Assembly: GCA_032622095.1 (NCBI GenBank)
Contig: CP136063.1
Coordinates: 26,972,987-27,036,986, forward strand
Origin: Siphonodentalium dalli
Taxonomy: Eukaryota > Mollusca > Scaphopoda > Gadilida > Siphonodentaliidae
Direction: 5' to 3'
Length of the DNA stretch: 64,000 nt
Position 1 is the stretch's first letter; each line of letters begins with the position of its first letter. The notes under the pieces are model-generated. The model worked only from the letters and a program-made list of their open reading frames with translations. It had not been told where the DNA came from and made no database searches. Both the position numbers and the translations under genes were made by a program. Positions 1-64,000 of this stretch are shown piece by piece.

Positions 1-1
1 G

Positions 2-53
2 CCGAGGTGAATATCAACTTCCGGGGGTTGATAATTACTTATGTCAACCTCGG
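2..53. repeat. Nested inverted repeat at the left edge
   Basis: CCGAGGT at 2-8 is the reverse complement of ACCTCGG at 47-53. Inside it TATCAAC (12-18) pairs with GTTGATA (27-33). The two nested stems can form a cruciform or foldback. It is probably the end of a dispersed repeat cut by the window edge; the family is not identified. Confidence 0.6.
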
Positions 54-1539
54 AGCAATGCAATAATTGTATAAACTATATTATCCATCTCGCCGTGTAC
101 TTGAGTATTCACGAATGGAACACAGAAATGAAAATTTTAGTGAATTTTGAGATGCAAACGTCTTGAATATAAGCCAATAACCATTGATAACCACTTCTAC
201 GTTGGTCTCAAATGTTTATAAGTCCATCTTCCATTTTAAGGTAATTTAATTACGTACTATCATGTCTCATTTGAAGCACATTGATGCATGTGCACTGATT
301 GACCCAACCAGCCAACACGGCAACAGGCCAACTGCGACACTGTTTGGTTCAGTGAGAATAAATCAATAATGTTGTATAATTTTGGAAGACTGTTGTCTTT
401 GAATTGGTAAGGTATTATTCTTAAAATCAAGTTTCATGTACTCTGGTACAATACCATAATATGATTTGTCGAGAATCTTAGAAAAAAGTGCAGGCAGGTA
501 CGATGTCACCCTAATAACAATCATAACTAGAGGGGTAAAATTCTGGCCTGCAGAATTTTGATACTTCCATATAAATTCCCCATCCCCGATCACCATCCAT
601 AATTCAATCCTCCACCCACCGCTATTCAATCCTTACCCATAAACCGCTTCATAACCCTGATATTTCGATAAGAACAACCTTAGTCGTAGCCGATCTATAA
701 TCACAACCCTTTCCATAGACATATCTACAGCACTTAACTCTAACCCAATAAAATACCCTGAACATATTCATTACCCTCCCGCAAACCATATCCATAGCTA
801 TACATTGACCTTACCATAACCCTTTCGATAAGCATAGTCATACATACACAAGTACCCAAAACCAAATCCTTTGTAAAACTGACACCGTCACAATTTTGAC
901 ATTCACAATATCCACAACTGTAACCCAATTTATAAACCACATCATGTCCATAACATTAACATTAAACATAACACTGATCTACACATATCTATAATCATAT
1001 ACTTAATGTATTATATAGTCATCAGGGTATGAAATATTAAATATGAGTCGAAGAATTCTGACCGGAAATTATTCTATTGATTAATATTGATTTCATTTCG
1101 AATATCTACTGGTCTAAAAATGTGTGGTTGTTCAGCTAACGAACAATAGTTGTTACTGTTACCAGTGACCAGGTCTGTTCTAAAAATAAATCAATAACTT
1201 GTCCCAATTAATCATCTCATTTCATAATGAAATATTTGAAATAAATTCAATATGAGCTGATAGAAGTCTTTCCGGACAAGGGTCTTTAATTCATATTTAT
1301 CATTTTGTATCCACAAAACTATTTCAAACTTGTTATTTAAAGAGTTAGTCATATTGTTAACCCTTCACATTAAATTTTATAACTGTATACTGTCATCCGG
1401 GAGTATTTTTCTACATGATAAGTGAATGCATGTAACATCTATCAGGCACTTAATCTTGATTAACTCATTGGGCATTCATTTGAAAAGTTAAACAAATTCA
1501 CCGAATTTCCACGTGGATAGTACCGACCACATCCAATTT
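54..1539. other. Gene-free flank, with an A/C-rich G-poor stretch at about 560-1010
   Basis: I see no supported gene here. From about 560 to 1010 the plus strand is rich in A and C and poor in G, with recurrent CCATAACC- and TAACCC-like words such as ATAACCCTTTCGATAAG. This suggests a very degenerate simple repeat or strand-biased transcription. The rest is ordinary AT-rich DNA. Open frames on the minus strand are short, have low-complexity composition, and match nothing I know. Confidence 0.4.
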
Positions 1540-2490
1540 GTTTTATCTCAATTTCTCCATTTTGTTCTTTGCTAGTTTAACTTGAAGTTGCCAAAAGCCT
1601 CGACCAACCGATGCGTGTTCTCCGTTAGACGGATGGCTTTTATACCACAGTCAAACTTTCAGGATGTATCTATTGTATACTGATGCAGATGCTCATACAT
1701 TTCACTCACTCCTTCACTATCCTGCCTGAATTTCGACTTTTGCCATATATCGATGTAGGCTGTGTTCCTATGCATGTAGTATGTATTACGCTATATATCG
1801 TCGCCACGAGTGAATCATTTGCTCTAAAACTTAAGAAATCGCACCAGTGTTGGGCGTTGGTATCCCTTATCACAACCACACGTCAACAAAATTTTATCTC
1901 CATATTTGATTTTTCCAAGTATTTTTAGACTTTTGGTTTTTGTTGGAATTTGCCAATATGTACCCACCTGAACACGAGCTGTCCGTTAGTCAGGTTGCTC
2001 TGTCAGTAGAGGGGTCAAACTTTGGGATATTAACAAAAATATATCAACGTACCTGCTCCTGCATTACCTCGCTCCTTCATTAACCCTTTCGGATTTGGCG
2101 AGAAAAATAGCTTAGTGATACAGCACTTAAATATACGTGTTAACATTATAAAGCCTCGCCACGGGTAAACCTTCTACCTTAGGGCAAATTAAGCAGATAT
2201 CGATAAGTTGCGCTTGGATACTATCTATCATATCCACTATTCAAAAAAATTTAATATCGATGTTTGATTTTTAGACAATTTTCCCCCCTTTGATTTTCGT
2301 TGGAAATTGCAAAAAGTCTGAACTCACCGGAAGCTAGCACGCTGTTTGATAGTTTACTGTTACAGTAGAGCTGTCAAACTTTGGGGGGCTACCTACGGGA
2401 TAATGCAGTACCTGCTCCTACATTAACCTTGCTCATCAATTAGCCCGTTGGATTTGGCGCCAAAAATAATTCATTTTTATTGTCGATGTC
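1540..2490 (+). repeat. Tandem ~360-bp repeat, left-flank copies (about 2.6 units)
   Basis: Three diverged copies can be lined up by the block 'TTGG-AATTTGCCAA...CTGA-CCCACC', which recurs at about 1591, 1953 and 2310 (spacings 362 and 357). Each is followed by a 'GTCCGTTAG' or similar block, 'GTCAAACTTT(G)GG', 'TACCTGCTCCTGCATTA' and 'AGCCCGTTTGGATTTGG'. Two further copies lie on the other side of the large satellite array at about 23225-23580 and 23995-24260. No coding capacity is visible. The family name is unknown to me. Confidence 0.65.
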
Positions 2491-2594
2491 GTAGATCGGT
2501 AACGGTTAGGGAAAAAACTTAAAAATGGTATATTCCGGTGCGAATCACTCTTCCCATTCGGAAAATGCAATAAAAATATTATACCGCTGGACTT

Positions 2595-2595
<1 letters not shown>

Positions 2596-2627
<32 letters not shown>
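2596..2627 (+). repeat. Poly-T homopolymer, 32 nt
   Basis: An uninterrupted run of 32 T lies between ACTTG and GCAAAATC. It could be the poly-A tail of a minus-strand retroposed copy or simple slippage. No clear retroposon body is recognisable to its left. Its exact length is vulnerable to sequencing error. Confidence 0.8.
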
Positions 2628-2629
<2 letters not shown>

Positions 2630-2660
2630 AAAATCTGCCGTTTACATCCGCCACCCGTCA

Positions 2661-2738
2661 GCCTGGTCTCACCACCCTCGGCCTGGTCTCACAACCCCGA
2701 CCTGGTATCATTACCCAGCATGGTTTCGGCGCCTCCCC
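2661..2738 (+). repeat. Short minisatellite, ~20-bp unit
   Basis: GCCTGGTCTCACCACCCTCG at 2661 is followed by GCCTGGTCTCACAACCCCGA at 2681, then by degenerate units starting CCTGGTATCA (2701) and CATGGTTTCG (2719). The block lies 39 bp from the start of the large satellite array. Confidence 0.7.
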
Positions 2739-3230
2739 GGTTATGCTTCATCCTCTACCATGCTCCTTCATTAGCCAAAATTTTGCCCCCACCCAAACCC
2801 CAAAAATATAAGTCCGTCGCTGTTCAAAACTTTTTTTCGTATCAAGTTGCTAATGATTAACTGCATAGAAGATCTCAAATCTGGATACCTTGCATGCCAT
2901 AGCCAGACACAGGATATGAAATAAATCGAGTTTTGCGAACCATGGGCGACAACTCTGTGGCGAAAGCGCGGACATAAATTGTAATGCATTCACCCAATAG
3001 GGCATAATGAGGTGCACATATGGTCCATATTTGGAGTCTCTGCTGCTCATACTTTTCGAGATACAGCATCCCCATTTTTTCACAAAAGGGGAGATAACTC
3101 TGTAAATCAAGGGCGGACAATATCCTATATAGTCTATTGACCTAGAATTAGTATAGGTCTATATACGTACGAAATTCCAGATCTCTATATATTGTACTTC
3201 CAGAGATATAAGAGTTACAAAATTGCTAAG

Positions 3231-3254
3231 AATAATAATAATAATAATAATAAT
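3231..3254 (+). repeat. AAT microsatellite inside the 1398-bp unit (8 repeats)
   Basis: Eight AAT repeats lie 30 bp upstream of the unit's hairpin and recur in each copy I checked. The last copy of array 1 is cut within this tract, after five repeats (22803-22819). Confidence 0.85.
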
Positions 3255-3284
3255 ATTGGAAAAAAATAATAAATTGAATAACAA

Positions 3285-3314
3285 TATACTTCCATATTAA
3301 AATATGGAAGTATA
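3285..3314. repeat. Perfect 14-bp inverted repeat with 2-nt loop, once per 1398-bp unit
   Basis: TATACTTCCATATT, then AA, then AATATGGAAGTATA. The arms are exact reverse complements. The same position in the related 1723-bp unit has TATACTTCCTTGG, 5 nt and CCATGGAAGTATA (26517-26547, one mismatch). The single arm TATACTTCCATGG also occurs at 22847-22859 just outside array 1. Conservation of the pairing between diverged families suggests this is the most constrained part, but no function can be read from the sequence. Confidence 0.85.
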
Positions 3315-6300
3315 ATAAGGGAATCGCGCGAAATTGATTGGTATGTCGATATTATGGTTTATTGACATTTCTGTGTTCAGTTTGAACGTTCTGGTGTGAC
3401 CTCCACCCATGCCTCGAAATTTGGTGACGTGGATAGAAAAGTCGCCATATCTCGGCCAATTTTTGAGATATCTTGCTAATTTTTGCGTCATTGTGTTCGT
3501 ATTTGATGCCCCTATACTATTTACCAGGGTTTTGGTGAGGTATTGTGCCGATATTTTATAATGTAGGCCAATATGTATGTTGTTCTGTTCATACTTTTCG
3601 AATATCTCTCGCCTCTATCGACATAATACGGCAAGTAGGTAATCGTTTAGAAGTACTAGAAATTCCCCATCGAATGACACCAAACACGTGACGATTGGTT
3701 GAAGGAATTTAAATTCATAGTGCATTTTCTGTAAACTTGAAAAAAAAGGAAGTGGCCACAATTTCTACATTTCTCAACCGATTCATAAAATTCACTCATA
3801 ATGACACTCAGTACATCTTATAGATACTTCACAACAATTTTGGTTCAAATCAGCGACCAAAAAAAATTGACAAATTTTGACCCCCTCCCTAGTGCGGACA
3901 AATTTCATTGGATCTTGGTCAAAATTTCACCATTTCATCTTCTCTCTATAGATAAGACGCTCACATAAACCAAATCCAGTTTATATGCGTCGTCTAGGAG
4001 GAGATAGAGTCAAAAGCACTTTCTCCTCAATTGATGTATCAATACAATGTTCGATGGTCTGTAACTTGGACATTTCTCAACCGATTTACAAAATTCTTTC
4101 AGGAGGATCATTAGTACGTCCTATAGATACACGACAGTAAAAATATTTGAAATCATCGCAAAAAAAAAATTGCGAAAATTTTGCCCCCACCCAAACCCCA
4201 AAAATATAAGTCCGTCGCTGTTCAAAACTTTTTTTCGTATCAAGTTGCTAATGATTAACTGCATAGAAGATCTCAAATCTGGATACCTTGCATGCCATAG
4301 CCAGACACAGGATATGAAATAAATCGAGTTTTGCGAACCATGGGCGACAACTCTGTGGCGAAAGCGCGGACATAAATTGTAATGCATTCACCCAATAGGG
4401 CATAATGAGGTGCACATATGGTCCATATTTGGAGTCTCTGCTGCTCATACTTTTCGAGATACAGCATCCCCATTTTTTCACAAAAGGGGAGATAACTCTG
4501 TAAATCAAGGGCGGACAATATCCTATATAGTCTATTGACCTAGAATTAGTATAGGTCTATATACGTACGAAATTCCAGATCTCTATATATTGTACTTCCA
4601 GAGATATAAGAGTTACAAAATTGCTAAGAATAATAATAATAATAATAATAATATTGGAAAAAAATAATAAATTGAATAACAATATACTTCCATATTAAAA
4701 TATGGAAGTATAATAAGGGAATCGCGCGAAATTGATTGGTATGTCGATATTATGGTTTATTGACATTTCTGTGTTCAGTTTGAACGTTCTGGTGTGACCT
4801 CCACCCATGCCTCGAAATTTGGTGACGTGGATAGAAAAGTCGCCATATCTCGGCCAATTTTTGAGATATCTTGCTAATTTTTGCGTCATTGTGTTCGTAT
4901 TTGATGCCCCTATACTATTTACCAGGGTTTTGGTGAGGTATTGTGCCGATATTTTATAATGTAGGCCAATATGTATGTTGTTCTGTTCATACTTTTCGAA
5001 TATCTCTCGCCTCTATCGACATAATACGGCAAGTAGGTAATCGTTTAGAAGTACTAGAAATTCCCCATCGAATGACACCAAACACGTGACGATTGGTTGA
5101 AGGAATTTAAATTCATAGTGCATTTTCTGTAAACTTGAAAAAAAAGGAAGTGGCCACAATTTCTACATTTCTCAACCGATTCATAAAATTCACTCATAAT
5201 GACACTCAGTACATCTTATAGATACTTCACAACAATTTTGGTTCAAATCAGCGACCAAAAAAAATTGACAAATTTTGACCCCCTCCCTAGTGCGGACAAA
5301 TTTCATTGGATCTTGGTCAAAATTTCACCATTTCATCTTCTCTCTATAGATAAGACGCTCACATAAACCAAATCCAGTTTATATGCGTCGTCTAGGAGGA
5401 GATAGAGTCAAAAGCACTTTCTCCTCAATTGATGTATCAATACAATGTTCGATGGTCTGTAACTTGGACATTTCTCAACCGATTTACAAAATTCTTTCAG
5501 GAGGATCATTAGTACGTCCTATAGATACACGACAGTAAAAATATTTGAAATCATCGCAAAAAAAAAATTGCGAAAATTTTGCCCCCACCCAAACCCCAAA
5601 AATATAAGTCCGTCGCTGTTCAAAACTTTTTTTCGTATCAAGTTGCTAATGATTAACTGCATAGAAGATCTCAAATCTGGATACCTTGCATGCCATAGCC
5701 AGACACAGGATATGAAATAAATCGAGTTTTGCGAACCATGGGCGACAACTCTGTGGCGAAAGCGCGGACATAAATTGTAATGCATTCACCCAATAGGGCA
5801 TAATGAGGTGCACATATGGTCCATATTTGGAGTCTCTGCTGCTCATACTTTTCGAGATACAGCATCCCCATTTTTTCACAAAAGGGGAGATAACTCTGTA
5901 AATCAAGGGCGGACAATATCCTATATAGTCTATTGACCTAGAATTAGTATAGGTCTATATACGTACGAAATTCCAGATCTCTATATATTGTACTTCCAGA
6001 GATATAAGAGTTACAAAATTGCTAAGAATAATAATAATAATAATAATAATATTGGAAAAAAATAATAAATTGAATAACAATATACTTCCATATTAAAATA
6101 TGGAAGTATAATAAGGGAATCGCGCGAAATTGATTGGTATGTCGATATTATGGTTTATTGACATTTCTGTGTTCAGTTTGAACGTTCTGGTGTGACCTCC
6201 ACCCATGCCTCGAAATTTGGTGACGTGGATAGAAAAGTCGCCATATCTCGGCCAATTTTTGAGATATCTTGCTAATTTTTGCGTCATTGTGTTCGTATTT

Positions 6301-9300
6301 GATGCCCCTATACTATTTACCAGGGTTTTGGTGAGGTATTGTGCCGATATTTTATAATGTAGGCCAATATGTATGTTGTTCTGTTCATACTTTTCGAATA
6401 TCTCTCGCCTCTATCGACATAATACGGCAAGTAGGTAATCGTTTAGAAGTACTAGAAATTCCCCATCGAATGACACCAAACACGTGACGATTGGTTGAAG
6501 GAATTTAAATTCATAGTGCATTTTCTGTAAACTTGAAAAAAAAGGAAGTGGCCACAATTTCTACATTTCTCAACCGATTCATAAAATTCACTCATAATGA
6601 CACTCAGTACATCTTATAGATACTTCACAACAATTTTGGTTCAAATCAGCGACCAAAAAAAATTGACAAATTTTGACCCCCTCCCTAGTGCGGACAAATT
6701 TCATTGGATCTTGGTCAAAATTTCACCATTTCATCTTCTCTCTATAGATAAGACGCTCACATAAACCAAATCCAGTTTATATGCGTCGTCTAGGAGGAGA
6801 TAGAGTCAAAAGCACTTTCTCCTCAATTGATGTATCAATACAATGTTCGATGGTCTGTAACTTGGACATTTCTCAACCGATTTACAAAATTCTTTCAGGA
6901 GGATCATTAGTACGTCCTATAGATACACGACAGTAAAAATATTTGAAATCATCGCAAAAAAAAAATTGCGAAAATTTTGCCCCCACCCAAACCCCAAAAA
7001 TATAAGTCCGTCGCTGTTCAAAACTTTTTTTCGTATCAAGTTGCTAATGATTAACTGCATAGAAGATCTCAAATCTGGATACCTTGCATGCCATAGCCAG
7101 ACACAGGATATGAAATAAATCGAGTTTTGCGAACCATGGGCGACAACTCTGTGGCGAAAGCGCGGACATAAATTGTAATGCATTCACCCAATAGGGCATA
7201 ATGAGGTGCACATATGGTCCATATTTGGAGTCTCTGCTGCTCATACTTTTCGAGATACAGCATCCCCATTTTTTCACAAAAGGGGAGATAACTCTGTAAA
7301 TCAAGGGCGGACAATATCCTATATAGTCTATTGACCTAGAATTAGTATAGGTCTATATACGTACGAAATTCCAGATCTCTATATATTGTACTTCCAGAGA
7401 TATAAGAGTTACAAAATTGCTAAGAATAATAATAATAATAATAATAATATTGGAAAAAAATAATAAATTGAATAACAATATACTTCCATATTAAAATATG
7501 GAAGTATAATAAGGGAATCGCGCGAAATTGATTGGTATGTCGATATTATGGTTTATTGACATTTCTGTGTTCAGTTTGAACGTTCTGGTGTGACCTCCAC
7601 CCATGCCTCGAAATTTGGTGACGTGGATAGAAAAGTCGCCATATCTCGGCCAATTTTTGAGATATCTTGCTAATTTTTGCGTCATTGTGTTCGTATTTGA
7701 TGCCCCTATACTATTTACCAGGGTTTTGGTGAGGTATTGTGCCGATATTTTATAATGTAGGCCAATATGTATGTTGTTCTGTTCATACTTTTCGAATATC
7801 TCTCGCCTCTATCGACATAATACGGCAAGTAGGTAATCGTTTAGAAGTACTAGAAATTCCCCATCGAATGACACCAAACACGTGACGATTGGTTGAAGGA
7901 ATTTAAATTCATAGTGCATTTTCTGTAAACTTGAAAAAAAAGGAAGTGGCCACAATTTCTACATTTCTCAACCGATTCATAAAATTCACTCATAATGACA
8001 CTCAGTACATCTTATAGATACTTCACAACAATTTTGGTTCAAATCAGCGACCAAAAAAAATTGACAAATTTTGACCCCCTCCCTAGTGCGGACAAATTTC
8101 ATTGGATCTTGGTCAAAATTTCACCATTTCATCTTCTCTCTATAGATAAGACGCTCACATAAACCAAATCCAGTTTATATGCGTCGTCTAGGAGGAGATA
8201 GAGTCAAAAGCACTTTCTCCTCAATTGATGTATCAATACAATGTTCGATGGTCTGTAACTTGGACATTTCTCAACCGATTTACAAAATTCTTTCAGGAGG
8301 ATCATTAGTACGTCCTATAGATACACGACAGTAAAAATATTTGAAATCATCGCAAAAAAAAAATTGCGAAAATTTTGCCCCCACCCAAACCCCAAAAATA
8401 TAAGTCCGTCGCTGTTCAAAACTTTTTTTCGTATCAAGTTGCTAATGATTAACTGCATAGAAGATCTCAAATCTGGATACCTTGCATGCCATAGCCAGAC
8501 ACAGGATATGAAATAAATCGAGTTTTGCGAACCATGGGCGACAACTCTGTGGCGAAAGCGCGGACATAAATTGTAATGCATTCACCCAATAGGGCATAAT
8601 GAGGTGCACATATGGTCCATATTTGGAGTCTCTGCTGCTCATACTTTTCGAGATACAGCATCCCCATTTTTTCACAAAAGGGGAGATAACTCTGTAAATC
8701 AAGGGCGGACAATATCCTATATAGTCTATTGACCTAGAATTAGTATAGGTCTATATACGTACGAAATTCCAGATCTCTATATATTGTACTTCCAGAGATA
8801 TAAGAGTTACAAAATTGCTAAGAATAATAATAATAATAATAATAATATTGGAAAAAAATAATAAATTGAATAACAATATACTTCCATATTAAAATATGGA
8901 AGTATAATAAGGGAATCGCGCGAAATTGATTGGTATGTCGATATTATGGTTTATTGACATTTCTGTGTTCAGTTTGAACGTTCTGGTGTGACCTCCACCC
9001 ATGCCTCGAAATTTGGTGACGTGGATAGAAAAGTCGCCATATCTCGGCCAATTTTTGAGATATCTTGCTAATTTTTGCGTCATTGTGTTCGTATTTGATG
9101 CCCCTATACTATTTACCAGGGTTTTGGTGAGGTATTGTGCCGATATTTTATAATGTAGGCCAATATGTATGTTGTTCTGTTCATACTTTTCGAATATCTC
9201 TCGCCTCTATCGACATAATACGGCAAGTAGGTAATCGTTTAGAAGTACTAGAAATTCCCCATCGAATGACACCAAACACGTGACGATTGGTTGAAGGAAT

Positions 9301-11144
9301 TTAAATTCATAGTGCATTTTCTGTAAACTTGAAAAAAAAGGAAGTGGCCACAATTTCTACATTTCTCAACCGATTCATAAAATTCACTCATAATGACACT
9401 CAGTACATCTTATAGATACTTCACAACAATTTTGGTTCAAATCAGCGACCAAAAAAAATTGACAAATTTTGACCCCCTCCCTAGTGCGGACAAATTTCAT
9501 TGGATCTTGGTCAAAATTTCACCATTTCATCTTCTCTCTATAGATAAGACGCTCACATAAACCAAATCCAGTTTATATGCGTCGTCTAGGAGGAGATAGA
9601 GTCAAAAGCACTTTCTCCTCAATTGATGTATCAATACAATGTTCGATGGTCTGTAACTTGGACATTTCTCAACCGATTTACAAAATTCTTTCAGGAGGAT
9701 CATTAGTACGTCCTATAGATACACGACAGTAAAAATATTTGAAATCATCGCAAAAAAAAAATTGCGAAAATTTTGCCCCCACCCAAACCCCAAAAATATA
9801 AGTCCGTCGCTGTTCAAAACTTTTTTTCGTATCAAGTTGCTAATGATTAACTGCATAGAAGATCTCAAATCTGGATACCTTGCATGCCATAGCCAGACAC
9901 AGGATATGAAATAAATCGAGTTTTGCGAACCATGGGCGACAACTCTGTGGCGAAAGCGCGGACATAAATTGTAATGCATTCACCCAATAGGGCATAATGA
10001 GGTGCACATATGGTCCATATTTGGAGTCTCTGCTGCTCATACTTTTCGAGATACAGCATCCCCATTTTTTCACAAAAGGGGAGATAACTCTGTAAATCAA
10101 GGGCGGACAATATCCTATATAGTCTATTGACCTAGAATTAGTATAGGTCTATATACGTACGAAATTCCAGATCTCTATATATTGTACTTCCAGAGATATA
10201 AGAGTTACAAAATTGCTAAGAATAATAATAATAATAATAATAATATTGGAAAAAAATAATAAATTGAATAACAATATACTTCCATATTAAAATATGGAAG
10301 TATAATAAGGGAATCGCGCGAAATTGATTGGTATGTCGATATTATGGTTTATTGACATTTCTGTGTTCAGTTTGAACGTTCTGGTGTGACCTCCACCCAT
10401 GCCTCGAAATTTGGTGACGTGGATAGAAAAGTCGCCATATCTCGGCCAATTTTTGAGATATCTTGCTAATTTTTGCGTCATTGTGTTCGTATTTGATGCC
10501 CCTATACTATTTACCAGGGTTTTGGTGAGGTATTGTGCCGATATTTTATAATGTAGGCCAATATGTATGTTGTTCTGTTCATACTTTTCGAATATCTCTC
10601 GCCTCTATCGACATAATACGGCAAGTAGGTAATCGTTTAGAAGTACTAGAAATTCCCCATCGAATGACACCAAACACGTGACGATTGGTTGAAGGAATTT
10701 AAATTCATAGTGCATTTTCTGTAAACTTGAAAAAAAAGGAAGTGGCCACAATTTCTACATTTCTCAACCGATTCATAAAATTCACTCATAATGACACTCA
10801 GTACATCTTATAGATACTTCACAACAATTTTGGTTCAAATCAGCGACCAAAAAAAATTGACAAATTTTGACCCCCTCCCTAGTGCGGACAAATTTCATTG
10901 GATCTTGGTCAAAATTTCACCATTTCATCTTCTCTCTATAGATAAGACGCTCACATAAACCAAATCCAGTTTATATGCGTCGTCTAGGAGGAGATAGAGT
11001 CAAAAGCACTTTCTCCTCAATTGATGTATCAATACAATGTTCGATGGTCTGTAACTTGGACATTTCTCAACCGATTTACAAAATTCTTTCAGGAGGATCA
11101 TTAGTACGTCCTATAGATACACGACAGTAAAAATATTTGAAATC

Positions 11145-11226
11145 ATATCGCAAAAAAAAAATTGCGAAAATTTGCCCCCACCCAAACCCCAAAAATATAA
11201 GTCCGTCGCTGTTCAAAACTTTTTTC
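11145..11226 (+). repeat. Variant copy junction in array 1: three small indels summing to zero
   Basis: Relative to its neighbours this copy has an extra AT (ATCATATCG, about 11145), one T fewer in GCGAAAATTTGCCCC (about 11171) and one T fewer in the T-run before CGTATC (about 11220). The net change is zero, so the 1398-bp spacing is kept. The minus-strand 88-codon frame seen in neighbouring copies is lost here, which argues against it being coding. Confidence 0.75.
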
Positions 11227-14200
11227 GTATCAAGTTGCTAATGATTAACTGCATAGAAGATCTCAAATCTGGATACCTTGCATGCCATAGCCAGACACAG
11301 GATATGAAATAAATCGAGTTTTGCGAACCATGGGCGACAACTCTGTGGCGAAAGCGCGGACATAAATTGTAATGCATTCACCCAATAGGGCATAATGAGG
11401 TGCACATATGGTCCATATTTGGAGTCTCTGCTGCTCATACTTTTCGAGATACAGCATCCCCATTTTTTCACAAAAGGGGAGATAACTCTGTAAATCAAGG
11501 GCGGACAATATCCTATATAGTCTATTGACCTAGAATTAGTATAGGTCTATATACGTACGAAATTCCAGATCTCTATATATTGTACTTCCAGAGATATAAG
11601 AGTTACAAAATTGCTAAGAATAATAATAATAATAATAATAATATTGGAAAAAAATAATAAATTGAATAACAATATACTTCCATATTAAAATATGGAAGTA
11701 TAATAAGGGAATCGCGCGAAATTGATTGGTATGTCGATATTATGGTTTATTGACATTTCTGTGTTCAGTTTGAACGTTCTGGTGTGACCTCCACCCATGC
11801 CTCGAAATTTGGTGACGTGGATAGAAAAGTCGCCATATCTCGGCCAATTTTTGAGATATCTTGCTAATTTTTGCGTCATTGTGTTCGTATTTGATGCCCC
11901 TATACTATTTACCAGGGTTTTGGTGAGGTATTGTGCCGATATTTTATAATGTAGGCCAATATGTATGTTGTTCTGTTCATACTTTTCGAATATCTCTCGC
12001 CTCTATCGACATAATACGGCAAGTAGGTAATCGTTTAGAAGTACTAGAAATTCCCCATCGAATGACACCAAACACGTGACGATTGGTTGAAGGAATTTAA
12101 ATTCATAGTGCATTTTCTGTAAACTTGAAAAAAAAGGAAGTGGCCACAATTTCTACATTTCTCAACCGATTCATAAAATTCACTCATAATGACACTCAGT
12201 ACATCTTATAGATACTTCACAACAATTTTGGTTCAAATCAGCGACCAAAAAAAATTGACAAATTTTGACCCCCTCCCTAGTGCGGACAAATTTCATTGGA
12301 TCTTGGTCAAAATTTCACCATTTCATCTTCTCTCTATAGATAAGACGCTCACATAAACCAAATCCAGTTTATATGCGTCGTCTAGGAGGAGATAGAGTCA
12401 AAAGCACTTTCTCCTCAATTGATGTATCAATACAATGTTCGATGGTCTGTAACTTGGACATTTCTCAACCGATTTACAAAATTCTTTCAGGAGGATCATT
12501 AGTACGTCCTATAGATACACGACAGTAAAAATATTTGAAATCATCGCAAAAAAAAAATTGCGAAAATTTTGCCCCCACCCAAACCCCAAAAATATAAGTC
12601 CGTCGCTGTTCAAAACTTTTTTTCGTATCAAGTTGCTAATGATTAACTGCATAGAAGATCTCAAATCTGGATACCTTGCATGCCATAGCCAGACACAGGA
12701 TATGAAATAAATCGAGTTTTGCGAACCATGGGCGACAACTCTGTGGCGAAAGCGCGGACATAAATTGTAATGCATTCACCCAATAGGGCATAATGAGGTG
12801 CACATATGGTCCATATTTGGAGTCTCTGCTGCTCATACTTTTCGAGATACAGCATCCCCATTTTTTCACAAAAGGGGAGATAACTCTGTAAATCAAGGGC
12901 GGACAATATCCTATATAGTCTATTGACCTAGAATTAGTATAGGTCTATATACGTACGAAATTCCAGATCTCTATATATTGTACTTCCAGAGATATAAGAG
13001 TTACAAAATTGCTAAGAATAATAATAATAATAATAATAATATTGGAAAAAAATAATAAATTGAATAACAATATACTTCCATATTAAAATATGGAAGTATA
13101 ATAAGGGAATCGCGCGAAATTGATTGGTATGTCGATATTATGGTTTATTGACATTTCTGTGTTCAGTTTGAACGTTCTGGTGTGACCTCCACCCATGCCT
13201 CGAAATTTGGTGACGTGGATAGAAAAGTCGCCATATCTCGGCCAATTTTTGAGATATCTTGCTAATTTTTGCGTCATTGTGTTCGTATTTGATGCCCCTA
13301 TACTATTTACCAGGGTTTTGGTGAGGTATTGTGCCGATATTTTATAATGTAGGCCAATATGTATGTTGTTCTGTTCATACTTTTCGAATATCTCTCGCCT
13401 CTATCGACATAATACGGCAAGTAGGTAATCGTTTAGAAGTACTAGAAATTCCCCATCGAATGACACCAAACACGTGACGATTGGTTGAAGGAATTTAAAT
13501 TCATAGTGCATTTTCTGTAAACTTGAAAAAAAAGGAAGTGGCCACAATTTCTACATTTCTCAACCGATTCATAAAATTCACTCATAATGACACTCAGTAC
13601 ATCTTATAGATACTTCACAACAATTTTGGTTCAAATCAGCGACCAAAAAAAATTGACAAATTTTGACCCCCTCCCTAGTGCGGACAAATTTCATTGGATC
13701 TTGGTCAAAATTTCACCATTTCATCTTCTCTCTATAGATAAGACGCTCACATAAACCAAATCCAGTTTATATGCGTCGTCTAGGAGGAGATAGAGTCAAA
13801 AGCACTTTCTCCTCAATTGATGTATCAATACAATGTTCGATGGTCTGTAACTTGGACATTTCTCAACCGATTTACAAAATTCTTTCAGGAGGATCATTAG
13901 TACGTCCTATAGATACACGACAGTAAAAATATTTGAAATCATCGCAAAAAAAAAATTGCGAAAATTTTGCCCCCACCCAAACCCCAAAAATATAAGTCCG
14001 TCGCTGTTCAAAACTTTTTTTCGTATCAAGTTGCTAATGATTAACTGCATAGAAGATCTCAAATCTGGATACCTTGCATGCCATAGCCAGACACAGGATA
14101 TGAAATAAATCGAGTTTTGCGAACCATGGGCGACAACTCTGTGGCGAAAGCGCGGACATAAATTGTAATGCATTCACCCAATAGGGCATAATGAGGTGCA

Positions 14201-17200
14201 CATATGGTCCATATTTGGAGTCTCTGCTGCTCATACTTTTCGAGATACAGCATCCCCATTTTTTCACAAAAGGGGAGATAACTCTGTAAATCAAGGGCGG
14301 ACAATATCCTATATAGTCTATTGACCTAGAATTAGTATAGGTCTATATACGTACGAAATTCCAGATCTCTATATATTGTACTTCCAGAGATATAAGAGTT
14401 ACAAAATTGCTAAGAATAATAATAATAATAATAATAATATTGGAAAAAAATAATAAATTGAATAACAATATACTTCCATATTAAAATATGGAAGTATAAT
14501 AAGGGAATCGCGCGAAATTGATTGGTATGTCGATATTATGGTTTATTGACATTTCTGTGTTCAGTTTGAACGTTCTGGTGTGACCTCCACCCATGCCTCG
14601 AAATTTGGTGACGTGGATAGAAAAGTCGCCATATCTCGGCCAATTTTTGAGATATCTTGCTAATTTTTGCGTCATTGTGTTCGTATTTGATGCCCCTATA
14701 CTATTTACCAGGGTTTTGGTGAGGTATTGTGCCGATATTTTATAATGTAGGCCAATATGTATGTTGTTCTGTTCATACTTTTCGAATATCTCTCGCCTCT
14801 ATCGACATAATACGGCAAGTAGGTAATCGTTTAGAAGTACTAGAAATTCCCCATCGAATGACACCAAACACGTGACGATTGGTTGAAGGAATTTAAATTC
14901 ATAGTGCATTTTCTGTAAACTTGAAAAAAAAGGAAGTGGCCACAATTTCTACATTTCTCAACCGATTCATAAAATTCACTCATAATGACACTCAGTACAT
15001 CTTATAGATACTTCACAACAATTTTGGTTCAAATCAGCGACCAAAAAAAATTGACAAATTTTGACCCCCTCCCTAGTGCGGACAAATTTCATTGGATCTT
15101 GGTCAAAATTTCACCATTTCATCTTCTCTCTATAGATAAGACGCTCACATAAACCAAATCCAGTTTATATGCGTCGTCTAGGAGGAGATAGAGTCAAAAG
15201 CACTTTCTCCTCAATTGATGTATCAATACAATGTTCGATGGTCTGTAACTTGGACATTTCTCAACCGATTTACAAAATTCTTTCAGGAGGATCATTAGTA
15301 CGTCCTATAGATACACGACAGTAAAAATATTTGAAATCATCGCAAAAAAAAAATTGCGAAAATTTTGCCCCCACCCAAACCCCAAAAATATAAGTCCGTC
15401 GCTGTTCAAAACTTTTTTTCGTATCAAGTTGCTAATGATTAACTGCATAGAAGATCTCAAATCTGGATACCTTGCATGCCATAGCCAGACACAGGATATG
15501 AAATAAATCGAGTTTTGCGAACCATGGGCGACAACTCTGTGGCGAAAGCGCGGACATAAATTGTAATGCATTCACCCAATAGGGCATAATGAGGTGCACA
15601 TATGGTCCATATTTGGAGTCTCTGCTGCTCATACTTTTCGAGATACAGCATCCCCATTTTTTCACAAAAGGGGAGATAACTCTGTAAATCAAGGGCGGAC
15701 AATATCCTATATAGTCTATTGACCTAGAATTAGTATAGGTCTATATACGTACGAAATTCCAGATCTCTATATATTGTACTTCCAGAGATATAAGAGTTAC
15801 AAAATTGCTAAGAATAATAATAATAATAATAATAATATTGGAAAAAAATAATAAATTGAATAACAATATACTTCCATATTAAAATATGGAAGTATAATAA
15901 GGGAATCGCGCGAAATTGATTGGTATGTCGATATTATGGTTTATTGACATTTCTGTGTTCAGTTTGAACGTTCTGGTGTGACCTCCACCCATGCCTCGAA
16001 ATTTGGTGACGTGGATAGAAAAGTCGCCATATCTCGGCCAATTTTTGAGATATCTTGCTAATTTTTGCGTCATTGTGTTCGTATTTGATGCCCCTATACT
16101 ATTTACCAGGGTTTTGGTGAGGTATTGTGCCGATATTTTATAATGTAGGCCAATATGTATGTTGTTCTGTTCATACTTTTCGAATATCTCTCGCCTCTAT
16201 CGACATAATACGGCAAGTAGGTAATCGTTTAGAAGTACTAGAAATTCCCCATCGAATGACACCAAACACGTGACGATTGGTTGAAGGAATTTAAATTCAT
16301 AGTGCATTTTCTGTAAACTTGAAAAAAAAGGAAGTGGCCACAATTTCTACATTTCTCAACCGATTCATAAAATTCACTCATAATGACACTCAGTACATCT
16401 TATAGATACTTCACAACAATTTTGGTTCAAATCAGCGACCAAAAAAAATTGACAAATTTTGACCCCCTCCCTAGTGCGGACAAATTTCATTGGATCTTGG
16501 TCAAAATTTCACCATTTCATCTTCTCTCTATAGATAAGACGCTCACATAAACCAAATCCAGTTTATATGCGTCGTCTAGGAGGAGATAGAGTCAAAAGCA
16601 CTTTCTCCTCAATTGATGTATCAATACAATGTTCGATGGTCTGTAACTTGGACATTTCTCAACCGATTTACAAAATTCTTTCAGGAGGATCATTAGTACG
16701 TCCTATAGATACACGACAGTAAAAATATTTGAAATCATCGCAAAAAAAAAATTGCGAAAATTTTGCCCCCACCCAAACCCCAAAAATATAAGTCCGTCGC
16801 TGTTCAAAACTTTTTTTCGTATCAAGTTGCTAATGATTAACTGCATAGAAGATCTCAAATCTGGATACCTTGCATGCCATAGCCAGACACAGGATATGAA
16901 ATAAATCGAGTTTTGCGAACCATGGGCGACAACTCTGTGGCGAAAGCGCGGACATAAATTGTAATGCATTCACCCAATAGGGCATAATGAGGTGCACATA
17001 TGGTCCATATTTGGAGTCTCTGCTGCTCATACTTTTCGAGATACAGCATCCCCATTTTTTCACAAAAGGGGAGATAACTCTGTAAATCAAGGGCGGACAA
17101 TATCCTATATAGTCTATTGACCTAGAATTAGTATAGGTCTATATACGTACGAAATTCCAGATCTCTATATATTGTACTTCCAGAGATATAAGAGTTACAA

Positions 17201-20200
17201 AATTGCTAAGAATAATAATAATAATAATAATAATATTGGAAAAAAATAATAAATTGAATAACAATATACTTCCATATTAAAATATGGAAGTATAATAAGG
17301 GAATCGCGCGAAATTGATTGGTATGTCGATATTATGGTTTATTGACATTTCTGTGTTCAGTTTGAACGTTCTGGTGTGACCTCCACCCATGCCTCGAAAT
17401 TTGGTGACGTGGATAGAAAAGTCGCCATATCTCGGCCAATTTTTGAGATATCTTGCTAATTTTTGCGTCATTGTGTTCGTATTTGATGCCCCTATACTAT
17501 TTACCAGGGTTTTGGTGAGGTATTGTGCCGATATTTTATAATGTAGGCCAATATGTATGTTGTTCTGTTCATACTTTTCGAATATCTCTCGCCTCTATCG
17601 ACATAATACGGCAAGTAGGTAATCGTTTAGAAGTACTAGAAATTCCCCATCGAATGACACCAAACACGTGACGATTGGTTGAAGGAATTTAAATTCATAG
17701 TGCATTTTCTGTAAACTTGAAAAAAAAGGAAGTGGCCACAATTTCTACATTTCTCAACCGATTCATAAAATTCACTCATAATGACACTCAGTACATCTTA
17801 TAGATACTTCACAACAATTTTGGTTCAAATCAGCGACCAAAAAAAATTGACAAATTTTGACCCCCTCCCTAGTGCGGACAAATTTCATTGGATCTTGGTC
17901 AAAATTTCACCATTTCATCTTCTCTCTATAGATAAGACGCTCACATAAACCAAATCCAGTTTATATGCGTCGTCTAGGAGGAGATAGAGTCAAAAGCACT
18001 TTCTCCTCAATTGATGTATCAATACAATGTTCGATGGTCTGTAACTTGGACATTTCTCAACCGATTTACAAAATTCTTTCAGGAGGATCATTAGTACGTC
18101 CTATAGATACACGACAGTAAAAATATTTGAAATCATCGCAAAAAAAAAATTGCGAAAATTTTGCCCCCACCCAAACCCCAAAAATATAAGTCCGTCGCTG
18201 TTCAAAACTTTTTTTCGTATCAAGTTGCTAATGATTAACTGCATAGAAGATCTCAAATCTGGATACCTTGCATGCCATAGCCAGACACAGGATATGAAAT
18301 AAATCGAGTTTTGCGAACCATGGGCGACAACTCTGTGGCGAAAGCGCGGACATAAATTGTAATGCATTCACCCAATAGGGCATAATGAGGTGCACATATG
18401 GTCCATATTTGGAGTCTCTGCTGCTCATACTTTTCGAGATACAGCATCCCCATTTTTTCACAAAAGGGGAGATAACTCTGTAAATCAAGGGCGGACAATA
18501 TCCTATATAGTCTATTGACCTAGAATTAGTATAGGTCTATATACGTACGAAATTCCAGATCTCTATATATTGTACTTCCAGAGATATAAGAGTTACAAAA
18601 TTGCTAAGAATAATAATAATAATAATAATAATATTGGAAAAAAATAATAAATTGAATAACAATATACTTCCATATTAAAATATGGAAGTATAATAAGGGA
18701 ATCGCGCGAAATTGATTGGTATGTCGATATTATGGTTTATTGACATTTCTGTGTTCAGTTTGAACGTTCTGGTGTGACCTCCACCCATGCCTCGAAATTT
18801 GGTGACGTGGATAGAAAAGTCGCCATATCTCGGCCAATTTTTGAGATATCTTGCTAATTTTTGCGTCATTGTGTTCGTATTTGATGCCCCTATACTATTT
18901 ACCAGGGTTTTGGTGAGGTATTGTGCCGATATTTTATAATGTAGGCCAATATGTATGTTGTTCTGTTCATACTTTTCGAATATCTCTCGCCTCTATCGAC
19001 ATAATACGGCAAGTAGGTAATCGTTTAGAAGTACTAGAAATTCCCCATCGAATGACACCAAACACGTGACGATTGGTTGAAGGAATTTAAATTCATAGTG
19101 CATTTTCTGTAAACTTGAAAAAAAAGGAAGTGGCCACAATTTCTACATTTCTCAACCGATTCATAAAATTCACTCATAATGACACTCAGTACATCTTATA
19201 GATACTTCACAACAATTTTGGTTCAAATCAGCGACCAAAAAAAATTGACAAATTTTGACCCCCTCCCTAGTGCGGACAAATTTCATTGGATCTTGGTCAA
19301 AATTTCACCATTTCATCTTCTCTCTATAGATAAGACGCTCACATAAACCAAATCCAGTTTATATGCGTCGTCTAGGAGGAGATAGAGTCAAAAGCACTTT
19401 CTCCTCAATTGATGTATCAATACAATGTTCGATGGTCTGTAACTTGGACATTTCTCAACCGATTTACAAAATTCTTTCAGGAGGATCATTAGTACGTCCT
19501 ATAGATACACGACAGTAAAAATATTTGAAATCATCGCAAAAAAAAAATTGCGAAAATTTTGCCCCCACCCAAACCCCAAAAATATAAGTCCGTCGCTGTT
19601 CAAAACTTTTTTTCGTATCAAGTTGCTAATGATTAACTGCATAGAAGATCTCAAATCTGGATACCTTGCATGCCATAGCCAGACACAGGATATGAAATAA
19701 ATCGAGTTTTGCGAACCATGGGCGACAACTCTGTGGCGAAAGCGCGGACATAAATTGTAATGCATTCACCCAATAGGGCATAATGAGGTGCACATATGGT
19801 CCATATTTGGAGTCTCTGCTGCTCATACTTTTCGAGATACAGCATCCCCATTTTTTCACAAAAGGGGAGATAACTCTGTAAATCAAGGGCGGACAATATC
19901 CTATATAGTCTATTGACCTAGAATTAGTATAGGTCTATATACGTACGAAATTCCAGATCTCTATATATTGTACTTCCAGAGATATAAGAGTTACAAAATT
20001 GCTAAGAATAATAATAATAATAATAATAATATTGGAAAAAAATAATAAATTGAATAACAATATACTTCCATATTAAAATATGGAAGTATAATAAGGGAAT
20101 CGCGCGAAATTGATTGGTATGTCGATATTATGGTTTATTGACATTTCTGTGTTCAGTTTGAACGTTCTGGTGTGACCTCCACCCATGCCTCGAAATTTGG

Positions 20201-22819
20201 TGACGTGGATAGAAAAGTCGCCATATCTCGGCCAATTTTTGAGATATCTTGCTAATTTTTGCGTCATTGTGTTCGTATTTGATGCCCCTATACTATTTAC
20301 CAGGGTTTTGGTGAGGTATTGTGCCGATATTTTATAATGTAGGCCAATATGTATGTTGTTCTGTTCATACTTTTCGAATATCTCTCGCCTCTATCGACAT
20401 AATACGGCAAGTAGGTAATCGTTTAGAAGTACTAGAAATTCCCCATCGAATGACACCAAACACGTGACGATTGGTTGAAGGAATTTAAATTCATAGTGCA
20501 TTTTCTGTAAACTTGAAAAAAAAGGAAGTGGCCACAATTTCTACATTTCTCAACCGATTCATAAAATTCACTCATAATGACACTCAGTACATCTTATAGA
20601 TACTTCACAACAATTTTGGTTCAAATCAGCGACCAAAAAAAATTGACAAATTTTGACCCCCTCCCTAGTGCGGACAAATTTCATTGGATCTTGGTCAAAA
20701 TTTCACCATTTCATCTTCTCTCTATAGATAAGACGCTCACATAAACCAAATCCAGTTTATATGCGTCGTCTAGGAGGAGATAGAGTCAAAAGCACTTTCT
20801 CCTCAATTGATGTATCAATACAATGTTCGATGGTCTGTAACTTGGACATTTCTCAACCGATTTACAAAATTCTTTCAGGAGGATCATTAGTACGTCCTAT
20901 AGATACACGACAGTAAAAATATTTGAAATCATCGCAAAAAAAAAATTGCGAAAATTTTGCCCCCACCCAAACCCCAAAAATATAAGTCCGTCGCTGTTCA
21001 AAACTTTTTTTCGTATCAAGTTGCTAATGATTAACTGCATAGAAGATCTCAAATCTGGATACCTTGCATGCCATAGCCAGACACAGGATATGAAATAAAT
21101 CGAGTTTTGCGAACCATGGGCGACAACTCTGTGGCGAAAGCGCGGACATAAATTGTAATGCATTCACCCAATAGGGCATAATGAGGTGCACATATGGTCC
21201 ATATTTGGAGTATCTGCTGCTCATACTTTTCGAGATACAGCATCCCCATTTTTTCACAAAAGGGGAGATAACTCTGTAAATCAAGGGCGGACAATATCCT
21301 ATATAGTCTATTGACCTAGAATTAGTATAGGTCTATATACGTACGAAATTCCAGATCTCTATATATTGTACTTCCAGAGATATAAGAGTTACAAAATTGC
21401 TAAGAATAATAATAATAATAATAATAATATTGGAAAAAAATAATAAATTGAATAACAATATACTTCCATATTAAAATATGGAAGTATAATAAGGGAATCG
21501 CGCGAAATTGATTGGTATGTCGATATTATGGTTTATTGACATTTCTGTGTTCAGTTTGAACGTTCTGGTGTGACCTCCACCCATGCCTCGAAATTTGGTG
21601 ACGTGGATAGAAAAGTCGCCATATCTCGGCCAATTTTTGAGATATCTTGCTAATTTTTGCGTCATTGTGTTCGTATTTGATGCCCCTATACTATTTACCA
21701 GGGTTTTGGTGAGGTATTGTGCCGATATTTTATAATGTAGGCCAATATGTATGTTGTTCTGTTCATACTTTTCGAATATCTCTCGCCTCTATCGACATAA
21801 TACGGCAAGTAGGTAATCGTTTAGAAGTACTAGAAATTCCCCATCGAATGACACCAAACACGTGACGATTGGTTGAAGGAATTTAAATTCATAGTGCATT
21901 TTCTGTAAACTTGAAAAAAAAGGAAGTGGCCACAATTTCTACATTTCTCAACCGATTCATAAAATTCACTCATAATGACACTCAGTACATCTTATAGATA
22001 CTTCACAACAATTTTGGTTCAAATCAGCGACCAAAAAAAATTGACAAATTTTGACCCCCTCCCTAGTGCGGACAACTTTCATTGGATCTTGGTCAAAATT
22101 TCACCATTTCATCTTCTCTCTATAGATAAGACGCTCACATAAACCAAATCCAGTTTATATGCGTCGTCTAGGAGGAGATAGAGTCAAAAGCACTTTCTCC
22201 TCAATTGATGTATCAATACAATGTTCGATGGTCTGTAACTTGGACATTTCTCAACCGATTTACAAAATTCTTTCAGGAGGATCATTAGTACGTCCTATAG
22301 ATACACGACAGTAAAAATATTTGAAATCATCGCAAAAAAAAAATTGCGAAAATTTTGCCCCCACCCAAACCCCAAAAATATAAGTCCGTCGCTGTTCAAA
22401 ACTTTTTTTCGTATCAAGTTGCTAATGATTAACTGCATAGAAGATCTCAAATCTGGATACCTTGCATGCCATAGCCAGACACAGGATATGAAATAAATCG
22501 AGTTTTGCGAACCATGGGCGACAACTCTGTGGCGAAAGCGCGGACATAAATTGTAATGCATTCACCCAATAGGGCATAATGAGGTGCACATATGGTCCAT
22601 ATTTGGAGTCTCTGCTGCTCATACTTTTCGAGATACAGCATCCCCATTTTTTCACAAAAGGGGAGATAACTCTGTAAATCAAGGGCGGACAATATCCTAT
22701 ATAGTCTATTGACCTAGAATTAGTATAGGTCTATATACGTACGAAATTCCAGATCTCTATATATTGTACTTCCAGAGATATAAGAGTTACAAAATTGCTA
22801 AGAATAATAATAATAATAA

Positions 22820-23224
22820 CTAGAGGTCAGATTCCATGGAATCAGATATACTTCCATGGTATCCCATCCCATCCCATGTGAGTGTTATGCGTATATGTGT
22901 ATTCCTCTTAATTCGAATTCATATTGGTGCTTAATGATCCGATGGTGGACTTGCATTGACATTTCTAAATATTAAATATACTCCAAAGGTTTATGTCATG
23001 ATGATTAATGACTGTCTAATGCATCATGGTCCTGACCAACTGAGTCACCATTCACCCAGCCAATTGGTTCATTTGTATTCAGTAGGGATACATGTTATGG
23101 CTAATTATAACCGCTCCCCTGGATGCCCAAATCCTGTTCAACGGTCACGACATTTGTTGTGTCTGATTATAGAGTAATCGGCTTGTATTTATATCAAAAG
23201 GGTGCAAATCATATTAATTTGAGT
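22820..23224. other. Right flank of array 1: palindrome plus orphan TATACTTCC arm, no gene
   Basis: Immediately after the AAT tract comes a 12-bp palindrome, ATTCCATGGAAT (22831-22842). TATACTTCCATGG (22847-22859) follows, then three ATCCC/CCATC repeats up to about 22877. The order 'AAT tract, then TATACTTCC arm' matches the satellite unit, so the flank may be a remnant of a diverged relative. The remaining ~340 bp shows no supported gene. Confidence 0.5.
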
Positions 23225-23580
23225 AATATATTTCACCCGTTAACAATGTTACGCGCTACCAGGATTAAACGGTCCACTCTAAAACTTATACAATCGTTCG
23301 AAAGATGCACCTGGATACTTCTGACCACGTCAACAAATTTTTGTCTCAAAGTTTTATTTTTTAAGTAATTTTCCACATTTGTTTGTGGTGGAATTTGTCA
23401 AGTCTGAACCCACCCGACGCAAGCTCTCCGCTGAGCATACATCTTGGAGGCGTACCTACAGTATACCGACGTACATGCTTCTGCATTAAACTAGATCTTT
23501 ATTAGCACGTTTGGATTTGGGGCTGCAATTAGGTTAGTGATAGACTACTTAAGTATAAATATTTATATTATACTAGCAGG
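23225..23580 (+). repeat. Copy of the ~360-bp flank repeat, right side of array 1
   Basis: This copy has the same order of blocks as 1540-2490: a control-like CTACCAGG-TAAAC start, GTCAACAAATTTTTGTCTC, GTGGTGGAATTTGTCAAGTCTGAACCC, a TCTCCGCTGAG block, ATGCTTCTGCATTA and GTTTGGATTTGG. It ends at the ATACTAGCAGGGT motif that opens the next repeat. Confidence 0.6.
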
Positions 23581-23994
23581 GTCCGTGCTGTTTTCCCTAT
23601 TGACAATTTTGAAGGTCAAGTCGGGGATTCGATTTGACCCGTGTAAAACATTCCCACGACAAAATTATCCCTAGGTATCAATTTCATCAAAATCCCGTCG
23701 AAAGGCGCGATTTGACCTTGAATTGACCATTTTAAAGGTCAAGGTCAGGTCGGGGACACAGTTTTACCGGTCCGAAACACTCCCCGGACAAACGTACCCA
23801 TAGGTATCAAATTTCGTGGAAATCCATCCGTTTTACACGATTTGACATTGAATTGACCATTTTTAAAGTCATGACCAGGTCGGGGTCAAAAACACTCCCG
23901 GACAAAAGTATCCCTAGATATCAAGTTTCGTCGAAATCCGTCCGGCTGTTTTCCTGGCCATACCTAACAGACAAACAGACAGAAGTCCCAAAAT
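23570..23994 (+). repeat. GGTCAAGGTC-type tandem repeat, three ~110-130-bp units
   Basis: The phrase 'CCTAGGTATCAA-TTTC-TC-AAATCCGTC' recurs at about 23669, 23798 and 23910. Between copies lie 'TTGACCTTGAATTGACCATTTT-AAGGTCA' and 'AGGTCGGGG'. The block begins with ATACTAGCAGGGT at 23570 and ends near AACAGACAAACAGACAGAAG. I associate this sort of block with dispersed non-coding repeats of molluscs; that attribution is from memory. Confidence 0.7.
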
Positions 23995-24260
23995 ATGTAG
24001 TAGATAGCGTTGTCACGAGTAAACCGATCCATCTGAAAATTCGAAAATGGCACTTTAGATTTTCGGTGGAATTTACCAAAAGTCTCAACCCACCCCATCT
24101 TGCATTCTCCGTTGGGTAGGTTACTTTTAAAGTATAGCGGTCAAGATTTGGGGGGGGGTGGCTTGAATAGAATATCCAAATGTACCTGCTACGGCATTAC
24201 CTTGCTCTTTAATTAGCCCGTTTGGATTTGGTGGGAATAATAGGTGCATTTTCCCGTTCC
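23995..24260 (+). repeat. Second right-flank copy of the ~360-bp repeat
   Basis: GTTGTCACGAGTAAACC, then TTTCGGTGGAATTTACCAAAAGTCTCAACCCACCC, then TCTCCGTTGGG and TGCTACGGCATTACCTTGCTC. The last block, TTAGCCCGTTTGGATTTGG, closes it. It contains a 9-G run at about 24151. It is separated from the previous copy by the inserted GGTCAAGGTC-type block. Confidence 0.6.
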
Positions 24261-24380
24261 CCGTATAGCGGAAAGGGGTATATATAGTCACGCATTTCAA
24301 TCAGTTTGGATATAAAGTTTAAATATACACAGTTATATGCCTATATATTTAATACTAATATATGTTCTTATAAATTAACA

Positions 24381-24460
24381 GCGCAGTGCGTAGCCGAGTG
24401 GTGAGAGCGTCAAACCTTCAGTTTGTGTTTTATTGCGACGTGAGTTCGAATCCCGTCAAA
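24381..24460 (+). mobile_element. tRNA-like sequence, probably a degenerate SINE head
   Basis: TAGCCGAGTGG (24391-24401) fits the RNA polymerase III A box, and AGTTCGAATCC (24443-24453) fits the B box (GGTTCGANTCC) with one change. They are about 42 bp apart. CAAA/TTTG can form a short anticodon-like stem around CCTTCAG. The putative acceptor ends GCAGTGC and AAATTAT do not pair and the T-stem has mismatches. This is therefore not a functional tRNA. An AT-rich, T-rich tail follows. A tRNA-derived SINE relic is the best reading. Confidence 0.55.
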
Positions 24461-24864
24461 TTATCTACTATTTATTTTTTATTTTTAACATGCTTTGGTG
24501 TATTTTAATCATCAAATACGAATAATACCAAACTAAAGATAATGTAAAGATGCTTTTTATATTCGATAAATAACTAGAATATAAACGTCGATGTGTTATT
24601 GAATCGGATATAAAACAATAAACACGTGGGTCGGTTTTCGCATATATAACATGAAGCGCGCTTAATGAACGTTCGGTCCGAAGAATATAATGAGTGATTA
24701 ACAACAACACACAAAGAGTTTGAACGTAATCGAACAGAAAAGAGCGTTCTCTATAAGTAGATTCCTTTATGGTAGGAATAATGAGCGGTTGTTTCACGAT
24801 TGCTTTTTGACAATACTTAAATGACGGTGAACGAAACTATCAGTGGTGTTTTATTTTGCGAAAG

Positions 24865-24873
24865 TATAAAAGG
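24865..24873 (+). promoter_or_regulatory. Candidate TATA box
   Basis: TATAAAAGG is a near-ideal RNA polymerase II TATA element. An initiator-like TTCAGC lies 22-25 bp downstream (A at about 24889), and the ATG cluster of the candidate exon below is ~85 nt after that. Upstream sequence contains GAACGTTC at about 24667. The assignment depends on the downstream exon being real. Confidence 0.4.
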
Positions 24874-24973
24874 AGTCATTTCCAATTCAGCAGACATATA
24901 CTGACGGAAATAATTGAATGTCTATCAGCAGTATACTACGGTTTATAACAATATACAAATTGTTCTTACGAAA

Positions 24974-25049
24974 ATGATGATGTTTGCATGTTTCTATGTG
25001 TTTATCGTTGTTATCGCAAATGGAATAATTGGCTATACGTCGTCATTAC
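24974..25049 (+). CDS. Candidate first coding exon: signal peptide of a small secreted protein
   Basis: The frame opens with three consecutive ATG codons after ACGAAA. It then encodes a strongly hydrophobic core (F-A-C-F-Y-V-F-I-V-V-I-A), a small-residue region (A-N-G...) and Y-T-S-S. This has the build of a secretory signal peptide with a possible cleavage site around residues 16-20. The frame hits TAG at 25052, but a plausible 5' splice site, TTAC/GTTAGT, lies at 25049/25050, so the exon may splice in phase 1. It sits about 85 nt below a TATAAAAGG promoter candidate. No downstream exon is identifiable, and I assign no protein family. If unspliced, it is a 26-residue chance frame. Confidence 0.3.
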
Positions 25050-25054
25050 GTTAG

Positions 25055-25704
25055 TAGAAATATACACCGTACAACGAAGGTTTGTTTGATCAAATTAATG
25101 TAATGTTTGTATTTTGTTTGGTTGTATATGATATGCAATGCGTTGAAGATGCGAAAGAAAATACAAAAGTGAAATGCACGCACGCAGATAGCTCATGACA
25201 CACTATACACGATAAAATGATAATTTACCACACACCATGGGGTACACAATTTACGAATAGGTGGGTTTATATTAAAATCCAAGTTATTTGATTTATAACG
25301 GCTCCGATATGAACTCATACCAATTGTTGGAATTCGACGGGCGTTCTATCAGTTCTCTGGTAGAGGATTGAGACTGGCCCGCGGCAAGACGGGTGTATCG
25401 AATCGGAGGTAGGTTCCATCCCACGGGCGATGGGGTAGCCGGAGAGAGGGGAGTGACAATTTTTTGGCGTATATATAGATAATATATATTATATATATAA
25501 GCGGAATTATTTTGAAGAGCTCTTTTCACTTGACTGAGAACAAAATAATGTTCTATGTCCAAAAGTTTTGGTTGAAATATTGGAGCCTTTTTCAAAAAGT
25601 GAAAACAAAATGAACGACTTTTCTGGGACAGGTCGATTTGGATCCGTTTTGGACTCTGGATTTCCCAAAAGTCATCTCCGTTTCGCGTGTAGCATAATAT
25701 GAAT
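25055..25704. other. Spacer between the signal-peptide exon and the 1723-bp array
   Basis: AT-rich sequence with a TATATA-rich tract at about 25470-25500. A 151-codon frame runs on the minus strand from 25748 to 25293; it enters the satellite array and has no recognisable domain, so I do not call it a gene. If the upstream exon is real, this could be its first intron. Confidence 0.35.
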
Positions 25705-28700
25705 CTTCGGAGGAGATGTGTTATCAAGCACATGGGCCCAAATTGCAAACTTTGAGGGCCCGTAACTCTTGCATTTCTTCTCGGATTTCAAAAATCCTTT
25801 CCGGTATGAGTTTGTTTTCGTTCGGGAAATACATAAACTTAAATATATGAATGTCAATCAAAATTTTATTTTTCAAAAAATTTGCCCCCCACCCCAGTGT
25901 CAAAATATATGTCCGACCCTGTCAAATTTTCCTTCTCTGACTAAACTGACAACGGTCAACACGACTATGAAAACCACATGCAGTTATCTGGAATGATACA
26001 AGAGGACAACAGAGTACAATCAAATAGAGGTTTGCCAACTATGGGCGGTAACTCCTCAGGGAAAGCGCGGACACAAGTTCTGATGCCCGTGGGCAGTAGG
26101 GCATATCGAGATGTGCATACAGTCCAATTTTCGATGCTCTGCTCCTTATAATTTCCGAGATAATCAAATAACATTTTTTCAGATAAAGGGAGATAACTCC
26201 TCGGGTAAAACGCGGACAATATTCGTTATGCGACGATGGCATACAACTCTTTGATCCCAAGATACGTACCAAGTTTTAGTGTGCTACTCCTGGTACTTTT
26301 CGAGTAATAAGGGTTGCAAAAGTGTCCAGTATAATAATAATGAAAAATAATCGAAAAAGGGCCATAACTCTGTCAAAAGATATTGGACCAACATCCGGAT
26401 ACCATTATTTTTAGTAGACCTTAGATGCCTTCATTCGCTAGAGATTTCGCGGTCCTCCTCCCATTAGTTTCTGAGTATTTCCAATTAAACAGAAAACGGC
26501 CGCAGTAGAAAAACAATATACTTCCTTGGTTACACCATGGAAGTATAATAATAGGGAAAATCATGAGTGGAAAGAATCGCAGTTTCGGGACGGAAAATAT
26601 AAGTATTGTGAGTATATGTTGTCCTAACATGTGTAGGTTGATCTCAAGTGTTTGGACGTGACCCCACCCCTACCTCGAAATTGGGTGACGGGATTGGGAA
26701 AACATCAACCCTGGCACAAAATGCGAAGTTTGAGGGCCCGTAACTCCGTTAGTTTCCAACAGATTTAAAAATTGTTTTCAGTTTTGCGATCTGCCGCTGA
26801 CCTAGATTGCACAACATAAATTTCATCTGATTCGAACCCGAATAACACTTTGGTTATTGGAAAGCATATGGGCCCAAATTCAAAATTGGATGGCCAAAAT
26901 CTCCGCCATTTTCACACGGATTTACGATCTGTTTTCAGCTTCGAGATCAACGTATATGGTAGATGTTACATTCCAAGTTTCATCTGATTCGGAGAAGAAT
27001 AACAAAAATGGTACCACGGACTACCCCTCCCCTGACCCACAATACTGAACCGACACTGGCAAAATTTGGTCCACCGCGTGCCCTCTTCAGTCCGTACGTA
27101 TTTTCGTATCAGATGACATCCTATGTTCGATATCTTCGGAGGAGATGTGTTATCAAGCACATGGGTCCAAAATTGCAAAGTTTGAGGGTCCGCAATTATG
27201 TCAGTTTTCGATGGATTTTCGAAATTCTTTCAATTTCGAGATCGACTGATGTTGGAGATGTTATATTCCAAGTTTCATCTGATTCGGAGAAGAATTAAAA
27301 ATTGGTACAACGGACCACCCCTCCCCAGACCCACAATAATGAACAGACACTGGAAAAATTTGGCCCACCGCGTGCTCTCTTCCGTCCGCACACGTTGGCG
27401 TATAAGATGATATCCTATGTTCGATACCTTCGGAGGAGATGTGTTATCAAGCACATGGGCCCAAATTGCAAACTTTGAGGGCCCGTAACTCTTGCATTTC
27501 TTCTCGGATTTCAAAAATCCTTTCCGGTATGAGTTTGTTTTCGTTCGGGAAATACATAAACTTAAATATATGAATGTCAATCAAAATTTTATTTTTCAAA
27601 AAATTTGCCCCCCACCCCAGTGTCAAAATATATGTCCGACCCTGTCAAATTTTCCTTCTCTGACTAAACTGACAACGGTCAACACGACTATGAAAACCAC
27701 ATGCAGTTATCTGGAATGATACAAGAGGACAACAGAGTACAATCAAATAGAGGTTTGCCAACTATGGGCGGTAACTCCTCAGGGAAAGCGCGGACACAAG
27801 TTATGATGCCCGTGGGCAGTATGGCATATCGAGATGTGCATACAGTCCAATTTTCGATGCTCTGCTCCTTATAATTTCCGAGATAATCAAATAAAAAATT
27901 TTCAGATAAAGGGAGATAACTCCTCGGGGAAAACGCGGACAATATTCGTTATGCGACGATGGCATACAACTCTTTGATCCCAAGATACGTACCAAGTTTT
28001 AGTGTGCTACTCCTGGTACTTTTCGAGTAATAAGGGTTGCAAAAGTGTCCAGTATAATAATAATGAAAAATAATCGAAAAAGGGCCATAACTCTGTCAAA
28101 AGATATTGGACCAACATCCGGATACCATTATTTTTAGTAGACCTTAGATGCCTTCATTCGCTAGAGATTTCGCGGTCCTCTTCCCATTAGTTTCTGAGTA
28201 TTTCCAATTAAACAGAAAACGGCCGCAGTAGAAAAACAATATACTTCCTTGGTTACACCATGGAAGTATAATAATAGGGAAAATCATGAGTGGAAAGAAT
28301 CGCAGTTTCGGGACGGAAAATATAAGTATTGTGAGTATATGTTGTCCTAACATGTGTAGGTTGATCTCAAGTGTTTGGACGTGACCCCACCCCTACCTCG
28401 AAATTGGGTGACGGGATTGGGAAAACATCAACCCTGGCACAAAATGCGAAGTTTGAGGGCCCGTAACTCCGTTAGTTTCCAACGGATTTAAAAATTGTTT
28501 TCAGTTTTGCGATCTGCCGCTGACCTAGATTGCACAACATAAATTTCATCTGATTCGAACCCGAATAACACTTTGGTTATTGGAAAGCATATGGGCCCAA
28601 ATTCAAAATTGGATGGCCAAAATCTCCGCCATTTTCACACGGATTTACGATCTGTTTTCAGCTTCGAGATCAACGTATATGGTAGATGTTACATTCCAAG

Positions 28701-29639
28701 TTTCATCTGATTCGGAGAAGAATAAAAAAAATGGTACCACGGACTACCCCTCCCCTGACCCACAATACTGAACCGACACTGGCAAAATTTGGTCCACCGC
28801 GTGCCCTCTTCAGTCCGTACGTATTTTCGTATCAGATGACATCCTATGTTCGATATCTTCGGAGGAGATGTGTTATCAAGCACATGGGTCCAAAATTGCA
28901 AAGTTTGAGGGTCCGCAATTATGTCAGTTTTCGATGGATTTTCGAAATTCTTTCAATTTCGAGATCGACTGATGTTGGAGATGTTATATTCCAAGTTTCA
29001 TCTGATTCGGAGAAGAATTAAAAATTGGTACAACGGACCACCCCTCCCCAGACCCACAATAATGAACAGACACTGGAAAAATTTGGCCCACCGCGTGCTC
29101 TCTTCCGTCCGCACACGTTGGCGTATAAGATGATATCCTATGTTCGATACCTTCGGAGGAGATGTGTTATCAAGCACATGGGCCCAAATTGCAAACTTTG
29201 AGGGCCCGTAACTCTTGCATTTCTTCTCGGATTTCAAAAATCCTTTCCGGTATGAGTTTGTTTTCGTTCGGGAAATACATAAACTTAAATATATGAATGT
29301 CAATCAAAATTTTATTTTTCAAAAAATTTGCCCCCCACCCCAGTGTCAAAATATATGTCCGACCCTGTCAAATTTTCCTTCTCTGACTAAACTGACAACG
29401 GTCAACACGACTATGAAAACCACATGCAGTTATCTGGAATGATACAAGAGGACAACAGAGTACAATCAAATAGAGGTTTGCCAACTATGGGCGGTAACTC
29501 CTCAGGGAAAGCGCGGACACAAGTTATGATGCCCGTGGGCAGTATGGCATATCGAGATGTGCATACAGTCCAATTTTCGATGCTCTGCTCCTTATAATTT
29601 CCGAGATAATCAAATAACATTTTTTCAGATAAAGGGAGA
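25705..29639 (+). repeat. Satellite array of a related 1723-bp unit (about 2.3 copies)
   Basis: CTTCGGAGGAGATGTGTTATC at 25705 recurs at 27428 and 29151 (period 1723). The unit shares a core with the 1398-bp unit: a TTTGCCCCCCACCCC tract, GGGCGGTAACTC...AAAGCGCGGACA, AGGGAGATAACTC...GCGGACAATAT, an AATAATAA tract, an inverted repeat on TATACTTCC, and GTGACC-CCACCC-TACCTCGAAATT. It also holds nested ~300-bp subrepeats marked by CATGGGCCCAAATT-like words (about 26866, 27159, 27456). Copies differ at several sites, so they are less homogeneous than the 1398-bp array. The third copy is broken off at 29639. Confidence 0.95.
26517..26547. repeat. Inverted repeat of the 1723-bp unit
   Basis: TATACTTCCTTGG (26517-26529), 5 nt, then CCATGGAAGTATA (26535-26547), with one mismatch in 13 pairs. 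It repeats one period later at 28240-28270. It occupies the same place as the perfect 14-bp inverted repeat of the 1398-bp unit. Confidence 0.8.
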
Positions 29640-32600
29640 CATGCCATAGCCAGACACAGGATATGAAATAAATCGAGTTTTGCGAACCATGGGCGACAAC
29701 TCTGTGGCGAAAGCGCGGACATAAATTGTAATGCATTCACCCAATAGGGCATAATGAGGTGCACATATGGTCCATATTTGGAGTCTCTGCTGCTCATACT
29801 TTTCGAGATACAGCATCCCCATTTTTTCACAAAAGGGGAGATAACTCTGTAAATCAAGGGCGGACAATATCCTATATAGTCTATTGACCTAGAATTAGTA
29901 TAGGTCTATATACGTACGAAATTCCAGATCTCTATATATTGTACTTCCAGAGATATAAGAGTTACAAAATTGCTAAGAATAATAATAATAATAATAATAA
30001 TATTGGAAAAAAATAATAAATTGAATAACAATATACTTCCATATTAAAATATGGAAGTATAATAAGGGAATCGCGCGAAATTGATTGGTATGTCGATATT
30101 ATGGTTTATTGACATTTCTGTGTTCAGTTTGAACGTTCTGGTGTGACCTCCACCCATGCCTCGAAATTTGGTGACGTGGATAGAAAAGTCGCCATATCTC
30201 GGCCAATTTTTGAGATATCTTGCTAATTTTTGCGTCATTGTGTTCGTATTTGATGCCCCTATACTATTTACCAGGGTTTTGGTGAGGTATTGTGCCGATA
30301 TTTTATAATGTAGGCCAATATGTATGTTGTTCTGTTCATACTTTTCGAATATCTCTCGCCTCTATCGACATAATACGGCAAGTAGGTAATCGTTTAGAAG
30401 TACTAGAAATTCCCCATCGAATGACACCAAACACGTGACGATTGGTTGAAGGAATTTAAATTCATAGTGCATTTTCTGTAAACTTGAAAAAAAAGGAAGT
30501 GGCCACAATTTCTACATTTCTCAACCGATTCATAAAATTCACTCATAATGACACTCAGTACATCTTATAGATACTTCACAACAATTTTGGTTCAAATCAG
30601 CGACCAAAAAAAATTGACAAATTTTGACCCCCTCCCTAGTGCGGACAAATTTCATTGGATCTTGGTCAAAATTTCACCATTTCATCTTCTCTCTATAGAT
30701 AAGACGCTCACATAAACCAAATCCAGTTTATATGCGTCGTCTAGGAGGAGATAGAGTCAAAAGCACTTTCTCCTCAATTGATGTATCAATACAATGTTCG
30801 ATGGTCTGTAACTTGGACATTTCTCAACCGATTTACAAAATTCTTTCAGGAGGATCATTAGTACGTCCTATAGATACACGACAGTAAAAATATTTGAAAT
30901 CATCGCAAAAAAAAAATTGCGAAAATTTTGCCCCCACCCAAACCCCAAAAATATAAGTCCGTCGCTGTTCAAAACTTTTTTTCGTATCAAGTTGCTAATG
31001 ATTAACTGCATAGAAGATCTCAAATCTGGATACCTTGCATGCCATAGCCAGACACAGGATATGAAATAAATCGAGTTTTGCGAACCATGGGCGACAACTC
31101 TGTGGCGAAAGCGCGGACATAAATTGTAATGCATTCACCCAATAGGGCATAATGAGGTGCACATATGGTCCATATTTGGAGTCTCTGCTGCTCATACTTT
31201 TCGAGATACAGCATCCCCATTTTTTCACAAAAGGGGAGATAACTCTGTAAATCAAGGGCGGACAATATCCTATATAGTCTATTGACCTAGAATTAGTATA
31301 GGTCTATATACGTACGAAATTCCAGATCTCTATATATTGTACTTCCAGAGATATAAGAGTTACAAAATTGCTAAGAATAATAATAATAATAATAATAATA
31401 TTGGAAAAAAATAATAAATTGAATAACAATATACTTCCATATTAAAATATGGAAGTATAATAAGGGAATCGCGCGAAATTGATTGGTATGTCGATATTAT
31501 GGTTTATTGACATTTCTGTGTTCAGTTTGAACGTTCTGGTGTGACCTCCACCCATGCCTCGAAATTTGGTGACGTGGATAGAAAAGTCGCCATATCTCGG
31601 CCAATTTTTGAGATATCTTGCTAATTTTTGCGTCATTGTGTTCGTATTTGATGCCCCTATACTATTTACCAGGGTTTTGGTGAGGTATTGTGCCGATATT
31701 TTATAATGTAGGCCAATATGTATGTTGTTCTGTTCATACTTTTCGAATATCTCTCGCCTCTATCGACATAATACGGCAAGTAGGTAATCGTTTAGAAGTA
31801 CTAGAAATTCCCCATCGAATGACACCAAACACGTGACGATTGGTTGAAGGAATTTAAATTCATAGTGCATTTTCTGTAAACTTGAAAAAAAAGGAAGTGG
31901 CCACAATTTCTACATTTCTCAACCGATTCATAAAATTCACTCATAATGACACTCAGTACATCTTATAGATACTTCACAACAATTTTGGTTCAAATCAGCG
32001 ACCAAAAAAAATTGACAAATTTTGACCCCCTCCCTAGTGCGGACAAATTTCATTGGATCTTGGTCAAAATTTCACCATTTCATCTTCTCTCTATAGATAA
32101 GACGCTCACATAAACCAAATCCAGTTTATATGCGTCGTCTAGGAGGAGATAGAGTCAAAAGCACTTTCTCCTCAATTGATGTATCAATACAATGTTCGAT
32201 GGTCTGTAACTTGGACATTTCTCAACCGATTTACAAAATTCTTTCAGGAGGATCATTAGTACGTCCTATAGATACACGACAGTAAAAATATTTGAAATCA
32301 TCGCAAAAAAAAAATTGCGAAAATTTTGCCCCCACCCAAACCCCAAAAATATAAGTCCGTCGCTGTTCAAAACTTTTTTTCGTATCAAGTTGCTAATGAT
32401 TAACTGCATAGAAGATCTCAAATCTGGATACCTTGCATGCCATAGCCAGACACAGGATATGAAATAAATCGAGTTTTGCGAACCATGGGCGACAACTCTG
32501 TGGCGAAAGCGCGGACATAAATTGTAATGCATTCACCCAATAGGGCATAATGAGGTGCACATATGGTCCATATTTGGAGTCTCTGCTGCTCATACTTTTC

Positions 32601-35600
32601 GAGATACAGCATCCCCATTTTTTCACAAAAGGGGAGATAACTCTGTAAATCAAGGGCGGACAATATCCTATATAGTCTATTGACCTAGAATTAGTATAGG
32701 TCTATATACGTACGAAATTCCAGATCTCTATATATTGTACTTCCAGAGATATAAGAGTTACAAAATTGCTAAGAATAATAATAATAATAATAATAATATT
32801 GGAAAAAAATAATAAATTGAATAACAATATACTTCCATATTAAAATATGGAAGTATAATAAGGGAATCGCGCGAAATTGATTGGTATGTCGATATTATGG
32901 TTTATTGACATTTCTGTGTTCAGTTTGAACGTTCTGGTGTGACCTCCACCCATGCCTCGAAATTTGGTGACGTGGATAGAAAAGTCGCCATATCTCGGCC
33001 AATTTTTGAGATATCTTGCTAATTTTTGCGTCATTGTGTTCGTATTTGATGCCCCTATACTATTTACCAGGGTTTTGGTGAGGTATTGTGCCGATATTTT
33101 ATAATGTAGGCCAATATGTATGTTGTTCTGTTCATACTTTTCGAATATCTCTCGCCTCTATCGACATAATACGGCAAGTAGGTAATCGTTTAGAAGTACT
33201 AGAAATTCCCCATCGAATGACACCAAACACGTGACGATTGGTTGAAGGAATTTAAATTCATAGTGCATTTTCTGTAAACTTGAAAAAAAAGGAAGTGGCC
33301 ACAATTTCTACATTTCTCAACCGATTCATAAAATTCACTCATAATGACACTCAGTACATCTTATAGATACTTCACAACAATTTTGGTTCAAATCAGCGAC
33401 CAAAAAAAATTGACAAATTTTGACCCCCTCCCTAGTGCGGACAAATTTCATTGGATCTTGGTCAAAATTTCACCATTTCATCTTCTCTCTATAGATAAGA
33501 CGCTCACATAAACCAAATCCAGTTTATATGCGTCGTCTAGGAGGAGATAGAGTCAAAAGCACTTTCTCCTCAATTGATGTATCAATACAATGTTCGATGG
33601 TCTGTAACTTGGACATTTCTCAACCGATTTACAAAATTCTTTCAGGAGGATCATTAGTACGTCCTATAGATACACGACAGTAAAAATATTTGAAATCATC
33701 GCAAAAAAAAAATTGCGAAAATTTTGCCCCCACCCAAACCCCAAAAATATAAGTCCGTCGCTGTTCAAAACTTTTTTTCGTATCAAGTTGCTAATGATTA
33801 ACTGCATAGAAGATCTCAAATCTGGATACCTTGCATGCCATAGCCAGACACAGGATATGAAATAAATCGAGTTTTGCGAACCATGGGCGACAACTCTGTG
33901 GCGAAAGCGCGGACATAAATTGTAATGCATTCACCCAATAGGGCATAATGAGGTGCACATATGGTCCATATTTGGAGTCTCTGCTGCTCATACTTTTCGA
34001 GATACAGCATCCCCATTTTTTCACAAAAGGGGAGATAACTCTGTAAATCAAGGGCGGACAATATCCTATATAGTCTATTGACCTAGAATTAGTATAGGTC
34101 TATATACGTACGAAATTCCAGATCTCTATATATTGTACTTCCAGAGATATAAGAGTTACAAAATTGCTAAGAATAATAATAATAATAATAATAATATTGG
34201 AAAAAAATAATAAATTGAATAACAATATACTTCCATATTAAAATATGGAAGTATAATAAGGGAATCGCGCGAAATTGATTGGTATGTCGATATTATGGTT
34301 TATTGACATTTCTGTGTTCAGTTTGAACGTTCTGGTGTGACCTCCACCCATGCCTCGAAATTTGGTGACGTGGATAGAAAAGTCGCCATATCTCGGCCAA
34401 TTTTTGAGATATCTTGCTAATTTTTGCGTCATTGTGTTCGTATTTGATGCCCCTATACTATTTACCAGGGTTTTGGTGAGGTATTGTGCCGATATTTTAT
34501 AATGTAGGCCAATATGTATGTTGTTCTGTTCATACTTTTCGAATATCTCTCGCCTCTATCGACATAATACGGCAAGTAGGTAATCGTTTAGAAGTACTAG
34601 AAATTCCCCATCGAATGACACCAAACACGTGACGATTGGTTGAAGGAATTTAAATTCATAGTGCATTTTCTGTAAACTTGAAAAAAAAGGAAGTGGCCAC
34701 AATTTCTACATTTCTCAACCGATTCATAAAATTCACTCATAATGACACTCAGTACATCTTATAGATACTTCACAACAATTTTGGTTCAAATCAGCGACCA
34801 AAAAAAATTGACAAATTTTGACCCCCTCCCTAGTGCGGACAAATTTCATTGGATCTTGGTCAAAATTTCACCATTTCATCTTCTCTCTATAGATAAGACG
34901 CTCACATAAACCAAATCCAGTTTATATGCGTCGTCTAGGAGGAGATAGAGTCAAAAGCACTTTCTCCTCAATTGATGTATCAATACAATGTTCGATGGTC
35001 TGTAACTTGGACATTTCTCAACCGATTTACAAAATTCTTTCAGGAGGATCATTAGTACGTCCTATAGATACACGACAGTAAAAATATTTGAAATCATCGC
35101 AAAAAAAAAATTGCGAAAATTTTGCCCCCACCCAAACCCCAAAAATATAAGTCCGTCGCTGTTCAAAACTTTTTTTCGTATCAAGTTGCTAATGATTAAC
35201 TGCATAGAAGATCTCAAATCTGGATACCTTGCATGCCATAGCCAGACACAGGATATGAAATAAATCGAGTTTTGCGAACCATGGGCGACAACTCTGTGGC
35301 GAAAGCGCGGACATAAATTGTAATGCATTCACCCAATAGGGCATAATGAGGTGCACATATGGTCCATATTTGGAGTCTCTGCTGCTCATACTTTTCGAGA
35401 TACAGCATCCCCATTTTTTCACAAAAGGGGAGATAACTCTGTAAATCAAGGGCGGACAATATCCTATATAGTCTATTGACCTAGAATTAGTATAGGTCTA
35501 TATACGTACGAAATTCCAGATCTCTATATATTGTACTTCCAGAGATATAAGAGTTACAAAATTGCTAAGAATAATAATAATAATAATAATAATATTGGAA

Positions 35601-38600
35601 AAAAATAATAAATTGAATAACAATATACTTCCATATTAAAATATGGAAGTATAATAAGGGAATCGCGCGAAATTGATTGGTATGTCGATATTATGGTTTA
35701 TTGACATTTCTGTGTTCAGTTTGAACGTTCTGGTGTGACCTCCACCCATGCCTCGAAATTTGGTGACGTGGATAGAAAAGTCGCCATATCTCGGCCAATT
35801 TTTGAGATATCTTGCTAATTTTTGCGTCATTGTGTTCGTATTTGATGCCCCTATACTATTTACCAGGGTTTTGGTGAGGTATTGTGCCGATATTTTATAA
35901 TGTAGGCCAATATGTATGTTGTTCTGTTCATACTTTTCGAATATCTCTCGCCTCTATCGACATAATACGGCAAGTAGGTAATCGTTTAGAAGTACTAGAA
36001 ATTCCCCATCGAATGACACCAAACACGTGACGATTGGTTGAAGGAATTTAAATTCATAGTGCATTTTCTGTAAACTTGAAAAAAAAGGAAGTGGCCACAA
36101 TTTCTACATTTCTCAACCGATTCATAAAATTCACTCATAATGACACTCAGTACATCTTATAGATACTTCACAACAATTTTGGTTCAAATCAGCGACCAAA
36201 AAAAATTGACAAATTTTGACCCCCTCCCTAGTGCGGACAAATTTCATTGGATCTTGGTCAAAATTTCACCATTTCATCTTCTCTCTATAGATAAGACGCT
36301 CACATAAACCAAATCCAGTTTATATGCGTCGTCTAGGAGGAGATAGAGTCAAAAGCACTTTCTCCTCAATTGATGTATCAATACAATGTTCGATGGTCTG
36401 TAACTTGGACATTTCTCAACCGATTTACAAAATTCTTTCAGGAGGATCATTAGTACGTCCTATAGATACACGACAGTAAAAATATTTGAAATCATCGCAA
36501 AAAAAAAATTGCGAAAATTTTGCCCCCACCCAAACCCCAAAAATATAAGTCCGTCGCTGTTCAAAACTTTTTTTCGTATCAAGTTGCTAATGATTAACTG
36601 CATAGAAGATCTCAAATCTGGATACCTTGCATGCCATAGCCAGACACAGGATATGAAATAAATCGAGTTTTGCGAACCATGGGCGACAACTCTGTGGCGA
36701 AAGCGCGGACATAAATTGTAATGCATTCACCCAATAGGGCATAATGAGGTGCACATATGGTCCATATTTGGAGTCTCTGCTGCTCATACTTTTCGAGATA
36801 CAGCATCCCCATTTTTTCACAAAAGGGGAGATAACTCTGTAAATCAAGGGCGGACAATATCCTATATAGTCTATTGACCTAGAATTAGTATAGGTCTATA
36901 TACGTACGAAATTCCAGATCTCTATATATTGTACTTCCAGAGATATAAGAGTTACAAAATTGCTAAGAATAATAATAATAATAATAATAATATTGGAAAA
37001 AAATAATAAATTGAATAACAATATACTTCCATATTAAAATATGGAAGTATAATAAGGGAATCGCGCGAAATTGATTGGTATGTCGATATTATGGTTTATT
37101 GACATTTCTGTGTTCAGTTTGAACGTTCTGGTGTGACCTCCACCCATGCCTCGAAATTTGGTGACGTGGATAGAAAAGTCGCCATATCTCGGCCAATTTT
37201 TGAGATATCTTGCTAATTTTTGCGTCATTGTGTTCGTATTTGATGCCCCTATACTATTTACCAGGGTTTTGGTGAGGTATTGTGCCGATATTTTATAATG
37301 TAGGCCAATATGTATGTTGTTCTGTTCATACTTTTCGAATATCTCTCGCCTCTATCGACATAATACGGCAAGTAGGTAATCGTTTAGAAGTACTAGAAAT
37401 TCCCCATCGAATGACACCAAACACGTGACGATTGGTTGAAGGAATTTAAATTCATAGTGCATTTTCTGTAAACTTGAAAAAAAAGGAAGTGGCCACAATT
37501 TCTACATTTCTCAACCGATTCATAAAATTCACTCATAATGACACTCAGTACATCTTATAGATACTTCACAACAATTTTGGTTCAAATCAGCGACCAAAAA
37601 AAATTGACAAATTTTGACCCCCTCCCTAGTGCGGACAAATTTCATTGGATCTTGGTCAAAATTTCACCATTTCATCTTCTCTCTATAGATAAGACGCTCA
37701 CATAAACCAAATCCAGTTTATATGCGTCGTCTAGGAGGAGATAGAGTCAAAAGCACTTTCTCCTCAATTGATGTATCAATACAATGTTCGATGGTCTGTA
37801 ACTTGGACATTTCTCAACCGATTTACAAAATTCTTTCAGGAGGATCATTAGTACGTCCTATAGATACACGACAGTAAAAATATTTGAAATCATCGCAAAA
37901 AAAAAATTGCGAAAATTTTGCCCCCACCCAAACCCCAAAAATATAAGTCCGTCGCTGTTCAAAACTTTTTTTCGTATCAAGTTGCTAATGATTAACTGCA
38001 TAGAAGATCTCAAATCTGGATACCTTGCATGCCATAGCCAGACACAGGATATGAAATAAATCGAGTTTTGCGAACCATGGGCGACAACTCTGTGGCGAAA
38101 GCGCGGACATAAATTGTAATGCATTCACCCAATAGGGCATAATGAGGTGCACATATGGTCCATATTTGGAGTCTCTGCTGCTCATACTTTTCGAGATACA
38201 GCATCCCCATTTTTTCACAAAAGGGGAGATAACTCTGTAAATCAAGGGCGGACAATATCCTATATAGTCTATTGACCTAGAATTAGTATAGGTCTATATA
38301 CGTACGAAATTCCAGATCTCTATATATTGTACTTCCAGAGATATAAGAGTTACAAAATTGCTAAGAATAATAATAATAATAATAATAATATTGGAAAAAA
38401 ATAATAAATTGAATAACAATATACTTCCATATTAAAATATGGAAGTATAATAAGGGAATCGCGCGAAATTGATTGGTATGTCGATATTATGGTTTATTGA
38501 CATTTCTGTGTTCAGTTTGAACGTTCTGGTGTGACCTCCACCCATGCCTCGAAATTTGGTGACGTGGATAGAAAAGTCGCCATATCTCGGCCAATTTTTG

Positions 38601-41600
38601 AGATATCTTGCTAATTTTTGCGTCATTGTGTTCGTATTTGATGCCCCTATACTATTTACCAGGGTTTTGGTGAGGTATTGTGCCGATATTTTATAATGTA
38701 GGCCAATATGTATGTTGTTCTGTTCATACTTTTCGAATATCTCTCGCCTCTATCGACATAATACGGCAAGTAGGTAATCGTTTAGAAGTACTAGAAATTC
38801 CCCATCGAATGACACCAAACACGTGACGATTGGTTGAAGGAATTTAAATTCATAGTGCATTTTCTGTAAACTTGAAAAAAAAGGAAGTGGCCACAATTTC
38901 TACATTTCTCAACCGATTCATAAAATTCACTCATAATGACACTCAGTACATCTTATAGATACTTCACAACAATTTTGGTTCAAATCAGCGACCAAAAAAA
39001 ATTGACAAATTTTGACCCCCTCCCTAGTGCGGACAAATTTCATTGGATCTTGGTCAAAATTTCACCATTTCATCTTCTCTCTATAGATAAGACGCTCACA
39101 TAAACCAAATCCAGTTTATATGCGTCGTCTAGGAGGAGATAGAGTCAAAAGCACTTTCTCCTCAATTGATGTATCAATACAATGTTCGATGGTCTGTAAC
39201 TTGGACATTTCTCAACCGATTTACAAAATTCTTTCAGGAGGATCATTAGTACGTCCTATAGATACACGACAGTAAAAATATTTGAAATCATCGCAAAAAA
39301 AAAATTGCGAAAATTTTGCCCCCACCCAAACCCCAAAAATATAAGTCCGTCGCTGTTCAAAACTTTTTTTCGTATCAAGTTGCTAATGATTAACTGCATA
39401 GAAGATCTCAAATCTGGATACCTTGCATGCCATAGCCAGACACAGGATATGAAATAAATCGAGTTTTGCGAACCATGGGCGACAACTCTGTGGCGAAAGC
39501 GCGGACATAAATTGTAATGCATTCACCCAATAGGGCATAATGAGGTGCACATATGGTCCATATTTGGAGTCTCTGCTGCTCATACTTTTCGAGATACAGC
39601 ATCCCCATTTTTTCACAAAAGGGGAGATAACTCTGTAAATCAAGGGCGGACAATATCCTATATAGTCTATTGACCTAGAATTAGTATAGGTCTATATACG
39701 TACGAAATTCCAGATCTCTATATATTGTACTTCCAGAGATATAAGAGTTACAAAATTGCTAAGAATAATAATAATAATAATAATAATATTGGAAAAAAAT
39801 AATAAATTGAATAACAATATACTTCCATATTAAAATATGGAAGTATAATAAGGGAATCGCGCGAAATTGATTGGTATGTCGATATTATGGTTTATTGACA
39901 TTTCTGTGTTCAGTTTGAACGTTCTGGTGTGACCTCCACCCATGCCTCGAAATTTGGTGACGTGGATAGAAAAGTCGCCATATCTCGGCCAATTTTTGAG
40001 ATATCTTGCTAATTTTTGCGTCATTGTGTTCGTATTTGATGCCCCTATACTATTTACCAGGGTTTTGGTGAGGTATTGTGCCGATATTTTATAATGTAGG
40101 CCAATATGTATGTTGTTCTGTTCATACTTTTCGAATATCTCTCGCCTCTATCGACATAATACGGCAAGTAGGTAATCGTTTAGAAGTACTAGAAATTCCC
40201 CATCGAATGACACCAAACACGTGACGATTGGTTGAAGGAATTTAAATTCATAGTGCATTTTCTGTAAACTTGAAAAAAAAGGAAGTGGCCACAATTTCTA
40301 CATTTCTCAACCGATTCATAAAATTCACTCATAATGACACTCAGTACATCTTATAGATACTTCACAACAATTTTGGTTCAAATCAGCGACCAAAAAAAAT
40401 TGACAAATTTTGACCCCCTCCCTAGTGCGGACAAATTTCATTGGATCTTGGTCAAAATTTCACCATTTCATCTTCTCTCTATAGATAAGACGCTCACATA
40501 AACCAAATCCAGTTTATATGCGTCGTCTAGGAGGAGATAGAGTCAAAAGCACTTTCTCCTCAATTGATGTATCAATACAATGTTCGATGGTCTGTAACTT
40601 GGACATTTCTCAACCGATTTACAAAATTCTTTCAGGAGGATCATTAGTACGTCCTATAGATACACGACAGTAAAAATATTTGAAATCATCGCAAAAAAAA
40701 AATTGCGAAAATTTTGCCCCCACCCAAACCCCAAAAATATAAGTCCGTCGCTGTTCAAAACTTTTTTTCGTATCAAGTTGCTAATGATTAACTGCATAGA
40801 AGATCTCAAATCTGGATACCTTGCATGCCATAGCCAGACACAGGATATGAAATAAATCGAGTTTTGCGAACCATGGGCGACAACTCTGTGGCGAAAGCGC
40901 GGACATAAATTGTAATGCATTCACCCAATAGGGCATAATGAGGTGCACATATGGTCCATATTTGGAGTCTCTGCTGCTCATACTTTTCGAGATACAGCAT
41001 CCCCATTTTTTCACAAAAGGGGAGATAACTCTGTAAATCAAGGGCGGACAATATCCTATATAGTCTATTGACCTAGAATTAGTATAGGTCTATATACGTA
41101 CGAAATTCCAGATCTCTATATATTGTACTTCCAGAGATATAAGAGTTACAAAATTGCTAAGAATAATAATAATAATAATAATAATATTGGAAAAAAATAA
41201 TAAATTGAATAACAATATACTTCCATATTAAAATATGGAAGTATAATAAGGGAATCGCGCGAAATTGATTGGTATGTCGATATTATGGTTTATTGACATT
41301 TCTGTGTTCAGTTTGAACGTTCTGGTGTGACCTCCACCCATGCCTCGAAATTTGGTGACGTGGATAGAAAAGTCGCCATATCTCGGCCAATTTTTGAGAT
41401 ATCTTGCTAATTTTTGCGTCATTGTGTTCGTATTTGATGCCCCTATACTATTTACCAGGGTTTTGGTGAGGTATTGTGCCGATATTTTATAATGTAGGCC
41501 AATATGTATGTTGTTCTGTTCATACTTTTCGAATATCTCTCGCCTCTATCGACATAATACGGCAAGTAGGTAATCGTTTAGAAGTACTAGAAATTCCCCA

Positions 41601-44600
41601 TCGAATGACACCAAACACGTGACGATTGGTTGAAGGAATTTAAATTCATAGTGCATTTTCTGTAAACTTGAAAAAAAAGGAAGTGGCCACAATTTCTACA
41701 TTTCTCAACCGATTCATAAAATTCACTCATAATGACACTCAGTACATCTTATAGATACTTCACAACAATTTTGGTTCAAATCAGCGACCAAAAAAAATTG
41801 ACAAATTTTGACCCCCTCCCTAGTGCGGACAAATTTCATTGGATCTTGGTCAAAATTTCACCATTTCATCTTCTCTCTATAGATAAGACGCTCACATAAA
41901 CCAAATCCAGTTTATATGCGTCGTCTAGGAGGAGATAGAGTCAAAAGCACTTTCTCCTCAATTGATGTATCAATACAATGTTCGATGGTCTGTAACTTGG
42001 ACATTTCTCAACCGATTTACAAAATTCTTTCAGGAGGATCATTAGTACGTCCTATAGATACACGACAGTAAAAATATTTGAAATCATCGCAAAAAAAAAA
42101 TTGCGAAAATTTTGCCCCCACCCAAACCCCAAAAATATAAGTCCGTCGCTGTTCAAAACTTTTTTTCGTATCAAGTTGCTAATGATTAACTGCATAGAAG
42201 ATCTCAAATCTGGATACCTTGCATGCCATAGCCAGACACAGGATATGAAATAAATCGAGTTTTGCGAACCATGGGCGACAACTCTGTGGCGAAAGCGCGG
42301 ACATAAATTGTAATGCATTCACCCAATAGGGCATAATGAGGTGCACATATGGTCCATATTTGGAGTCTCTGCTGCTCATACTTTTCGAGATACAGCATCC
42401 CCATTTTTTCACAAAAGGGGAGATAACTCTGTAAATCAAGGGCGGACAATATCCTATATAGTCTATTGACCTAGAATTAGTATAGGTCTATATACGTACG
42501 AAATTCCAGATCTCTATATATTGTACTTCCAGAGATATAAGAGTTACAAAATTGCTAAGAATAATAATAATAATAATAATAATATTGGAAAAAAATAATA
42601 AATTGAATAACAATATACTTCCATATTAAAATATGGAAGTATAATAAGGGAATCGCGCGAAATTGATTGGTATGTCGATATTATGGTTTATTGACATTTC
42701 TGTGTTCAGTTTGAACGTTCTGGTGTGACCTCCACCCATGCCTCGAAATTTGGTGACGTGGATAGAAAAGTCGCCATATCTCGGCCAATTTTTGAGATAT
42801 CTTGCTAATTTTTGCGTCATTGTGTTCGTATTTGATGCCCCTATACTATTTACCAGGGTTTTGGTGAGGTATTGTGCCGATATTTTATAATGTAGGCCAA
42901 TATGTATGTTGTTCTGTTCATACTTTTCGAATATCTCTCGCCTCTATCGACATAATACGGCAAGTAGGTAATCGTTTAGAAGTACTAGAAATTCCCCATC
43001 GAATGACACCAAACACGTGACGATTGGTTGAAGGAATTTAAATTCATAGTGCATTTTCTGTAAACTTGAAAAAAAAGGAAGTGGCCACAATTTCTACATT
43101 TCTCAACCGATTCATAAAATTCACTCATAATGACACTCAGTACATCTTATAGATACTTCACAACAATTTTGGTTCAAATCAGCGACCAAAAAAAATTGAC
43201 AAATTTTGACCCCCTCCCTAGTGCGGACAAATTTCATTGGATCTTGGTCAAAATTTCACCATTTCATCTTCTCTCTATAGATAAGACGCTCACATAAACC
43301 AAATCCAGTTTATATGCGTCGTCTAGGAGGAGATAGAGTCAAAAGCACTTTCTCCTCAATTGATGTATCAATACAATGTTCGATGGTCTGTAACTTGGAC
43401 ATTTCTCAACCGATTTACAAAATTCTTTCAGGAGGATCATTAGTACGTCCTATAGATACACGACAGTAAAAATATTTGAAATCATCGCAAAAAAAAAATT
43501 GCGAAAATTTTGCCCCCACCCAAACCCCAAAAATATAAGTCCGTCGCTGTTCAAAACTTTTTTTCGTATCAAGTTGCTAATGATTAACTGCATAGAAGAT
43601 CTCAAATCTGGATACCTTGCATGCCATAGCCAGACACAGGATATGAAATAAATCGAGTTTTGCGAACCATGGGCGACAACTCTGTGGCGAAAGCGCGGAC
43701 ATAAATTGTAATGCATTCACCCAATAGGGCATAATGAGGTGCACATATGGTCCATATTTGGAGTCTCTGCTGCTCATACTTTTCGAGATACAGCATCCCC
43801 ATTTTTTCACAAAAGGGGAGATAACTCTGTAAATCAAGGGCGGACAATATCCTATATAGTCTATTGACCTAGAATTAGTATAGGTCTATATACGTACGAA
43901 ATTCCAGATCTCTATATATTGTACTTCCAGAGATATAAGAGTTACAAAATTGCTAAGAATAATAATAATAATAATAATAATATTGGAAAAAAATAATAAA
44001 TTGAATAACAATATACTTCCATATTAAAATATGGAAGTATAATAAGGGAATCGCGCGAAATTGATTGGTATGTCGATATTATGGTTTATTGACATTTCTG
44101 TGTTCAGTTTGAACGTTCTGGTGTGACCTCCACCCATGCCTCGAAATTTGGTGACGTGGATAGAAAAGTCGCCATATCTCGGCCAATTTTTGAGATATCT
44201 TGCTAATTTTTGCGTCATTGTGTTCGTATTTGATGCCCCTATACTATTTACCAGGGTTTTGGTGAGGTATTGTGCCGATATTTTATAATGTAGGCCAATA
44301 TGTATGTTGTTCTGTTCATACTTTTCGAATATCTCTCGCCTCTATCGACATAATACGGCAAGTAGGTAATCGTTTAGAAGTACTAGAAATTCCCCATCGA
44401 ATGACACCAAACACGTGACGATTGGTTGAAGGAATTTAAATTCATAGTGCATTTTCTGTAAACTTGAAAAAAAAGGAAGTGGCCACAATTTCTACATTTC
44501 TCAACCGATTCATAAAATTCACTCATAATGACACTCAGTACATCTTATAGATACTTCACAACAATTTTGGTTCAAATCAGCGACCAAAAAAAATTGACAA

Positions 44601-46317
44601 ATTTTGACCCCCTCCCTAGTGCGGACAAATTTCATTGGATCTTGGTCAAAATTTCACCATTTCATCTTCTCTCTATAGATAAGACGCTCACATAAACCAA
44701 ATCCAGTTTATATGCGTCGTCTAGGAGGAGATAGAGTCAAAAGCACTTTCTCCTCAATTGATGTATCAATACAATGTTCGATGGTCTGTAACTTGGACAT
44801 TTCTCAACCGATTTACAAAATTCTTTCAGGAGGATCATTAGTACGTCCTATAGATACACGACAGTAAAAATATTTGAAATCATCGCAAAAAAAAAATTGC
44901 GAAAATTTTGCCCCCACCCAAACCCCAAAAATATAAGTCCGTCGCTGTTCAAAACTTTTTTTCGTATCAAGTTGCTAATGATTAACTGCATAGAAGATCT
45001 CAAATCTGGATACCTTGCATGCCATAGCCAGACACAGGATATGAAATAAATCGAGTTTTGCGAACCATGGGCGACAACTCTGTGGCGAAAGCGCGGACAT
45101 AAATTGTAATGCATTCACCCAATAGGGCATAATGAGGTGCACATATGGTCCATATTTGGAGTCTCTGCTGCTCATACTTTTCGAGATACAGCATCCCCAT
45201 TTTTTCACAAAAGGGGAGATAACTCTGTAAATCAAGGGCGGACAATATCCTATATAGTCTATTGACCTAGAATTAGTATAGGTCTATATACGTACGAAAT
45301 TCCAGATCTCTATATATTGTACTTCCAGAGATATAAGAGTTACAAAATTGCTAAGAATAATAATAATAATAATAATAATATTGGAAAAAAATAATAAATT
45401 GAATAACAATATACTTCCATATTAAAATATGGAAGTATAATAAGGGAATCGCGCGAAATTGATTGGTATGTCGATATTATGGTTTATTGACATTTCTGTG
45501 TTCAGTTTGAACGTTCTGGTGTGACCTCCACCCATGCCTCGAAATTTGGTGACGTGGATAGAAAAGTCGCCATATCTCGGCCAATTTTTGAGATATCTTG
45601 CTAATTTTTGCGTCATTGTGTTCGTATTTGATGCCCCTATACTATTTACCAGGGTTTTGGTGAGGTATTGTGCCGATATTTTATAATGTAGGCCAATATG
45701 TATGTTGTTCTGTTCATACTTTTCGAATATCTCTCGCCTCTATCGACATAATACGGCAAGTAGGTAATCGTTTAGAAGTACTAGAAATTCCCCATCGAAT
45801 GACACCAAACACGTGACGATTGGTTGAAGGAATTTAAATTCATAGTGCATTTTCTGTAAACTTGAAAAAAAAGGAAGTGGCCACAATTTCTACATTTCTC
45901 AACCGATTCATAAAATTCACTCATAATGACACTCAGTACATCTTATAGATACTTCACAACAATTTTGGTTCAAATCAGCGACCAAAAAAAATTGACAAAT
46001 TTTGACCCCCTCCCTAGTGCGGACAAATTTCATTGGATCTTGGTCAAAATTTCACCATTTCATCTTCTCTCTATAGATAAGACGCTCACATAAACCAAAT
46101 CCAGTTTATATGCGTCGTCTAGGAGGAGATAGAGTCAAAAGCACTTTCTCCTCAATTGATGTATCAATACAATGTTCGATGGTCTGTAACTTGGACATTT
46201 CTCAACCGATTTACAAAATTCTTTCAGGAGGATCATTAGTACGTCCTATAGATACACGACAGTAAAAATATTTGAAATCATCGCAAAAAAAAAATTGCGA
46301 AAATTTTGCCCCCACCC
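29640..46317 (+). repeat. Satellite array 2: 1398-bp unit, about 11.9 copies, running into a gap
   Basis: The unit begins abruptly at its internal position 117 (CATGCCATAGCCAGACAC), right after a broken 1723-bp copy, and repeats every 1398 bp to the N gap. Its consensus looks identical to array 1, in the same orientation. Eleven full spacings can be counted from the recurring blocks (for example 30868 to 44848 in ten steps). The array end is not seen, so the real copy number may be larger. Confidence 0.97.
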
Positions 46318-46417
46318 NNNNNNNNNNNNNNNNNNNNNNNNNNNNNNNNNNNNNNNNNNNNNNNNNNNNNNNNNNNNNNNNNNNNNNNNNNNNNNNNNNN
46401 NNNNNNNNNNNNNNNNN
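46318..46417. other. Assembly gap, exactly 100 N
   Basis: A run of exactly 100 N is the usual placeholder for a gap of unknown size. It cuts satellite array 2 on the left and a LINE on the right, so the two sides may not be true neighbours. Any open frame spanning it is an artefact. Confidence 0.98.
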
Positions 46418-46418
46418 T

Positions 46419-46925
46419 GACGATAGACGAATGTGTAATCTCGATGAGTGTCATGAAGCCCTTAAGAGACATTTTCAGAAAACTTGGTCTGCAGATACAA
46501 AAAAATTACCTAAATTGAGAACCTATATATTATTTAAACACACATACGAATTAGAAAGATATGTAACTCTTAACATCAGTAAAGCTGAAAGGTCGATTAT
46601 GGCACAATTTCGATGCGGTGTTCTCCCCTTGAATATTGAGACTGGGAGGTATAATAAGGAAGATTCCGACAAGAGATATTGTTCTCTGTGTGATTGTAGT
46701 CAAGTTGAAGACGAGACACATTTTCTCCTTAACTGTCGAGCATATAAACACTTGCGATCAAAACTGATGTCATATATCGCGATTGAACATGGACAGACAC
46801 AATTTAGTGACGTCGGCTTGCTTACTCGGCTAATGAATCGGTATCCTCTTCAAGTAGCTAAATTTCGTTATAGTGATTATCAAAAAAGACATTATCTTCT
46901 TAGCAAAACCTTTTCTATCCCATGA
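46419..46925 (+). pseudogene. C-terminal fragment of a non-LTR retrotransposon ORF2 (168 codons)
   Basis: An open frame runs from the gap edge to TGA. About 88 residues in, it has C-S-L-C, then nine residues, H, four residues and C, in the context V-E-D-E-T-H-F-L-L-N-C. This is the cysteine-histidine zinc-binding tail typical of ORF2 in CR1/L2/Jockey-like LINEs, downstream of the reverse transcriptase. An upstream segment S-I-M-A-Q-F-R-C-G-V-L-P-L fits the pre-zinc region of these proteins. The reverse transcriptase and endonuclease are missing, lost in the gap or by 5' truncation. The fragment is intact within its own frame, so insertion may be fairly recent. The exact clade is uncertain. 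Confidence 0.8.
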
Positions 46926-47099
46926 ATGTGCACAACAATTTTCTTTATTATTTTTGTTTAAAGTGACTAATAGGCCTTATTGGCCGGGTGTGTTGTTATT
47001 TTGTTACTTGACATTGTTATCACCTGTATGTGTTGTTTTGTATACACTATACACACATGTCACTATAATAAAATATTCGTTCGTTCGTTCGTTCGTTCG
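46926..47099 (+). mobile_element. LINE 3' UTR and (TTCG)6 tail
   Basis: The ~150-bp AT/GT-rich 3' UTR holds a polyadenylation-like AATAAA at 47067-47072. Six perfect TTCG repeats follow (47076-47099). A short tandem 3' tail in place of poly-A is typical of CR1/L2-like LINEs and marks the element's 3' end and insertion point. Confidence 0.75.
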
Positions 47100-47104
47100 T
47101 TTAT

Positions 47105-47400
47105 AGGCATGTTTCTGGACCCCGACCGATCCCACTCAAATTTGGTAGCTGTGTCTACTTTGATCACGGGAACAATATGGGCGGGTCCAATTTCACTTGA
47201 GACCGTGTCCTTGACCTTGACATCGCTCATTAACGCTCATATAGGCATGTTTCTGGACCTCGACCGATCCGATTCAAATTTGGTATAATGTAGGCCTACT
47301 TTGATCCCGGGAACAATATGGGTGGGTCCAATTTCACGTGCGACCGTGTCCTTGAACATATTGGCTCAGATAGGCATGTTTCCGGGCCGATCGAACAATA
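47105..47400 (+). repeat. Tandem ~138-bp repeat, two copies plus a partial third
   Basis: AGGCATGTTTCTGGACC occurs at 47105 and 47243, and AGGCATGTTTCCGGG at 47372. Shared blocks are CGACCGATCC, TCAAATTTGGTA, GGGAACAATATGGG and GACCGTGTCCTTGA. The copies are diverged and show no coding. The block starts right after the LINE tail. Confidence 0.75.
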
Positions 47401-47718
47401 GTTTGTCCAGGCGGAGACGATCACAAATAAATCCCTAAATATCCCGGACGAAGAGGGGGCACATCGGCTAGTGTTGTCTATTTTCGTAGACGTATTTAAC
47501 TCAAAGTTCGTTGACACCCATACAATTTTCTGATTACGCAGTTTATGAAGTTTATGTCGGGCATCCGCTTGCTGGATGCTGATTATCTAGGTTAAATTCT
47601 AGAATATTCAGCTATTAAAGCATATTCAAGCACGATAACCCTTAACTCAATCATATTTTAGATTGACTAGGGATCTCTGATTTTTTAATAGAAGATATAA
47701 AAAAACAAAGAATCCTAG

Positions 47719-48015
47719 AGTTACAAATATTATTATATGGATGTTAAACATTTGGTTACTAAATGCGCTGTAATGAGAATTGACTTGAATCCTATTGATT
47801 AATTTGTAGGAATGCTTACTGCTTAGCTATTAAGTTCAACAAGCAGTAACAATGTCATATTAAAAAGAGAAAAGAATCATGCAGTTACAAATATTATTAT
47901 ATGGATGTTAATGCCTTGGTGACTAAATGTGCTGTATTGAGCAGCGACTTGAATCATATTGATTCATTTGTAGGAATGCTCAGCAAATTAAACTCAACAT
48001 GCAGTAACAGATTGT
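47719..48015 (+). repeat. Diverged tandem duplication, 164-bp period
   Basis: TTACAAATATTATTATATGG is found at 47721 and 47885. Each is followed by TGGATGTTAA, TTGGT-ACTAAATG-GCTGTA, GACTTGAATC-TATTGATT and TTGTAGGAATGCT. There is no coding potential. Confidence 0.75.
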
Positions 48016-49600
48016 TTGTATTATTAGCTAAACATTCATACAAATGAATCATTAGAAATCAGTGTTATGGGTGTCTGAACCTGGCTATTATAAGGCACAT
48101 TATTATTCCTCGCTGAGAACGTGTCAAGTGAGCAGGGACGTGGGCTGGATGGTCTCCAATATTGGGGCGTCCACCTTGGAATTTCCAACCGCACCATCCC
48201 CTTGAAACAGACCAAACTCATGCACAAGGCCTGGGCTTTGGTTTTTCCCAACTGCATGACACATTATAGCTCTAGATTGTATGCCATTCTGAAGTGAATT
48301 GATCAGTAGCATTTGGTTGGCCACCATGCAAACCGGGGGATAAACTCAGGATACATGGGCCCAGTGAGAAAATGTGGATATCTGAACTTGAAAATTGCAA
48401 AAATCATCTAGACTGGCTTCAAGATTCCCAAGTGTTGGAAGTTTACAACCTGGCGCCCCCACCCCCACAAGATTGGAAATGTTCCCAACAGATGGAGAGA
48501 GAGAGAGAGAGAGAGAGATTATTTATTTTTGCAAAAGAGCATACATTATTTAATACAAAGCCCCACTATTAAATTGTTGTCAAATCAAACTAAGAGAACA
48601 ATTTCAACATGTTGTTGGTGTTAAATTTCAAACCAATCTCTTGTAAGACAAGAAATTTGTAACTGTTGAACACTTGTCCAAATTTGGGGATAGACACCAA
48701 TTAAGCACCCCCTCCCCAAGTCCCCCACCCCAATCACGTCATAACCTATCAATGATTCAGTTGAACGTGATTTCATAAGTTATATTCATGTCTGGGCGAC
48801 AAACATGTTAGTCTGGCTGTCGGAGCTGAAATATAGGATCTACCCGGAAAAAATTCTTAACAAGTTAAATTTGGTATCATTGGACAGAGGAGACATTCGT
48901 GTATAGCATATCCAAAATTCGTATAGGGGACAGAATAGGGGAGGGGTCTGACGTAATTTATAAAGGTAATTGTGACCACGGGACTCTGTATATGCGCAAA
49001 GTGATCTAGATAACAGTTGTTTTCAGTACAGAAATGTATATATAATGAACGATTATATAATTGCCACGCCATCAGATAATATATTTACATAAATATGGAC
49101 AATGTAAAACGTATTTCTTATATCATGATGAAATTCCGTTTAATTAAACTCTCTTTAATAGCTTTCATTAAACTACAAAGAGTCAGTCTCGAATTTATCA
49201 TTCTTGCTTGAACGTAACGATACACTGTGGAAAGACGACGCGATGGGCCTACGTGTAAACTAACGCTCTTTATTTTAACCATATCGGGAAATGATTCATG
49301 TTGAACGCTCTTTAATGGTCCAAGGCGATAAATTCAATGATTTATGTAATGATGCAATACAACTATCAAATAGAACGTAGCTATTGTTTCTTCAAGCGTG
49401 TAGTGACAAATAATTTATTAATATAGTTATTTTGATAGGTTTTTGTGTGACACTGTGCTTATTTTTCGCCTTCTGTTGAAACCTAACGGTGCCAACATAC
49501 GCAGAAGGCTTAGAGTACACTGAAACTGCATTGTTCTTGGTTGAGTTTTTTAAATTCTCATACTATAGTCTCATTGGTTTGGTCTGGTACGTGTTCGGCG
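48016..49600. other. No supported gene; contains a (GA)12 microsatellite
   Basis: The only clear element is a (GA)12 run at 48495-48518. A minus-strand open frame at 48124-48327 has no recognisable domain, and the surrounding sequence is unremarkable. Several C-rich CCCCC tracts lie at 48455-48475 and 48705-48735. Confidence 0.5.
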
Positions 49601-50356
49601 ATGGCAGAACCAACCCCGTATGTAGGGGCCATAAACTTTCAAGAGGACATGTGCGTCTTATCATTTCATAGCATGTGTCAATGTAATCTGGACACTAAGG
49701 ACAAGCCATTGGTACAAGTTATGGCAAAAGGATTGGAGACTTTGATTGATTTCTCTGATAAGCGAGGATATCACCACTTATCTGAATATTTGAAGGGGCA
49801 ATTAATAACCACACCCATTGGTAAGGTCTTGGTCCATAAAGACTGTAGGCGTGATTTCACTGATAGGAAACGAACCTTCAGTGTCAATCCTGAGTGTATG
49901 GATACGGTTCCGCTCTCTAAGAAAATGAGGTCTAAACAAGACCCATTTAATTTCAAAGAAGACTGTTTCATATGTGGAAAGGGTGCCATATCAGATCCTC
50001 GTCATCCCGGTAGAAGGCAAGTGCGAACAGTAACAACTCTCCCTATTAAAGACAGAGTTTTAGAACATTGCCGAATAAGAGATGATTCGTGGGCATTGAA
50101 GGTTCAGAAACGCATTCTAAGTTGCATTGATCTCGTTGCTGCAGAAGCCGTATATCATGCATCTTGTTTCTCCATGTTCTTAGGAGAAATAAATGAGGAA
50201 CCATCGGAGAGAAAACCACAGGGCAGAACACCAAGTGTCAAAATGCAACGCTCATTTGATTCGTTGTGTGTATGGCTGGAGTCTGGAGGTGGTACAGAAC
50301 TGTATACTCTGTCCGAGTTACATACTCGAATGGTAGAGCTAGCAATTGGGTTTTGA
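49601..50356 (+). CDS. Truncated multi-cysteine (putative zinc-binding) protein of an invertebrate-expanded family
   Basis: 251 codons from an ATG in good Kozak context (GGCGATGG). An in-frame ATG 20 codons upstream is less convincing because it adds an unrelated hydrophobic stretch. Likely metal ligands are H79-x2-C82, C122-F-I-C125 and Y-H186-x2-C189, with D-L-V-A-A-E-A-V before the last pair and R-D-D-S-W-A between. This pattern resembles the N-terminal part of long uncharacterised proteins abundant in molluscs and cnidarians; their function is unknown to me. In that family the chain continues well beyond the L-Y-T-L-S-E-L-H block, whereas here TGA follows ~15 residues later. It is either a truncated copy or one exon whose 3' splice site I cannot place; GG/GTTTTG near 50350 is a poor donor. 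A mobile-element origin is possible. Confidence 0.5.
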   Translation: MAEPTPYVGAINFQEDMCVLSFHSMCQCNLDTKDKPLVQVMAKGLETLIDFSDKRGYHHLSEYLKGQLITTPIGKVLVHKDCRRDFTDRKRTFSVNPECMDTVPLSKKMRSKQDPFNFKEDCFICGKGAISDPRHPGRRQVRTVTTLPIKDRVLEHCRIRDDSWALKVQKRILSCIDLVAAEAVYHASCFSMFLGEINEEPSERKPQGRTPSVKMQRSFDSLCVWLESGGGTELYTLSELHTRMVELAIGF

Positions 50357-50668
50357 TTTAAACATATTTTATTGTATATCAATTATATACATGGGGATTG
50401 GGACACACGTTTTGTCAACTTAGTGACGCCCCTCTCCCGCACAAAAGGTATAACATAACATTTAAACAAGATGGCAGGATGAAATTGTGAATATTTAAGC
50501 AGGGAAACAGATGTGAATATTTGTACAGAGTGTGCTATGAGTGGAGTTTTATTGTGTCCAGTTTTACCCTCACGTTGTCATAAGTTGTGTCTAAAAAGGC
50601 CGGGCATTTAAATTTTTAATTGTTTTCAATGACAGATTGACATAACAGAGAAAAATATATGATCGAAT
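50357..50668. other. Region between the truncated gene and the minus-strand LINE, no gene
   Basis: AT-rich sequence. The part next to 50668 is probably the 3' UTR of the minus-strand LINE. Nothing else is recognised. Confidence 0.4.
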
Positions 50669-51079
50669 TTACCCAAAACGTTTAGTTGCATTAATGTAGG
50701 ACTGTGTAATATGAAATAGCAATATATTTCTTCTGTGGTCATTTTCAGAGATTCCACAGAGAAGATGCATAATATTTTCTATATGAAAGTTATTTGTTTC
50801 AAGTTTGTGGTAAAATATTCTTCTCTGATTGGTGAACAATGGACAGTGGAAGAAGAAATGACTAGCATCCTCCTTCGGAAAACCACATTGACAATTAGGA
50901 CTATCAGCTATGTGATTATTTTGCATGTCACTCTTTAAGTCGCTACAATAGTTTCGGAGTTTACAATGGTTGACACTAACATTCCGATGACCTGTTCTAT
51001 AAAGTGGATAGGGTTTTGGAGCAGGGGCGATTATGTTTGGGTCAGAATCATATTCAATAAAACGCCGTTCCGTGCTAGT
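50669..51079 (-). pseudogene. C-terminal fragment of a second non-LTR retrotransposon ORF2
   Basis: Read on the minus strand, the frame opens after a stop at 51080-51082 and runs 136 codons to its stop at 50669. It contains P-Y-P-L-Y-R-T-G-H-R-N-V, then N-H-C-K-L-R, then S-P-N-C-Q-C-G-F-P-K-E-D-A-S-H-F-F-F-H-C-P. The C-x-C...H-x4-C tail with E-D-x-x-H-F-F-F is typical of LINE ORF2 C-termini. It differs from the fragment at 46419 in spacing and sequence, so it is a separate family. The 5' part is replaced by the repeat that starts near 51072. Confidence 0.75.
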
Positions 51080-52277
51080 CTATTTCTGATTGGTAATAAC
51101 AAACCGCGTGTTTTTCACTTTTGTGCGATAAGTTGAAAACGGCTGCAAAATGGCGGTGATAATGAACATTATTTTTTAAAGAGCACATGAAGCCAGCATA
51201 ACATTAATTCGTGCTCGCCAATTTACCCTTTTGAAGATTTAATAAAGTATGTATAGTTACAACTAATCGCCCGATTCTGGACATTCTTACTAATAAGTGG
51301 ATTTCATAATACTCGGGTACACAGGCGCTGGTGAAATTTCCCAGCCTAGTATATATAACAGTATGTTATAATCTGTATTATTTTCGGTCACCAAACAGTA
51401 AGTGTTATCATGCATGCAGCTAATCTATGTGTAGAGAGTGTCTTTCTCATATCCCAAATGAACGATATAAATATGTAATGTGGATTGCCAAGCTGCACAT
51501 TTTGACTATCTCAAATGGGTCACTAATTAAATTTTCACTAATCATGCTCTTAAATATTCATTAATGTGCAACTAAACCACAAACACTGTATACCATAAGT
51601 GTTTATTGGAGTGCCAGTCAACAATGTCGGATGGGGCACACTTAAGCATGTGGTCGAATCGTTGAATTATGCAATCTTATCAGCAACGAGATTATATATT
51701 GGCTCACGTTACCACATCTGTTGATAGAGTTGGGATTCTTTTCTCGATCTAGCAAGACAGCGCCTATATATCTGTTGGGAGAGTTAGATTCTTTTCTCGA
51801 TCTGGAAAGTTATAGCTCCATCTCTTGTAACAATAGTTACCCGATTTGTTTGTAAATCACATCCATTTTCAAGAGTGTTCAATGTCGCACAGCGCACCGG
51901 TTGTGTTTCTTGGTCAACACACGCCCAACTGGATTTTCCAGTTAACCCATTGGACGTGGTGCTCTAAGTTGGTCAGAGCATTGGAATATAGTTATTTACC
52001 AGAATAAAAAAAACGTTATCTGGAGCATAGCTCAATCCAGAAGAAAATAATTATTCCAATTTTTGTTTTAATCTAAAGCCATATGGCGGTTTGCACCTCA
52101 AAATACATGTTTCCCCTTTTAATTTTCCCGGTATCGAAATAGGTCTATAAATGCTTGAACTACATTTCTGTAGGCATTGCATGTGCCTGCATGTCGCATT
52201 GAAGTGAACAAAACAAAATTTTAACACGGCATTTGATTCCCAAACAACAGCCATATTGCACGGCATGGAACAGAAAA
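51072..52277 (+). repeat. Unit A of a three-unit tandem repeat (1206 bp, internally deleted)
   Basis: It aligns along its length with unit B. Shared blocks include TAGTCTATT-CTGATTGGTAATAA, GCGATAAGTTGAAAACG, AAATGGCGGTGATAATGA, GCTCGCCAATTTACCCTTTTGA and CAACAATGTCGGATGGGGC. Unit A lacks ~225 bp present in B (52560-52784), with CCA at both deletion ends. The left end lies inside the minus-strand LINE fragment. An inverted pair AACACGGCA / TGCCGTGTT spans the A/B junction (about 52221 to 52288). No coding. Confidence 0.8.
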
Positions 52278-53716
52278 GAGCGTGCCGTGTTAGTCTATTC
52301 CTGATTGGTAATAATAAAGAGCGTTTTGTTTCACTTTTATGCGATAAGTTGAAAACGACTGCGAAATGGCGGTGATAATGAAAATTATTTTTTAAAGAGC
52401 ACATGAAGCCAGCATAACATTAATTCGTGCTCGCCAATTTACCCTTTTGAAGATTTAATAAAGTATGTATAGTTACAACTAATCGCCCGATTCTGGACAT
52501 TCTTACTAATAAGTGGGTTTCATAATACTCGGGTACACAGGCGCTGGTGAAATTTCCCAAAAAGGCAGTATTACAATATTATTTTCAATATGTGTTAAGG
52601 TATTGACCCCATGTTACATTTCCGATTTGCCTTGTCCGATTTGACACTATACAACCGTAATGGGTATGTCCTACTTTGACCAGAAAATAATTAGATTGGT
52701 CAATGGGCTCATTGGTGAGAGGTTGTCGTGCATGGCCAGATGTCGACTTTCGAAATAAGTTTAATACGCTTTGATTTGTTACCAGCCTAGTATATATAAC
52801 AGTATGTTATAATCTGTGTTATTTTCGGTCACCAAACAGTAAGTGTTATCATGCATGCAGCTAATCTATGTGTATTGAGTGTCTTTCTCATATCCCAAAT
52901 GAACTATATAAATATGTCATGTGGATTGCCAAGCTGCACATTTTGACTATCTCAAGTGGGTCACTAATTAAATTTTCACTAATCATGCTCTTAAATATTC
53001 ATTAATGTGCAACTATACCACAAACACTGTATACCATAAGTGTTTATTTGAGTGCCAGTCAACAATGTCGGATGGGGCACACTTAAGCATGTGGTCGAAT
53101 CGTTGAATTATGCAATCTTATCAGCAACGAGATTATATATTGGCTCACGTTACCACATCTGTTGATAGAGTTGGGATTCTTTTCTCGATCTAGCAAGACA
53201 GCGCCTATATCCGTTGGGAGAGTTAGATTCTTTTCTCGATCTGGAAAGTTATAGCTCCATCTCTTGTAACAATAGTTACCCGATTTGTTTGTAAAGCACA
53301 TCCATTTTCAAGCGTGTTCAATGTCGCACAGCGCACGGGTTGTGTTTCTTGGTCAACACACGCCCAACTGGATTTTCCAGTTAACCCATTGGACGTGGTG
53401 CTCTAAGTTGGTCAGAGCATTGGAATATAGTTATTTACCAGAATAAAAAAAACGTTATCTGGAGCATAGCTCAATCCAGAAAAAAAAATTATTCCAATTT
53501 TTGTTTTAATCTATAGCCATATGGCGGTTTGCACCTCAAAATACATGTTTCCCCTTTTAATTTTCCCGGTATCGAAATAGGTCTATAAATGCTTGAACTA
53601 CATTTCTGTAGGCATTGCCTGTGCCTGCATGTCGCATTGAAGTGAACAAAACACAATTTTAACACGGCATTTGATTCCCAAAGAACAGCCATATGCACGG
53701 CATGGAACAGAAAAGA
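52278..53716 (+). repeat. Unit B of the tandem repeat (1439 bp, most complete)
   Basis: This unit keeps the ~225-bp segment missing from A, including the undisturbed sequence GATTTGACACTATACAACCG at about 52640-52659. That sequence is the empty site of the transposon found in unit C. The remainder is nearly identical to unit A, with scattered substitutions. Confidence 0.8.
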
Positions 53717-54086
53717 GCGTGCCGTGTTAGTCTATTCCTGATTGGTAATAATAAAGAGCGTTTTGTTTCACTTTTGTGCGATAAGTTGAAAACGACTGCG
53801 AAATGGCGGTGATAATGAACATGATTTTTTTCTGAGCATATGAAGCCAGCATAACATTAATTCGTGCTCGCCAATTTACTCTTTTGACGATTTAATAAAG
53901 TATGTATAGTTACAACTAATCGCCCGATTCCGGACATTTCTTACTAATAAGTGGGTTTCATAATACTCGGGTACACAGGCGCTGGTGAAATTTCACAAAA
54001 AGGCAGTATTATGTGTTGAAGTATTGGTCCCATGTTACATTTCCGAGTTCTAATTACAATAAAGTTGCCTTGTCCGATTTGACACT
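53717..54086 (+). repeat. Unit C, left part, cut by a transposon
   Basis: It begins like unit B (GTGCCGTGTTAGTCTATTCC). It runs to GATTTGACACT, where the 1958-bp element is inserted, and continues at 56045. It is slightly more diverged than A versus B. Confidence 0.75.
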
Positions 54087-54250
54087 TAGTCTGGTCGTTG
54101 AGACTCGATTTTGAGGTGAACCTAGAACAAATTGTTTACAAGCTGTTTTCGGTGTCATTCGACTCGGAAAAGCATCATGAACAACATATCCAAAATCCGC
54201 AAAAATCCGCGTTGGGGAAACTTTGTTATCCACGATGGCGTCCAACATGG
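54087..54250 (+). repeat. Left terminal inverted repeat of the 1958-bp element
   Basis: Matches the inverse of 55890-56044 with small indels. Read outward (minus strand), both ends hold an open frame starting at ATG...GACGCCATC. Both encode A-D-F-G-Y-V, and K-T-A-C-K-Q-F-V-L-G about a dozen codons later. Confidence 0.75.
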
Positions 54251-55889
54251 TTGTCTATACTACATCAGTTCTCGATATAAGTCATTATACGATATATAGT
54301 GGCATCAGAATTATGCCGTTATATCAGTTTGTGTTAAATTAGAATGCGGGAGCGAGTAGAGTGACACGGACAGAAAATTATACAATCGTGGCCATGAAAT
54401 GGCTGTCAAAATGGCCGCAACTCCAAACCATACCACGTAGAAAGCAACATATTGGGTAACTACATAAGAGTGAAATACGTATTGGCAATATACAAGTCGG
54501 TTGTTAAATATTTTTAAAGGTACACACATCATTAAAACAAATCAATCTGAAGGATCATCGGTCACTGCACAGCAAGTCAACCCCCCAATGATTTACGTCT
54601 TTAACGTTTTGGGCTAAACAAAAATAGCTCGTGCATGCAACACACGAACTAATGTTTCGCCTCACAGTGCATGGTAGTTTCATTCGGCATGGTGATTAAA
54701 TATTGAATGCAACGCCGAAATTTAAGTGCATACTCTAGAGGTATAAATACTTGTTATATTTCCGGAATTGTCAACACTCCCGGTGATAATAAACGATACA
54801 CGTATGTCGCAATGGTTATTATACTGTAAAGAAACACTCATATCTTCAATGGATTAGCACCGAATCTCACCAGGTCAAAGAGACTGTACATAGTATATTG
54901 TATGTAAGACTAATTTTCATTCTGCTACCAACCCGGTTTCTTAGTAGACAATTTTGTTAAAATTACTTCAGTGGCCACTTTACAACTAGAATAAGCTACA
55001 GCGCAATGCACACTATTAGTTTTCAGTATATTTTTGTTTGAAAATATATTACCATTACCACCCACGTAATCGTGCTAAATATCAGGTGGTCATCATTTAA
55101 GATGTTATTCCAACGTTGAAAATTCACCCAATATTGTTAGTTGTGGTTCTGTGTGCAACAGACATGTGTAACATTATGGAAAATGGGTAAACGCGGTGAT
55201 GCGGTTGAAGACAACGTAGTAAGTTTCGCGTAGATGTGGCCTTGGTGAATTCAACCAAATATAATTTCCAGGTATAAACACAGTCTCTGTCACAGATTAT
55301 GTAGGCAATGTTGGTCAAGTTTTGAATTTATTGAAGACAGTCTATGGTACTCATTTGTGATTTAATAAATTTAGTTCATGGTACACCATCACGCATTCTT
55401 GTGATAAAAGGGAAATATTCGTGTTTTATCACTTGATCTGAGGCAACTATAACTACTATTTTGAGAAACGTACAATAGGATCTACGCATTCTCTCCAGTA
55501 CAATATGAACATAATTCATACCGTTTTATAGCATTTCATTTTTTAAGGTTTTATACCGTAGATAATAAATAAATGGTGATCGGTCTCATTCGTGAGACTG
55601 CTCTGAATACATATATTTCTGCTTCTAGAGAAAGGCCGCATAGTCAATACATCCCTACTAAATCCCGTTTAGCTGTTTAATTACACATATATCACACGAT
55701 TAGGACTAGCTATTCAATTTTGCACTAAATGTAAATTTCATTCGATTTTGTCCATTTTGGTGGCCATTTTGGGAAAAATATTCTACATATATGGTTTACG
55801 ACTAAGCAATGTTTGTGTATATTTCAATTTATTACGAATTTGGCATTAATTGGAGCACCTGCCGCAGAATTCAGTATTTTCCGATAACA

Positions 55890-56044
55890 ACAGACATTAT
55901 GGACGCCATCTTCAATAGAGAATTTTCCCCAAAGCGGATTTTAGCGGATTTTGGATATGTTCCCTACATTCTGCCCGACAATAAGACACAAAAAACAGCT
56001 TGTAAACAATTTGTTCTAGGTCCAATGCTTCAACGACCAGACTA
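55890..56044 (-). repeat. Right terminal inverted repeat of the 1958-bp element
   Basis: Inverse of 54087-54250. Read outward (plus strand), ATGGACGCCATC starts a short frame containing the same A-D-F-G-Y-V and K-T-A-C-K-Q-F-V-L-G words as the left end. Confidence 0.75.
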
Positions 56045-56347
56045 ACTATACAACCGTCATGGGTATGTCCTACATTGACCAGAAAATAATTAGATTGGGC
56101 ATATGGACTCATTAGTGAGAGGTTGTCGTGCATGGCCAGATGTGGACTTTCGAAAGAAGTTTAACACGCTTTGATTTTTTTCAGCCTAGAATATATAACG
56201 GTATGTTATAATCTGTGTTATTTTCGGTTAGAAAACAATAAGTGTTACCGTGCATGCAGCTAATCTATGTGTAGAGAGTGTCTTTCTCATATCCCAAATT
56301 AACTATATAATTATGTAATGTGGATTGCCAAGCTGCACAGTTTGACA
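56045..56347 (+). repeat. Unit C, right part after the transposon
   Basis: It resumes with ACTATACAACCG and follows unit B through TGGCCAGATGT, TATATAAC-GTATGTTATAATC and GATTGCCAAGCTGCACA. It then diverges at about 56347. This confirms that the element interrupted an existing repeat copy. Confidence 0.75.
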
Positions 56348-56494
56348 TATTTCAGCCAACATTACTGTCCCAAATGCATTGATAACACTTGGTGTGACGG
56401 AGTTACCTCAAACGGACATAGCTCATTCAAGCTTCCAAATATTGCCCACACAGTTTGAAATGAGGTATATATATCTATATCTATATTTGCGAAT

Positions 56495-56516
56495 GTCTGT
56501 CTGTCTGTCTGTCTGT
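56495..56516 (+). repeat. (GTCT)n microsatellite
   Basis: GTCT repeated for 22 bp at the head of the first satellite block. A decayed version heads the second block at about 57832-57855. Confidence 0.85.
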
Positions 56517-58450
56517 GTTCTATAGAAATTCACAGGGGACCATCTAGATGATGCCAAAGGGGTCTACTAGGAGTAGCTTTTTACGAGAAAGATAATGGTC
56601 GGGGTTAGAATTTTCTAAAGTGACGCCGTTGTTGTCAGAAAAGGGGAGGGGCAGAAAAAAAATTGTCGGCGATTGCCACCAAACTTATATATAATAATCC
56701 CCATGATATGAGGAATCTAACGGTGTGGTTTAAATATGGCAAAAGTCGCGCCGTTCGCGTCAGGGGTGCCCGGAAGAGGGAGGGGGAGATTTTTGTTCTG
56801 TCGCCAATTTCAACCAAACTTATATATAATCATCCCCATGATATGAAAAAACCAACGGTGTGGTTTAAAAGTGGCGTCGTTTGAGTCAGGGATGCACGGA
56901 AGGGGAGAGGGGCACCAAAATTGAAAAACTAATTTTAGCGCCGATCTCCACCAAATTGATATATATTCTTCTTCATGATACAAGGAATCAAATTGTGCGA
57001 TTTAACAACGCCAAATTGTTGTCTTTTGGTTCAGAGATTAGGAGGGGGTGGGCACTAAATTTGATAATAATTGGTTTAGTCGCCGATTGCCACCACACTT
57101 ATACAAAATCATCCCCATGGTATGAGGAGTCTAATTGTGTTGCTTATATCTGTCAAATGTGGCCTCATTCGAGTCAGGGTTGCATTGAAAGGGACAGGGG
57201 CACCAAAATTGACGCACAATGTTTTGCGCCAATTTCCACCAAATTGATACACGTTCTTATCCAAGATACGAGGAATCTAATCCTGTGATTTAAAGACGCC
57301 ATAGTGGTGCTGTTTGTTTGAGAGATGGGGGGTGGATTGGCACCAAATTTGATAAAAAAAATTGTTTAGTCGCCGATTACCACCAAACTTATAAACAATC
57401 ATCTCCATGATATCAGGAGTATAATCGTGTGGTTTAAGGATGTCATAAGTTGGGCCATTCGAGTCAGTGGTGTATAGAGATGAGAGGGACACAACAAATT
57501 ATATCTATATGTTTAGTGCCGATTTCCACCAGATTGATACATATTCTTCTCTGTGATACGAGGAATCTTATCGTGTCGTTTAGATACACCAAAAGTGTGC
57601 CCTATGGGTGAGAGATATGGGGACCTTCAATTTGATACGAATTTGTATACTCGCCAATTTTCACCAATTTCATATATATGCATCTCAAATCTCTAATGAG
57701 TCTTAGTGTGTGCAGCTTGAGACTGAAATAGGGACGGGAGGGTCACCAAGATTGATACAAAATATTTTTAGTACTAATTACCATCAAATTCAGACACGTT
57801 CTTCTCAAATGATACAAGAAATCAAATCGTGCTGTCTGTCTTTCTGCCTGTCTGTGTGCGTTCTATATATAACTTCACGCGGTACAATCGAGATGGCACC
57901 AAGGCGTTCTAAGAGGGGTAACTGTTTACAAGGAAGATAACGGTGCGGGTAAAAAAATTCTAAAATGACGCTGTTGGTGTCAGGGGAAGAAAAGGGGGAG
58001 GTCGGCAAAATTAAAAATATATCGTGAAATAGTTTTGTCGCCGATTTCCACCAAACGAATACATAATCACCTTCGCAATATGGCGTTGTTCGAGTCAACG
58101 TTGCATCAACAATTGATTTAATAAACTATTTTTAACCCAGATTTCCACCAAATTGATATATTATTCTTCTCTATGATACGAGGAATATCATCGTGTGATT
58201 TAAAGACGTCAAATTGCTGTCGGTTGGGTGAGATATGGGTCATAACTATTCTCAGAATTTGTTTAGTTACTGATTACCACCAAACATATATATAATCATC
58301 GCCAGTATATCATGCATCCACGAATCTAATCTAATGGGAGTGGTTTAAATATGTCAAAAGAGGCAAACGCTGGTACAAATTTATTTGGCACCAATTTCCA
58401 CCGAATTCATACACGTTTTTCTCTAATGATATACCATGAATTAAATCACA
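56495..58450 (+). repeat. ~140-bp satellite with two alternating monomer types, about 13 monomers in two blocks
   Basis: Monomers start with 'CGCCGATT-CCACCAAA'. Type a continues CTTATATATAATCATCCCCATGATATGAGG; type b continues TTGATA(C/T)ATATTCTTCT-TGATACGAGG. Starts near 56671(a), 56805(a), 56939(b), 57080(a), 57228(b), 57371(a), 57516(b), 57652(a-like), 57776(b), 58030(a), 58138(b), 58272(a) and 58390(b) show a dimeric higher-order pattern. Each of two blocks is headed by a related (TCTG)n plus 'TTCTATA...AAGATAA-GGT-GGG...TGACGC-GTTG-TGTCAG' segment, at 56495 and at about 57832. Open frames through it are repeat-derived. Confidence 0.75.
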
Positions 58451-59299
58451 TTTGGTGTCGTTTGCGTCGCGGATGGCGAGCGGATATGCACTATCATTGA
58501 TAAGATTGCTATAGCTGATATTCACATATAAGTTATATACAGTCACCAGGCCATCTCCATATCATTTTAAGCAGTGTTGGACGTTCACATTTCACAATCC
58601 CGACAGATGGTGACCCACTTATATTATATCTTCTTAACTGTCATATTTAAATGGGAATAGCAATCAGGGCATTCACAAAATGAGCTAGCAAAAAGAGATA
58701 CATAGAAGAAGCATTAAACGTATATTTATCATTCTATTGAAGAGATACATATATTCGTGCAAACTGAGAGACCTCGAACCGTCAGAGGATTGCATATATA
58801 TAACAAAATTGAGTCTGTTCCATTCAATACAGTTTCCACAAAAAAGTTACAATTTGTCAAGAGATATGGAAGGCCTGTTCAAAAATAGTGGTCACAGTGT
58901 GCAGTCAAATATAGTTTCTTCTGATATACAAGAAAATGCAGTTAGTAGCATAAGACTTTTCAGGATCCTCCCAATACTGCACATCTGACAAGGGTTTTAT
59001 AACAGACTCCTCGACTGACATAAACAACTCAAAATCTCGCTCTGTGCCTGGCACATGTAGCTAATATTTATGCGCATCAACATTTCGTTTAAACTGAGAA
59101 TATTTAGCCAATATATAGCACCATGAACAGAGGAGCACCTGGAAATTTCTTTGAAACATCTTTATCTTCATGGAGATATGATAGCCAGGTGTCCTCGAGA
59201 ACTTAGTCCAACCCGCTAAATTGATTGATACATCTCAATATTTAAAACCCAATTATCATCTTTTATCGAACTAATGTGTTTATGATGGTCATGTATCAT
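58451..59299. other. No supported gene
   Basis: AT-rich sequence. Short open frames such as 58737-58988 have no recognisable motif or splice context. Confidence 0.45.
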
Positions 59300-59573
59300 A
59301 TTATAACGTCTAATGTATACGCAGTTGTAAATAAATAAATACTTCATTATTGTTGGAACGGATTAATCGCGACAAACAGAATGACAATTGACAAGGTGAG
59401 CCACTACTTATATCCCATGACTGTAATAATCATGTTTTATGATGCTATTTGAATATACAATTTATGAGAAACACTATAAGCAAGAGCATTCTCTGTCCCC
59501 AACAAATATCCACAGCATACAGAGGGTTTTTCATCACATTAACCTGGGCAACGCCGGGTAACCCTGCTAGTAT
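59300..59573 (-). repeat. Dispersed repeat ending in ATACTAGCAGGGT (minus orientation)
   Basis: Read on the minus strand it starts ATACTAGCAGGGTTACCCGG and continues with a GC-rich CGTTGCCCAGGT and a TGTGATGAAAAACCC block. The same 13-base start, ATACTAGCAGGGT, opens the repeat at 23570 on the plus strand. The left limit is uncertain. ACCCGG-CGTTGC-CCAGGT forms an imperfect foldback. Probably a transposon or retroposon end; class unknown. Confidence 0.45.
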
Positions 59574-60560
59574 ATGATAAATTGATAAAACACGAAATGT
59601 TGATATACCGGCTTCATACGCTCTGAAACAAAATACTTGCCAATGTGACATCCATTTTTCATTTTTTTTCGCCCAGAAGTGAAAACAAACACTCTTCATT
59701 TATACCATGCATATCTGGAATAGGCTAACACAGAACGTTCTTTTATGTTCCGTGTCGTGCACTGTCGTTTATGTCGTCTATTTGGGACCCAAAGACCGTG
59801 TTGACATGTAGTTGTATTTTTGTGACTTCGTTGCAGCTTTCAGGGGCATATACTCCCCGTATATATATAAATGTATGGTGCAAGTATTTATCGACATATT
59901 GCGATACTGGAAAAAAATCGAAAGTATTGGTTTATAATATATTCATGTATTATACTCACGAATATCTTGAATGTGATCGAACACCAATTTTATCCTAATT
60001 GTATTTGGAGGTATACATATTTCGCGACATATAGGCACAATAGTTCATAACTTCGATGTTAACCAATTATGGCCATGCATGTGTGGCTTCTACTTATGAC
60101 TATATGTCGATATTGCATATGATATCGGAAATCAGTCCGGTCCAAATTTTATTTCAGGAGTTATGACTTCTAGAGTCTGTTTGGGCGTTGTTTCACAATT
60201 TGCACACTCGTAGATGGCATGCCTGAAACGGACATGGATCATTCCAGCTTCCAACTTTTGTCTACATAATTTGGAAGTATGTATATATAAGACAGGTTGA
60301 CAAATACACAAAATACTGATATCCCGGCTTCATATTTTTATTGAAAATAATTTCCATGACAGCTATATCTCGAGCTGGTTCAAGTATTTCCACATATATA
60401 GGTTAAACAGAGACTCTTTATGTTTACGGCATCAGGAACAGCCCGCAGAATAATATTTCGAGTAGTTTATTGACCTATTTCGATACCGGGGAAAATTAAA
60501 TTGCAAACATCATTAGGTTAATGTGCGGGACAAACGGCCATGTGACTTTAACTCGAAACC
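59574..60560. repeat. Two diverged copies of a dispersed repeat, related in inverse to the 51-54 kb units
   Basis: GATATACCGGCTTCATA (59602) and GATATCCCGGCTTCATA (60318) mark the two copies. TATTTATCGACATATTGCGATACTGG (about 59885) corresponds to TTTATTGACCTATTTCGATACCGG (about 60463). The second phrase is the inverse of sequence at about 52130-52155 in unit A. AACGGACAT-G-TCATTC-AGCTTCCAA also recurs at about 56412 and 60227. No coding. Confidence 0.5.
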
Positions 60561-61299
60561 CAGTTCTGCCAAACCTGTACATCGAGAGTCATTACTCTTC
60601 TTGACTCGCACACAATGGGAACATTGAATATGCACAAAAAACACAGCCAGACTCGACCCATCTTATGACAAATTCCCCTGTACTCGCATCGTTGCAAATT
60701 TAAAGGTGGACTACATGTATTAAAATTGTATTTTGGGGGATTTGGTCTGATGTAATAACAAGAACTTTACCAATATACCAGCGTGAGTACAAGCGCATGT
60801 GTCATAATGCGGACCGTATATATATATATATCGATATGTGGATTTAAGGGTAGCCATAACACTATACGAAGAAAAAAAACACCATGCAGAGTTCATATTC
60901 GTATGCGGAAAGGATCCCGTCAATGGTATATAGCAAGCATATTGTGTCAAGTTTTAAAGATCAATTGGAAACGAAGAAGTCCAAACTTAGACACAATTCA
61001 GTACATGCATGTTGCCGATCATTATATCTAAGTTGAACAATGAGGATAGCTTTACTGAACAAAATCCAACAAAGCTCGTATTTGCATGTGTATAAGTTAC
61101 CATAGTGGTAAATATATGTATACTAATGTTCAAAACAATTGACCAGTAATTGGTAGAGGCTTGGTACATATAACATTTTGGTACATATAACATTTAGGAA
61201 GAATGCATCATATGGTGGTCAAGAAATACACACAAAGAACATCCAAATGTTCATCGCACACATTTTACTATTTGTATTAAGTGATGTAAAACACTCCGG
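60561..61299. other. No supported gene
   Basis: AT-rich, with a short TA tract at 60817-60830. The sequence 'TTGGTACATATAACATTT' is duplicated head-to-tail at about 61160-61197. Nothing else is recognised. Confidence 0.4.
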
Positions 61300-61777
61300 C
61301 ATGGTGATAACTGTGAGGTAATGACACATGTATATAGTAGGTACAAGTCTTTATTATGTTGTGAATAAGATATGCAGTGTGTACAAATATAATGATCAAT
61401 AGTCGCCGCGAATTGGTGTCCCCGAATGGGTGATGCCTGGTGTGAATGATGCCTGGATATGATCTAGGTACGAGATGAGTCTAGTGAAAGCATGATGTGA
61501 TGGGATGTAGTTGTTTCTTATATACTATTTGGGATGCATATTAGATGAGGTGTTTGGCAATACACATCGGGATTGGTTCTTCCGTTATGGTCATCTCCCT
61601 TGACCATATTTGGGAGCCATCTTCATTGTGTGTATATCTTCGCTGAGAGTAAGACGTGTGAGGTTTCGAGAACCGAACACGAATATCTGAGTTTGGGGTT
61701 TTATATATTGGGACATTCGTATAGTTTGAATCAAGTTGTGAGATTATAATGGTGGGCCTGTCTTTCAATCTTTGCAG

Positions 61778-62081
61778 TTATGAATCAACTTTTAAGTGAG
61801 TTAGAGTGTAAGTTAAGCCATGCGAGGGCGTCTGGTCTAGGTTATTTTGGGGTGATCGTCGATTCGATATATCTGACGTACGTGAATGATCAGATAGTCG
61901 ATCAATTTGAGCGGGGAAATGAGCATGCCCGGACTGGGGTATCATCCAAGAGCGATCGATATCTGTGTACGTTGTGGCTGGAGGAAAATGAGAGTTGTTA
62001 CCTCGTATTAAATTTGAGGAGGCAGATTAGGGAAGAGAGGAGAAGGTTGATAGCTCTGTGGTCGGAAGAACAGACTGACTG
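61778..62081 (+). CDS. Candidate coding exon of an unidentified protein (about 101 codons)
   Basis: The open frame starts at ATG 61780, two bases after a good 3' splice site (pyrimidine-rich TCTTTCAATCTTTGCAG ending 61777). It ends in GACTG/GTAAGA, a good 5' splice site at 62081/62082; without splicing it would stop at TAA 62083. Exon length 304 bp would give a phase change. The peptide has protein-like composition: an N-terminal E-L-E-C-K-L-S-H-A-R segment, a hydrophobic V-I-V-D-S-I-Y-L-T-Y-V middle and a charged C-terminal helix rich in R and E. I recognise no family. The surrounding DNA is G/T-rich on this strand, as expected of introns of a plus-strand gene. Confidence 0.45.
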
Positions 62082-62548
62082 GTAAGACGGAGTTGAGTTG
62101 GGCCGGCTGATGGGGGAGATTTGAGGTTTGGCAGGAGGAGTGAAGGAGAAAGATGGGCCCAATCTTTGATAGCTGTTTGTGCCTATATAATTTAACGTGG
62201 GCTACATCGTGCTAATGAAGATTGGTTTCATTGAAAACATCACATGGACATCTGAATGTGAATGACGAGTAGTGTTGCTGTATTATTTATAAAATGTATG
62301 TGTCATAGGGTGTAGGTATACCAACAGTCATGTCAATATGGATATCAAAAGGCATATGAATAAATGCGTATTGTGTACTGCTATATATAGGTTCTTATTG
62401 CTATATTTGACATGATTATTGGCGGAAATTTTTGTTGATTGTATAGTATTAGGGGAGTGCAATTGACGCATGGAATAGTAGTTCTATCTATATTGTAATG
62501 ATAATATTTGATCGCGCATTGTCACGCGGCTCTGGTTATCTTGGCGGT

Positions 62549-62579
<31 letters not shown>
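62549..62579 (+). repeat. Poly-G tract, 31 nt
   Basis: An uninterrupted run of 31 G is followed by TATG. Such a run can fold into G-quadruplexes and block polymerases. Its length is likely to be error-prone. A second run of 17 G lies at 63412-63428. Confidence 0.85.
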
Positions 62580-62580
<1 letters not shown>

Positions 62581-63411
62581 ATGTATACAATATTGTCATG
62601 TTGGGAGATATTTTGCATGGTGATCTATATCGGTAGCATTGTATATGAATGGTAATTGTATGTTCCTATTTAATTGTATTGATATATTTGAACAAAATGT
62701 GTTTCTGACGTGATATTTTGTTCCTGGACAAATTATATCGGAAATTTGTATTCCGTTGTCCTATTGGAACAACTCGATGATTGTACGTGTGTGGGATTTG
62801 GATGAAGAAACTTGATGCTTCTATATACGTGGGTTCTATACATCGTTTCGCCTTAATGAATAGTAATGGTAGTATGAACTGATGTTGGACATGTGTTAAT
62901 TTGAGTTATAAGATCCGATATAGGGCGTATATGAATATGTTATTAATGACAGTTAATCATTGGCAAGTATATTTGACAATAATATATGGGGTAGGGAAGA
63001 ATATGAAAAATATTGCTTAAGGACTGACAATATTTGTGTCGTTTGGGATAAAGTGCACATGGTGAGCCTATTTTGGCACTGTATATGCACATTTTGGTAA
63101 GCGGCGGTATTGGGTGAAGTTTGTACGTGAATTTCGTGTTCACGTGTATTGGATTTTTGTTTTATGCACGATATAGATGCATGTGGGGTCCGTGTATTGC
63201 GCGTTACATGTATGTAAGAGTGAGCTTCAGTTAGCTCTGTACATGTATCTGGGATTTTTATGCACGATTGTGCACTGTGTGTTCTATACATGTTAAGTTA
63301 ACTGGGCCTTGATTGGCCGTTAACATGTACGTTGTATTTGGAGATTTTCTTGTGGAAGGGCGTTCGGGTATCATGGGAATTGGATGGGGAATTGTATCTC
63401 ACTAGATACGT

Positions 63412-63428
63412 GGGGGGGGGGGGGGGGG
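63412..63428 (+). repeat. Poly-G tract, 17 nt
   Basis: 17 consecutive G after ATACGT, on the same strand as the 31-G run 0.85 kb upstream. It is part of the G-rich strand bias of this end of the window. Confidence 0.85.
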
Positions 63429-63758
63429 TAAGCGTACTAAATCGTTAAGGAAGGTTCACCTATCGGTGTTCATGTCGTAATAATTGGTGTGTGTGTGTCA
63501 CTTAAGTTTGTTATTATGATACACTTGTGAGGTTGTGAACCTTGGTTAATTATTTCATCTAAATAGGATTATTTGAGTTTGATGAATAATTATGGATAGT
63601 TTTGGTTATGTTATGAGGCAGAAAAATTGGCTGGGTAATGTTTGTTTATGTTATTAGTTTATGTTGAAATATTCCTATTTATTGATATGATACTTGTGTA
63701 ACATATTTTTATTGTATTTATTTATTTTATTTTTTTGAGGGAAGCAAGTTTTAGCCCT

Positions 63759-63783
63759 GTGTGCATGGTGCACCGATGCACAC
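63759..63783. repeat. Compound palindrome
   Basis: GTGTGCAT (63759-63766) pairs perfectly with ATGCACAC (63776-63783). Between them lies GGTGCACC (63767-63774), itself an 8-bp palindrome. It sits in a less AT-rich island (GCAAGTTTTAGCCCTGTG...GGACTTGCCAGC) within AT-rich sequence. The outer words CAAGT and ACTTG also pair, extending the foldback. Confidence 0.6.
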
Positions 63784-64000
63784 TGGACTTGCCAGCATTG
63801 AGTTATATCTGATTATTAGATGATGTTTAGTGTGTTTATTTATTATTGGATATTATGTTTAGATGTATCGAAGAGATATCGCTTGATAGCTGGTTAGATG
63901 TTAGCGGGAACAGGGGTTTGTAATATATATTTGAGATAGATAGTGCCTAGCATGTCCCTCGGGAATCTTCGAGAGTGCTTGCTTGGTTTGGCACAGCGTC

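Follow-up and report, generated by a model that had tools for sequence, protein, structure and literature searches.

Two long arrays of one 1398-bp sequence lie in a 64,000-nucleotide stretch of the genome of the scaphopod mollusc Siphonodentalium dalli (hereafter the window; assembly GCA_032622095.1, contig CP136063.1, positions 26,972,987 to 27,036,986 of the forward strand), and they probably represent a genuine long-unit (complex) satellite that was recently amplified and homogenised and then truncated by the assembly. A preliminary description of this DNA, made from the letters alone, had drawn attention to the arrays; the 100-N gap that ends array 2, a second satellite with a period of 1723 bp and the composite build of the 1398-bp unit were absent from it. 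The coordinates of all features, counted from the first letter of the window, are collected in Table 1.

Table 1. Features of the satellite region in the window
Feature	Position	Strand	Remarks
Array 1 of the 1398-bp unit	2777..22819	+	20,043 bp, 14.34 units
TAA microsatellite, first 1398-bp unit	3227..3255	+	a TAA-like stretch is also present in the 1723-bp unit
Hairpin, first 1398-bp unit	3285..3314	+	14-nt perfect arms, 2 nt between them
Block of higher similarity to the 1723-bp unit	3396..3434	+	unit positions 620-658; 87% over 39 bp; partner 26658-26694
Weak ~146-bp sub-repeat, copy 1, 1398-bp unit	3743..3863	+	from profile
Weak ~146-bp sub-repeat, copy 2, 1398-bp unit	4029..4168	+	lag of 303 bp from copy 1
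Indel cluster (+AT, -T, -T)	11147..11219	+	net length zero, register shifted; from alignment; sole variant spot away from the array edges
Substitution C>A	21212	+	array 1, 1.6 kb from its right edge
Substitution A>C	22076	+	array 1, 0.7 kb from its right edge
Spacer, array 1 to 1723-bp array	22820..25704		resembles neither unit clearly; a single weak hit of 50 bp to the 1723-bp unit, E 0.004
Second satellite, period 1723 bp	25705..29639	+	2.28 copies, 99.46% alike; related to the 1398-bp unit but diverged from it
Corresponding hairpin, 1723-bp unit	26517..26547	+	outer 9 pairs unchanged; of 5 inner pairs, two altered on both sides and one now a mismatch
~146-bp sub-repeats, 1723-bp unit	26711..27301 (three), 25726-25866 (fourth)	+	four per unit
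Array 2, identical 1398-bp unit	29640..46317	+	16,678 bp, 11.93 units; zero internal differences; cut off by the gap
100-N gap	46318..46417		directly preceded by the final base of array 2

Uniformity of the 1398-bp arrays

The two arrays are arranged head to tail in equal orientation and together amount to 36,721 bp, or 26.3 units with a period of exactly 1398 bp, which is the tandem, many-copy organisation of a satellite. Counting in a single register gives 25 full copies, 3 partial pieces being excluded, and 22 of these copies are identical while the remaining three are each unique. Variants were called relative to the majority unit, and all the differences found are confined to array 1, where they comprise two substitutions and three small indels in one cluster. 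This corresponds to a substitution rate of 2 in 36,721 bp (0.005%). Where units of array 1 were compared with units of array 2, none of the 1398 positions differed. Such a pattern is not due to chance, and it bears out the preliminary description, which had spoken of a nearly homogeneous satellite of about 37 kb and about 26 copies with three differing spots in array 1 and none in array 2. The indel cluster sits partly at T runs (T4>T3 and T7>T6), which are a usual site of residual sequencing error.

The arrays are also non-coding at the level of stop-to-stop frames of at least 120 aa, nine of which were found in the window and none wholly inside an array of the 1398-bp unit. The frame at 29411-29905 spans the junction between the 1723-bp and 1398-bp arrays, and that at 46266-46925 begins in array 2 and continues through the Ns. 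The six of the nine listed frames that were submitted to Pfam matched 0 families. Elsewhere in the window, outside the arrays, a protein search with 49514-50353 returned 20 relatives, the best at 64%. Rfam gave no match at the gathering threshold in the window and none at E up to 1 in two 1398-bp units searched on both strands, and no hammerhead ribozyme motif was found there. The sole Rfam match, IRES_APC in 22820-29700, was rejected as lying far below threshold (21.9 bits against a cut-off of 50). A tRNA search found none. A periodicity of A/T dinucleotides was sought between 8 and 14 bp in both units, and the best period was equalled or surpassed in 79.5% and 13% of 200 shuffles. Four patterns occurring in the window had 0 matches in a viral contig collection and the hairpin pattern had 0 in a genome contig collection, zeros that say little, the collections being made up of viruses and prokaryotes. 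A sequence-specific function of the satellite is improbable.

A centromeric or telomere-proximal location, for which the arrays had been put forward as a candidate in the preliminary description, would suit a long homogeneous array beside an assembly gap. However, scans with CENP-B box and telomere motifs yielded nothing positive for it: no run of telomere repeats was found across the window, and a CENP-B-box-like site with up to one mismatch occurs once in the 1723-bp unit and nowhere in the 1398-bp unit. Many centromeres are without CENP-B boxes. Overall, a centromeric or telomere-proximal satellite appears very improbable. For a role as circular DNA, too, the analysis brought nothing positive to light.

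A diverged relative and a composite unit

Arrays 1 and 2 are separated by 6.8 kb, and it is within this interval that the 1723-bp satellite is found. It meets array 2 directly at 29639/29640, where the registers do not match and no microhomology is present. Its first two copies differ at 9 of 1723 positions, and the 1723-bp array as a whole at 12 of 2212 compared positions. Because an array lying beside the 1398-bp arrays keeps this ordinary low divergence, the region was not simply flattened. The recent amplification or strong homogenisation invoked in the preliminary description is supported by this contrast between a neighbour with 9 differences per 1723 positions and 1398-bp copies that are mostly identical within and between arrays.

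The two units are about 64-70% alike and collinear over roughly unit positions 1261 through 1 to 690, the hairpin included. This extent was defined by a windowed test against shuffled sequence, which was preferred over an alignment of the two whole rings, since the forced global alignment looked even but flatters the likeness. Among 47 windows of 60 bp, 18 beat the best shuffled score of 17. The windows above the shuffles cover unit positions 1261 via 1 to about 690, the signal being weaker at about 31-120, 331-390, 541-600 and 1321-1380, and none of the windows starting at 661-1231 of the 1398-bp unit exceeds the best shuffled window against the 1723-bp unit. Within the collinear part, similarity is above average in the hairpin region (82% over 51 bp) and at unit positions 620-658. 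Seen between two sequences, the raised similarity of both places hints at constraint without proving it; a palindrome can also be kept self-matching by repair.

The 1398-bp unit is composite, consisting of two weak sub-repeats of about 146 bp, a TAA microsatellite and a hairpin. A TAA-like stretch and the hairpin are common to both units. The 9-mer of the hairpin arm occurs 26 times in the arrays, once in each unit that spans it, and when folded as single-stranded DNA the hairpin of the 1398-bp unit has z = -7.1, with none of 200 shuffles equally stable; the conserved foldback that had been noticed earlier is therefore real. In the 1723-bp unit the corresponding value is z = -5.6, and once more none of 200 shuffles folds as well. 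Such a hairpin may promote breaks or template switching. The sub-repeats number four in the 1723-bp unit, against two in the 1398-bp unit, and lie there at lags of about 157 and about 294 bp; apart from these, the 1723-bp unit has a doublet with a lag of 145 bp. The sub-repeats of the 1398-bp unit gave scores of 31.6 and 5.9 bits with the initial profile (no more than 1.7 in 20 shuffles) and attained 79.7 and 64.7 bits only once the profile had been retrained on them.

A relatedness of the sub-repeats to a 172-bp tandem-repeat consensus of Drosophila virilis was considered and not counted. The paper in question (PMC3833285) was met through a shared word, one used in the literature search and contained in that consensus, and this word is not an exact stretch of the units in the window. 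Against the consensus, a profile built from the 1723-bp unit only gave 1.9 bits, with 9 of 500 shuffles as good, and the retrained profile 7.4 bits, with 1 of 500; when the consensus was aligned directly with each unit, 15 and 4 of 200 shuffles did equally well.

The kinship of the two units allows a bolder reading, in which both would be generations of one rolling-circle element lineage, with a core that carries the hairpin and a variable number of nucleosome-length sub-repeats, now multiplying as whole-unit tandem arrays. The new version would be sweeping the locus and replacing the older, that is, a satellite replacement in progress. We regard this as quite improbable.

The assembly gap and the length of the arrays

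Beyond the gap, similarity to the 1398-bp and 1723-bp units was sought and none was seen. Because array 2 runs into the Ns, its 11.9 copies are probably a minimum. The longest variant-free stretch is at most 9,993 bp in array 1 and reaches 16,678 bp in array 2, where the contig stops, and from this difference we infer that array 2 extends further than displayed, beyond the reach of the reads. Reads somewhat longer than 9,993 bp could have threaded array 1, and the break in the contig would fit a limit of read length. A study of a bird genome lists long or homogeneous repeats, among them satellites, with the principal reasons for contig breaks (PMC7757076). The observations suggest that one or more of the array lengths given by this assembly are lower bounds.

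The same gap bears on whether the uniformity might be largely an artefact of assembly or polishing, the real copies being different, the pooled reads having been corrected to one consensus and the copy number being arbitrary. The end of array 2 at the gap, the difficulty of assembling 16.7 kb of perfectly periodic sequence and the presence of T-run indels among the few variants would all agree with such an artefact, but array 1 retains three variant copies, each of them distinct, and the 12 differing positions of the 1723-bp array indicate that not everything was erased. That the uniformity is largely an artefact is judged unlikely. Polishing may still account for part of the uniformity of the 1398-bp arrays by having removed some real variants, though not all, since variants survive both in array 1 and in the 1723-bp array.

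Origin of the arrays and comparison with known long satellites

The history that best accommodates these observations begins with a composite 1398-bp sequence without coding signal, related to the more diverged 1723-bp satellite at the locus, which would have been amplified head to tail from a single template unit very recently. The copies would since have been kept uniform through unequal exchange or gene conversion, possibly aided by excised circles. What is seen as arrays 1 and 2 would belong to a larger domain, with array 2 cut short where reads presumably could not cross the long variant-free stretch. Unequal exchange is expected to leave variants near the edges of an array, and the two substitutions of array 1 are found no farther than 1.6 kb from its right edge, a position that fits such exchange, although it concerns two events and was judged after the fact. 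Because identity holds across the spacer, both arrays would share one recent source or still exchange with each other, and either the reintegration of a circle or a rearrangement within one array would explain it.

The first of these routes, in which both arrays were seeded by reintegrated multimeric circular DNA, is favoured by the presence of one sequence on both sides of the 6.8-kb spacer, by array edges that fall at unrelated unit positions and by the lack of microhomology at 29639/29640, the only junction for which both partners are known. The three edges away from the gap are at unit positions 1, 471 and 117, and therefore the arrays have no common unit boundary. Yet unequal exchange after a rearrangement yields an equal picture, and seeding by circles is considered possible but doubtful. 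Three points seemed to coincide, namely unit position 1 for the left edge of array 1, 18 for the gap-side end of array 2 and about 1379 to 55 for the indel cluster; this was dropped, because among seven such points it is no rarity (estimate about 0.26) for three to share about 70 of the 1398 positions.

Another possibility, which concerns the origin of the unit and is compatible with a recently amplified and homogenised satellite, is that the 1398-bp sequence is a whole non-autonomous transposable element, for example a Helentron-type HINE, tandemly repeated as by rolling-circle replication. Its sub-repeats, microsatellite and hairpin are the types of parts reported for oyster HINEs (PMC7492417), the number of sub-repeats varies between the units, the satellites CgiSat04 and CgiSat07 of about 2 kb are labelled DNA/Helitron, and CgiSat48 (about 2056 bp) is described as mostly made up of solitary monomers that bear Helitron boxes at each end (PMC8268682). 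HINEs are further marked by subterminal inverted repeats of 11-12 bp and by dispersed copies that have constant ends and are inserted at TT. In the 1723-bp unit, 49 inverted repeats of 11 bp were counted, compared with 12 to 24 in eight shuffles, a count inflated by the copies of the sub-repeat. The 1398-bp unit, in contrast, has 21, seven of which are the hairpin, and eight shuffles gave 6 to 28; no subterminal pair stands out. Moreover, no dispersed single copy is known, and no element end was found, because the similarity to the 1723-bp unit continues across the start of array 1. An origin as a whole element is rather unlikely on this evidence, and without an element end the unit was not filed as a HINE. 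With the oyster elements Cg_HINE (PMC7492417) the 1398-bp unit shares internal tandem repeats, the sub-repeats being weak, a microsatellite and a palindrome; it differs in that its 11-bp inverted repeats did not exceed those of the shuffles and that no element end was found.

A long-unit satellite, as in the reading that we prefer, has comparable cases among the satellites of oysters. The preliminary description had regarded the length of the unit as unusual for molluscs, which is not well supported by the accounts available for oysters. Satellite monomers of Crassostrea gigas range from 21 to 3287 bp (PMC11136912, PMC8268682) and include units of 1423 (CgiSat34), 1736 (CgiSat41), 2077 (CgiSat04) and 2091 bp (CgiSat07) (PMC8268682). 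In five other oysters the longest monomers measure 2421 to 16,346 bp, the last being a large repeated genome fragment according to the authors, and oyster satellites are mostly shorter than 200 bp (PMC11136912). With units of 1.4-2.1 kb already published for the Pacific oyster, 1398 bp is thus rather long but not exceptional. The earlier interpretation is supported as regards recent amplification or homogenisation and poorly supported as regards unusual length. No report of a mollusc satellite of 1398 bp or 1.4 kb turned up in the literature search, though one may nevertheless exist.

The locus provides a clean case of a young long-unit satellite adjoining a more diverged relative, which would be useful to measure the rate of array turnover. 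By itself it reveals no new kind of element. Like CgiSat04 and CgiSat07, the satellite has a unit on the kilobase scale (1.4-2.1 kb); these two are described as mostly standalone, with arrays of at most 19 and 13 monomers, compared with the 11.9 and 14.3 units seen here (PMC8268682). They are set apart by being labelled as similar to transposable elements of Repbase (DNA/Helitron) (PMC8268682), and the likeness drawn here is one of unit length and array size. CgiSat01 (Cg170/HindIII), one array of which measures about 40 kb and is interrupted by an assembly gap, likewise combines tens of kilobases of tandem repeat with a gap, whereas its monomers are of 164-166 bp and are mostly associated with Helitron-type elements (PMC8268682).

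Repeats besides the satellites

Related dispersed repeats, 67-72.5% alike, are common to the left flank of array 1 (the first head-to-tail array of 1398-bp satellite units) and the spacer on its right. Beyond the 100-N gap at which array 2 ends, a further long direct repeat was observed, pieces of which recur downstream, together with a diverged tandem repeat that also has relatives nearby.

Features described in this section (window positions)
Feature	Position	Details
Dispersed repeat, left flank	1868-2477	
Dispersed repeat, spacer	23326-24252	
Sub-repeats, first 1398-bp unit	3743-3863; 4029-4168	
Sub-repeats, 1723-bp-period satellite	25705-29639	
Cysteine/histidine frames	46419-46922; 50672-51079	
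Longer open frame	49514-50353	280 codons
Direct repeat	51066-54086	
Its copies	51338-52648; 52779-54086	94.5% identity; spacing 1441 bp
Its pieces	56045-56354	
Tandem repeat	56664-57686	~290 bp; ~2.5 copies
Its relatives	58123-58312	
G-rich end	61000-64000	

Open frames and base composition after the gap

The sequence resumes within the first of two open frames whose cysteine/histidine patterns resemble those in the C-terminal region of reverse transcriptases of the LINE type; neither frame was matched in a Pfam search. The longer frame between them had no family in Pfam, and a protein search returned 20 database relatives (top identity 64%). At the right end of the window G strongly outweighs C, with skew values of 0.36 in one 2-kb window and 0.43 in another, and there are two runs of G, 31 and 17 bases long.

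Comparison with a Drosophila repeat

A 172-bp tandem repeat of Drosophila virilis, published in PMC3833285, came to be compared with the sub-repeat motif by way of a shared word. The motif resembles the Drosophila repeat only weakly; the likeness did not convincingly exceed that of shuffles and is not counted as relatedness.
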